Source of the DNA: Mytilus galloprovincialis
Lineage: Eukaryota; Mollusca; Bivalvia; Mytilida; Mytilidae
Assembly (NCBI RefSeq): GCF_965363235.1
Contig: NC_134847.1
Span: 61,226,439 to 61,290,438 of the forward strand
Direction of reading: 5' to 3'
Length of the DNA stretch: 64,000 bases
In this document: positions 1-64,000 of the stretch, one piece after another
Numbering within the stretch: position 1 is the stretch's first letter
Layout: every line of letters begins with the position of its first letter
The notes under the pieces: model-generated
What the model saw: only the letters and a program-made list of their open reading frames with translations
Database searches by the model: none
Told to the model about the DNA's origin: nothing
Program-made: the position numbers and the translations under genes

Positions 1-343
1 AAAATTAGAAAGATCGTACCATAGGGAACAAGTGTACTAAGTTTCAAGTTGATTTGACTTCAACTTCATCAAAACCTACCTTGACAACAAAATTTAACCT
101 GAAACTCCCACTTTCATTTTCTATGTTCAGTGGACCGTGATATTGAGTTCAAAATTCTAATTTTCAAGTTGATTGGACTTTAACTTCATCAAAAACTACC
201 TTGACCAAAAACTTTAACCTGAAGCGGGACAGACGGACGTACGGACGAACGGACATACGGTACGACGCACAGACAGACGGACGAAAGACGGACGCACACA
301 CCAGAAAACATAATGCCCCTCTACTATTGTAGGTGGGGCATTA
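1..343 (+). repeat. Dispersed repeat ending in a hairpin
   Basis: The sequence holds two diverged internal units (about 40-106 and 160-220), both with a TCAAGTTGATT-GACTT motif followed by ACTTCATCAAAA. An ACGG/GACGG-rich tract follows (about 227-297). The right end is a near-perfect hairpin at 311-343 (TAATGCCCC ... GGGGCATTA). The layout of internal units, GACGG tract and terminal palindrome resembles the larger element at 17286-18966, although the unit sequences differ. The left end lies outside the window. It is probably a non-autonomous element; the family is not known to me. Confidence 0.6.
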
Positions 344-636
344 AAAAAGGACCATGTTAACTTTAGAAAATGGAAAAAATATTGTTGAGAAAATCATATA
401 TTATATATGTAACACTACATTGTCTTTAACGATTACCAATTGATTATGATAATCTTGAATGATCAATACGTGAACATGTACAAAATGGAGGATGGTAAAT
501 GCGTTTTTAATTATTTCGCTTGCCCTGTTGTTGTGAATGATATACGAAGTAAAGACAAAACAAAAATGATTACAGAATTGCCAGTTCATATGAAAATAGT
601 ACAATACTGATATTCTTTGCGTTGTATTTTTTTCAG

Positions 637-2324
637 AATATTCATCTAGTGAAGCTAATGATGCATCTACGACGGTATCAAACATAGTTAGTGCAGTGGA
701 CATAACAGCCAACACGTTTAAAGATGTTACCGAAAAAGTAAATGGTACAGTCGATAAAACAGTCAATATGTTGAATGATACTACCGATAAAGTAGTTCGT
801 ACAGTTGGCGAAGCTGCCAACACGTTTACAGATGTTACCGATAAAGTAGTCCGTTCCGCCGAAATAGCAGCCAACACGTTAACAGATGTTACCGATAAAG
901 TAGTCAGTACAGTTGACAAGACAGCCAATACGTTTAAAGATGTTACCGATAAAGTAGTCAGTTTAGTTGACGAAGCAGCTAGTGAAATAACAGGAACAAC
1001 ATATAAAAATGAGACAGCCTTTAAAACGGATAGCATAGATAGTGAGGCTGAAAAATTCTGTAGTGCTATTGACGTTGAGGCATCTTTTGAACATACAAAT
1101 TATGAAACACATACCACAAGGGATAAAACAAACGATACACATCATGAAGAAGTAGATAAAGTTGCCAGTCAAGTTGAAATGACAGATGTAGCCAATGGAG
1201 TTGTCATAATAAGTGATAAAGAAGACAGTAGTGTTGACAGAGTAACCAGTGCAACCAATATATTTGAAGCAGACGGAGAAATTCGTATCGTACTCATTGG
1301 TCGAACAGGGACTGGTAAAAGTGCAACTGGAAACACTCTCTTAGGGTTTGATCAGTTCCGATCACTGCCCTCGGGGTCTTCGGTTACAGACAAATGTAAA
1401 CCAGGAGAATCTATTAGAAATGAAAAGAAAGTTGTAGTAGTTGATACACCCGGTTTATTTGACACGGAGGTGACGAATGAAACTGTCACCAAGGAGATAA
1501 TCAAATGTATCGGAATGACGTCACCAGGACCGCATGCTGTTGTTCTTGTTGTGAGTATCGGTCGATTTACAAAAGAAGAACAAGATACTGTCAAGCATTT
1601 TGTTAATCATTTTGGGAATGGCGTTTTCAAATATATGATCGTTCTTTTTACTCGAAAGGATGACCTGACAAAAATGAAACAGTCAATTCATCAATATGTG
1701 GAAACAGTCCCAAAAGAACTTAAAACTATCCTTCAACAATGCGGTAATAGGTATATTTCTTTTAACAATGACGCAACTGGACAACCACAGAGAGACCAGG
1801 TTAATGAATTTTTTGAAATGGTCGAATCGATGTGTAGTGAGAATGGCCACTCCTGTTATACGAATGAAATATATCAAGAAGCTGAAATTACATTGCAGAG
1901 AAGGATGCAGATTGAAAGGGAAAAGTTGAAAATGCAGAAAAAACTAGAGATTGATGCTGCCAGAAATGAAGTAGAATGTAAATACCTGGAAACGCTTGCA
2001 CAAGAAATGAATGACAAAAGTGAACTAGAAGATGCCTTGATTTCTGGAAAAATGGTTTCTGACCTGGAAAAAGCCGAGCTGCAGAATAAACTCGATGAAT
2101 CAAAGAAGAAAATGAAAAGAAAACTAGAAATGAAAGAAAAAGAACTACAGGAAGAAATGAAAAAGAAGGAGGATGAATTCAATAAAAAGATGTCTTCGGA
2201 TGGATTGAGAGCAAACGAAAGAAATAACGTAGAAAAGGAAAGCGGAGATACGTTAACTGATTTAGTTGGCGGATTAAAAAAAATAGCAACGGGTTTTGCT
2301 AAAATATTTAAAATCAATTGGTGA
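637..2324 (+). CDS. GIMAP/AIG1-like GTPase, large terminal exon
   Basis: This is the last coding exon (561 codons plus stop) of an AIG1/GIMAP-family GTPase; the family binds GTP and acts in immune cell survival and pathogen response in animals and plants. The reading frame stays open up to a TTTTTTTCAG acceptor at 627-636, so at least one 5' exon is missing or unrecognised and no in-window ATG start is claimed. Residues are counted from Val at 696. Five 18-aa repeats come first (1-90), then a Thr/Asp/Glu-rich linker. The G domain follows: P-loop GRTGTGKS (202-209), DTPG (250-253) and FTRKDDL as the AIG1-type G4. A long Lys/Glu coiled coil follows (about 395-505), then a C-terminal amphipathic stretch ending KIATGFAKIFKINW that could touch membrane. 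Stop TGA is at 2322-2324. The repeats replace the short N terminus usual for the family. The family call is firm; the full gene structure is not known. Confidence 0.88.
696..965 (+). repeat. Five tandem 54-bp coding repeats (18 aa each)
   Basis: Units start at 696, 750, 804, 858 and 912, each following the pattern VDxxANTFxDVTDKVVxx; a sixth starts at 966 and decays after VDEAAS. The most conserved block is D-V-T-D-K-V-V. Eighteen residues equal exactly five alpha-helical turns, so each unit would present the same face. The repeats lie inside the GIMAP exon, upstream of the G domain. Confidence 0.85.
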
Positions 2325-2332
2325 ATTATGTA

Positions 2333-2338
2333 AATAAA
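2333..2338 (+). promoter_or_regulatory. Candidate polyadenylation signal of the GIMAP-like gene
   Basis: AATAAA lies 9 bp after the TGA stop. A dispersed repeat (AATAAAGGCAACAGTAGTAT) begins here too, so the signal may be supplied by the repeat. Such a short 3' UTR is possible but unproven. Confidence 0.4.
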
Positions 2339-2790
2339 GGCAACAGTAGTATACCGCTGTTCAAAACTCATAAATCCATGGACAAAAAACAAAATCGGGA
2401 TAACAAACCAAAACCGAGGGAAACGCATTAAATATAAGAGGAGAACAACGACATAACACTAAAATGTAACACATATAGACAAAATCCCACGAGAATAACA
2501 AATATAACATATATATATAACATCAAAACCAAATACATGAATTTGGGATAGACAAGTACCGTGACACGTCTTATCGCAATGTGAATTTACACTCAAAAAT
2601 AAGAGAAAACAAACGACACAACGTTATAATGTAATACACACAGAAACGAACTATAATATAACAATGACCATATTCCTGACTTGGTACAGGGCATTTTTAA
2701 AGGAAAAAATGGTGGGTTGAACCTGGTTTTGTGGCATGCCAAACCTCGCACTTTTATGGCCATGTGAAATATAACATCAAAATGACAACA
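2334..2790 (+). repeat. Dispersed repeat, GGCAACAGTAGTATACC family
   Basis: It opens with GGCAACAGTAGTATACCGCT and later has a GGTGGGTTGAACCTGGTTTT block. The same modules recur in reverse at 53280-53575 and in a shortened copy at 40197-40500. No coding potential was recognised. The family is unnamed here. Confidence 0.6.
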
Positions 2791-2864
2791 CAGGACTACA
2801 ATATAAATAAATTGGAGAACACAATTGACAAAGAATCACACGAACAACAGCCAACAAAAGGCAA

Positions 2865-3030
2865 CAAGTTCAAAATTTTAATACGCCAGAAGTGTATTTT
2901 GTCCACACAAGACCTATGTGTGACGCACAGATACAAAAGTTTGAAAGCCGAAACGAGTACAAAGTTGAACAGCATCGAGGACCAAAAGATCAAAAAGGTT
3001 GTGCCAAAAACGGCAAGGGTTTTCCGTTAA
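2865..3030 (+). repeat. Diverged copy of the GCGCGTTTCGTCTAC-core repeat
   Basis: From about 2880 the sequence follows the better copies at 15836 and 55126: TACGCCAGA, a decayed core, then AAGTTGAACAGCATCGAGGACC and AAAAGGTTGTGCCAAA. The core itself has drifted, so this is an old copy. Confidence 0.5.
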
Positions 3031-4009
3031 GTTACCAGAAAATCCCTATAATTTAGAGTAATTTATACTTTTGCAAACAGTAAATTTAATAAAATGAATA
3101 TTCAAAAGATGTACATGATAAAGCTGAAGTTTTCAACAAATAAACGTTCTTTAAAAACAATAAAATACCAAATTCCAAGAATGAACGATTTGTATTTTTC
3201 TTTAAAGTTTCTTTTGTACTTAAAATGTACAAAATTTAAACCAAGATATTACGCTGTTTTTTCTAGTCGTATGACATGTAAGGTTTTTGTAATTTTTATC
3301 ACAGTTACTGATATCTAATTATGTAAATGATTCTACCGGATACTTGATTCAGAAGGGAAAAAATTTGAGGGCAAACTTCATAAATGAGTTCTATAGAAAC
3401 TTTACTATGGTGTTTTTAGGTTTTTATATAGTATTATGTAATCATTACCTTGACCTATAATGGTTTACTTTTATAAAATGTGACCTGGATGGAGAGTTGT
3501 TTCCATGACATTAAAAAAAGTGAGTGTAGAATGAAGTCTACACAGACTGATTTGCACATATATACGTGACGTCACAATTAGAAAGCAGGTCTTGGATTGA
3601 CCCAAAGTCAATCAGCACAATAGAGTAACATAACCACGATACACTAATGTCTTTTCTTTAATGATAAATTTTTAAGATAATCAGGTGTAATCTACCTCAG
3701 GCAAATTTGAGATTAATTTGGCTTTTTATTAATTTCCCTTTAAGTCAAATAGCTCCTTCTGATTCTATGTGTCTATACATTCCTGGAGTCGGTTTTACTA
3801 AACAAAACTTGTGATTAAGATTGATCGTAAGTCATGAATATTTTAGTATACGTACAAAGTGTTTTTGTGATACCGGCTCCTGGCTTTGAATTTTTTTAAG
3901 GTTTGCGTTCCAATTGAATTTTAATCCAGAAGGAGCGTGTCAAACGCATCAACTTATTTTTACTTAATTTAAAGGGAAACAATCAACAACAAAAAAGCCA
4001 TTACAATAG
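3031..4009. other. Intergenic, no gene recognised
   Basis: AT-rich DNA with a fragment of the ATAATGGTTTACTTTTATAAA repeat at about 3459-3500 (fuller copies at 9970 and 30373). Short open frames here have no recognisable domains. Confidence 0.5.
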
Positions 4010-4443
4010 CACCATGTAGAACGACATATGCGGGGTGTCGGCTATGTTTGACACGTGGTTGCAAATTTGAAGCGAAGAAAAAGCTATCAAAGTAGCAAGT
4101 TCAAGTATCAAAATTTCTTTTTTTTAGAATTCTTAGTACCATATAATGTGTGGGGCCCAAAGTAGGTCTTTTATTGAAAGATTTGCATATGATGCCTCAT
4201 AATCTTCAACACGGAAAAATAGGGAGAGGTGTTTGAGAAAACAGAGCACTGAAAACAACTGCTACTGCTCGCAGGAAATAGATTATGTTTTAGTTCCTTC
4301 CGTACAATACATTATATGGTACTAAGAATTCTAAGAAAAGAAGTTTTGATACTTGAACTTAGTTTGATAGTTTTTCTTCTCTTCGAAATTGCCACCCCAT
4401 GTCAAACATAGCCGACACTCCGCATGCGTCGTTCTACACGGTG
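4010..4443. mobile_element. Foldback MITE with about 130-bp inverted repeats
   Basis: The left arm from 4010 (CACCATGTAGAACGAC) matches the reverse complement of the right arm ending at 4443, where the same end reads CACCGTGTAGAACGAC. Similarity runs through GTGTCGGCTATGTTTGACA to the ATATGGTACTAAGAATTCT region, leaving a spacer of about 150 bp. It is flanked by a 5-bp duplication AATAG at 4005-4009 and 4444-4448. There is no coding capacity. The long arms and 5-bp duplication fit a non-autonomous DNA transposon; the superfamily cannot be assigned. Confidence 0.85.
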
Positions 4444-5317
4444 AATAGGACTGAAAAAATGTCTACCCAAATTTTAGAAATATTCACAATGATATCATAA
4501 AGACAAACTATTGTCAGGCAGTGGGTCAGTAAACTTACAATATAGATGTTCAAATTACATTGTTACGTACTTGAAAGTTAGAAGTATTGGTCTGCAAAAC
4601 CATTAATAATATTCAATATCAATATCATGTTTAGAAAGTATTGGATGCAGTTGCTGTAATTTTTTTTTATTACTATTACTAATTTTTAAGTTTTTCTACA
4701 AAATGTACTAAATTGAGCTATAGCCAATTGTTATACTTTTTGTACTAATAAAATATTGTATATTGTTTACCGTGTCTATACCTACATTCTGTTATTTTGA
4801 GTGAAATAATACACAATTGCTTTAATCGTTATTTTTAGGAAAAAAACAAACTTTACATAAGAAAATGTCTGTACCAAGTCAAGATCATATGACAGTTGTT
4901 ATCCATTAGTTGAATTCATTATGATCAATGGGTACTTGATGAGGAAAATCTACATTGTGTTTAAATATAAAAGTATACAGTATAAGAATACAGTAATTAA
5001 AATCAAATAGACACGAATGTAACAGATTAGTTTGTGTTAATATATTCTAATTGTTTAACGTCATTATAATTAGGGAACGACAATTTGATTTTCTTGGGGG
5101 AAAAAAGGAAAACAAATACTTTGACCTGAAAGTAAATGCCTTTTCACAAGACAGATTGATAAAGAATTCTCTGCAATATAAAATGCAGGATAGTTCAATA
5201 CAAATGTTAAAAACGATAAATATATTACCGTGCGAGAAAACCACGAAAAAATACACGTAAGCATGGCTAATCATAAATGATCAGCGTAAATATAAAAAAA
5301 GTGTTATTAATATAATA
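4444..5317. other. Intergenic, upstream of the LINE insertion
   Basis: AT-rich, no gene recognised. A fragment of the CTGTACCAAGTCA...ATGACAGTTGTTATC repeat family lies at about 4859-4910 (compare 22618-22790). Confidence 0.45.
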
Positions 5318-5331
5318 TAAACGTGGAAATG
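5318..5331. repeat. Left target-site duplication of the LINE
   Basis: TAAACGTGGAAATG, identical to 8937-8950, brackets the LINE. A perfect 14-bp match implies a recent insertion. Confidence 0.9.
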
Positions 5332-8300
5332 GTGCTGGTGGTTGTACCACAGGATTGTGCATGCGTCTAGTGTGGTAGAGCCATAGGCTTTTTATCACCG
5401 CTGGCTAGCCTGCTTGCAGGTGAAAAAGAAAGCCGAGTGAGTAAGTCTTTCTGCCAGTACATAGCCTCTGCACTATTCAAGACTTCTGCAATGCCTCCAC
5501 GCGACGGCACACGGTAACTAGGGTCTAGTACCCTAGGCATAATTGTAGAGGATCTCGGAGTAGCAAGGACCCCAGAGATGCAGTGTGTAGGCCCACCGGC
5601 GTGTGGTCATGCCCTAGCACTCATCAACCTTGCCCCAGCTATGGGTAAATAGTTGGCCAGATGAGGGTCGTTTACCTTGGTTGGTAACTCATCTATGAGA
5701 GTAAACTCTATCTAAACCGGGTAGATCACAACTCGATAGCCATGGTAGGCAACTGATCTATAGGACGGGAACCTAGATGAAAAACCCCTGGTCCTCCTAG
5801 GTGGGGGTTAAGCATGAGGCTAATAACCTCATCTTGTAAAAAGACTATTATTACAGAAATCAACACAAGAAATCAAATTACAGATGGAAACCTTGAGGCG
5901 ACGAGTTACTTAAATACAAGTAACAATATGAATGCTCAAGGAAAAAGCCTGCAAAGGGAGGCCTTAAGCAGGAATCGTAACCTCATGGATCCAAAGAAAA
6001 CCATAAAGGTTGGTACCTGGAATGTAAGAACAATGTACCAGGTATCAAAAACGGCGCAAGTCATTAAAGAGATGGACAGATACAACATAGCCATCATGGG
6101 AATAAGTGAGTGTAGATGGACAGGATCTGGGAAAACTGTCTCAAGCAACCACACCATCATCTTCTCTGGAAGAGCTGATGACCAACATAAAGAAGGAGTT
6201 GGGCTGATCATGAACAAAGAAAGTGCTAAAAGCTTAATAGAATGGGAGCCAATAAATGAAAGACTCATAAAAGCTCGCTTCAATTCCACCTATGCAAAGA
6301 CCACAATAATCCAATGTTACTCACCCACAAATGATGCAGAAGATGAAGTGAAAGATGCTTATTATGAAACTTTACAAACACAGATAGTCAAAACACCTCA
6401 ACATGATGTCCTTCTGATAATTGGTGATCAGAATGCCAAGGTTGGTAATGATAACAGCCAACATGAACGATCAATGGGCAGAGAAGGGCTTGGAATCATG
6501 AATGAAAATGGAGAAAGACTAGCTGACTTTTGCTCAACAAATGGGCTTGTTATTGGAGGTACCTTGTTCAAACACAAAGGCATACACAAAATAACATGGA
6601 ACTCGCCAAACAACCGTGACAAAAATCAGATAGACCATGTTATAATAAACGGCAAATGGAGAAGATCACTTCTTGATACAAGATCATATAGGGGAGCTGA
6701 TGTATATAGTGACCATTATCTAATAATAGCAAAAGTACGACTCAAATTGAAGAAGGCAGAAAGTATGAAAAGAACATGTAGAAAGATCATAGATACAAAA
6801 CAACTTTATGATGCAGAAGTTAAAAAGAAATTTTGCATAGAACTTAAGAACAGGTTTAAAGCATTAGAAGATCTTAGTCAGATGGAAGAAATTGATCTAG
6901 AAAATAAGTGGGAAAACATCAAACAAGTCTACCAAGAGACCGCTGAAAAAACAATTGGATTTCGTAGAAAGAACGATAAACAATGGCTAACACAAGACAC
7001 CTGGACAATAATTGATGAGAGACGAAAGATTAAAGAAAAAGTCCTTAACACCAAGTCACTTAGACTAAAAGAACAGATGCAGAAAGAATATAACCAAAAG
7101 GATAAAGAGGTGAAAAGATCAGCAAGAAAGGATAAAAGAAAATTCATCGAGACACGTGCCGAAGAAGCAGAAAAGGCAGCAAAAAAAGGTGATTTAAATA
7201 CAGTATATAAAATAACCAAGGAACTTAGTGGAAAAGCCAGTCAAGTACCACCTGTTAAAAACAAAAATGGTAAATTGTTAACAACACATGATGAAAAGAC
7301 CAAACGATGGGTAGAACATTTCAAAAATGTCCTGAACAGGCCAGAACCAACAGTACCTTTTGAAGGCATGCAACAACAATGTGAACTTGATATAAATATC
7401 AACTCCCCATCTAAGGAAGAAATAAAAATAGCCATTAAATCCATGAAGACTGGAAAAGCTGCAGGCATAGATGGGATTCAAGCTGAACTTTTAAAGGCCG
7501 ACATAGCAACTGCAACAGATGTTTTGTACAGTCTATTCAATACTATCTGGGAGAAAAACATCATCCCAAAAGACTGGGCAAAAGGTCTTATAGTGAAGCT
7601 TCCCAAAAAAGGTGATCTAGGAAATTGTGACAATTGGAGGGGCATCACCCTACTATCAATTCCTAGTAAGGTTTTCTGTCGCATACTCCTCAATAGAATA
7701 GATAAAGAACTAGATAGAATCCTAAGACAAGAACAAGCAGGTTTTAGAAAAGGCAAAGGATGCATAGATCAAATCTTTGCACTGAAAAACATTGTAGAAT
7801 AGTCAATAGAATGGAAAACACCACTCTTTATCAACTTTATTGACTTCAAGAAGGCCTTCGACAGCGTCCATAGAGATACACTCTGGAAAATTTTAAGATC
7901 ATACGGAGTACCAGACAAGATAGTGACCCTCATTAAATGCTTATACACAAAATTTGAATGTTCTGTCTTATTAGACAACAAAGAGACAGAATGGTTTGCA
8001 GTGGACTCCGGGGTAAGACAAGGATGCATCATCTCTCCTATCCTATTCCTAGTTGCAATCGATTGGGTAATGAGAAAAACCACAAATGACGAGAAAAGAG
8101 GAATAACATGGTCTATGTTTACAACACTGGAAGACCTAGATTTTGCAGATGATATTGCCTTATTATCATCTCGGCATGATCATATGCAAGAAAAGACCAA
8201 CAGACTCAGCCATTTCGCAAGCCAAACCGGACTCCAACTCAACACACAGAAAACAGAGGAAATGAGATTAAACACCTCATCTCAAAGAAAACTAGAGGTT

Positions 8301-8936
8301 GATGGAAATGAAATTCAAAAAGTTGATAAATTTATTTATTTGGGCACAGTCATCAGCACTAAAGATTCTACACAAAAGGACATCAAAAACAGATTGGCAA
8401 AAGCAAGAACATCATTTCAAAAACTAAGGAACATCTGGAGATCAAAGCAATACAGCCGAAAAACAAAAATCAAATTATACAATAGCAACGTAAAACCTGT
8501 TCTTTTGTATGGAAGTGAATGTTGGAGAGTTACGAAAGCAGATATGAGGGCACTTTCTTCATTTCACCACAGCTGCCTCCGACAAATCTGCAGAATATTT
8601 TGGCCTAATACCATCTCGAACACCAACCTACTAAAAATGACAGAGTCGTCATGTATAATCGACGAGATAACACAGAAGCGCTTCCGGTGGCTTGGACATG
8701 TTTTGAGAAAGGAAAACTCAAGCATAACAAAAACAGCCCTTAGATGGACACCACAGGGAAAGAGACCAAGAGGACGTCCCAAAACAACATGGCGGAGGAC
8801 AATAGAGAATGAATTAAAAGACCTAAAGATGACATGGGGAGAGGCAGAAACAATGGCAAAGAACAGAACAGAGTGGCGAGGACTTGTGTTGACCTTATGC
8901 TCAGATCGGAGCAAAGAGGATAAGTAAGTAAGTAAG
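5332..8936 (+). mobile_element. Near-intact RTE-type LINE
   Basis: A 3.6-kb non-LTR retrotransposon bounded by a 14-bp target duplication. It has a 5' UTR of about 480 bp that is more GC-rich than the flanks (5332-5813), one long frame encoding endonuclease plus reverse transcriptase, almost no 3' UTR, and a (TAAG)n tail at about 8921-8936. A single ORF without a gag-like ORF1, and a short tandem 3' tail rather than poly(A), fit the RTE/BovB group. It lies on the + strand, 68 bp downstream of the stop of the oppositely oriented SLC22 gene and so probably inside its 3' UTR. The corresponding place in the second unit (about 33770) has no LINE. Clade assignment is from memory of the family. Confidence 0.88.
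5814..8927 (+). pseudogene. LINE ORF: AP endonuclease plus reverse transcriptase, one stop
   Basis: The frame spans 1038 codons and is closed by a single in-frame TAG at 7800-7802; frame is kept on both sides, so this is a point change (likely CAG to TAG). The N-terminal endonuclease of the exonuclease/endonuclease/phosphatase fold shows GTWNVRTMYQ, ISECRWTGSG, GDQNAKVG (the usual GDFNA motif changed) and SDHYL with the catalytic His. The reverse transcriptase shows GKAAGIDGI, WRGITLLSIPSK, EQAGFRKGKG, then after the stop FIDFKKAFDSVH, SGVRQGCIISP and the catalytic FADD. A C-terminal region with LYGSECWR and RWLGHVLRK, common in this group, closes the protein. The ATG at 5814 is the first in frame. 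The family normally nicks target DNA and copies its own RNA there; this copy would need readthrough. Confidence 0.88.
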
Positions 8937-8950
8937 TAAACGTGGAAATG
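8937..8950. repeat. Right target-site duplication of the LINE
   Basis: TAAACGTGGAAATG repeats the left flank exactly. Its first bases overlap the end of the (TAAG)n tail, so the true duplication could be one or two bases shorter. Confidence 0.88.
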
Positions 8951-9004
8951 TATGTATATTTCTACTTTTATATGCCTTCAGATCTGCAAATATTTGTTTA
9001 ATTT

Positions 9005-9116
9005 TCAATTTAAAACAGTGTAAATCTCTTTCACTTTCGCCTTTTCTTTTCCAGTGTTTGAGAGGTATTCTTTAAGTGTGGATTTTTCTTTGTCGACATC
9101 GTCGAGGTCTAATTTT
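9005..9116 (-). CDS. SLC22 copy 1, exon 10 (charged C-terminal tail)
   Basis: Encodes the last 37 residues, a Lys/Asp/Glu-rich tail ([17 protein letters not shown] and onward) ending TVLN and TGA at 9005-9007. The acceptor is TTTGTAG|AAAA. Copy 2 keeps a similar but longer tail; copy 3 has none. Confidence 0.85.
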
Positions 9117-12100
9117 CTACAAATAAAAAAAAAAAACAATTTCAATGTCTATTTCCACCTTTGAAAGTTGTAACATTTTTATAAAGAGGAAGCTTTTAAA
9201 TGATAAATTAGGATCAGGATAATTAAAGCTTAATTTAAAATACACGGGGGCCTCGGTGGCCAATTGCAAGTGGTCAAAACAAAAGTAGTTATATTACTGT
9301 AATTAATAGCCAGTCAACACTCAGAATGTGAGTTCGAACATTGCTCATGCGGGTGCACTCGACTCCAATCTTAATTGACTAGGATCGTCAGTTTTCCTAT
9401 CGAAGGTCGGTTGTTTTCTCCGTGCACTCCGGCTTCCTGCACCAATAAAAAATGGCCGCCACGAAAAAGCCCAAATGTGGCTCTAAAAAGTGGCGTTTCA
9501 ACACCAACAATCAATCAGTTAACTACACGGTGCTGAAGACAATAGAAAAGAAAAATATATGAATGCAAAATACATCCCGAACAATTCAAAACAAACATAT
9601 ATCTCATAGACATGTAAAAAGAATGAAGTCCTCGCTTCTTTATGGATGGCAAAAATTAGCAAGACACCAGTAAATGCAATAAATGTGCCACGATATTTCG
9701 TCATTCTAACATACTATTGATTCAATTTTATATGCATTTACTTTATGAAATATTTGAATTCCCACTTTGCGGTTCACTGAAAATGTAATAGTGATCGGCG
9801 AAACAGGGTGCATGTCTTCACATACTCTTGATAAATAAGAGATAAAGATGATTGTGTTTTAAAAGCTTTAGTTAAAGCCCTGGCATTTATTTATGATACA
9901 CGTGTATGAATGCTGTAGAATGGACATATTTCTCGTTTTTATATTGATTATCATTTGACCGTTGGTTTTCCAGATTGAATGGTTTTACATTACTAATTTT
10001 TGGGGCCCTTTATAGCTTGCTGTTCGGTGTGAGCCAAGGCTCCGCGTTGAAGGCCATACTTTGACATATAATGATTTACTTTTATAAATTGTTATTTGGT
10101 TGGTGAGTTGTCTCATTAGCACTCATACCATATCTTCCTATATCTCTATATGGGAGACAGCTTAAAAATTTGAACTTAGAAATTTAAGATTAGAAATGAA
10201 TAAACTTTATTACTTTATGAGCTTCATCCGTTATAATGCGAAACAATATATATATAATACTATAATATGCAACCTTTGTAGGCGAATCATATACATTCCA
10301 ATTTTCTTGCATGGTTATTTTTTTCTCTTACATATATAGCTAGTTTTAAAACAAAATATGCATTGAAATCAAAAGATTTTCTTTCTTTTTTAAGTAGTGA
10401 AGTGTCTTTAATGAAAAATGCATTATGAATATCTGTCTTATTAAAATGAATGCAAGGAGTATACACAAACTCACTTTGTAAAATCTTTGGCTTCTCTTAC
10501 TGTTTCTGGTAATTTCCTATTTAAGGTCTCTGGAAGGATAAGACAAAGTAGTCCCGCAGAAACGGAACAACCACCAAATATAACTAATGGTAAAGCTTGT
10601 CCAAATTTGCCTCCAACAACATCAGCCTATAAAATAAAGCATACACTATATGCTTTACCAGTATAGTATACTATATGGCAGGATAAGTCTGTAAATACAC
10701 CAATCTGCATTCACTGTGCGAATCTGACTACGGACTTCCGAGTAATAGGACCCAAATGACATGTATCATCTTTATTTAATCTCCTTATTCATAAAATGCT
10801 TCCAAAGAAAAATTCTTATAAATATGTTGATGAAATTTTTATCAATAATCATTTACAATCAACATAAAACACGTGGTAAGGGTAAATATTACTTAAACTA
10901 AAATAGAACTTAAAGAAGAATAAATTTAACATAAATAGAACAGCATGTTCAACCATATCTTTGCGTACAGTCTAGGTCAAAAACATATAACGTACTGATT
11001 GAGCTACATATGGAGCCACCATTCCACCAATTCTTGCAATACAGGAGCTTAAACCCATTCCACTGTTTCGGACCACAGTAGGATACAGTTCCATGGAATA
11101 AACATAAATAATTCCGAAGGCTGCAGCTGAACCCATTTTTCCAATGATGGCTAAAGTTAGAGTTAATGGTTGCAATTCTGAAATATAGCAAGGCAAAATA
11201 ATGATAGAAATGCAAAAGGTTTTCAAATTCCAAAGAAGATTATATTGTCATGGTATCTTATAAATTGTGTAGGAATGAAATGTTTCTTTTTATAGCGTTA
11301 TTGTTTTGTTAAATTGTCGATGGATTCACATTAAAAATTCCCAGCTTCATATTAACAAATTTGTGCATGAGCAACGCTTTTACAACCATTTAAGATCATA
11401 AAATATTTCTTTTGATTTTTTATGGAATATTTTAACATTTTTGCTGATAGCACATGCAGTCGTATCATTTATATTTAATACAGAAATACAATTTCATATT
11501 GGAGTGTCTCTAGATTGTTGTCAACCAATGTGTGTATGTATGTGTATGCTCTGTAAGATTCCTCCGTTTTTCGGAGCACCCCTTCAGAGCTGCCAGGGTA
11601 GTGTAGTATCCGTGTACACTCCCTTTTAGGACTAATAAAGATGTGTCACTAACGTATTTACAACAATATCTACAAAAACAATCCCCAGCCAAACACAAAG
11701 GGAGTGCTAGGACAACGGAAAGTCTGTTATTATGGTGAAGGTAGCCGGAACACCCAACAGAAACAGATAAACCGAAGAGATATCAGTAGATCTGCAGGTC
11801 AAAATAGGGTCAACTTTGACCAACCTAGATCACCAAAGTAATAATCATAGTTGAAACCTCAGTCTGCGTACCAGAGAAGTGAATAGGAGGGTTAACATCG
11901 CCCTTCTCATGTCTGAAATTTTCAGCTCACAGATTCAGATTCGAACCGAACATTCAGCACTGGACCACGAACCCGCCTCAAAATCAAAATTACTGATTCT
12001 AATGGAACAAACATATAAAAAGTAAAATAGCAAAACAAATAAACCGAACTCCAATTCTAAACGGAAAGTACCTGATCAAATGGAAAAAATCAACGCTCAA

Positions 12101-15100
12101 ACACTTCAAACGAATGGAAAACTACTGGTGTCTTCCGTCCTTATATTGAAATTAAATTTGTTTTTTTTTGCGGCAATATATTTAATTTAAACGAATATCA
12201 CCTTACCATCACCTCCATATAGAACTGTAAATATTGTACATATACAAGCAGCGCCTCCAACAACCATACAGAAACAATGGATCTTTTTTCTTCCAGCGCG
12301 GTTTAATGTTGCCATAACAAGCAATTTAGCAGGAACTTCTACGATTGCAAGTATGAAAAAGTTTAAGTAAAAATTTCCACCAATATTGCCTCCAGTATGC
12401 ATGGTTACTCCATAGTAGACCATAGCAATCACTATCCTGAAAATAAGTTGTGATTACTTCATATGCAATCCCGTTAAATCTATAAACAAATGACGTGTTT
12501 ATAAATTTCTGTGAACGATGGTCAAATTATAATTGTAATTCATTTCATTTTATTAGTATTATCATTAACTGAACACAAAGTGATACCGATTATAACCTCG
12601 ATATTTGGTTTAATTTTTGTATTCGTTTTATTTCTTATTTTCATACACTGAAATATAGCATTGAACTTTAAAGTATTTCTTTTTACATCCCAAGCGTTTT
12701 ATTTGTTTTTGAAAGCACCTTTTTTTTAATGAAATCTGCATAACAGAAGCAGTATGCCATGAGACTACAGAAGTATATTATGAAAGATGAGTGCGTGTTT
12801 AAATTTATCTCTTCGACCTTTTGTCGGAAACGATAATTTATTTAAAGCTTTTTTTATCCTCCAACATTTACAAATCGGTTCTAATCTCTTTTGGTTTTAA
12901 TCCAAAGGATGAAGACCAGGATCTTCCATCCTTATATTGGATTCCTAAGCTTCAGAAGAATCCTTATAAGGAAAGGTATATTGCAGGTTTTTCCAAGTGT
13001 TCCACAAACCCCTTTCTAAAGTTCTTACTGCCATAATCACTGCAGTCCAAGAACGGCTTCCGAAATATTCCGAAACGGCATATTCTAGAAGTAGTGTTAT
13101 TCAGATGTGGATACTGAAAAATTCAAAAGAGTTATTGGTGAATTTACAATCTCAATCATTAAAACATTATACCAACATTAAAACCTTTGATTTTTCTACT
13201 CTTTATACCACTATTCCACATACTAAACTTAAAGCGCGACTGAAAGAACGCGTCAGCTTATGTTTCTTTAACAAAAAGGGCACTAGACGTTTTAAATATC
13301 TAGTTTTGGGCAGGAATTCAGCTTACTTTGTGAAAAATCATACAGAGTCAAGAAATAAATACACCGAAGAGGATATCACTGCCATGCTGGACTTTTTAAT
13401 TGACAACATATTTGTTGAATTTGGAGGTTTGATCTTCCAACAGACTATTGGAATCCCAATGGGTACCAATTGCGCTCCTCTACTTGCAGATTTGTTTTTG
13501 TATTCCTATGAAGCAGAATTTATTCAAGGGCTTGTACAAAAGGGTAAAAAAATAAATAAGCCCAGTCTTTTAATTTCACCTTTCGGTATATTGATGATGT
13601 ACTGTCTCTTAATAATAATAGTTTCAGTGATCACGTACATTTAATATATCCAAGTGATTTTTAGTGGAGTTCGTGTTGTTTCTTATTTCTTATTTATAAA
13701 TGTTGATGTAAATGTCCTTTGGTTTGTGAGTCTTTGTTTACTCCTTGGTTTTGATTGTTATTGTCTTATAAAAATAGATCTATGAAATATAAAGGAAAAA
13801 AGACAACATTAAAAAAAAAAGAGGAAGAAATATCAACCTTATATTTATAACGTGACGGTACCAAAATTCCATTCAATTTGACAGTTGTTTTTAATTAAGT
13901 TTATTTATGATTCAGACAAAATTTTCCATTTTGTGTTTATTGTTTATTTGTTGTTGAAGTTTCATTATTGCGGAAATTGTTCCACCTATTAAATTTAAAT
14001 TCATATTGAATCATAGAAAAACGGGTTTCAACAGACCTCCAAACGATCCGGAATGCTATAATAAGGAGAACCCAATTTGCATCCATGCTTAAATTCACAT
14101 CCTTAAAAACCAAATAACAGATATTTTGTTTATTTTTTTCAAATATTTAGACCAATTTGACATTGGTCCATGCTTACTGTTCATTTTTTTAAGAAATGCA
14201 TGCCTGTTACACATTTATTATTTGGTCATTTTTAAAAGACGACTTTTTGAGCACATGTGTCCGTAGATTTACCTTTTCTAGAGAATGCTTCATCTGTTGA
14301 TATAGACTGGGAACGTTTTGTGTATATTTCAGATATATTTAACTACATTGAAAGACGTGCATAATGTTAAATCATAAAAAATACAAATCATTTAGTTTCA
14401 AAGAAAACGTGTAAAATTTCCTCAGCAATTTTTATCGAATAGGTGCAATTTGGGTACTCGGTGTAATTTGAGAACTGTGACATTAGGTGTATAAATATCT
14501 CATACGCAATTATACCATATAAAGTATATGAATCAACCGATTGTATCTTACAATTCTATGGTCTGGTCTACGGTCTGGGGTAAAATATGTAAAAGTTGAC
14601 ACAGAAAATACACAACGTAAAAAACCCTCCGGTTACAGCTAAAAGAAGAAAACAAGAAAAGGCAGTTTAAGAAACTATCAAAATATCAGGAGAACGTATT
14701 CACCAAAAAAAATTTTTTACGGGGAAAATGAAATAACTGAAAAGAAATGAAAAAGAAAAGAGAAAAATCTATAATAACATTAACGATACCATTTTTCCTG
14801 CACCAGATGCGCATTTCGACAATACATGAATCTTCAGTGATGCTCGTGGCCAAAATATTTGAAATCCAAAGCTTATATAAAAGGTGATCAGCTATAGTCC
14901 AAAAGGTCAAAAAAGAATAGCCAAATCCGTGAAAGGAATCAGAGCTTTGCATGAGGGAGATACATTCCTTAATTTATAATAATTTCTAACATTTTGTAAC
15001 AGCAAATTTTAATAACAGAAAAAATCCGTATTTTCATGCCAGTACCGAAGTACTGGCTACTGGGATGGTGATACCCTCGGGGACTAACAGTCCACCACCA

Positions 15101-18100
15101 GAGGCATCGACCCAGTGGTAGTAATAACATTAACGGTACCATTTTTACTGCACCAGATGCGCATTTCGACAATACATGAATCTTCAGTGATGCTCGTGGC
15201 CAAAATATTTTCAATCCAAATCTTATATAAAAGGTGATCAGCTATAGTCCAAAAGGTCCAAAATGATTAGCCAAATCCGTGAAAGGAATCAGAGCTTTTG
15301 CATGAGGGAGATACATTCCTTATAAAATGATGGTGTTTTCTTCCGCGTCATCTGAATTCTGGTTGTTAGTTCTCTTATCTGCAATTATACCACATCTTCT
15401 TATGGTATACAGACACCTTTGTCATTTGATATTCACGTAACGTTGAACATTAACATTTCGCATTTTTTCCCCCACTAATCTAACAGAATTTCTTTCAATA
15501 TTTACCAGTTCCATAGAAGTATGATTGTTCTTTTAGTCATTTCTAATGTAGAAAACAAATGATACACGTTAGCCGTCTTTGGAGTCTCCAATGTCTTTTC
15601 ATCTATCAATCTAGATGGGATCTTTTTCTTGTTTACTTTTGCTATTCTTTGTATAATTTTTTCAGCATCATCATATTTTCCCATGCTTAATAGCCATCTA
15701 GATGATTCTGGGATCATCCTATGAGGAATTTAAAAACAATTCAATTATCATACAGATTGTATATATTATTTTAAAGCATTACCAAATATTTGAAAGCGTC
15801 TAGGTATTGTAATACCATGAGTATATAAACTCATCATAGATACCAGGACTAAATTTTGTATATACGCCAGGCGTGCGTTTCGTCTACAAAAGACTCATCA
15901 GTGACGCTCGAATCCCAAAAAGTTAAAAAGGCCAAATAAAGTACGAAGTTGAAGAGCATTGAAGACCAAAATTCCTAAAAGTTTTGCCAAATTCAGCTAA
16001 GGTAATCTATGTCTGAGGTAGAAAAGCCTTAGTATTTCAAAAATTCACAATTTTGTAAACAGTTAATTTATAAATGTAACCATATCAATGATGATTCATG
16101 TCAGCACAAAAAGTGCTGACTACTTGGCTCGTGATACCCTGGGGGAAATAAATCTCCACCAGCAGTGGCATCGACCTTTTGATATTTGTTTATGCTCTGA
16201 CTTTTTTTCGGTATTCTTTTATTCTATTTTTTATTTTGATCAGAATTCACTATCAAAAACACTTTCCCATACTAATGTTTTAAATGGAGAGCAAAAGTAA
16301 ACTATGGTGTCATAATATAACCTACAAAGAAGCAATAAAACGCGTAAAAGTCATAGATGTAGCTATGAATACATATTGGACAAAATGCTTATTATATTTC
16401 CTGTAGACAAATTTGATTAATTATAAAACAATGTATTCGTAAACCTACCACCAATAAAATAAGAAAACTGCGAATGGAGCACCGACTGCCAGCTGTACAT
16501 AAAACCAGTTACGCAAAAGATACCCCATCAATGCTATATACATTATACCAAATGCAAAGAAGATATGTATAGGAATTCCGGTAAGGACTCTCTTAGACGG
16601 TCCAACATATTCCAAACCTTTGGAGAAAAATAAAGAAAATAGATGTGTATGAGTCGATTATGTCTATTTCACTTTTGCATAATATTTTTTTTAACTTTTC
16701 AACAGCTTAGAATTAATGATCATAAAAACACTGCGTGTTCTAAAAGTCAGCTAAATACTACACTGGATTTGAAAAAAAAACCTAAAGTATTTCGATTTAC
16801 CAACACTCATTCATTTCAAAATCATTTTAAAGTCTCAAAGGGAAAAGGGGTACAAACGGGAACATAAGATTAAATATTCAGCAACAGACACCTAAAACCC
16901 AGAAGCAATATACAGCGATTATAATTTCTTTCAAACACAAATTAAGGAAAAAAATACCGTTTCCAAGGAGAAATTAAATATAGTCTCTAATCATATATTT
17001 TGTAGATAATACAGTAGTTTTAAATGTTTGATAAATAGCCTGCTGTTTAATCTGTATCTTTGATGCACACCGTTTATCACACCCCTAGTCGGATTTCTAT
17101 TATATTGATCGATCTTTGATTTTTGGCTACCGGTATTCTAATGTTGCCTTTATTTATTGACAACAATATGTGAGCAAACCGAACAGACATTATATGTTAT
17201 GTTCAAAACTACGGTACAGCAGTCAGCATTATACTATGATATAAATCAATATAAAAACAAATAACCATGTCAACAATGAAAAACTAGAGGCTCTAAAGAG
17301 CCTGTGTCGCTCACCTTGGTCTATGTGAATATTAAACAAAGGAAGCTTATGGATTCATGACAAAATTGTGTTTTGGTGATGGTGATGTGTTTGTACATCT
17401 AACTTTACTAAACAGTCTTGCTGCTTACAATTATGTCTATCTATAATGAACTTGGCCCAGTAGTTTCAGTGGAAAATGTTAATAAAAATTTACAAATTTT
17501 ATGAAAATTGCTAAAAATTGATTATAAAGGACAATAAATCCTTAGGGGGTCAATTGACCATTTCGGTCATGTTGACTTATTTGTAAATCTTACTTTGTTG
17601 AACATTATTGCTGTTTGCAGTTTATCTCTATCTATGATAATATTCAAGATAGTAACCAAAAACAGCAAAATTTCCGATTCAGGGGCAGCAACCCAACAAC
17701 GAGTTGTCCGATTCATCTGAAAATTTTAGGGCAGATAGATCTTGACCTGATAAACAGTTTTACCCATTGTCAGATTTGCTCTAAATGCTTTGGTTTTTGA
17801 GTTATAAGCCAAACTGCATTTTACCCCTATGTTCTATTTTTAGCCGAGGCGGCCATCTGGATTTGATGGCCAGGTCACCGGACACATTTTTAAAACTAGA
17901 TACCCCAAAGATGATTGTGGCCAAGTTTGAATTAATTTGGCCCAGTAGTTTCAGAGGAGAAGATTTTTGTAAACGATAACTAAGATTTACGAAAAATGGT
18001 TAACAATTGACTATAAAGGGCAACAACTCCTAAAGGGGTCAACTGACCATTTCGGTCACTTGACTTATTTGTAAATCTTACTTTGCTGAACATTATTGCT

Positions 18101-21100
18101 GTTTACAGTTTATCTCTATCTATAACATGTATAATAATATTTAAGATAATAACCAAAAACAGCAAAATTTCCTTAAAATTACCAACTCAGGGGCAGCAAC
18201 CCAACAACCGGTTGTCCGATTCATCTGAAAATTTCAGGGCAGATAGATCTTGACCTGATAAACAATTTTACCTCGAGTCAGATTTGCCCTAAATGCTTTG
18301 GTTTTTGAGTTATAAGCCAAAAACTGCATTTTACCCTTATGTTCTATTTTTAGCCGTGGCGGCCATCTTGATTTGATGGCCGGGTCACCGGACACATTTT
18401 TTTAAACTAGATACCCCAAAGATGATTGTGGCCAAGTTTGGATTAATTTGGCCCAGTAGTTTCAGAGGAGAAGATTTTTGTAAAAGATAACTAAGATTTA
18501 CGAAAAATGGTTAAAAAATGACTATAAAGGGCAATAACTCCTAAAGGGGTCAACTGACCATTTCAGTCTTGTTGACTTATTTGTAAATTTTACTGTGCTG
18601 AACATTATTGCTGTTTACAGTTTATCCCTATCTATAATAATATTCAAGATAATAACAAAAAACAGCAAAATTTCCTTAAAATTACCAATTCGGGGGCAGC
18701 AACCCAACAACGGGTTGCCCAATTCATCTGAAAATTTCAGGACAGATAGATCTTGACCTGATAAACAATTTGGCCAAGTTTGGTTTAATTTGGCCTAGCA
18801 GTTTCAGAGGAGAAGATTTTTGTAAAAGTTAACGACGACGGACGTAGGACGACGACGGACGCAGGACGACGACGGACGCAGGACGACGACGGACGACGGA
18901 CGACGCCGGACACCGGACGCAAAGTGATGGGAAAAGCTCAATGGCCCTTCGGGCCAGGTGAGCTAATAAAAAAGCATATAGACACTCTTTTGACAAAGCA
19001 CATATTAAGCAAAAATGAAAATATAAGGAAACAAAAATTAGAGTAATGGCATACAAGGAACGAACACGTATCAATATATATGTTTTTGTCATTTTGTTTA
19101 TATAATGGTTGATGTATGTTATTAGGTCTTTCCACCTTTCATGTGGAAAGACCCATTGATTTTGTTCTGATTATTTTTTTTTTCTTCCACCTAATTTTTT
19201 TCTTGCGGTGTAAAAATGTTTCAAAAGATGTCGCTTAGTTTTTTTGTATATGAGATCATACAGTCTATACGCTTTTGAAACTCACCCTGTTTAACCGAAC
19301 ACTTTTCTTTGTAAGAGTTATCTCCCCAAACACTGTTTTTCTTGTTATCAGATCTCCTCCGCAACCGTAAAAGAAAGCGACAAATTTATTTTTCCAAATT
19401 GCTCGTTATATCCTCAGGATGTTACGTTTTATTTTGACCGAAGCTTTACGAAGACCCCATATGAGAGTAATTTCCCCTTTTGTATTGAAATAAGTGAAAT
19501 AAATTTGTAACTGGAAAACCATAAGTGATAGAGGCCTAGGGTCTTTTGATTTGAGGCCCTTGCTCAAAAAGTATGAAAATGAGGTCAAGGTCAAAGGTCA
19601 AGGTCATGTTCAAATTTTTGATTTTGGCTTGTTATCTCTTATTTTCAGAAATCATACAAGATATCGACAAAATATTTTCACACAATTGTTAGTTACGACA
19701 TGTCGTAACACATAAATTTTAGTCAAAAGGGTACGTAGACATTTGACGCGAGTTTTCCCCCTTTTTATATCTAATATCATACGTATGGTAATATAACTCA
19801 TTAACAATATAAAGTAGAGGACTAGAGTCTTTTGATTTGAGGTCCTTGGTTTATGACCTTGAAATTGAGCTCAAGGTCATATGCTAATTAAACGTTCTAG
19901 ATTTTGACCTTTGCTTTTACCTCATATGAACACATGATAAAGCCATGGGACTTTTTGCATTAAGTTGTAAGCAATGTGACCTTAAAAAACACAACCGGAA
20001 GTGACCTTTTGTAAACCGGAAGTAGCTATTTTTTGTACTATATCAATGTAAAAGTATATAGAACCATATATTTTTGGAATCAGTGTCAAGTAAACTATCA
20101 AACAATACCGGAAGTAAACTTTTTAAACCGGAAGTAAAAGATTATCTCCCTTTAATATATATTTTTTTATAGAAACCATATATTTTTTTAATAAGCTTTC
20201 AAAAAGCTGTCATTTGGCGCTAAAATTGACATTTAAAACCAAATTTTAATATTTTCATATAAAAAAAAGGTCTTAACTGGTGGAAAGACCATCAATGGTT
20301 CTCTGAACAATTGGTTTTTAATTATTATTATTTTTTTTTTATCTTTTCAAAAAATTATTTTGACTTTCGAATTAAAGATAATGTATCTTGTTCAGTGCTG
20401 TATGTTGACTTTTAAATGATGTTTTGTTGTTATGTTGGGTTGCTCTCTCATTGACGTTTATATATAACATCTCCTATCATCTCCTATCATATACTATACA
20501 TACTCATGACACAACATATCATAAATCCACCGTGATGTGCAGCACCAATCATGAACTCAAGTATTACAAATACTAAAAAACTCTGCGAGAAAGCAACGCC
20601 AACAGCCATTGCCAATGTTATAGCGGTTGATATCAAAAACGTTTTTTTTCTTCCAATTCTGTAATAAGAAAGCAAATTGAAAACCGAAATGAATTGTTAT
20701 TTTTTCTATTAGGGTAAATTATATTTTTCTTTAGTTTCAATTGGGTCAATATGAAATGCAACGTCCATAATACGTTGTCTTGTTTAACACTCTATACTAG
20801 CCATGTTTTGCTGTTTCTTATCTAGTAAGTTGTAGCAGGTTTCAATGAATATGTAAAGATAGCCATATTTATACGATGGTATTTATAAGGTTGTAGAAGT
20901 AGTGAAGTGACTTAAAGGAATTTGTCAAAATATTACCCATTTTAGCATATAAATTGATCACCTGTTTTGCATATAGCTATCAAAGGTACCAGGATTATAA
21001 TTTAATACGCCAGACGCGCGTTTCGTCTACATAAGACTCATCAGTGACACTCAGATCAAAATATTTGTAAAGCTAAACATAATATCTTTCTCTGTCTCTC

Positions 21101-24005
21101 TGTTTGCCTGTCTTGTCTGTCTCTCTCTCTAGTTAAATTTTCTTACTTGTCTGACAATATACCAAATGACACATCACCAACAAGAACTCCACCATAAAAT
21201 ATCATCTGGGCATGTGATCTTTTAATTGCGTCATCGCAAACAAAGTTCATCTGCAAATACAAACCTAACTAGTATAGGGATAACGTTTCTGTGTATAAGT
21301 TTATTCCAATTATATTCATTGTTCGCCCCATTTGATAGTTTAATGTTCCTCGATCTGGTAGAGTCAGGCTATTTTCAACATTGACCCTTGATTATATATT
21401 CTCGACAAAAAACTAACTCTCTTGTTTTTCGATATTTTTTTATTTGTTGTAGAGCATTAAGTATTGCCTTGTATCATATAATCAACTATTGTCAGCTGGA
21501 ATAAATCGTTTGATTTGAATCGACAATTGATTTTGAAATTTCAAATGAGTTCGAGGACAATGATGGATTGCAGTGTACAACGTCAAGGTAGTAGCAATTA
21601 TTATTTTCGTTTCAGGACGAGAACATGTAAATGAGGTATGAATATTAACCTAACTTTGTGCTAGACTGATTTCTAGCTGGATTTTAATGTGCTAGTTCAT
21701 AGACAAACAGTCCAAATCATATCATTCTATCCGGGTTTCTTAATCTGCCTCGAGACGTGACGACTAGTTTCTCCTCCAAAATCTCAAGTACTCAGCTGAG
21801 AAAGCAGCAACTACCGATTACCATGTCTATAAATTGTTTGATCCCACTAAGAAACAAACCCACAACCTCCAACACTAGAGGCGAGCATATTTTACTGAGC
21901 AGGCTTGTTGATTAAGCTTATACCACAAAACCCCTAAAGCGATTCCAAATAGTCTTTAAGATAGTACTGACTATGACACAGACCTTTGAAGCAAATGTTT
22001 CATGGAAAGTGTTGGTATCATACACCCATTTGGAACATTTGACCGTGTCTCTGGTGTTATTTCTGTACTGGTAGTAATGACAGCGATCATACTTGTGTAT
22101 CTCATCATGAGATGGTGGAATTGTTTTGTTAATTTTACTGGCATGCTGGTTGTTCTGTACATTGTAAGTATCATTGTTCAAACCAGGTATCTGACATCTA
22201 AAATTGAAATAATAATATACAGTGCTATTTATGTAAGAAAGCAGATGAACCAGGGGTATTTCAAAGCACGTCTCGTCCTTTAAATAAAAGTTCATTGAAA
22301 GATAACAAGACATTGTTGGTTAATATTCCGAATCAATTCCACAAGAAATACACGATGGTTTTGGGGTATAGATTCCATTTACTGACGTTGTTTATAATAG
22401 TAATAACGTTTGATAGTATACTTTTATTTGTCTTTGCCAATTATTACTTTTAACTGTTAAGTATATTTTTGGCAATATCAATTTGACGTGGCTCGTATTT
22501 TTTTTACATTTGTATCTATAGTTTCTGTTTGTTTTGTTCACACATCATTGACAATACAATGGAATTTTATGCGAATATTATACAAGTTAGAGATTTAACT
22601 AGCCATAAAACCAAGTTTAATCCACCATTTACTACATAAGAAAATGCCTGTACCAAGTCATGGATATGACAGTTGTTATCATTTCGATTGAAGTGTTTGA
22701 TCTTTTAATTTTGTCATTTGCCTAGGGCATTTCCGTTTAGAATTTTACGGGTAGTTTGGTTATTTTTGTTATTTCATTTTTTAAATGCTTTTTTTTTTAA
22801 ACAAATGACAGATATAACTACCAAACTTTCCTACGTTCCATTTTTTTTTAAAATAGTGTGTGCGAAACCAAGGTAGCAGTTGATACCTCCGATACAACAG
22901 TTATAAATGTATATATTAAAACAAATTTAAAAAAAAAAGAAAATTATTTATTTCTTGATAGAAAAACGATATAGGACTAAAATAATAAGACTGTTCATTA
23001 CGATACTTTTGTCTTCATCTTTCAAGGCTACAGAACAGTAAATTTTGGTGTTATCAAATTCTTACCTTGTTGTATGCAAGAACATGTTAGCTTTAAAGGC
23101 ATTACAAATCTTTTGTCAGTGACATAATAAAAGGCAATATATAATAAATTCTAATGAATTGTATCAAGATTATATCGATACTAATTATCAAAGCATTATT
23201 CCCCCATTTCACGATACTTATATTGATAAAGTTAACCCGTCTAGAAATCATCTTTATTAATATTTTTATTTTACTGATCAGGCCTGTTGATCAAGCTTAT
23301 AATCACTCATTGCGTCTGATAGTTTTTGGAGCAAAACATAATTTGGTGGGGAAGTTTGAAATCTCAAAACTAGCTTTAGATGTGTCTCCACATGAGGAAA
23401 AATAGCATTTGTTGGTTTATGTTTATCATAATTTAATCATTGAATTAACTGGTGCTGAGAGGAGAACTTTTTATAGTTTTATATTGCTACTTTTTGATCA
23501 TTTAGCAGCATTACGATTTTGAAAGAAAACTTATTATCTCGGTGTCGTCCTGAACATGCATGACATATGTGCCACTGGATGTTAAGCAACCAACAAACAA
23601 TCAATATTGTGTCGGTGTTTTTGTTTATGTGTCAGAGTCTATCTATATGCTTATTGTTATCTTACTGCTTTGCACGTTTGCAAATCTGTCTCCGCGTGTT
23701 GGTTCAGCTTAGGTCTCATATGATATCACAATGAAATAGTTCCGTCCTGATATAACCATGTAATATTTGTTGCTGAACAATAAACACCAATCTTTTCATC
23801 CTCTTACTCATCAAATCAAAATTATAATTATAACACAAAATTATTTAATTTTAAGTTCATACCTGTGTTTTGGAGCATGCATAACAAAGACCAACATCAT
23901 CATATAGCATCCCGTACTGATAGCTGGCAAACATAGCAACAAATAGAGACGTTTCTGGTAGTATCCAAACTCACCGATGTGTTTTAAAATGTCATCAAAT
24001 TTCAT
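9005..24005 (-). CDS. SLC22-family transporter, intact 10-exon gene (copy 1)
   Basis: Ten exons join in frame with GT-AG borders: 24005-23863, 22197-21984, 21250-21147, 20658-20504, 16617-16449, 15718-15506, 12436-12207, 11177-10996, 10626-10475, 9116-9005. They total 1674 nt, or 557 aa, normal for SLC22 (12 membrane segments, plasma membrane, organic cation/anion/zwitterion transport). Residues 20-42 form the first membrane segment. A large loop follows with sequons at N56, N71 and N94 and Cys 49, 87, 102 and 124. The MFS loop motif GILSDKIGRKK is at 149-159, PESSRWL at 265-271 and ELYPTVVRN at 439-447. A charged 37-residue tail closes the protein. The start [14 protein letters not shown] is typical of the family. 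An AG preserved 6 bases before the ATG in all three copies hints at a 5' UTR intron. The substrate cannot be inferred. Copies 2 and 3 are decayed. Confidence 0.9.
9245..9517 (+). mobile_element. tRNA-type SINE in intron 9
   Basis: The head GGGGGCCTCGGTGGCC and the box-B-like GTTCGAACATTGC about 80 bp later are the two parts of a pol III promoter. The body has CGTGCACTCCGGCTTCCTGC and the tail is AACACCAACAATCAATCA. The size of about 270 bp fits a SINE. Its box A is imperfect, so it is probably not active. Confidence 0.65.
9970..10160 (+). repeat. Dispersed repeat, GGGGCCCTTTATAGCTTG family
   Basis: Starts near GAATGGTTTTACATTACTAA and ends near TCTTCCTATATC. Close copies lie at 30373-30545 (+) and 53820-54000 (-). 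There is a short hairpin-like stretch at GTGAGCCAAGGCTCCG. Noncoding. Confidence 0.6.
10475..10626 (-). CDS. SLC22 copy 1, exon 9
   Basis: Encodes residues 471-520: the last membrane segment ([20 protein letters not shown]), [13 protein letters not shown], and the start of the cytoplasmic tail. If intron 9 were kept, the donor itself would give AAG TGA, an immediate stop. Confidence 0.9.
10996..11177 (-). CDS. SLC22 copy 1, exon 8
   Basis: Encodes residues 410-470, with two membrane segments and the family signature [16 protein letters not shown]. It ends in phase 0 after VAQS, with donor GTACGT. Confidence 0.9.
11990..12130 (+). repeat. Dispersed repeat, related to 26270-26470
   Basis: Shares the order AAAAGTAAAATA, CCGAACTCC, CGGAAAGT, CAAATGG and CAAACGAATGGAAAAC with copies at 26270, 50585 and 61535. 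It lies in intron 7, upstream of exon 8. Confidence 0.5.
12207..12436 (-). CDS. SLC22 copy 1, exon 7
   Basis: Encodes residues 333-409: membrane segments around [12 protein letters not shown] and [15 protein letters not shown], a NRAGRKK loop, and a Cys-rich segment. The donor is GATG|GTAAGG. Confidence 0.9.
12860..13760 (+). mobile_element. Penelope-like retroelement fragment 1
   Basis: Contains reverse transcriptase motifs of Penelope-like elements: [16 protein letters not shown], then [12 protein letters not shown], and [20 protein letters not shown]. It joins directly to a 3' tail (about 13650-13755) that also ends the element at 36540. The copy is broken (at least two breaks) and its middle-to-3' part is missing. 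It sits in an intron of the SLC22 gene, on the opposite strand. Confidence 0.75.
14780..15120 (+). repeat. GATGCGCATTTCGACAATAC-core repeat, fuller copy
   Basis: Begins around CACCAGATGCGCATTTCGAC and carries CTTCAGTGATGCTCGTGGCC. It ends with CAGTACCGAAGTACTGGCTA, GGTGATACCCTCGGGG and GCATCGACCCAGTGG at 15040-15118. Its core and tail align with the separate family copy at 15836-16185. Confidence 0.65.
15121..15325 (+). repeat. Second, directly repeated copy of the same core repeat
   Basis: Repeats about 200 bp of the preceding element nearly word for word, from TAACATTAACGGTACCATTT to GAGGGAGATACATTCCTTA. It abuts the first copy, so it is either a tandem duplication or two insertions at one site. 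Confidence 0.7.
15506..15718 (-). CDS. SLC22 copy 1, exon 6
   Basis: Encodes residues 262-332: the signature [10 protein letters not shown] and the large cytoplasmic loop, ending [10 protein letters not shown]. The acceptor is CTCATAG|GATG. Confidence 0.9.
15836..16185 (+). repeat. GCGCGTTTCGTCTAC-core repeat, full-length type
   Basis: Starts near ATACCAGGACTAAATTTTG, has GGCGTGCGTTTCGTCTAC and GACTCATCAGTGACGCTCG, then GAAGAGCATTGAAGACC, and ends with GTGCTGACTACTTGGCTCG, GTGATACCCTGGGGG and GCATCGACC. Other copies or parts are at 2865, 20985, 31395 (-), 51135 (-), 53146 (-, part), 55126 and 59326 (3' part). It sits between exons 6 and 5. Confidence 0.65.
16449..16617 (-). CDS. SLC22 copy 1, exon 5
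   Basis: Encodes residues 206-261 from [11 protein letters not shown] through two membrane segments to FAVFLFYWW. The acceptor is CCAAAG|GTTTGG and the donor TG|GTAGGT. Confidence 0.88.
17286..18966 (+). mobile_element. Internally repetitive element with hairpin ends
   Basis: The left end has the palindrome GAGGCTCTAAAGAGCCT and GTCGCTCACCTTGG. The right end has GGCCCTTCGGGCCAGGTGAGC. GCTCACCTTGG and CCAGGTGAGC form short inverted termini. The interior holds 2.7 copies of a unit of about 500 bp (the CATTTCGGTCA block recurs near 17560, 18050 and 18560). A GACGACGGACG tract runs at about 18834-18912. An inverted copy with one internal unit lies at 31640-32423. There is no coding capacity; it is likely non-autonomous. 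It sits in intron 4 of the transporter gene. Confidence 0.7.
19125..20290. mobile_element. Element with palindromic GGTCTTTCCACC ends
   Basis: The left end (19125-19153) is a hairpin, GGTCTTTCCACC...GTGGAAAGACC. The right end (20269-20290) is GGTCTT...GGTGGAAAGACC. The outermost bases therefore form inverted repeats, and each end can also fold on itself. The interior has repeated TTTTGATTTGAGG-CCTTG blocks, a CAAGGTCA-rich zone and four exact ACCGGAAGT sites (19994, 20015, 20107, 20127). Noncoding; family unknown; in intron 4. Confidence 0.65.
20504..20658 (-). CDS. SLC22 copy 1, exon 4
   Basis: Encodes residues 154-205: the IGRKK half of the loop motif, then two membrane segments including [18 protein letters not shown]. 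Splice phases fit exons 3 and 5. Confidence 0.88.
20985..21075 (+). repeat. GCGCGTTTCGTCTAC-core repeat, 5' part
   Basis: TACCAGGATTATAATTTAAT, then the core GACGCGCGTTTCGTCTAC and GACTCATCAGTGACACTC; truncated soon after. It sits in intron 3. Confidence 0.65.
21090..21132. repeat. CT-rich tract beside exon 3 donor
   Basis: A TCTG/TCTC tract ending CTCTCTCTCTAG lies about 14 bp from the exon 3 donor (GA-rich in the sense of the gene). Equivalent tracts are at 43203-43232 in copy 2 and about 60605-60620 in copy 3. Confidence 0.6.
21147..21250 (-). CDS. SLC22 copy 1, exon 3
   Basis: Encodes residues 120-154 from MNFVCDDA, the second membrane segment ([17 protein letters not shown]), and the first half of the MFS loop motif. 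The donor AA|GTAAGA is followed within 12 bases by a GA-rich tract. Confidence 0.88.
21984..22197 (-). CDS. SLC22 copy 1, exon 2
   Basis: Encodes the extracellular loop (residues 48-119) with three N-glycosylation sequons (NDT, NKT, NNT) and Cys 49, 87 and 102. The acceptor is TTTTAG|ATG and the donor AAG|GTCTGT. The antisense frame here is a shadow. Confidence 0.9.
22618..22790 (+). repeat. Dispersed repeat, CCTGTACCAAGTCA family
   Basis: AAATGCCTGTACCAAGTCAT, then GACAGTTGTTATCATTTCG, TTTGATCTTTTAATTTTG and TTTCCGTTTAGAATTTT. It is the reverse complement of the family seen at 26270 and 61535. It lies in intron 1 of the transporter. Confidence 0.5.
23530..23612 (+). repeat. SINE tail fragment
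   Basis: TCGTCCTGAACATGCATGAC, then GCCACTGGATGTTAAGCAAC and CAACAAACAATCAAT is a 3' tail of a molluscan SINE type. The tRNA-like head is absent. Confidence 0.45.
23863..24005 (-). CDS. SLC22 copy 1, exon 1
   Basis: Encodes residues 1-47 plus two bases: the amphipathic start [19 protein letters not shown] and the first membrane segment, rich in Leu and Met. The donor is AG|GTATGA. It joins exon 2 to give the HRC motif at the start of the extracellular loop. Confidence 0.9.
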
Positions 24006-24727
24006 GCTTGTCTATAAAATATGTCAATGTCATCAGAATGTATATCAATATTCTCATCAACCACAGTATAATGTATTAGAGATATACACATATAAATTTG
24101 CATACAAAGTATAAAACATAAATACTATTGCACAGAGTCGACATAAACTGGTTACCCAGGAGAATCTACGCATTCAATAATTATTTGAATGTGCACAAAT
24201 TGTTATATATTTTACTTTTAGGTCAACCGTAAATTTTAACAAGACGTTCGCATTGGCTAGATTTTACTACTAGAAAGCCTTTTTTAACATATTGTTATTA
24301 TTTAGTAAGGTTTTACATAATTTATTTATAGCATTTAACATACATGTCACTATAAGTTCAAGTTATGATTTTACAAGCACTATCATATAATGACATCTAA
24401 TATATGCAAATTATGTCAAAACATTTCATTTTACAAAACATTCAAATACTGTTAAAAGCTTCAGGTGTTACATGATATTTTTTTGAAAGAGCTATATGAT
24501 GTTAAAAAGACATCGCTGATTGTTTTATAGATAAAATTGTTAAACTTATTTTGAACCGATTTAAGGTAGTAGGGCAAATTTGAAAAATCATCTTTACAAC
24601 GAAATAATTTCTTGTTAACACTCAATTTTCCCTTATGGGCACAAATCTTATCAATTTACAAATGTCATGTGCAATGCATAATCTATTCAAGCTTCTTATT
24701 GTAACTTCTTTGTTTTATTCTCCTTAA

Positions 24728-25004
24728 GGTGGTACCCAACACTTTAACTTAAATTAATTTGGCTCGTTTATTTTTCTTAAAATTTTGACAAAGTATTTAC
24801 TTTGACCCTTTGACAAAAATATAAAAATTTCAAAAAATTTGAACCAACCGTTTTATCAGAAAAATTACACTGGTTATATAGCAGTTTGACCAACACTTAT
24901 TTTGATCATTGAGAAACTTAATATTTCTTAACAACATAACGTTTACTTATTAAAACGTTCAGCTGATTTTACAGAGTTATCTCCCTGTAGTGTTAGGTAC
25001 CACC
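24728..25004. mobile_element. TTAA-flanked MITE
   Basis: Inverted ends GGTGGTACCCAACACT and AGTGTTAGGTACCACC, each bordered by TTAA (24724-24727 and 25005-25008). It is 277 bp, without coding capacity. The TTAA duplication suggests a piggyBac-type mover, though the ends do not show the usual CCC start. Copy 2 of the array (about 48813-48830) shows the site without the element, and a truncated relative lies at 52624-52838. Confidence 0.75.
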
Positions 25005-26014
25005 TTAAGTAAAGTAAGTAAAATGACGGGTCAATTACATGTTTATCTAATCGAACTATCCTATTATAACAAATTTAGATTGTTTTAAAACTTTAGTCAA
25101 CAGACCACTGTCAGTAGTGATAACGAAAGATTTACTGTCCATCTAGATTAAATTACAATAAATAAGCATCAATTTTAAAATATTATTATTCACTATAAGA
25201 TTCGTGCTGTTATTTTCTAAAAAAAAAAAAAAGTCAGTGTCTTTCTTAGAACTTCGGTATCCTTAGCTTTTTAAGTACGATACAGCGATTTGTTTTAATG
25301 CCCCATATAAAATACTATTTATTTCCATTGAGGACTTCAATAGCTCCTATTAAAAGGTCATTTACAAATTTTATGCAGATTCTAGATTTATTTTGTCAAC
25401 GATTAGAAAATCAACAATATAATTTCAATACTAAATATTAGAAAAAGTCAGAGTATGGCTTTAATCGCCATTTCTGCAAAACTAATATCTCGAAAATCAG
25501 TTCCATAACCTATTAAAATTTTAGCTTATTTTGTTCCTTATGTTCTTCTGATTTATAGTATCAAGTTAAAGATTTTTTAAAATTTTCACCTGGCCTTATT
25601 GAGCGAGTCATATTGATTCTAGGTAAAAAAAATTATGGTAAAGCATACTTTAGATAAGTTTCCAACGGATATACTCCTATATCAAGTACAATGTATATCC
25701 TCCATCTTTTAATGATGAATAGAAATTGAAATGTTTGTTCATTAATTATTTTCTCGTTTTGGACATGCATGATAATTGCTACTGCTCGAAAATCAAAAAA
25801 CCGTTAGTCACTCGAAAATACTTTTAAGTATATCATGACGTACTGTAAATTGGATTAATGATAAAATTGTACAGAAGTATTATTAAAGTGTGTCAAAAGA
25901 ATCGGTATTGTTCAAGCACATTTCGCCTACTATCATTGTCAAAACACCTCTTTGCGTCGAGCAGTTAACCAGGATCCAAGACTCAAGCAAATGTGAGGTG
26001 TTGATTGCCAAATA

Positions 26015-26165
26015 AAGACGTCAGGGGAGGATCCAGCCACTTTCAAAAGGGGGTTTCCAACCCAGGATATAGGGAGAGGGTTTCCAACCATATGTCCCCA
26101 TTCAAATGCATTGATCATCCAAAAATGTAGTTTCAACCCTCGGAACCCTCTTCATCCGTCACTTG
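26015..26165. repeat. Dispersed repeat, GGGTTTCCAACC family
   Basis: GGGGAGGATCCAGCCACTTT, then two GGGTTTCCAACC blocks, CATATGTCCCCATTCAAATG and GGAACCCTCTTCATCCGTCA. Orthologous copies sit at 50335-50510 and, cut short, at 63060-63095, so it predates the unit duplication. Confidence 0.6.
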
Positions 26166-26269
26166 AAGATATGTCCATATTCGACATCATTCAATGAATC
26201 AGTTATGTCCATATTAACTTAATACAAATGACATATCACCCAAGGAGTGATATGAAAATGTCGTACTAT

Positions 26270-26530
26270 TGCCAAATGAGACAACTCTATATATACTGGC
26301 TCTAAAACCAGGTAAAAAAAGTAAAATAACAAAAAATACCGAGCTCCAAGGAAAACTCGAATCAGAAAGTCCCTTGTTAAATGGCAAAAAAAAAAAAAAA
26401 ATAGCTCATACACATCAAACGAATGGAAAACAAGTCATATTCCTTACTTGATACAGGCATTTCCTTATGTCGAAAATTGTTTAAATTAAACCTGGATTTG
26501 ATCATATACCAAGTATGTCTCTTATCTTTA
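26270..26530 (+). repeat. Dispersed repeat, GAGACAACTCTATAT family
   Basis: Includes a poly(A) run of 16-17 bases at about 26385-26401, CAAACGAATGGAAAACAAG and AACCTGGATTTGATCATATA. The same order is found at 50610-50850 and 61535-61730, at the same place relative to the SLC22 unit. Confidence 0.55.
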
Positions 26531-27350
26531 ATAAAAAATACAAATTGAAATTCATTAATTTTCTCAAAACATGCATGAGATATTTTCTACTTACCGAAAA
26601 GGAAACAACAATCCACCTCCCCCTGAAAATGCCAGTATCAAGTGAGGAATGTAACTGTTGTTTTTCACTCGTTAAAAATACTAGTATTTAAAGTCTTTTA
26701 ATATATTGTCAAAAAAGTTTAAAAAGTTAACATCTTACCTGGTATACAAATCGTCAGGCCAGAAGGAAAATATCACCAGATCAGTCACTTATTATAACAA
26801 CCATGAAGAAATGAATGACAATTATTAAACAGTTATATTATAAATGTATGCACTTCATGTCTACAATAAAGTATTTTCGCATGCGTGATGTCCATTAACC
26901 GTGAATATATTTTGCACTTTTATCATAAATGGGGAGACTTTAGTGAAAAGTATTTATATTCTGGATTTTATTGTTAAGAATTTTTGTTTAAAATTTATTT
27001 TGTTTACACAAATTTGATTTCATGTGGAATAGAATTCCTGCTTTAGTGCGAAAAGTAATTTTTTATTGGGTTCAGTTAAATTACAAGTAGGATTTAAACC
27101 AACATCCAATCTCATAGCTTCTATATATGTTTTTAATACAAACACTTAAATTTCACGTAAAGATACACATACTCAGCAAACCAACTTTTTTCGACTAGAG
27201 CAACATATACTGAGCAATCAGCAACATGAGTGTAATCATAATAGACATATCCGAAACAGGTATTTGGTACGACAAGATCCTGTTTGTCAGTAGCCAATAT
27301 CTGAAAAAGGCCAAACTGCGTACAATTAATTATCTATAACTACTATACAA

Positions 27351-27692
27351 ACAGATTTAACTAGTGGCGTGGATAAAGACAATGATTCTTCACACAACTC
27401 TGGCGATGTAATACAAAAACACTATTATAGAAAAAAATCGGGAAAACATCAGTGCGACCCATTGAAAAAATCAATAACACGTACTGAAGGGACGAACAAG
27501 GTACGGAAACCAAATGGAGATATGCATTTAAAAACACTTAAATTATATGTGGTCAACAACACTGGCAATGAGACATTTGACAGAATTATGAATGAAGTAC
27601 TTACGGTACAATTTATTTCTGGACTAATCATCTGTAAAGATCAAACTAATAGTAACAGACCTATGGTCTACATTCAAAATGGTCAACCCTAA
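27351..27692 (+). other. Unrecognised open frame, possible exon
   Basis: An open frame continues from an AAACAG (possible acceptor ending at 27354) to TAA at 27690-27692, about 112 codons. There is no ATG near its start. The product is rich in Lys, Asn and Thr and includes KLYVVNNTGNETFDRIMNEV. No domain was recognised, and it may be a chance frame in AT-rich DNA. It lies between SLC22 copy 1 and the ghost unit. Confidence 0.25.
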
Positions 27693-28009
27693 TGAATAAG
27701 AGTTAATCTAGTTTGTTAATCAATAATCATTTGACAGTATGAGTGCCTTTGTTTACGATTTTACTGTACATGTATCAAGGTAGAAGGGTCAAAATTTAAA
27801 TCCTTAGATTTTTTAAATACTAATTATTTGTCAAACTGTTGATAATATATGTATCAATCTTTTTCAAAAACATAATAAAAACTATAGCTTTCTTTTGCAA
27901 AATTGTCAAAATTTATATATATAACGATGAAAACCCAAATTCTGTGCGATGAAAAAACTACATCATACAATTTTAAGATAAAATATGAGAAGTTAGCTTT
28001 AATAAAAGA

Positions 28010-28430
28010 GGGACGAAAGATACCAGAGGAACAGTCAAACTCATAAATCGAAAATAAACTGACAACGCCATGGCTAAAAGTGAAAAAGACAACCGGACAA
28101 ATAATAGTACACAAGCAACAACATAGAAAACTAGGGGTGATCTCAGGTGCTCCGGAAGGGTAAGCAGATCCTGTTCCACATGTGGTACCCGTCGTGTTGC
28201 TCATATTATTAAACACCATGTAAATAATCTAATTCGGTGGGTCACATTCATGAAAAGGGAAGAGGATTGTAGTAACAAACATATCTAACAATATGAAAGT
28301 AGAAAAGGGTGGATTGAACCTGGTTTTGTAGCTAGCTAAACCTCCAACTTGTATGACAGTCGCATCAAATTTGATGCGCGAACATGGCAAACAGACATAA
28401 AAGGTAAACATGTCAAAAATAGGGATACAG
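28010..28430 (-). repeat. 3' tail of a Penelope-like element plus adjoining repeat
   Basis: AGAGGGACGAAAGATACCAG, GACAACGCCATGGCTAAAA and GGTGATCTCAGGTGCTCCGG match the tail of the Penelope-like fragment at 49245-49960, as does GTCACATTCATGAAAAGGGA. From 28300, GGATTGAACCTGGTTTTGTA belongs to the repeat family at 2334. The element is broken and mostly absent. Confidence 0.55.
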
Positions 28431-28439
28431 CAGTCAACA

Positions 28440-30370
28440 TTGTGTTATGATCTTAATCACTATAAAACCAAACAAACAAAAACAACAAATAAGCACAAAA
28501 AACCATATATCAAGTTAAACAACCTCATTCATTCCTTTTTGCTATACGATTTTATTTACTTCTAGTAATCCACCCATAAAGGATTGAATTATTGAAAGTA
28601 CTGTAACCGAATCCTCACCCTGGCAGGCACATGGTTAGGTCAACATTAACTCTGACGTAGAATATCGCATGTGACGTACATCAGTTGATCAGCATGTAAA
28701 CGTCACAAGGGTAGATATGAAACATTTTTGTCGTTCAAAGTATGAACATAATATAGTCCTTTCAGGCATTTCATCTCCTAATCTAAATTAGAATTTGCCC
28801 TTGCCCTTTTTGCCGCTTGTCTATATGCTTATTGTGAATTTCTTCCACTTAATTTTCCTGTTGTAAATGTATTTGAATACCTGATAAATTTGGAATATAA
28901 ATATGTAGCTGGACAAAAGAAAATGCACGGTAATATGTTTATTTTTGTAAACAATGAAACATGGATAGTTATCATCTTCCCTGAGTTAATAAAGAACTAC
29001 CCGTTGCGCAATTGTTTACTACTGATAAAATATTCAATATAAATCTATTTATATGAGAGAATTTATTGTGATATGAGAGCACCAACCTATCTTTTTTTCA
29101 CCCAACTATGCCACCTGAATTTTCTTTTTTCGATAAAAATTATGAACACAATGTAGCATTTTATAGAATTGTTGGATATGTCAGTTTTCTAAATCATCTA
29201 GCTTTGTTGTGAGATAAATTCATGCATTAAAAAATAAAGAGAACGAAAGAGGTCAGCGTAATATTTGTTTGTGTTTAGTGATGAATGTTCATATTTGATG
29301 AATTTACAAAATTAAGAATTATTAACATTTAAGCCTTTATCGTTCTGCCTTCTTTGTAAAGTATGATTCCGTCGATATAAGTTTGATTGAAGCAAATGAT
29401 TTATGAAAATTTGATTTTGAATATACTGATGATGGAGCAAGAAACACTTTTTTCTCATCAAATTTATTTACAAGAAGTGATATTTTTTTCAAACGCAGGT
29501 GAATATATCCCTCTATAATCCGACCCCCTGAATTTGCCACTAGTTCTCATGATTTCTTTGCTGAACCAAAAGAAGTAACATTTAAAAAAGGTAGTAATTT
29601 TATTATAAGTATTTTTAAATGTATCTTAAAAGTCTATTTTGTATATTTTCACAATAGATCACCTTGTTAAGATTTTGTATTCACTTTCTGGCAAGTATTG
29701 AATAAGACCGCAGACCGGACTATGATACCATGTTTTAAGCTCAACAGTAGCTCCATTCATGTTGTTTCAGATATTTTATTTGACATATTACCATGTTTTG
29801 AAAAAAAAACTAGCATTTTAATTAAATGCCATTTCCCCCATCTTTTTATTATAACAGATGTATAATATATATATCTACAAAACCAACCACTAGTTCAATA
29901 TGAAGATTGCGTTTTTAGTATTATTCAAAATTATTTATATTATGTGTGAAAGAAGAACAAACCGTAAAACAATTTTTTTAGCTGAGTTAGAAAATTTTCT
30001 TGTTTTTTACTAGATATCACTATTGTGCTCTATATGTTTTATTTTTCTAAAATGTGGTAATATACAATTTGATAGAAATTGCAATCTTTCTTATTTTTCT
30101 GTTTGAAATCTGACTTGGAATCTTGTATTAATGTACAATTTTTGATTGAGTTAAGCCTGCCAATTGATATTTTAACGTGTGTTTTTCTATGTTGTGATGT
30201 TATGCTATTGTTTCAGAAAAAGGGAGATGGTTTGGATCCATTAAAACGTTTAATCCCGCTACGAATGTTTGCACCTGTCCTAAGTCAGGAATCTGATGTA
30301 CAGTAGTTGTCGTTTGTTTATGTAATTTATACGTGTTTGTCGTTTCTCGTTTATAGATTAGACCGTTGTT
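28440..30370. other. Intergenic, no gene recognised
   Basis: AT-rich. Three TGACGT/ACGTCA half-sites cluster at 28653, 28672 and 28700. The small open frame on the minus strand at 29337-29540 has no recognisable domain. Confidence 0.4.
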
Positions 30371-30372
30371 TT

Positions 30373-30545
30373 TCCCGTTTGAATGGTTTTAAACTAGTAA
30401 TATTGGGGCCCTTTATAGCTTGTTGTTCGGTGTGAGCCAAGGCTCCGTGTTGAAGGCCGTGCATTGACCTATAATGGTTTACTTTTTTAAATTGTTATTT
30501 GGATGGAGAGTTGTCTCATTGGCACACACACCACATCTTGCTATA
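30373..30545 (+). repeat. Dispersed repeat, GGGGCCCTTTATAGCTTG family
   Basis: Near-identical modules to 9970-10160: CCCGTTTGAATGGTTTTAAA, GGGGCCCTTTATAGCTTGTT, GTGAGCCAAGGCTCCG and GGAGAGTTGTCTCATTGGCA. Confidence 0.65.
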
Positions 30546-30959
30546 TCTATTAGAACGTTTTTAATTAAACTAAATTATGTTGATGAGTTTTAACATTTTA
30601 CTCTTGAACACATGTCATTCATCAACGTGTTGATTTCCTAAGCAATCATTTTGATGTCATTTCCAAAAATTTTCTTCTTACCACATACTATCCTATGTTT
30701 TAAACATTTTATTCATTAAATTTAGCTTTTCCTACAACCTGTTTATATCTTCGATGATTTTGAGAAATTTGAAATGTTGTGTGTCATATTTTTAAAGCAT
30801 TGATTGAAAATACTACTATTTTGTTCAACTTGTTTTTCTCATGAAAGTTCAATATTTAGGTGTGAAGTAGCAGAATGAAAAATATTGACCTACATTGTAA
30901 TTTTAGTTAGTTTTTAAAAAATAAAATCATAACAAAATATGTTGGTTCTTGTTTTGCAC

Positions 30960-31640
30960 TGCAAGATGATGGTTGTCATACTTAAAATGAAAGACATACT
31001 TAGTAGACCATATAATTGTTATTTCTTGATAAGGTTTAATAGAATTTATTTTTAGAATGTAACATACATGTCTTTTGAAGTTCATGTTACAAATCTACAA
31101 TATATTAACATCAAATACATGCATATGACAATCAAATTATTATTTTTTCTTTCCAACAAACATTGATATACCATCAAACGCTTGTGGTTTAAAATTTGAT
31201 TAATGACTCTCAGAAACCGTTGGTTGTTTATTTCAATAAAATTGTCATACTTATTTTGAACCTATTATTTAAGGTAGTCAAAATATGTATTTAACATCTT
31301 TAACACGAAGTATTGTTATTATTCGAAATAATAATGATTTTATCATCCTTTGCATGGATTACCTAAGACGTATTTGACACCCTTTTTTTGAATTTTGAGT
31401 CCTCAATGTTCTTTAACTTTTTACTTGTTTGACTTTGAAATTATTTTGAACGGAGCGTCACTGATAAGTCTACTTTAGTCAAAACGCGCGTCTGCCGTAT
31501 CAAACTATAAGCTTGGTACCTTTGATAACTAACTATACTCCAGTGGTATTTTCCAATCTCTCTTTACCACTCAAATTCTTATTATTTTACAAATGTCACG
31601 GTCACTGCACAGTTTACTCAAGCTCATTATTGGTTTTTGT
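30960..31640 (-). other. Ghost of a fourth SLC22 unit: upstream flank only
   Basis: TTTTAGAATGTAACATACATGTC (31053-31075, shown here in two parts: TTTTAGAATG and TAACATACATGTC), AAAATTGTCATACTTATTTT and ACAAATGTCACGGTCACTGC with TACTCAAGCTCATTATTG match, in the same order, the region upstream of exon 1 at 24330-24720 and 45220-45410 plus 48670-48800. No transporter exon follows on the left. A core repeat (31395-31515) is inserted into it. Confidence 0.55.
31395..31515 (-). repeat. GCGCGTTTCGTCTAC-core repeat, inverted 5' part
   Basis: Read on the minus strand it gives GGTACCAAGCTTATAG, a GCGCGTTTTGACTA variant of the core, and GTGACGCTCCG. It lies inside the ghost unit. Confidence 0.55.
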
Positions 31641-32423
31641 TTCACTTTTTAGCTTTTCTCATCACTTGGCGTCCGTCGTCCGTCGTCTGTCGTCGTTAAC
31701 TTTTACAAAAATTTTCTCCACTGAAACTACTGAGCAAAATTTAACCAAACTTGGCCAAAATCATCATTGGGGTATTTAGTTTAAAAAATGTGTCCGGTGA
31801 CCCGGCCAACCAACCAAGATGGCCGCCATGGCTAAAAATAGAACATAGGGGTAAAATGTAGATTTTGGCTTATCACTATGAAACCAAAGCATTTAGAGCA
31901 AATCTGACAGGATCAAATTGTTTATCAAGTCAATATCTATCTGCTCTAAAATATTCAAATGAATTGGACAACCGGTTGTTGGGTTGCTGGCCTCCCATGG
32001 CCAATTGCTAATTTTAAAGAAATTATGCCGTTTTTGGTTATTATCTTGAATACTATTATAGATAGAGAAAAACTATAAACAGCAATAATGTTCAGCAAAG
32101 TAAGATCTACAAATAGGTCAACATGACCAAATGGTCAGTTGATCCCTTAAGGAGTTATTGCCACTTATAGTAAATTTTTAACAATTTTCATTAATTTGGT
32201 AAATATTTGTAAATTTTTACCAAAAAATTACCTCTGTTACTAATGGGCAAAGTTCATTATAGATAGAGATAATTGTAAGTAGCAAGAACGTTTAATAAAG
32301 TAAGAACTTCAAACAGATTATCATCACCAAAACACAATTTTGTCATGAATCCATCTGTGTCCTTTGTTTAATATGCACATAGACCAAGGTGAGCGACACA
32401 GGCTCTTAAGAGCCTCTAGTTCT
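31640..32423 (-). mobile_element. Single-unit inverted copy of the 17286 element
   Basis: Reverse complement of the element at 17286: CGTCCGTCGTCCGTCGTC tract, GTGTCCGGTGACCCGGCCAA, CCAAGATGGCCGCCATGG, CAACCGGTTGTTGGGTTGCT, and the terminal AAGGTGAGCGACACAGG with AGGCTCTTAAGAGCCT. It holds one internal unit rather than nearly three. The GGCCC hairpin end is lost. Confidence 0.7.
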
Positions 32424-32853
32424 AATTGCAAACTGATAAAAAGATGAGTCGTGTTGTTTTTATTATATCAAACTGTCCAACATGTTTAGAATGTTTCTAC
32501 CAGAGCAACAGACCATGGAGTGCTTGCGCAAGTAAATTATTATTCTAGATTTGTGAATCGCCCATATCATTACGAATACTCAATTTTAATCTTAAAATAA
32601 ATTAAAAAAAAAAAGAAAAATGATTAAATACTATTATATTCCTGATTTCTAGTGAAGCTTTAATGTGTACATTGGACTGAAATAGTATCTGACGATGCAG
32701 AAATGTGAAAAAATAAGAAGATGTGGTGTGATTGACGATGGTAACACTTGCCACCACAGGTTTAGAGGATATAAGTTTAGAAATCACATTAGACTTATAA
32801 ATTATGATAAAATGTCTAATTTAGCAGAAATGAACACATTCTTAACATGTTTT

Positions 32854-33328
32854 GTCAAATGAGCAGTTATTACTACATTGGACTTGCGTCTCATGATGTC
32901 TTGTCAAATTCATAATAGTAAATATATTGGACTAAGTATTATTATGTTTTGTCTAATGAGCAGTATTTACCACATTGGACTTGAGTCTTATGATGTTTAG
33001 TCTAATGAGCAGCAGTAACCGCATTGGGCTCGGGTCTGTTGATGATTTTTTTCCCCAATGAGTAGTAATTACCATACTAGACTTGAGTCTTATGATGTTT
33101 TGTTTAATGGGCAGTATTAACCACATTCAACTTCGGTCTGATGAAGTTTCGTCCCATTAGCAATAGTTAACACATTGGACTTGAGTTTTATGATGTTTTG
33201 TCGAATGAGCAGTATTTACCACATTAGATTTGAGTCGTATGATGTTTTGTCTAACGAGTAGTAGTTACAACATTGGACTCGAGTCTGATAATGTTTTGCC
33301 CAATGAGGAGTAATTTCCACATTAAACT
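32854..33328. repeat. 49-bp minisatellite, about 9.5 copies
   Basis: The unit reads roughly TCTAATGAGCAGTATTTACC then ACATTGGACTTGAGTCTTAT then GATGTTTTG. Copies vary at many sites and some by a few bases in length, so the array is old. The frame is not kept open, so it is noncoding. Confidence 0.8.
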
Positions 33329-36300
33329 AATATAAAAATAAGGAGATATGGTATGATTATCAATGAATCAATCCACCAAAGCTAAAATGAAGTGAAAGTA
33401 AGTAATTAAAGGCAGCAACTGTACACTCTTCAATATGTATTCTGATGAATTATCCAGCGAGGCAGTTATTAATGTATTGTCAAATTAAGTTGAACGATTC
33501 ACATAGTCTGATTACATATTATCGAATGCAGCAGTACACATAAAACTAAGAGATGTGGTCTGAATGCCAATGAAACAACTATTAAAAGGGGTCTCAACTC
33601 AAACAGTTTAACAGCTTAGCAGTTTACCTGTGACGTTACTTTTTATGTCCTCAATTAATTTTTATTAGTTATACGTTGAATATCAATATTTTGAGAAGTT
33701 ATCTTAAACAATGCCATCTAAATCTTTTATTTTATTAGATATTAAAAAGTATAAATAATATTAATTAAACATATAAATATATATAAGCAATGCATATTTT
33801 TACTTTTTGATGCCTTCAGACCTTTTAATATATATGTTTTAATTGTCTAAATGAAACAGTGTATATTTTCGACTTTTCGTTTTCACTATTCGAAATGTTT
33901 TCTTTTAGTTTGTTGTTTTCTTTATCCGTATCGTCGATGTCTAATTTTCTAAAATAGAAAGAGCAATTCTTAATTGACTACTTTAGTGTACTCTTTTAAC
34001 ATTATAAATCAACTTGAATGGAAGCTTTTAGATGAAAAAAACTAAATGCAAAGAAAAAATGATAACTGGCTTATTGAAAATCATTTGATAAAAGAAAATT
34101 ACTAGATGCAAAATATCAGTTGTTTTTGATTCGTCAATTGTTTTATCGTCTGAAAGAAAGTGTACACTTTGTCGTCATGCACCAAAAATAACCGTGAACG
34201 TCATTTTGCAATAATTTTTACCGTTATTCGTCACGAAGGTAACCCCCATCATTACCCTCTTTAAATCGTTATATTTATTTCATTTAATGTGTCTTTAAAA
34301 TTTAGATACAAAATATACTAATGACACTTATAGCTGAGGTTCTGGGTTTGGTTTGAAAGAATCAAGAACAACGGATAAAATATGCAAAATAGATGGCATA
34401 AAAAAAAGAATTAACAAAATATGTCAAAAAAGTAAAAAAAAAGAGAATAATGGGGCATTCAAAGAGATAAAGAAAATGGGCCAATTGAGAATATAAATGG
34501 GGCACTCCAATATAAAGAATGGAAAATAATTGGGAGTCAAGTATGAAGAAAACCCTTTAAATAAAACACATTAGAAATTAACTCCCAGACCAACTTTAAA
34601 AGATAATAAGAAATCAGTATTGTATGAAATAAAGAAAAGTCATTGGAAAAAGAAATTCAAACGTTTCTTTATCATATATTTCAATAACCTTATTAGTAAC
34701 AAAACTTACTGCCAAAAAAAAAAAAGTGACTTTTAAACGAAGTCAATATTTTTAATAATAACATATATTGTTCTTAAACAAAATTATAAAATCATTCTAC
34801 ATGTGTCATTTACATCTACATAACTTCATATCATACCTACAACCTACATGTATTGAGCAAAATCAATTTACTTGCATGATTGCTATGTTTATGAAACAGT
34901 AAAGGTGAAGTGCATTGTATATGTTAGGTTTTGTTTTCATTTTTATGAAATATAATTGTTTGAAACCATTATGAATATTTATCTTATTAAAACATATGAA
35001 AAAAGTAAAATCGCAAAAGAAGTGTAAACAAACTCACTTTGTAAAATCTTTGGCTTCCCTTATTGTTTCAGGTAATTTTGTATTAAGGGTTTCCGGAAGG
35101 AGCAGCAACGTAGTCACGCAGAAACGGAGCAACCACCAAATATAACTAATGGTAAAGCTTGTCCGAATTTACCTCCAACAACATCACCCTATAATATAAA
35201 ACAGACAGTCTATGCTTAACTGGTATATAGTTCAACTTCAGAATATGTTGATATGGAAATACGGAAACATTTCCGATGTTTGTCCTTATGTAAAGGATTT
35301 AATTGTGACGTCATGTTCAAGGTAAAAAAAGAAACGCTATCATCATTCAGGTAAACGTTGTTTTTGATATTTGATATTTACATTTGATATAACTAATACA
35401 TGTGTATATTTAAACGATGAATATCCCTAGTCGGCTTGTAATTCTAATCGAAATCTCAGGTTGATTTTTAAGGTAGGACTCCCAGGAGAACACATTTTGT
35501 TTGGTATAAAATAGCATGCTGATATAATTCCAAACTAATTTTTAAATGTAAGGCATTTATTTTTGAATTATTTAATTAACTGGTATTTTCTTCCGTAATC
35601 AAAAACATCAATTTAGAGGAAACAATAGGATATTTCCTCTTATTTTACTCAAAGTCCCGTGATAAATGATACCGGCAGAAAGAAAAAGATTTCTACGCAT
35701 ATGCGTCGAAAAAAAGGGGAAATAGTTAACGATTTTGAGTTCATTATTTTTTTTTATTTTACTACTGTTCCCATTGCAGATTAGCTGACAAGATTGTTCT
35801 TAAAATAATCATACGGCAAACACTGTGTAAATATTGCTCCATAATTTTAACCCACACGATGAGTAATAATATTGTTATAGTACGAATTTGTGAAATCTGT
35901 TTTTTTGCATGTTTCATGATTTGCACATAATGTTTTGTACGTATGTATAAAATTCTTGTATGAATGCTTCAAGATTTCATGAATGTATGACTATTGAACA
36001 GCGGTATGCTACTGTTGACTTTTTTATATAAACAAATGACATCAATATTAAAATCACAAATTATGTTAAAATGGAAAAGCATTCAGTTTTGAACAAAACA
36101 TCATTGATGTTAAACCAAGTCCACTGTTTCGGACCACAGTAGGATAAAGTTCCATAAAAATAGATATAAATAATTTCGAAAGCTGCAGCTGAACCCATTT
36201 TTCCAATGATGGCTAAAGTAAGGGTTAGTGGTTGCAATTCTGAAATAAAAAAAATACAGAATGATGATGAATGTTGATACCATAAAAGTGTCGAATACAG

Positions 36301-36539
36301 AAGTTTGTATTGTGATTGGTCTATATAAAATAATTATGTTGTATAGATTAGACACATTCTTACGTTTTCGATTAGTATCTGATGAATTGTAATGGCATAA
36401 AAGTCTGGGCTGGTAAAATGGGAACAACTGAAAGAACAGTTAGAATATGTCGACAGTATAACTTTGTTGTGCAAATAATGCATAAAACACAAATAGAATA
36501 CTATTTTTAGTTTAACAAACTAGGAAATTCGTTCCTTTA

Positions 36540-38770
36540 TTACCGTTTCAAGACAATAACAATCAAAACCAAGGAGTAAACAAAGACTCACAAAACCAAA
36601 GGACATTTACATCAACAGTTATAAATAATAATTAAGAAACAACACGAACTCCACTAAAAACATGGAGTGAAATCAGGTGCTCCGGAAGGTTAAGCATTTC
36701 CTGCACCGTATATGGTACCAGTCGTGGTATTTCTTTGTTCAGTTCAGTAATGATGGAAGGTTATTATGACTGAGGAAGAATATCAGATATGATTTCTGAC
36801 ACACTTTTGTCATAATGGTCAATCAGCTCATGATGGCGACCGTAAAATTTCTTGAGTGATGACCTTAATTTGATTGATTCATAGCCCTGTCTTAGCAACT
36901 TTTGAGAAAGCAGTATTCTTCGTTCAACAAAATCAACGTACTTAGAGCTAGCTCTAGAGTAACGTATAAATTGAGACACATATACTCCATATGCATGTGC
37001 CGCTGGGGTGTTGCTTAACAGAAATGGAAAGTTAACTTAGGAAAATTAAAATCATCGCTTTTGTCATAAACTTTGGTATTCAACCTACCATCAGTAGTCA
37101 TTTCCAGAAGAAGGTCTAAATATGAAGTAGATTTTTCTGTGTCGGTAGTTTCTTTAATTTCAAGTTCACTTGGATATATTAAATGTAAGTGATCACTGAA
37201 TGTAGTATTATTAAGGGACATCAAAACATCAATATACCGAAAGGTGAAATTAAAAGACTGGTCTAATTTCTTTTCTCGTTTCTGTACAAGCGCTTGGATA
37301 AATTCTGCTTTATAGGAATATAAAAACAAATCTGCAAGTAGAGGAGCGCAATTGGTACCCACTGGGATTCTAATAGTCTGTTGGAAGGCAAAACCTCCAA
37401 ATTGAACAAATATGTTGTCAATTAAAAACTCGAGCCTGGCAGTGATATCCTGGTCGGTATATTTTTTCTTTGACTCTGTATAATTTTTCACAAATTAAGC
37501 TGAATTCAAGCCCAAAACTAGATATTTAAAACGTCTAGTGCCCTTTTTGTTAAAGAAACATAAGCTGACGAGTTCTTTCAGTCGAGCTTTAAGTTAAGTA
37601 TGTGGAATAGTGGTATAAAGAGTTGAAAAATCAAAGGTTTTAATGTTGGTACAATGTTTTTTTATGGAAATATTCTTTATAAAGCACAAAAATGTCAGTA
37701 TTCACCTCAGAAACTAACAAAACCTTTAAATAGACTTATTAAGAAGGGATATAGTTACGATACTGTTGTCAGGTCATTAAAGATTGCATATTTTGGCGTT
37801 AATATTGATTCACTTATAGGGTCTTTGCATCGGAACTAAACACATTTATTCAAAAACCAGTTATTGGCATGACACGGGTTATGTTCTTCTCATATATGTT
37901 ATGATGGTATGACACTAAACCCCTAACGGGAAGAAGTGTGCCTGATATTCATATGATGAAATCATAATCTTTCAATCAGTTTAATTGAAGTCTGGAGCTG
38001 GCATGTCAGTTAACTGCTAGTAGTCTGTTGTTATTTATGTATTATTGTCATATTGTTTATTTTCTTTGGTTACATCTTCTGACACCAGAATCGGACTTCT
38101 CTTGAACTGAATTTTAAATGTGCGTATTGTTATGCGTTTACTTTTTTACATTGGCTAAAGGTATAGGGGGAGGGTTGAGATCTCATAAACATGTTTAACC
38201 CCGCCGCATTTTTGTGCCTGTCCCAAGTCAGGAGCCTCTGGCCTTTGTTAGTCTTGTATTATTTTAATTTTAGTTTCTTGTGTACAATTTGGAATTTAGT
38301 ATGGCGTTCATTATCACTGAACTAGTATATTTTTGTTTAGGGGCCAGCTGAGGGACGCCTCCGGGTGCGGGAATTTCTCGCTACAAAAGAAGACCTGTTG
38401 GTGACCTTCTGCTGTTGTGTTTTCTATGGTCGGGTTGTTGTTTCTTTGACACATTCCCCATTTCCATTCTCAATTTTATTTAATGATTGAGATTGTAAAT
38501 TCACCAATAACTCTTTTGAATTTTTCAGTATCCACATCTGATTAACACCACTTGCCGTTTCGGAATATTTCTGAAGTCCTTCTTTGACTGCAGTGAGTAT
38601 GGCAGTAAGAACTTTAGAAAGAGGTTTAGTGGAACACTTGGAAGAACCTGCAATATACCTTTCCTTATAAGGATTCTTGTGAAGCTTAGGAATCTATAAG
38701 GATTAAAGATCCTGGTCTTCATCCTTTGGATTAACACCAAAGGAGATTAGAACCGATTTTTGGGTTTCCA
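36540..38770 (-). mobile_element. Penelope-like retroelement 2, broken
   Basis: On the minus strand: the region with KDEDQDL-like coding near 38700, the reverse transcriptase block [20 protein letters not shown] and FRYIDVLMSLNN (37015-37490), a C-terminal block with LSQKLLRQGYESIKLRSSLK (36764-36979), and a 3' tail at 36545-36720 shared with fragment 1 at 13650-13755. Broken in several places and split by the fragment at 37650-38475. It lies between exons 7 and 8 of SLC22 copy 2 and is probably linked to the loss of half of exon 8. Confidence 0.75.
37650..38475 (+). mobile_element. Retroelement 3' end nested in Penelope-like element 2
   Basis: Plus-strand coding tail with NRLIKKGYSYDTVVRSLKIA, then a long noncoding 3' region: CCCCTAACGGGAAGAAGTGT, GGAGCTGGCATGTCAG, CAAGTCAGGAGCCTCTGGCC and GACGCCTCCGGGTGCGG. 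It interrupts the opposite-strand element around it. It is likely another Penelope-like subfamily by the LxxxGYxxxxxxxSLK pattern, but this is uncertain. Only the 3' end is present. Confidence 0.5.
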
Positions 38771-38977
38771 TGTTAATGTTGAGTGTACATAATATAAATT
38801 TGATGACGCAAGGGTTATGCATGAACAATTTCCATTGGACGCTTCTTTAATTTTTTTTTACTATGCAATTAAACTTTAGATATACTTATTTTGTTAATGT
38901 AACTTCAATAGCCTTTCCAGGATTTGTTTTGACGTGACAAATATAGTTATATAGTATAACAAGCTAAGCTTGAAATG

Positions 38978-38994
38978 CCCCCCCCCCCCCCCCC
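38978..38994. repeat. Homopolymer of 17 C
   Basis: An isolated C17 run in AT-rich DNA. The true length may differ because long homopolymers are often misread. Confidence 0.8.
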
Positions 38995-40196
38995 ATTAAA
39001 ATTTCAAAACCCTAATCCGTGATCATTAATATACATTAAACAGCAAAATAAGCATTGATGCAAGATCTACACAAAATATTTAGTTTAGGAACCTTTGGTT
39101 TTGCCAGTTTCTCTTCGACTTATTCTGGGTTTTTGCTGTTCCTTTGGTTTCTTCTATCTTTTTTCATGATATTTTATTTGGTTTATTTAGCATGCAACAA
39201 GTTTGTGGCAACGAATAAACGACTAATTTTAGTCGAAATAAAAATACACCTCACCATCTCCTCCATATAAAACTGTGAATATGGTACATAGACAAGCTAC
39301 ACCTCCGACAACCATAGAAAAACAATGGATCTTTTTTCTTCAAGCGTGGTTTAATGTTGCCATTACAATCAATACGGCAGGAACCTCTACGATAGCAAGT
39401 ATGAAAAAATTTAAGTAAACATTTCCGCCCAATGTGCCTCCAGTATGCGTCGTTACTCCATAATATACCATAGTAATCACTATCCTGAAACAAATTGTTA
39501 ATAATTTATGATTTAATGCAAACAAATCTATAAAAACAATACTTGTTTATTAAAACATTAGCAGTTAAACGTTTGTCAAATTACATGGAATTATATTATT
39601 TAATTCATTATATATTTGAATCACATGTAGTATCAACTGATAGAATGCATCAATATATCAATTACAAAATCGATATTAATGCTCCTCTATCTTCTGAAGC
39701 ACTCGAGATTGATGGATTTTATGTTGCTCAGTCTGTAGTTGTCTATGTAACATTAATGAACTTGTTTGATTTTTGTCGTTTTACGTTATTTGCGATGGCA
39801 TTGTGGGTTTCTCTTTGAATAGATCAGCCTCTTTATAATATGTTCCGATCGATTGATTATGTAGACAACTGCGTATCTGTTTTGTTTTCTTATAAGATAA
39901 GTCAATCAATTACGGTTTTATATTTCAACAATTTTACAAAGGATCTATAAAATGTAAACCAAAAAAACAAAAGGAAAGGGCACGGAGCAATCAAAGAGCT
40001 GGACAGTTACTTTAAGATTTGAAAGAAGTGTAATTACATAAAGGCTTAAAGCAAAGATACAGAACATTACGTATGACCCAAATAAACAAAAATAGCATAC
40101 ACTAGAAAGTAACAGTAACAACGTTTATAAAAAATACAAACGGGTAATATTAATCAAAAAAATTAAAAACAAACACATGACCAACAGGTGAAAGCA

Positions 40197-40500
40197 AATA
40201 AAGGCAATAAAGGCAATAGTAGTATACTTTTCTTGAACAGCCATAAATCGAAACTGAGGGAACAACATCAACTATGGAAGACATAAAAAAAAACCGAAAC
40301 AACAGAAATATATGAACTGCTACAAAAAACAAACACCAACATACATAGAAATGGAATGTTTTATAACATCTGCCTTATTTCTTACATGGAACATAGCATT
40401 TTCAGAAACAAATGGTTGTTTGAACCTGGATTTATGGCTAGCCAAACCTCCCGCGTGTATGGCAATGTTGAAATGACAGCTTAAATGACAGCATAACGTG
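40197..40500 (+). repeat. Dispersed repeat, GGCAACAGTAGTATACC family
   Basis: AAAGGCAATAGTAGTATAC, CCATAAATCGAAACTGAGGG, then GTTTGAACCTGGATTTATGG and GCCAAACCTCCCGCGTGTAT. It lies between exons 6 and 7 of SLC22 copy 2. Confidence 0.55.
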
Positions 40501-43199
40501 ACATAAAAATAGTATATCTCATCATGTAAACCAGAGAAAAACAACAAATACATAAACCTCATTTATGACAGTAAATAAAACAGCAACATAGAATTATGAA
40601 CTGTGCGCCACATGAATATATCAACGCCGCAACAGGAAAATTTCATTATTTGAATGTAGCATGGGGATTACGATTAGAATTGTGTTATTTGATGCATTTT
40701 CTTACAATGACAAGAATATTAAGATAGACATATAATTGTATTTACTAACCATGTCAATTGTTCTTCCAAATCAGACTGTGTAGTAATTTTTGTGCATATA
40801 GTTGCTTTAACCTTTAAATTATTTTAATGAACTTGGTGATAAGGTATCTTTACTTTTTCATACATAAAAAAAATAAAAATAGAATTGAAAGCATAAAACG
40901 ATAAGTTATTAAACAAATAACCAATCAGAATTACAAATAAAACATTACAACTTATTACATGGTATTTCACATTTATTTCGCACTAATCTAACCGAATTTT
41001 TCTGTAAAATATTTACCAGTTCCATAGAAGTATGATTGTCCTTTTAGTCATTTCTAAGGTAGAAAATAAGTGATACATGTTTGCCGTCTCGGGAGTCTCC
41101 AATGTCTTTTCATCAATTATTCTAGCTGGGATCTTTTTCTTGTTTACTTTTGCTATTTGTTGTATAATGTTTTCAGCATCATCGTATTTTCCCTGTCTTA
41201 ATAACCATCTAGACGATTCTGGTATCATCCTATGATGAATTTAAAACATATATGTATATCTTATTGGAAAAGTACGATCTAAGTATACTTGTTAAATAGT
41301 TTAAAGGTAAAAAATAGCAGGTGTGCTGGAGGAGTCCAAGTATTCAGTTTTTAAAACTTTTGATATTCGTTTAAGCTTGGACAATTTAGTTCTTTTTTAT
41401 TCGCTGTTAGTTGTAAAAGAGGGACGAAAGATACCAAAGGGACAGTCATACAAACAGTATTATCAACTAAAAATACATCCTTATACTAAGGCTATTAATT
41501 GAAATCAAGAGTAAACTATATTAACAGCGTTTCATAAAAGTTTATAAAAAGCCATAAAAACGCTTAAAGGTAAAAAAAAAATGTAGCTATGGATTTATCA
41601 GACAAAATAACCTGACAAAATGCTTATTATACATCCCGAAGACAAAATTTATCAATTATAAAACAATGTATTCGTAAATTTACCACCAATAGAATAAGAA
41701 AACTGCAAACGGAGCACCACTGCCAGCTAAACATAAAACCAGTTACGCAGAAGATAACCCATTAATGCTATTTACATTATACCAAACGCAAAGAAGATAT
41801 GTATTGGAATACTATTAAGCACCCTCTTAGACGGGCCAACATATTCCAAACCTTTGGAGACAAAAGAACAAAATGTGTATAAGTCTGTTATGTCCATTTC
41901 ATTTTTGCAGTATGATTTCTTTTCTTTCCAACAGCTTACAATTAATGATGATATAAACACTGCGTGTCATAAAAGTAAGCTTAATACTATAATGGATTTA
42001 AAATAAAAATAAAAATATTTCGTCGGAAAACTGAGAATAGAATTGGATTTATGAACAATCATTCATTTCAAAATTCGAATGTTTGACAATATAACATTAG
42101 ACCCAAAGGGAAACGGGAACATATGATCAATCAATTTAGCAACAGACAGCTAAAACCTAGAAGCAAAATATTGCGACTGTAATTTCTTCCAAAAATTTAA
42201 TCAGGAAAATAAAAAAGATTTCCCAGTAGAAACCGAATAAAGTATCTTATCAAAAGCACAATCAAAGCTCGAGAACATCAAAACAACCGCAAACAACTGT
42301 CACATTCCTGATTTCGAACAGGCACTTCCTTATGCTGGATTAAACCAGGTTTAAAAGCTAGATAAACCTTTCACGTGTTTGACAGTCGCATATAACTACT
42401 TTATAATGAAAAATTTTGACTTTTGAAATCCGGTAAACTACTGTTGCCTTTATGTATTGACAACAATGTCTGAGCAAACCAAACAGACATAAAAGGTTAA
42501 AATCTCTCGACAGTTAAATTTTAAATATTTAAAACGCTCGGCGAGCTCACATTTTAAATTTGAAAATTTAACGGTCTCTATTGGATAAATATCGTATCAC
42601 ACTCGATGCAGTGGTAGAATCTATATATATCATAGCTCATTTTATCACATGAGTGCCATTGTTATATATACATACTCAGGACATAACAGATCATTAATCC
42701 ACCGTGATGAGCAGCACCTATCATGAACTCAAGTATTTATTACAAATACTAAAAAAGTCTGTGAGAAAGCAACGCCAACAGCCATTGCTAATGTTATAAT
42801 GCATATATGGTTAATAACAAAAATGTTTTCTTTCTGCCAATTCTGTAACATGAAAGGAAATAAAAAATAAACATGAATAGGTTTTTTTTACTATAAGGTA
42901 AATTGTATTTTTCTTTAGTTTTAACTGCCATACATCGATAAAGAAAAACATATTGTAATATAATTGGTGTCAATATAAAAATATAATATGTAATTCATTG
43001 TCTTGTTACGCCCTCTATACAAGCAATGATTTGCGGTTTCTTATTTTGTAAGTTGTAGCAGGTCTAAATGGATATGCAAAGACAGAAATATGTATACGAT
43101 GATATTTATAAGCTTGTAGAAGTAGTTAAATGGTAAAGAAGAATTTGTCAAAATTTTACATTTCATACCATATAAAATAGTTACTGTTTTTGAAAAATA

Positions 43200-43202
<3 letters not shown>

Positions 43203-43232
<30 letters not shown>
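43203..43232. repeat. (CT)n microsatellite, about 15 dinucleotides
   Basis: A pure CT run about 10 bp from the exon 3 donor of SLC22 copy 2; it reads as (GA)n in the sense of the gene. It is expanded compared with the same place in copies 1 and 3. Confidence 0.9.
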
Positions 43233-43237
<5 letters not shown>

Positions 43238-45417
43238 TTGTCTTACTTGTTTGCCAATATACCAAATACTACATCACCAACGAGAACTCCTCCATAAAAT
43301 ATCACCTGAGCTTGTGATGTTTTAATTGCGTCATCACAAACAAAGTTCATCTGTAAAGGAACACCTCATTTGGATAGAAATTACATCTCTAAGTTTATTC
43401 CAGATGTATTAATGTTATGACACTCATGAAAGAATAATTACATCGTAATCTTAAGGTGAAATGAACAATGTTTATTGCATGGTTTAATGTTCCTCAGCTG
43501 TTATGTAGTATCAGGCTGTTCTCAACACCGACCCTTAATAACGGTAAAAAATCTAATCTTAATATTCGGAGAAAAAAAATAAAAATAACTCGCATGTTTT
43601 TCGATGTTTTATTTGTTGAAGTGCATTAATTATTGCCTTGTGTCATATAATTAATAATTGTCAGCTGAACTAAATCATTTGACTTTTATCGACCATTGAA
43701 TTCGAAATGTCAAATGAGTTTGAGGTCAATGATGGATTGCGATGTACAACGTAGCAAATATTTCAGGACGATAGCATGTAAAATTTGTGAAATGAAAATG
43801 AAAACTGCTAATGCTAGACTGATTTCTTGTTTGATGTTAATGTTCAAAGTTCATAGGATACAATCCACATTATATCATTCTATCTTAGTTCATTATTCTG
43901 CTTTGTGCCGACTAGAAACAGCACATACCAATGTTCATATCTATTGTTTGATCTCCCTGGGAAAATACACACAACCTCCAACACTGGAGGAGAGCATATT
44001 ACCACGAAACCCCTAAAGCGATCCTAAATAATCTTTAAACAAAAATTAATATGACACAGACCATTTAAGCAAAAGTTTCAGTGAAAGTGTTGGTATCATA
44101 CAGCAATTTAGAACATTTGACCATGTCTCTGGTATTATTCCGGAACTGGTAATAATGACAGCGATCATACTTGTGTATTTCACCATGGGATGGTGGAATT
44201 GTTTTGTTGATAATAGCAGTAGTAGTAGTCATCTTTAATAATATTTCTATTTTACTGAGCAGGCTTGTTGATAAAGCTAATAATCACTCATTATGGCTGC
44301 TATTTTTGGAGTAAAACATTATTTTGTAGGGAAGTTTGAAATCTCAGAACTAGCTTTAGATCGCCACATGTGCATGAGTCTGTATCTTTTGCTGGTTTAT
44401 GTATATCGTTATGGTTTGACCATTTAGATAATTGGTACTAAGTTCAGATCTTTTATTCTTTTATATTGCTACTTTCTTGCTTACTAAGCAGTATTAGGAT
44501 TTAGAGAGAAACCCGATTATCTCGGAATATTTTTTATGTGTCTTGGTCTATCTCTCTGCGTATTGTTATCTTACTGCTTTTCACGTTTACAGCCCGTCTC
44601 CGCGTGTTTGTTAAGTACAACAGTTAATTAGTTTTTATAAATAATCACATTGATATAGTCTGTAATATGTGTTGCTGAACATTAAACACTAATCTATTCA
44701 TCCTCTTCCTTATCCCATCAAAATTATAATCATGGCACAAAATTATTTATTTTAAATTCGTACCTGTGTTTACGATGATGCATAACAAAGACTTACATCA
44801 TCATATAGCAGCCCGAACTCATAGATGGCAAATATAACAACAAAAAGAGGCGTTTGTGATAGTATCCATACTCACCGATGTGTTTTAAAATGTCATAAAA
44901 TTTCGTGCTTGTCTACAAAATATGTCAGTGTCATCAGAATGTATATCTGTATTCTCATCAACCACAGTATAATGTTAAAGAGATATACACAAATAAATTT
45001 AAAGTACAAAGTGTAAAATATAAATGCAAGTTCACAGAAGCGACATAAACTGGTTACCAAGGGGAATCTATGCATTCAATAATTGTTTGTATAAATGTGT
45101 ACAACTTGTTATATTTTACTTTCAAGTCAATAGTACATCTTAGTAGGACGTTCGCATTGTCTACATTTTACCATTAGATAACCTTTTTAAACTATGTTGT
45201 CATTACTGATAAAGGTTTTATTTTTAGAATGTAACATACATGTCTCTATAAGTTCAAGTTATAATTTTACAAGCACTATCATATAAAGACATCTAATATA
45301 TGCATATTATATTAAAAAAAATTTACAAATAAATTTAAGAGATTGAGGTGTAACATGATGTTAAAAAGACATCGTTGATTGTTTTTGTAGATAAAATTGT
45401 TAAACTCATTATGGACT

Positions 45418-45675
45418 TTTCACAAAAAATCTTACGAGTATCGTAAGTGAAATCTTAAGTCATTTTCACAAAGGCGGTCGTAAGATTATTTTTTATCTTA
45501 AGAGTATTCACAAAAAATCTTAAGATAAATTTTACTCTTAAGAGTAATCTTAAGAGTTTTAGGTTTTTCACAAAAAATCTTACGTAAATCTTAAGAGTAA
45601 AAAATTATCGTAACTTTAATAGTGCTATTACCCACTCTTAAGTATATATTTTAAACTTAAGAGAAATCTTAAGTT
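45418..45675 (+). repeat. Subterminal CTTAAG / TTCACAAAAAATC repeats
   Basis: Nine CTTAAG sites in about 220 bp, plus four TTCACAAA blocks, three of them TTCACAAAAAATCTTA. Subterminal repeats of this kind are expected where Harbinger proteins bind. Confidence 0.75.
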
Positions 45676-45680
45676 AATAA

Positions 45681-45899
45681 AAATGCTGCCTTATTTATTT
45701 TCGACTTGTAAACAGAAGAGCTTTGAGAAGAGATCGCGTTTTTCGTGACAGAACCGACGACCTTGATTTTCTTAATGATGACCAGCTAATAGCACGGTAT
45801 CGTTTCCCCAGGCAGTCTATTTTAGACTTAACAGACACACTCAGAGATGCAATTGAAAGACCTTCCAACACATCAAATGCAATCCCTCCCAATATTCAA
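45681..45899 (+). pseudogene. HARBI1-like transposase, first exon only
   Basis: Reads VNRRALRRDRVFRDRTDDLD then FLNDDQLIARYRFPRQSILD and ends IERPSNTSNAIPPNIQ before a GTAAGT donor at 45900, the expected N-terminal part of the HARBI1 DDE nuclease. No clean in-frame ATG exists: the frame opens after a TAA at 45678, and ATG at 45683 is in another frame, apparently through a lost base. The catalytic part is not found between 45900 and 47380, where a MITE and other repeats now lie. It cannot make an active nuclease. Confidence 0.8.
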
Positions 45900-46108
45900 G
45901 TAAGTATAACACAACACAAATCACATGTTTCTTCCGTCTTGAAGTTGAATGTGCAAATTTGGATCTTTCTATCACGTCCGCTATGAAGTGAGTGATTGCA
46001 AAGTATGTTACGCCAATCCCGAACACTTACAAAAAATTACATAGCAAGACTGGTTGTACAGATTTTTTAGAATGTTAAAGATCAATAAACCTTTCTTTCC
46101 AAAGTCTA

Positions 46109-46691
46109 AAAGGAGTAGGTCCGGTAAGACCCTTATTTGGCCCCAAAATATAGCAGTTTTACAAAATTGTTAAAATGTAAACTTCTAGTTATCTATTGGA
46201 AAGAAGAATGGTTCTGCTACATAAATATGTGCTGTTTTTGACAATACAATGCACATATATCGGATACTAGCACCATAAAGTCATGCTAAACTACTGAAAT
46301 CTTCACAATTTTAGCATTTTAGTTAAATTTTTGACGGTTTTTGTCTTAAATGAAAGTGGTCGCATTTGTGTTCATTCATAATATTAAAATGTAAGTTGTA
46401 TTTGATGATAATACATAACATATATAAAGGTTGAGGATGAACACGGATGTGGCCACTTTCATTTTTGACAAAAACGATCTGAAAATTGACATTTTTTGGC
46501 ATAGCTGATAGATTTTTCATATCTAAGCTAGAATCGGAGCCTTTTAATGACAAAATCAGTTAAAATCTTTCACATAAAATAATTGAATCAATTGAAATAG
46601 ACACTTAAGTGTTTAAAAAGTGTTCAAAATCTTTCGTCAGATGAACCTGAAATTTGAGGCCAAAATCGGCCCTTACCGTACCTACTCCTTT
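46109..46691. mobile_element. 583-bp MITE inside the Harbinger relic
   Basis: Inverted ends AAAGGAGTAGGTCCGGTAAG and, read from the right, AAAGGAGTAGGTACGGTAAG. The internal sequence has no coding potential and holds a pair of GTGGTCGCATTTGTG / GTGGCCACTTTCATTT inverted segments. The target duplication is unclear (GTCTA left, GTCAG right). Superfamily unassigned. Confidence 0.75.
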
Positions 46692-47084
46692 GTCAGAGTG
46701 GAGCCAAAGTTCATAAGGTGCTCGAATATACCGGACTGCTCTGTACGATAACAATATCATATTGTCAATAATTAACCCGGTCTTTGCTATGCAACAACAA
46801 ATACGTAATTTTCTACATCCAGCAGATCGATATTGATGTCAACATTGAAAATTAACACACATTTTCCACACGTAACTTGTTGTATAAATGAAGAAATCTT
46901 CGAATGTAAACTCCGTTGACGCTTTGATAAAGAGTGCTTTCTTTCACATCCGCATTTCTATCAAGTATGGCATGACAAGTTAACATTTAAAACAATGATT
47001 ACTACAGATGGGAGACACACATAACAGAACAGTACAAAATAACATACATTGTTATTCGTAGGACATAGGAGAGACCATATGATA

Positions 47085-47365
47085 ATTTGGATATATTGGA
47101 CCAACTTGAAAACTGGGCCAATAATAAAAAATCTAAGTACATTTTTAGATTCAGCATATCAAAGAACCCCAAGGATTCAATTTTTGTTAAAATCAAACTA
47201 AGTTTAATTTTGGACCCTTTGGACCTTAATGTTGATCTAGACCAATTTGAAAACGGGACAAAAAATTAAGAATCTACATACACAGTTAGATTCGGCATAT
47301 CAAAGAACCCCAATTATTCAATGTTTGATGAAATCAAACAAAGTTTAATTTTGGACCCTTTGGGC
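47085..47365. repeat. Two tandem units of about 170 bp
   Basis: Both units contain ATCAAAGAACCCCAA-GATTCAAT, AATCAAAC-AAGTTTAAT and TTTTGGACCCTTTGG; they start near 47093 and 47262. This lies between the MITE and the Myb-like exon 2 and would be intronic to that gene. Confidence 0.65.
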
Positions 47366-47388
47366 CCCTTATATATGTGTGTACTCAC

Positions 47389-48192
47389 ATTTTTTCCCAT
47401 GATTTTAATGTATCCTCTAGTGGTGGTCCTCCTCCAGTTTTATTCACTACCTGGAGTCTGGCAGCCTCCTTCTTCTTTGCCAGGCTTTGTATGTCCTGCC
47501 ATTTTTTGTTAATGTCAGCCACATCTCGTTTTATGGCCGAAGGTTTTACAGAGTTAACACTGGAAATCAATTCAAGATGTTGTTTAAAATGAAGAAAAAG
47601 CATGTTTCCTGTACTATCTAATATTTTATACATGATCATTTCTGACTAGTAATACATTTTTTTTTAAATTGGTATTCTTCTCCAGAATGTATAGGGGATA
47701 AAGCCATTATTCGCCGGTTATATATAAGGCAAACAATATCACTGGGGTGATAGTGAGCAATGTAAGTAAGAAAGTAAATTTTATTCAGAGTCGGCATATA
47801 TATATACATAATAACAGACAAAACGAGAGCTCTGGTGAGCTATTTAAACAACTATAATAATTACATAGGTACGATAAAAAAAAGACACAGAAAGTAAGCT
47901 TTGGCAGGTTTAATTTATATTTTATTTCTTGAAATCACTGTTTCTATTATTTGTGTGTAATAAATATGACAAATGAGTTTATATGGGATCTGAAATCATT
48001 GCAGTAAATAGTTTAATAGTAAATGTACATGTACCTATCAGTTATCTCTGCATAACATTTATTTTTTGCATCATTCGAAACAGTCATACTAAACTTCCCT
48101 TTAATCAATCTAATATTGGCAGCGATACCATCAGTTAGATCATTGAGCTCACTTTCTGTCCAATTTGGCTTTCTCTTCTTTTCATTCGCCAT
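47389..48192 (-). pseudogene. Myb/SANT-like DNA-binding gene of Harbinger type, partial
   Basis: Exon 1 (48192-48035) encodes MANEKKRKPNWTESELNDLT and on to KCYAEITD; exon 2 (47559-47389) continues SVNSVKPSAIKRDVADINKK to LEDTLKSWEK. The junction AG|GTACAT to TTTCCAG|TGTT keeps frame and gives Asp-Ser-Val. Trp at the start of helix 1 and KKWQDI in helix 3 fit the Myb-like protein that accompanies Harbinger nucleases. The donor after exon 2 is AAT|GTGAGT; later exons were not found. The visible part is open, but the gene is incomplete. Confidence 0.75.
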
Positions 48193-49244
48193 TTTGGAAA
48201 GTGTAAACAGCAGAAGACATCCTGACAGTTCTCTTCGTACAACATGTCTAATAATTTGATCTAACCTTATATATCAAATGGTACCCATAAGTTAATGTTC
48301 ACAAAGGTACACAAACGATATAAAAAGCCGATCTATAAAAATCTCGAGCAGACATTGTCAGTGCGATTTCACATTTATAAATTATTTTCATCCATAAATT
48401 TCTGTGAATGGAGCTCGGAAGTTGGAACTGGAAGATAAATAAAAAAAAAAAAAAAAAAAAGAGTCATGCAAGTATCACGATATCGACATACATAAATCAG
48501 AATAAAATATACATTTATGGTTGTTTGTTGAATCCAAGCAGAAATATCATTACTTTAAACAGTACCAAGCACCTTGTCCGTGTGCTGCCATTTTGGATTG
48601 AAGTGATAATCGGAAGTCGTCATTGCGCATGTGAAACAAAAGTGAAACAAGGTTGCTATGCAATTGTTTATCATCTTTACAACGAAATAGTTTCTTGTTT
48701 ACATTCAAATTTTACACTTATTTTTTCTTATGGCCACACATCTTATCAATTTGCAAATGTCACGTGTAATGCATAATGTATTCAAGCTTCTTATTGTAAC
48801 TTTTTTGTTTTATTCTCCTTGGGTAAAGTAAGTAAAATGACGGGTCAGTTGCATTTTTTGTCTTATTATAACATACTTTTTTTGAAACTGAGTCAACACA
48901 TCATTGTCAGAAGTGATAGCGTATATATAAACCTTAACTATAAACTATTATTTATAACTATAAAATAAGTGCTGTTATGATATTTTCTAGAAAAGTCCCC
49001 ATCTTCCTTACGACTTCGAGTCGTTAACTTTTTGACTACAATACCGGGTATCCACAACAAATGCTATTTGTTTATATTGAAGACTTCGATTGACCCTATT
49101 AAAAGGTCATTAACAAACTATATGCAAATTATATTTATTTTTTCAACGGTTAGAAATCCATATAATTTCAATGCTAAATTTAAAAAAAAAGTTAGAATAA
49201 GGTTTTAACTGCAATTTTTTTAATTCAAATATCTCAAATAGCAG

Positions 49245-49960
49245 TTCATTAAAAGAGGGACGAAAGATACGAGAGATAGTCAAACTCATATATTGAAAAT
49301 AACTTACAACGCCATGGCTAGTAATAAAAAGACAAACAGACAAATAATAGTACAGAAGACACAACATAGAAAACTAAAAACAAAGCAACACGAACCCACC
49401 AAAACCTATGGGTGATCTCAGGTGCTCAGGTAGGGTTAGCTGATACTGCTCCACATGTGGCACCCGTCGTTTTGCTTATGTTATAATATTTGGTAGGTCA
49501 CATTCGTGAAAAGGGAAAGGTATTTTAGTTACGACATAAGGAACATATCCGACATCATCTGTAAAACGGTTGTTCCATAACGGCCAACCAACTCATGATG
49601 GCGTCCGTTAAATTAAAGAAGAGATGATTTCAACTCCACCGTTTAAGAGTTTCCTTGTGAGCAACAATCCTCTATCAAAAACATCATGAAAGGAAATACA
49701 AGTCTGGGAATACCGCTTTAATTGGGAAATATATACTTCGTATGCAGGAGCTGCTGGAATGTTGCTACTTTGAAATGGAAAGGTCACAATTAGGAAGCTG
49801 AAATCATCTCCTTTGTCGTAAAGTTTTGTTTTCAAGCGACCCTCATCATGCTCATTGTCAATGTCTAGATGTAAGTCAAGATATGAGGCAGACTTAACTT
49901 CATCTGTAGTATCCTTTAGCTCTAGATCGATAGGATAAATTTTTATTATTTATACCTATA
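49245..49960 (-). mobile_element. Penelope-like retroelement fragment 4
   Basis: Minus strand: LYDKGDDFSFLIVTFPFQSS and NIPAAPAYEVYISQLKRYSQ, preceded by a short reverse-transcriptase end and followed by a 3' tail with GGTGCTCAGGTAGGGTTAGC. The copy is broken and 5'-truncated. It interrupts sequence that is continuous in SLC22 unit 1 near 25500, so it came after the duplication. Confidence 0.65.
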
Positions 49961-50334
49961 ATTATTTTAGCTTATTTTGTCCTTTACAAATTTTCTACTG
50001 ATCTATAGTATAAGTTTTTACCTGACCTTATTGAGCGAGTAATATTTATTCTAACTTAAAAAGGAAATGCTAAAGTATACTTTAGATAAAGTTTCCATCT
50101 GGTATCATATCCTCTTTTCCTTAATAACAAATACAAATTGAAATGTTTTTCATTAATATTTTTCTCGTCTTGGACATGCATGATATATTTGTAACTGACC
50201 GCAAATCAAACAACAATAAATTAATCGATAAAATGTCGATATTGTCCAAGCACATTTAGGCTATCATTATCAAAACACCTATTTGTGTTCAGCGGTTAAC
50301 CAGGATCCAAGACTCAAGCAAATGTTACTTTTTA

Positions 50335-50510
50335 ATTTTTCAAAAAAGACATAAGAGGCGGATCTAGTAATTTTCAAAAAGAGTTTTCCAGCCCAGGAAT
50401 AAGGAAGGGGGTTTCCAACCATATGTCCACATTCAAATGAATTGATCATCCAAAAAAAGTGGGTTCTTACCCCCGGAACCCTCTCGATCAGTCACTGCAA
50501 AATATGTCTA
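50335..50510. repeat. GGGTTTCCAACC-family repeat, unit 2 copy
   Basis: Same element as 26015-26165 at the matching place in the unit: AGGCGGATCTAGTAATTTTC, then GGGTTTCCAACCATATGTCC and GGAACCCTCTCGATCAGTCA. Confidence 0.6.
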
Positions 50511-50944
50511 CATTCGACATCATTCAATGAATAGTTATGTCCATAATTACTGAATTCAAATGACATATTATCCAATGACTCAGTATTATAAAAAATAAAA
50601 GATGGCATACTATTGCCAATGAGACAACTGAAAGTCGCAAAAGAACAAGGTAAAAAAAAAGTGACGGAACAAAAAATACCGAGGAAGATTCAGATCGGAA
50701 GGTCTCTTATCAAATGTTAAAAAACAAAAGTTCAAACACATCAAACGAATGTAAAACCATTCATGTGGTAAAAGAATTTCCTTGTGTAGAAAATGGTACA
50801 TTGTATATGATTAAACCTGGATTTGATCATATACCAATTATATCTCTTATCATTAATAAGAAATACAAATTGAAATATTACTCCTTTCTTATTTTTCTGA
50901 AAACATACACGAGACATTTCTTACTTACAAAAAAGCAAATACCC

Positions 50945-50968
50945 CGCCATTATTAAAACAATGATCAC
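50945..50968. other. Breakpoint between array units 2 and 3
   Basis: To the left, sequence follows the far-upstream flank of the unit (compare 26530-26640). To the right, from ACTTTAGTGTA at about 50969, it follows intron 9 as at 33981. Exon 10 and its acceptor, expected here, are missing. Confidence 0.6.
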
Positions 50969-51134
50969 TTTAGTGTATACTTATAACATTATAAGTCAAC
51001 TTAAATTGAAAATTTAGAATAGGAAAATCATAACTAAATGCAAAGAAAAAAGCTAAACGGCTTAAATCAAAAGATTTTTAGATGCAACATACGAGTTCCT
51101 AGCGTCCTTAGATACTGACAGGGAGATATAGAAT

Positions 51135-51305
51135 TTTAGCCGTATTTGGCACAACTTTTTGGAATTTTGGATCCTCAATGCTCTTTAACTTTGTACTTGT
51201 TTGGCTTTATAACTATTTTGATATGAGCGTCACTGATGAGTCTTATGAAGACGAAACGCGCGTCTGGCGTACTAAATTATAATCCTGGTACCTTTGATTG
51301 ATAAC
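51135..51305 (-). repeat. GCGCGTTTCGTCTAC-core repeat, inverted
   Basis: On the minus strand: GGTACCAGGATTATAATTTA, core GACGCGCGTTTCGTCTTC, GACTCATCAGTGACGCTC, CAAAGTTAAAGAGCATTGAG. It lies in intron 9 of copy 3. Confidence 0.65.
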
Positions 51306-51892
51306 TATTTACGTTTACTGTCATCCAATCAGAACCATTGATACACATGAATTGCATAACAATGTACATTTTAATTCAAAAGGCAGAGAGCTTTATACTT
51401 TGAAATTAGAAACATTAGATATGCATGAACTTTATTACTTCATTGCTTCTCCTTTATATTGTTGACCACTGTTATATTATGGAACCATTTTAGATGAATC
51501 ATATATACTCAAATTCAAATCACGATGGTTATGCTTATGTTACAAGTTTTAGAACTTGATGAAGTGCATTGTATATGTTAGGTTTTTTTTGTTTTGTTTT
51601 ATGACATACAATGGTTTAAATTCATTATGAATATAAATCTTTCTAAATATATGAAATAAGTATACACAAACTCACTTTGTAAAATCTTTGGCTTCTCTTA
51701 CTGTTTCTGGTAATTTCCTAGTTAAGGTCTCTGGAAGGAGCAGACACAGTAGTCCCGCAAAAACTGAACAACCACCAAATATAACTAATGGTAAAGCTTG
51801 TCCGAATTTACCGCCAACAACATCACCCTATGAAATACAGCAGACAGTTTATACCTAACTTGGTATATAATTAAATTCAAATACGGAAATAC

Positions 51893-52090
51893 GTTAAAAA
51901 GGGGATCGAAAGATACCAGAGGGACAGTCAAACTTATAAATCGAAAATAAACTGACAACGCCATGGCTAAAAATGCGAAGGACAAACAGACAAACAATAG
52001 TACACACAACAAAACCTAGAAAACTAAAGAATAAACAACAAGAACCCCACCAAAAACTAGGGGTGATCTCAGGTGCTCCAGAACGTTTCC
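51893..52090 (-). repeat. Penelope-like 3' tail fragment
   Basis: GGGATCGAAAGATACCAGAG, AACTGACAACGCCATGGC and GGGGTGATCTCAGGTGCTCC match 28010-28165 and 49245-49430. Only the tail is present. Confidence 0.55.
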
Positions 52091-52623
52091 GATGTTTGTC
52101 TTGTTTTTAGGGATTTTAAATGTGACGTCATTTGCAATGTAACGAAAGAAACGCTATCATCAAACAGGTAACGTGTTTTGTTTTATATCAAAGACTTTTA
52201 CAATACCAATTTGTTATAAATGATATCTTTAAGGAAGCTCGCTTGTCATGTTTTTGGGATTTTTGTCAGATTTTCTGAATCCTCTGGTTTTATCCATTTG
52301 AATGCCTTAAAAAAGAAATGCCAATTAAACCCCATTTTTCTTTAAATAAATCTTTTACATGTATAATGATAAGCCATCTGTAAAAAGTCTTATAAAATTT
52401 AAATCATTTTTTTTAATAGTTTTTGAGAACTTAAAGTTGTCAATGAAGAAGCTATGAAAAGTCCAGAGAGAATATTTTCCCACCAAAATATCAATGGCTA
52501 ATATCTCGAAAACAAGCACATTGACCTTTATTATTTTTTTGCTCTTTTGATTTCTTTATTTATTCCTTATCAATATAAACTAGTGTTTTGAAGAATTTTT
52601 TTTTTTGAAACTGAGAAGGGAAC

Positions 52624-52838
52624 TCCCTTAAGGTTGTACCCAACACATCCACTAAAATTTACTTGGCTCGTTAAATTTTCATAACATTTTGACTCAATAT
52701 TAACTCGAACCCTTTGACAAAAATATTAAAATTTCATAAAACATGAATCCCACTTTATCGTAAAATTTTCATTGGGCATATAGCAGTTTCACTAACTCTC
52801 ATTTAAATCATTGAGAAACCTAACATTTCCTTAACAAT
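52624..52838. mobile_element. Truncated relative of the TTAA MITE
   Basis: Begins CCCTTAAGGTTGTACCCAAC and tracks 24728 onward through GGCTCGTT, CCCTTTGACAAAAATAT and TTGAGAAACCTAACATTTC, then stops without the right inverted end. It lies next to exon 8 of SLC22 copy 3. Confidence 0.65.
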
Positions 52839-53279
52839 AAGAACCTACTGATTGATCTACATAAGGAGCAACCATTCCACCAATTCTTGCAATCCAGGAG
52901 CTTAAACCCATTCCACTGTTTCGGACCACAGTAGGATAAAGTTACATAGAATATACATAAATAAGAGCGAACGCTACAGCTGAACCTATTTTTCCAATGA
53001 TGGCTAGAGTTAAAGTCAGTGGTTGCAATTCTGAAATAAAGAAGATACACAATGATAATGAAAGTGCATAACATAAAAGTGTCCATTACAGAAAATTTAC
53101 GTGATGTAGTCAATATCAAATAAATACTAGTAAGTTTTATATGGAACGCGCGTCTTGTGTATTAAATTATAAACCTGGTACCTTTTGATAGCTAACATTC
53201 GTGTGTTTCTCTGTCCCATGTTATCTTTCATGTATTTGTATTGTAGTACTGTCATGCAATGTTGTCATTTTAATGCTAT

Positions 53280-53575
53280 ATCAACATTGCCATAAAAGCG
53301 GGAGGTTTGGCTAGCCACAAAATCAGGTTCAACCCACCATTTTTTTCTTCAATGTCTTTCACCAAGTCAGGAAAATGGCCATTGTTATATTATACATGTA
53401 GTTCGTTTCTTTGCGTGTTACATTTTAGTGTTGTGTTTCTTTTGTGTCGTAGTTCTCCTCTTATATTTATGTGTTTACCTTAGTTTTAGTTTGCAACCTG
53501 GATTTATTTTTTTCTCAATCGATTTATGAATTTAGAGCAGCGGTATACTACTGTTGCCTTTATTGATAAAGATTT
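53280..53575 (-). repeat. GGCAACAGTAGTATACC-family repeat, inverted
   Basis: On the minus strand it starts AAAGGCAACAGTAGTATACC and contains TGGTGGGTTGAACCTGATTT and GGCTAGCCAAACCTCCCGC, as in 2334-2790. A core-repeat scrap (GGAACGCGCGTCTTGTGTAT) is just upstream at 53142-53161. Confidence 0.65.
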
Positions 53576-53819
53576 GACGCTCATACTTTCGTTCTTACGT
53601 TTTTAATAATTATCTGATGAATTGTTACGATATTAAGTACTGAGCCAAATTAATGATAACAGATTAAAGACAGTTAGAAATGTCGATAGTCCGTATAAAA
53701 AGATATGCTACAACTTTGATGTACATATAATGCGTTAAACAAAAATATAAATACTATATTCTGTTTAACGAAAGAGGAAATTCGTTCCTTTGTTAGCGCT
53801 TTAACATGTCTAATGTTTA

Positions 53820-54000
53820 GTAGATATAGGAAGATGTGGTGTGAGTGCCAATGAGACAACTCTCAATCCAAATAACAATTAATAAAAGTAAACCATTATA
53901 GGTCAATGTACGGACTTCAACACGGAGCCTTGGCTCATACCGAACAACAAGCTATAAAGCGCCCAAAAATTACTAGTTTAAAGCCATTATAACGGGAATA
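53820..54000 (-). repeat. GGGGCCCTTTATAGCTTG-family repeat, inverted
   Basis: AGGAAGATGTGGTGTGAGTG, GAGACAACTCTCAATCCAAA and GGAGCCTTGGCTCATACCG are the reverse complement of 9970-10160 and 30373-30545. Confidence 0.65.
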
Positions 54001-55125
54001 CCAACGGTCTAATCTATATAAAAAATAGTGTACATAAATTATGATGACAATGTTTATGTATAAACAATTTCAACTGAAAATTTGTAGACATTGAGTTATA
54101 AAAGACGCTTGTTTCCCTTTTTGATATGTAAAACACTTCAGATCTACTTAATTTGTTATTCATATTTCAATAATCTTCCTAGCATTTTTTTTGACGTGAC
54201 AAAAATAGTCAAACAGTTTTAAAAGCGAGGCTAGTAATGGTGAAACCATTTGAAGATTTAAAAACCTATCCATGATATTGCACATTTTCTAGTACCAGAA
54301 CACAAGTACTAGTAGTCAACGGTAGAGTGTTTTTAATCATAGCTTTAGTAAGACTTGTTTTGTGTCATATATAAGAATATCGTTACGAGCAAACCGTCAT
54401 CTGTTCCTTGAATAAGTTATCACAGCATTTGAAATTACTATGAGATACCTGTCAAGTATTGAATCAGAATCTGAAATCACTTGCAGAGCGCATGATATCA
54501 TCACCAGTTTCTAGTTCGGTTTGTGAGCTACTGGCTTTACTCACTATAGTAGTTATTGCCCTTTCAGATGATTTTTGACATTTTTTTTAAATGTTTTTTT
54601 GTTGTTGTAGAAACTGATAGAGTTCAGAATCGTGGGTATAAATCATCTTTTTTAAGATATAGGATTTCGCAATTTGTTCTATAAATTAACATTTGCCTAT
54701 ACTAATAAAATAAACATATGGGGCCACCGTTCATTTAAGCTCACAATATGCCTTCGAAAGAAGCATGCATGTTTGTTAAGGTACTTTTTTTTCTGTTGAA
54801 CTAGTAGTAGTAAAAAAAGAAATGTCGAAATAAAAGAGAACTGAACTACAGAAATCGCTTAAATTTTACAATAGTTTAGTTTAAATACAGTTTATTTGAG
54901 AAAAAAAACCAAGATAGGTCATCGATGAGTTAAAAAAGTTATTTTTAATTTTAATGGAAAAAAAAATGCATTTTTTTTTACCAAAGAAGGATAATTTGGA
55001 GCTTTTTGAATGATATAAACATTTAAAAAGTTATCTGGTGCCACGAATTTATTTTTTGGTTGATTTTTGTACCATATCATAAAATAACAACTGAAAGTGT
55101 AATAAACAAAATTAATAATGAGTTA
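54001..55125. other. Intron of decayed copy 3, no gene recognised
   Basis: AT-rich stretch between exons 8 and 7 of copy 3. No repeat family or domain was recognised apart from short A and T runs. Confidence 0.45.
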
Positions 55126-55290
55126 TCAAAAGTACCAGGATTATAATTTTATACGCCAGACGCGCGTTTCGTCTACATAAGACTCATCAGTGACGCTCAT
55201 ATCAAAATAGTTAAAAAAGCCAAATAAATACAAAGTTGAAGAGCATTGAGGACCTAAAATTCCAAAAAGTTGTGCCAAATAAATTTTTTT
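55126..55290 (+). repeat. GCGCGTTTCGTCTAC-core repeat
   Basis: AAGTACCAGGATTATAATTT, core GACGCGCGTTTCGTCTAC, GACTCATCAGTGACGCTC, GTTGAAGAGCATTGAGGACC and AAAAAGTTGTGCCAAAT; the 3' tail is missing. Confidence 0.7.
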
Positions 55291-58200
55291 TTTTTTTTCA
55301 ATTTTCCTGATTTTTTTGTAACCTCGAGCCTCCTTAAATACATGTTTAATACGCAATAATGCACTTTAAACAGCAAAATAAGCATTGATGCAAGATCTAC
55401 ACAATAGCTTCAGTTAAGCGAATAAGACCCTTAGAAGTATTTTATTTTACTATAGGGTTGGTGGTTACTTTTCAATTTTTGCTGTTTCCTTTGTTTCTTG
55501 TGTCTTTTTTCTGATATTTTGTATGGTTTATAAGGCATCTAACACTTCTATGGGTACGAATAAACGACTAATTTTAGTCGAGATAAAAATACACCTTACC
55601 ATCACCTCCATATAAAACTGTGAATATTGTACAAAAACAAGCTACACCCCCATCAACCATACAGAAACAATGGACCTTTGTTCTTCCAACGCAGTTTATT
55701 GTTGCAATTACAAACAATTTAGCAGGAATTTCTACGATAGCAAGTATGAAAAAGTTGAAGTAAAAATTGCCAGCAATATTGCCTCCAGTATACATCGTTA
55801 TTCCATAATATACCATACCAACCACTATCCTAAAAACAAGTTGTGAATTATGTGTGATGCAAAGCAAACAATTCTATAAAAATATTTCCTGTTTATCAAT
55901 AGCTGTAAACGCTAGCCAAATTACAATGTACTATATTAATTCATTCATTATATATTTGGATCACATGTAGTATCAATTGATTGAGTTTATATCGATATAT
56001 CGATTATGCTTCTCTACCTTTTGAAGCACTGGAGATGTATGGAGTTTATGTTGTTGAGTCTATGTAACATTGATAGACTTGTTTGTCTTTTTTTCGTTTT
56101 TAGTGTTTTACCATGGCTTTGTGAATTCTCTTTTGAATTTTTTGCCTCTTTGTAATCTGTTCCATTGTTTGTTTTGCTTATAAGAATAGTCAATTGATTA
56201 TTGTTTTATATTTCAAACATTTTACAAAGGAATTTATAAAATGTAAACAAAAAGACAAAAAGAAGGGAAAAGAGTATTTCAAAAGTTACATTCTGTATGC
56301 TGGTGTGATGTTCTAAAATATATCACGAGGCTTCTCTGAAACATAGGATTAAGACTAATGGTAAAGACAAAACCCTAACAACGCACCAAGTAATCAAATA
56401 GCTGGCAGATACCTTCAGTTCAACATGACTTAATAGAATTGAATTGTTTTGCACACACGACAAATAAAAAAATGTAAGAAGGATAAATGGGACAGGACAT
56501 GATTTATGACAATAGGGACTATAAAAGTATGCCCCAATAAGTACCGACTATCAGGTTGTCAGTATATTGATATCGTGTATAAGTGGTTCTATACCTTCAG
56601 CGTCCTTTAAACCCTTGCTGATAGTTGTCTCATTGGCATTCATACTACATCTCCTAATGTTTATACAGACACATAAGTAATTTGATATACATGTCACGTT
56701 GAACATTGATATTTCACATTTTTTTCGAACTAATCTACCAGAATTTCTGTAAAGAATTTACCAGTTCCATAGAAGTATGATTGTTCTTTTAGTCATTTCT
56801 AAGGTAGAAAACAAATGATACACATTTGCCGTCTTTGGAGTGTCCTGTGTCTGTTCATAAATTATCCTAGATGGGATCTTTTTGTTGTTTACTTTTGCTT
56901 TTTGTTGTATAATTTTTTCAGCATCATAATATCTTCCCTGGCTCAAAAGCCATCTAGACGATTCATGTATCATCATGTGAGGACATTAATACCTTTATCT
57001 ATATCTTAATAGAACAGTACGATAATTATTTTTGATAGATAGTTTTTGGTGTAAACATAGCAGATAAGCTGGAAGGCGTCCAAGTATTCAGTAAAAAGCA
57101 TAAAATACAAAAATTAGATATGAAAAAAGTCGACAAAATAATTTGACAATGTGCTTCTTATGCATCAATATAACACAATGGAAAAAGAAATGACTGTATT
57201 ATTAAACGAGGTTTGTGTAAACTTACCACCAATAAGATAAGAAAACTGCAAACGGAGCGCCTACTACCAGCTGTACATAAAACCAGTTACGCAGAAGATA
57301 ACCCATTAATGCTATATACATAATACCAAACGAGAAAAAGATGTGTATAGGAATTCCAGTAAGGACTCTTTTAGATGGTCCAACATATTCCAAACCTTTC
57401 AAGGAAAAATAGAACAATATGCATTTAATGTTTTTTTTTAATTTTAATTATGGTAAAAGTGTAAATGCTGCATGACTTATGAGGTGAATTTCGTAAACAA
57501 ACAGAAGCTGAAACGTATTTTTTTTTTATTATTAAAACCAAGGTCATGTTAAATAGGTTTATTAGGAATACTGGGAAATAAGTTCAACTAATTATGCAAC
57601 TGTTACTGTCAAATAAAACGCGGTAGCTATATATAACCAAATATCGAACATGTTTTTTACATATTACATATGTTACAGACTTTTGAATACCTCGAACTTT
57701 CCTTTAATTTGTATACTATATTTCTTATGAATATTTATTGTGCAACATTTCCTTGATAATGCATCCAATGCTATGTAAATATTTAACGTATGGTTTTACT
57801 ATGGAGGTCGAATAGAGGTAATTTATTGACTATATTAAGTTAAAAATTTCTAAGAAATATACTAAAAAAAAAATCGTAAGAGAAAAATAACCAAAACCAA
57901 AACAGAACATTTTAATTAGAGATTGAGAGGACAAACCCCACTTAAAACCTGAAAGTCATCAACCATTTACATAATTAACTCGAATGGCATGGCAGAATGA
58001 GAAATTTAAGAATCTGAAAATTCATTTTTACATCTGTTCGCGAGAAACTCCTTGCTTACGGCTAATGTTGGTAATTAAAATTAAAAGTCATACACAAATA
58101 AAATTTTGAACACAACACATTTTGTTGACGCATCTACAAAAAATATACACTACTTAAATGTTAATATATAAAATATCACTCTGTGGTATAGAATAAGAAG

Positions 58201-58446
58201 TTTATATGGGAAACATTAATTTGCAGCTGAAAGAGAAGATACATATGTTCATATTATATAAATGCAGCGAATCCGGCATGTTGATAAAGTGCATTTCTTA
58301 ATGTTTGTGTCTACAGGACTTTGTAAATCTGCAAGATTCTTTGATCTGCAAACAATTGAATTTAGCATGCACATAGTGGCCATAATCTCTCAATAAGGTC
58401 CCACAAAGCATTTAAGAATTGAATGCTTCTTTTAGTAACTACATTG

Positions 58447-58530
58447 GGGTGTAAAAGCGTTGACCGAAGTACATTTTGTATGAACGCTTCATTCTAAAAC
58501 TGTGCGCACGATTAACGCTTTTACAACCCT
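58447..58530. repeat. Short inverted-repeat element, about 84 bp
   Basis: GGGTGTAAAAGCGTT on the left and AACGCTTTTACAACCC on the right differ by one base when paired. An AACGCTTTTACAACC end also occurs at 11371-11385. It may be a minimal MITE. Confidence 0.4.
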
Positions 58531-59325
58531 ATAAAGTTACAAAAGAACCATTCAATACTTATAATTACATTTTTTAGCTTAAGGAATAACGCGAGATTGT
58601 AGTGTAGCCAATCACAATAACGTATTATAATGAAACATACATGTAATGTAATTATTAGAGCATACAAATATAAGTCACCCTAACATCATGTTGCCGTCTC
58701 AAGTAATACATGTATGATACTTGTTATTAAGGGAACTTAATGTTTAGGAGATAACTGTATTGTATTTAAAGCTGAAACGGCACCATTTTGGGTTTGATGA
58801 TCGCAAATTTAGTTTTTTGGCGACGGGCTTGCAATACAAATATTGTTATCTACTTTGAAATGAAACTGACAGAGAACAACGTCAAATCATACATTTTAAA
58901 TATGTCATACCTGGTCGCCGCTTGTGCGCACGTTTTCATAACATCAATTGTGAATTGGTAACATGCAAAGTAAGATAACAAAGATATCGAACTCAGAGGC
59001 AAAATTCAAAACAGAAAGTCCAGGATTAAATGGCAACTGTCATATCGGTGACGTTATCAAATCAAATTGTACGTTACAAACTATGTTGCATTAGAATGTT
59101 AAATATTGATAGTCTATTTAATTCATTGACAACTTCTTCTGACTGGAGGTGATTTAAATACATCTTTATTATGTTAGACCTTTGCAATTGATGTTTTGGA
59201 TGTTTCGTTGGTTTGGTGCCTCATTGACGTGTACGTTACATGTCCCTTAATAATAAATGCATCATTGTTAAAAAGTAAATTATCAAATTGTGCTCAAAAC
59301 GTCTTCAAATTCGTTAAAAGGCCAT

Positions 59326-59410
59326 ATCAAGAATGTTGAGGAGTATTGAGGATCAAAAATTCCGAAAGCTATTCTCAAAGGTAAGGTAATCTAAACATTA
59401 GGTAGAAAGT
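59326..59410 (+). repeat. GCGCGTTTCGTCTAC-core repeat, 3' part
   Basis: AAGAATGTTGAGGAGTATTG, AGGATCAAAAATTCCGAAAG and AAGGTAATCTAAACATTAGG match the middle and 3' part of 15836-16185; the core itself is absent. Confidence 0.45.
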
Positions 59411-59782
59411 CTACATGATTCGGAACAATTCACAGTTCTGAAGACATACATACATACTCATGACACAACATATCATAATTCCACCGTGATGTGCAGCACC
59501 AATCATGAACTCAAGTATAACAAATACTAAAAAGGTCTGTGAGAAAGCAACACCAACAGCCCGACTAATGTTATAATGGTTGATAACAAGAATGTTTTCT
59601 TTCTGCCAATTCTGTAAAAAAAAATGTAATTAAAAATTAGAATAGATTATTAGTTTTATTTATCTCATGATATATTGTAAATTTTCGGGTTTTACTTTAA
59701 CTCAACACAGAAAAGGTATTATAATATAAACTATTTCATTATGGAATACATCTATAATACTAAAATAACGAGGTCCAATTTG

Positions 59783-60440
59783 TCAGCCGTCATTGGGTAA
59801 AAACGACAAATCAAAGAATTCAACTTTATATATAGCTAATACAGGACAATGGTGTAGATTAAAAATTACACCACTCCAGACCCTTTTGTTTTCCACATAA
59901 TTAATATTGCCAATAATTAACAAGTTCCGGGTCGAATCCGATACCGATACCAATAGTATATTCACCTGTTACCTATTACTTTATCTGTACGTTCCGCATC
60001 TGACAGGCGCACAACCAAACGATGTACTTAGGATTTTGCTATACACGGGTCATAATCACAGGGTTGACACTACTAAATTCAATCATTGTCAAATTGTTCC
60101 CTATTGCAGTATTTTAATCAGTAAGACTTTCTAAGATAACAATACGATTACTAAAAATCAGGACTTGAAATAAGGCGTATAGGTACAGTTTTCAATTTGT
60201 AAGCGGGCATGACTAAAACAGCGAATCAAGAATTCAACTTTATTTATAAATAATATAGGACAATGCAGTTGATTAAAAAATACTCCATTCCAGGACCTTT
60301 TGTTTTCCAAATAATTAATATAACCAATTATCGATAAGTTCCAGGTCACCGGGTTCAAACAGAAAGATTTGAAAGCAGAGAACACTGTGTATCTTATAAT
60401 CGGCATGACTTTATCATATGACAATACCAATACTAAAATA
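59783..60440. repeat. Two diverged direct copies, spaced about 400 bp
   Basis: Copies at about 59783-59965 and 60195-60360 share AGAATTCAACTTTATATATA-like, AGGACAATG, ATTACACCACTCCAGACCCTT / ATACTCCATTCCAGGACCTT, TTTGTTTTCCA and ATAATTAATAT segments. They lie between exons 4 and 3 of copy 3. Confidence 0.6.
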
Positions 60441-61534
60441 AGGCTTACGAATAGTTATATTCTTTAATTGAGTAACGGACCCGCGATATCACGGGTATGT
60501 TCTAGTAGTTAATAATAGGTACGCTGTCCTCATAGTTCTCCGTATGAAACATGGGTTGCTGCTCTCATGAAATGTATAACACCTACGTTCTAACAAGATA
60601 AAATCTCTCTCTATCTCTTAATCCGAGTTTCTTACTTGTCGGATAATATTCCAAAAGAGACATCACCAACAAGAACTCCTCCATAAAATATTATCTGGGC
60701 ATGTGAGGTTTTAATTGCAAACAAGGTTCATCTGTAAAGACACACCAAATTGAAATAAATATAAAATATCTGTAAAACAAATTCTTTCGAATATTATTTC
60801 TTTCATAAATTTCATGCCACTCGTGATAGATAGAGTGCATGCATCACCATTTTAAAGTGAAATAAAACGTAAACAATGCCAAATTAATTCATAATCTTTC
60901 TTCGTAATCCTACATATCGCGTATGAAAAGAAGAAAATGACATGCTTAACAGAAAAGCAGCAAATACTAACTAGCAAGTCTTTGGTTTAAACCCATACTA
61001 GATGGTAGCACGTGACCACGAGACAAATTAGGTGGTCTAGATAATTTTATTGGATAACTTATTATGACACATACCTTTGAAGTGAAAGTTTCATGAAATG
61101 TATTGGTATCATACACCCATTTAGAACATTTGACCATGTATCTGGTGTTATTCCTGTACTGGTAGTATTGACAGCGATCATACTTGTGTATCTCATCATG
61201 GTATGGCGGAATTGTTTTGTTTATAATACTGGCATGCTGACTGGTCTATACTTGATAAGTATCATAGTTAAAACCAGGTATCTGACATCTTTAATATGAA
61301 TAATAATATACAAGGCGATTTTAAATTAAAAGAAAGATATGTCATCTACATGCCAAATTGTTTTTATACAATTGATAAATATTACTTATATTCTTTTTCA
61401 TGTTTATCTAAAATAATATTAATAGTAACAAATAGAGCCGTTTTTGGTAGTATCCAATCAAACTTCATGCTTGCCTACAACAAAACATTTCTATGTCATC
61501 ATATGCGGATGCATCTTTATTCTCGGAAATAAAG

Positions 61535-61730
61535 TTAAATGTGATAGAGAAAAAGTAAAATCACAAAAATACTGAACTCTGAAGATATTCAAATCAGACA
61601 TTCCCTTATCAAATGGCAATTCAAATGATAAACAACTGTTATATTTCGGACTTGGTACAGGCATTTTCAAATGTAGAAAATGGTGAATTGAACCTGGTTT
61701 TAAAGCGCTAAACATCGTACTTGTCTGTCA
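61535..61730 (+). repeat. Dispersed repeat, related to 26270-26530
   Basis: AAAAAGTAAAATCACAAAAA, TTCCCTTATCAAATGGCAAT, GGTACAGGCATTTTC and GGTGAATTGAACCTGGTTTT keep the family order. Confidence 0.55.
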
Positions 61731-61739
61731 GTCGCATAA

Positions 61740-63050
61740 ATTCGTATATACAAATAGACGTATACAAATAAATTAACTTGCAAAGTATGAATCATAAATA
61801 CGAGTGTGCAGAAGCTACATAAAGTGGTTACCTAGGAAAATCTATGCATTCAATAATGAATTGTATACATGTGCACAACTTTTATATTTTACTTGTAAGT
61901 CAACAATAAATCTTAATAGGACGTTCGCATTGTCTACGTTTTACCATAAGAAAGCCGTTTAAACACGTTGTTATAACTTATCAAGGTTTTACATAATTTA
62001 TTTATAGAATGTAACATACATGTCTCTATAAGTTCAAGTTATAATTTTATACGAGCTGTCATATAAACATAACTTATGTATGCAAACTATATTAAAACGT
62101 TTGTTTTATATATAAATATATATATATATTTAAATACAGAAAAAGCTTGAAATATTACATGATGTTTATATTAAAAGGGACACTAGCTGTCAAATTAATT
62201 TTCACCGATTTGACACAATTCTCATATTTGTTTAATAACAATGTTGAACATAATTATTTAAATTATAAAAAAGTCCAAAATAAATAATTTACAGGACATT
62301 AGCTCAAAACATATTGCTTCGTTTTATATTTTTTAGTCTAGACGCCATCTAATTAACTGTCGAGTTGACCTCCCGAAGCGATATATACATAATAAATATA
62401 GATATAAATAGGAAGATAAACTCATGCAATAGATTCTTCTTGGTTTATTTAAGTTCATTTATAGATTAAAAACATAAGTAAATCATTATTTTTACCTGTA
62501 TAAGAATGATTTTTTGAAGAATCGAATCAGTCAATGAAATGATTTAACTCTGTTTTACTTACAATGTTGACATTCTGTTCCTTTAAATAATCACAACACA
62601 CACAATTCATGCGTTATTAATCTCTAGCTTAGGGGTTAAATTAAAATTCACATGAATACGAATTCCATAAGGTCGAATTATTCACTTGCAAGAAAAAAAT
62701 CATCATCAAAGTTTCTTAGCTTATTTTGACAAAAATGGACCAAACTTGCTGATCAAATCAAATTATTATTTCCTTATTTCACTTTCATCAATCAATAACT
62801 CGTATCTAGTGCCTTTTAAATACTACACGATGTTAAAAAGATGTCATTGATTGATTTTGTAGGTAAAATTGTCAAACCTATTTTGAACCTATTTAAATCA
62901 TGATGTACTGTAAAATGAATTAATGATAAATTGAACTGAAGTGTTATTATGGTATGTTAAAAGAGTAACACATTTCGTCTACTATAATTGGCCAACCTCC
63001 TCTTTGCGGTTAACAAGAATCAAAGCCTCAAGCCAATGTGACTTGTTGAT
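61740..63050. other. Upstream flank of SLC22 unit 3
   Basis: Follows the flank of units 1 and 2: GGTTACCTAGGAAAATCTAT at 61828 against 24151 and 45052, then AACATACATGTCTCTATAAG at about 62011, and CACATTTCGTCTACTATA near 62968 against 25918. No gene was recognised. Confidence 0.55.
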
Positions 63051-63264
63051 TGTCAAATACAGACCTCTTAGACGAGTCCATCCATTTTCAAAAGGGGCTC
63101 TAAAATAACAACAAACAAAAACTCCATGGAAAATAGAAATTGAAAAGTCACTTATTTTAAAAATGGCAAAAACGAAATCTCATACACATGGAAACAAATG
63201 GAAAATAACTTATTCCTTACTTTGTATAGGCAATTTCCTTATGTACACAATGGTATATTATGGA

Positions 63265-63785
63265 ACGCCACAGCTGTCTTATGTGGAATTCTGATATTAT
63301 TTTATGTTGTTTTATTATTACTTACTGATAGTTTGTCCTTACTTAATATGGTTTTGACATTACGTAATGGTGTTTTAAAATAACTCAATATGGAATAGTC
63401 ATTACTTAATGATATTTCGATATTACACGATATAGTTTCGTATTGACTTTATATAGTTTTGTCATTACTCAATATGGTTTTGTCATTACTCGATGTGGTT
63501 TCACCATTATTCAATATGGTTGTGTCATTAGTCAATGCGTTTCTAACATTTCTCTATGTGTATGTAACTTAACGTAATGTAATTGTTTCATTAAATGATG
63601 TGGTTTTGTTATTTCATAATCATGATTAGTCTATTCTTTATATGTTTTTAACATTACGTAATGATGTTTCAAAATTTGACGATTTTACACCACTTGATGT
63701 GTTTGTTTCATTATTTGATGTGGTCTTGTCATTCTTTGATGTGGTCCTGTCATTCTTTGATGTGGTAATCCCATTACTTGATGAG
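63265..63785. repeat. Degenerate 21-bp minisatellite
   Basis: The unit is approximately TCATTACTCAATATGGTTTTG, seen best from 63455 to 63520 and again, as TCATTCTTTGATGTGGTCTTG, from 63705 to 63775. Roughly twenty copies are present, with several gaps. The open frames on both strands come from the repeat, not from a gene. Confidence 0.75.
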
Positions 63786-63859
63786 ATAAAACCACGTGAC
63801 CAATTCGGAAAAACCTGTTCTATTTTAAGATAGATTTCAATGTTGTATGTGCCTTGAAT

Positions 63860-64000
63860 GTGTTTGGCCATCCATCGAATTAGTTCATTCGAATTAAAGT
63901 TTGGGCTACTGTTTGAGTTATACTTTGAGTTAGTTTTCGAATTCAAGTCATGTTTAGAATTAAAGTTCTTGTTAGAATTGAGTTTTGAGTTGGACTTCGA
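63860..64000. repeat. GAATT / GAGTT-rich degenerate tandem array
   Basis: Recurring GAATTAAAGTT, GAGTTATACTTTGAGTTAG and GAATTGAGTTTTGAG elements run to the window edge. The period is irregular, around 12 or 24 bp. It probably continues beyond the window. Confidence 0.5.

Follow-up and report, generated by a model that had tools for sequence, protein, structure and literature searches.

A four-copy tandem array of SLC22-type transporter genes in Mytilus galloprovincialis with two intact outer copies and two inner pseudogenes that seem to have died late and separately

Tandem clusters of SLC22 genes that include pseudogenes occur in animals, with head-to-tail paralogues of which some are dead. 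Within the family, the OCT subgroup is defined by an aspartate in the C-D-I/F/L-G-G site, and two residues of OAT1 (SLC22A6), K382 and R466, matter for anion handling. Translated by eye, the oligonucleotide table of PMC10643130 places these two residues in the contexts VDLPAK and MARVGS. How does a mussel locus compare with these systems? The array analysed here consists of four SLC22-type transporter units that lie side by side, head-to-tail and all on the minus strand, the outer two (copies 1 and 4) being intact and the inner two (copies 2 and 3) dead. No such array appears in the titles or abstract openings among the matches listed for SLC22 or organic anion transporters in mussel, and a search for SLC22 gene family expansion in bivalves returned no literature match.

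The window, i.e. the whole stretch of 64,000 nucleotides that was analysed, corresponds to C10:61226439-61290438 of an assembly of 1.38 Gb in 331 contigs. In window coordinates and on the minus strand, copy 1 spans 24005-9005, copy 2 44906-33845, copy 3 61468-51676 and copy 4 83330-68534 (exons of the copies inside the window in Table 1). The initial annotation had described three ten-exon units in the same orientation between 9005 and 61468, and these limits are exact to the nucleotide: the copy 1 stop codon ends at 9005, and the ATG in copy 3 exon 1 begins at 61468. The orientation was borne out throughout, and the units do derive from a ten-exon gene on one strand; copy 3, however, keeps only nine exons, one of them as a remnant, exon 10 not being found downstream of exon 9 by blastn and tblastn (E 1e-3). 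Likewise, the count of one intact and two dead copies is right within the window but falls short for the whole array, as a fourth, intact copy starts about 4.5 kb past the window edge, which illustrates how counting intact copies within a window alone can be misleading. This unit was found at C10:61298505-61309768 when the whole genome was searched with the protein of copy 1. By tblastn at E 1, neither the 30 kb beyond copy 4 on the right nor the 10 kb before the left edge of the window showed a further unit. Elsewhere in the genome the best exon piece is 73% identical among the 78 of 306 candidates that were scored, a selection by which decayed copies may be missed. Paralogous SLC22-like genes, which match copy 1 in similar exon pieces at 40-73% identity, lie at C10:32.39-32.40 Mb and 67.32-67.34 Mb, and more are found among the matches listed at C10:74.55-74.74 Mb and C11:46.38-46.47 Mb, suggesting a larger SLC22-like gene set, mostly on contig C10 among these matches. 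Compared with two paralogues the four copies form one clade (support 100/100), and pairwise dS among them is 0.29-0.37.

Table 1. Exons and exon remnants of the three copies inside the window (window coordinates; codon numbers in the copy 1 register)
Feature	Position	Strand	Remarks
Copy 1 exon 1	23863..24005	-	start codon, TM1
Copy 1 exon 2	21984..22197	-	large extracellular loop
Copy 1 exon 3	21147..21250	-	
Copy 1 exon 4	20504..20658	-	
Copy 1 exon 5	16449..16617	-	
Copy 1 exon 6	15506..15718	-	
Copy 1 exon 7	12207..12436	-	K370 site
Copy 1 exon 8	10996..11177	-	R458 site
Copy 1 exon 9	10475..10626	-	
Copy 1 exon 10	9005..9116	-	stop codon
Copy 2 exon 1	44764..44906	-	start codon mutated (ATG to ACG); stop at codon 38
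Copy 2 exon 2 remnant	44062..44211	-	lacks its first 64 bp and acceptor; stop at codon 118
Copy 2 exon 3	43247..43350	-	open
Copy 2 exon 4	42676..42842	-	insertions +8 and +4
Copy 2 exon 5	41684..41851	-	stops at codons 232 and 247; -1 frameshift
Copy 2 exon 6	41017..41229	-	open
Copy 2 exon 7	39255..39484	-	stop at codon 381
Copy 2 exon 8 remnant	36110..36239	-	+1 frameshift; lacks its last 53 bp and donor
Copy 2 exon 9	35038..35188	-	stop at codon 495; -1 frameshift
Copy 2 exon 10	33845..33948	-	AGA in place of the terminal stop
Copy 3 exon 1 remnant	61422..61468	-	ATG present; ~26 bp deleted internally; 3' part and donor unrecognisable
Copy 3 exon 2	61075..61288	-	stop at codon 62
Copy 3 exon 3	60636..60731	-	8-bp deletion
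Copy 3 exon 4	59458..59611	-	1-bp deletion
Copy 3 exon 5	57227..57395	-	open
Copy 3 exon 6	56762..56974	-	open; acceptor AG lost, intron ends CACAT
Copy 3 exon 7	55600..55829	-	open
Copy 3 exon 8	52849..53030	-	stop at codon 439
Copy 3 exon 9	51676..51827	-	open

Copy 1 had been reported to read through in frame with canonical splicing for 557 aa, and this is what its ten joined exons give (1674 nt, 557 aa plus stop, GT-AG at 9/9 introns). Copy 4, the sequence of which was fetched and aligned, also has ten exons and GT-AG at 9/9 introns; it codes for 554 aa, and 520 of the 554 aligned residues are identical to copy 1. The dN/dS between the two is 0.11. When the copy 4 CDS was mutated without selection at 0.15 substitutions/site, which is about half of the copy 1-copy 4 dS, a mean of 9.3 stops arose and 0 of 2000 simulated sequences remained stop-free, so that a frame would not be expected to stay open by chance. 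Both copy 1 and copy 4 seem to be under constraint still; they are presumably expressed, and their products would be located in the membrane.

Several other features were observed in and around copy 1. On the plus strand, two ORFs in the same frame (5814-7802 and 7923-8927) have endonuclease and reverse-transcriptase matches, with the reverse-transcriptase domain split across both; the pair (5814-8927) stops 78 bp away from the stop codon of copy 1 and probably represents a broken non-LTR retroelement. Intron 6 of copy 1 holds a weak reverse-transcriptase fragment (12997-13644, plus strand) below the Pfam cut-off. A 542-aa ORF at 696-2324 (plus strand) contains an AIG1 (GIMAP-type GTPase) domain (E 4.4e-70), and at its 5' end lies a 54-bp tandem repeat (685-979), the unit of which is a multiple of three. 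A Pfam scan of six window stretches, of which one overlaps copy 1 exon 2 and another copy 2 exon 8, gave no match at 0.01.

Copies 2 and 3 combine retained introns, tandem position and disabling lesions, the features of duplicated (non-processed) pseudogenes; since they keep the intron layout, they are duplicated and not processed. Counted in the copy 1 codon register, copy 2 carries six in-frame stops and copy 3 two. In an exon-by-exon alignment, compared by eye, stops, frameshifts and splice-site losses were found in both copies and none was seen in common, as the initial annotation had stated when it called the two dead by differing lesions; its further claim that they died separately is upheld by the unshared lesions together with dN/dS along both dead branches. 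A mobile-element insertion upstream of the copy 3 ATG was considered as a cause of death, as positions 61550-61757 resembled an insert relative to copy 1. This reading was dropped because copy 4 has related sequence at matching places (83770-83658, 83621-83542 and 83414-83342), and the sequence around 61550-61757 is probably shared with copy 4 and not a lesion. Just downstream of copy 2 lies a 49-bp tandem repeat with 9.8 copies (32840-33323).

When did the inner copies lose their function? In the five pairs that include a dead copy, dN/dS is 0.18-0.26. Maximum likelihood codon models, run on 554 of the 557 columns (complete codons 558, 513, 481 and 555 in copies 1, 2, 3 and 4) under three topologies, give an omega of 0.10 for copy 1, copy 4 and the internal branches and of 0.26-0.29 for the dead branches, that is, relaxed purifying selection in copies 2 and 3. 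Stop codons, indel-touched codons and replaced exon ends were left out of dN/dS and inserted bases were dropped, and the masking of stops and indel codons probably makes omega on the dead branches come out slightly too low. Under each of the three topologies the two-ratio model beats the one-ratio model by 7-9 lnL units, and fixing omega at 1 on the dead branches is rejected, being 27-34 lnL units worse. In a model with a switch to neutrality, the neutral share of the branch under the best topology is 0.23 for copy 2 (~0.10-0.42) and 0.18 for copy 3 (~0.07-0.34, interpolated), the ranges being those where 2ΔlnL < 3.84; the other two topologies give 0.23-0.24 and 0.14, respectively. A neutral share of 0 costs 2ΔlnL 14.6 for copy 2 and 10.4 for copy 3 under the best topology. 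Calculated by hand as fraction times branch length divided by 3, the neutral phase amounts to ~0.03-0.04 substitutions/site. Judged from these sequence comparisons, copies 2 and 3 seem to have been functional for most of their separate history and then to have died late and separately. The stops of copy 2 exceed the ~2.75 expected for a neutral phase of ~0.04/site (P(>=6) 0.059), which is in mild tension with a late death. Moreover, gene conversion from the intact copies could lower omega on the dead branches and make death look later than it really was, and recombination would blur a dN/dS estimated on a single tree.

Copy 2 is probably a hybrid, with a copy-1-like 5' half and a copy-4-like 3' half. 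The aligned length of its introns 1-4 is 1983 bp against copy 1 and 527 bp against copy 4, and that of its introns 5-9 is 434 bp and 2048 bp, respectively; these are summed totals, in which intron 7 of the copy 1-copy 2 pair fell under the 30-bp limit and which are also shortened by repeat insertions in one copy. Of the exon sites that distinguish copy 1 from copy 4, exons 1-3 hold 16 at which copy 2 is like copy 1 and 8 at which it is like copy 4; for exons 4-10 the figures are 27 and 67, exon 10 alone contributing 16 of the 67. Fisher's test gave p 0.0009 at the best of four splits (after exon 3) and 0.007, 0.03 and 0.09 at the others; the same split test yielded no hybrid signal for copy 3 (p 0.29-1). 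The mosaic is likely to have arisen by unequal crossing-over or conversion. Given the probable mosaic nature of copy 2, none of the trees is taken as the history of the four copies: one-ratio codon models prefer the split of copies 1+3 from 2+4 by ~4 and 6 lnL units, internal branches are short in all three topologies, and the two outgroup paralogues, with their exon pieces of 40-73% identity, gave no settled order of the forks.

Altogether, the locus is best explained, with a probability of roughly 0.9, as a four-unit SLC22-type array in ordinary birth-and-death evolution, of which copies 2 and 3 lost constraint independently and late, copy 2 is probably a hybrid and the products are likely anion carriers. 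Most likely all four units were working genes at the time of the split; after each inner copy had, late and on its own, come free of constraint, it would have collected stops, indels and splice-site losses, and copy 2 would probably also be the product of a crossover or conversion. As neighbours that are both dead, copies 2 and 3 might instead be duplicates of one already dead copy. This is very improbable: they have no disabling lesion seen in common, omega on their own branches stays far enough below 1 for that value to be rejected, a neutral fraction of 1.0 costs 2ΔlnL 25.5 (copy 2) and 31.4 (copy 3) under the best topology, and the split that pairs them (1+4 from 2+3) is ~4 lnL units worse than the best under the one-ratio model. 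It is just as hard to believe that errors of assembly or sequencing account for the lesions and that all four copies function. Four lesions are indeed single-base indels (copy 2 exons 5, 8 and 9; copy 3 exon 4), one of them in a short T run, but the remainder comprise 8 substitutions to stops, a start codon change, an 8-bp deletion, the +8 and +4 insertions, truncated exons, the loss of an acceptor and the absence of one exon, and the raised omega in the remaining codons is independent of the lesions.

Could the dead copies serve a non-protein role, their RNA acting as antisense or decoy to copies 1 and 4? Nothing direct speaks for it and the odds are slight: exon pieces of the dead copies are ~77-98% identical to intact ones, but this identity is explained by recent death, and omega is raised and exon parts are lost. 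Somewhat more credible, albeit still unlikely, is that the dead copies are segregating null alleles and intact versions of copy 2 or 3 persist in the population. The short neutral phase would fit segregating alleles, and ~0.03-0.04 substitutions/site is not far above the allelic divergence in very polymorphic bivalves. In addition, a Mytilus gene family with gene presence/absence variation is reported in PMC10138031. Against this stand the many lesions in each dead copy, in the one assembly examined. Carried further, the inner copies would have died so recently that intact alleles segregate, unequal crossing-over would continually make and break copies, and working copy number would vary among individuals, a scenario to which a similarly small chance is given.

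To which family do the intact copies belong, and what might their products carry? The SLC22 identity proposed initially agrees with a near full-length match of copy 1 to SLC22-type MFS transporters among profiles and PDB sequences. Sugar_tr and MFS_1 (MFS fold) score above the Pfam cut-off, the PDB sequence matches include OCT2, OCT3, OCT1, OCTN2, OAT1 and URAT1 (best E 2.5e-86), and TIGR00898, the model of the 2A0119 organic cation transport family, matches residues 11-512 of 557 (E 6.5e-119). The TIGR00898 score of 398 bits lies below the NCBIfam curated cut-off of 550.75, which is a threshold for naming and not a defining feature, in a model presumably curated for other taxa; the filing under SLC22 follows from the PDB matches and the length of the match. 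As in the SLC22 family, a long cysteine-bearing stretch follows the first hydrophobic segment (by eye). The best overall PDB sequence matches are OCT1-3 (SLC22A1-3), topmost OCT2 and OCT3, but unlike in OCTs the Asp of the C-D-I/F/L-G-G site is Arg458 in copies 1 and 4, and the Ala/Gly at the PAK site is Lys370. OAT1 is less similar overall to copy 1 than the OCTs are, whereas the Lys and Arg of copies 1 and 4 stand in its K382/R466 contexts, a local motif match only (PMC10643130). In the paralogues at 32 and 67 Mb the Arg is retained and the Lys site is occupied by Tyr. Organic anions are the likeliest predicted substrates of the intact products; as overall similarity is highest to OCT2/OCT3 and not to OAT1, this call rests on two residues. 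For annotation, copies 1 and 4 are genes and copies 2 and 3 pseudogenes, and the array is a tidy example of birth and death among tandem genes, the list of lesions and the codon models both pointing to late, separate deaths. Set beside the tandem SLC22 clusters with pseudogenes of other animals, the present array showed nothing distinctive.
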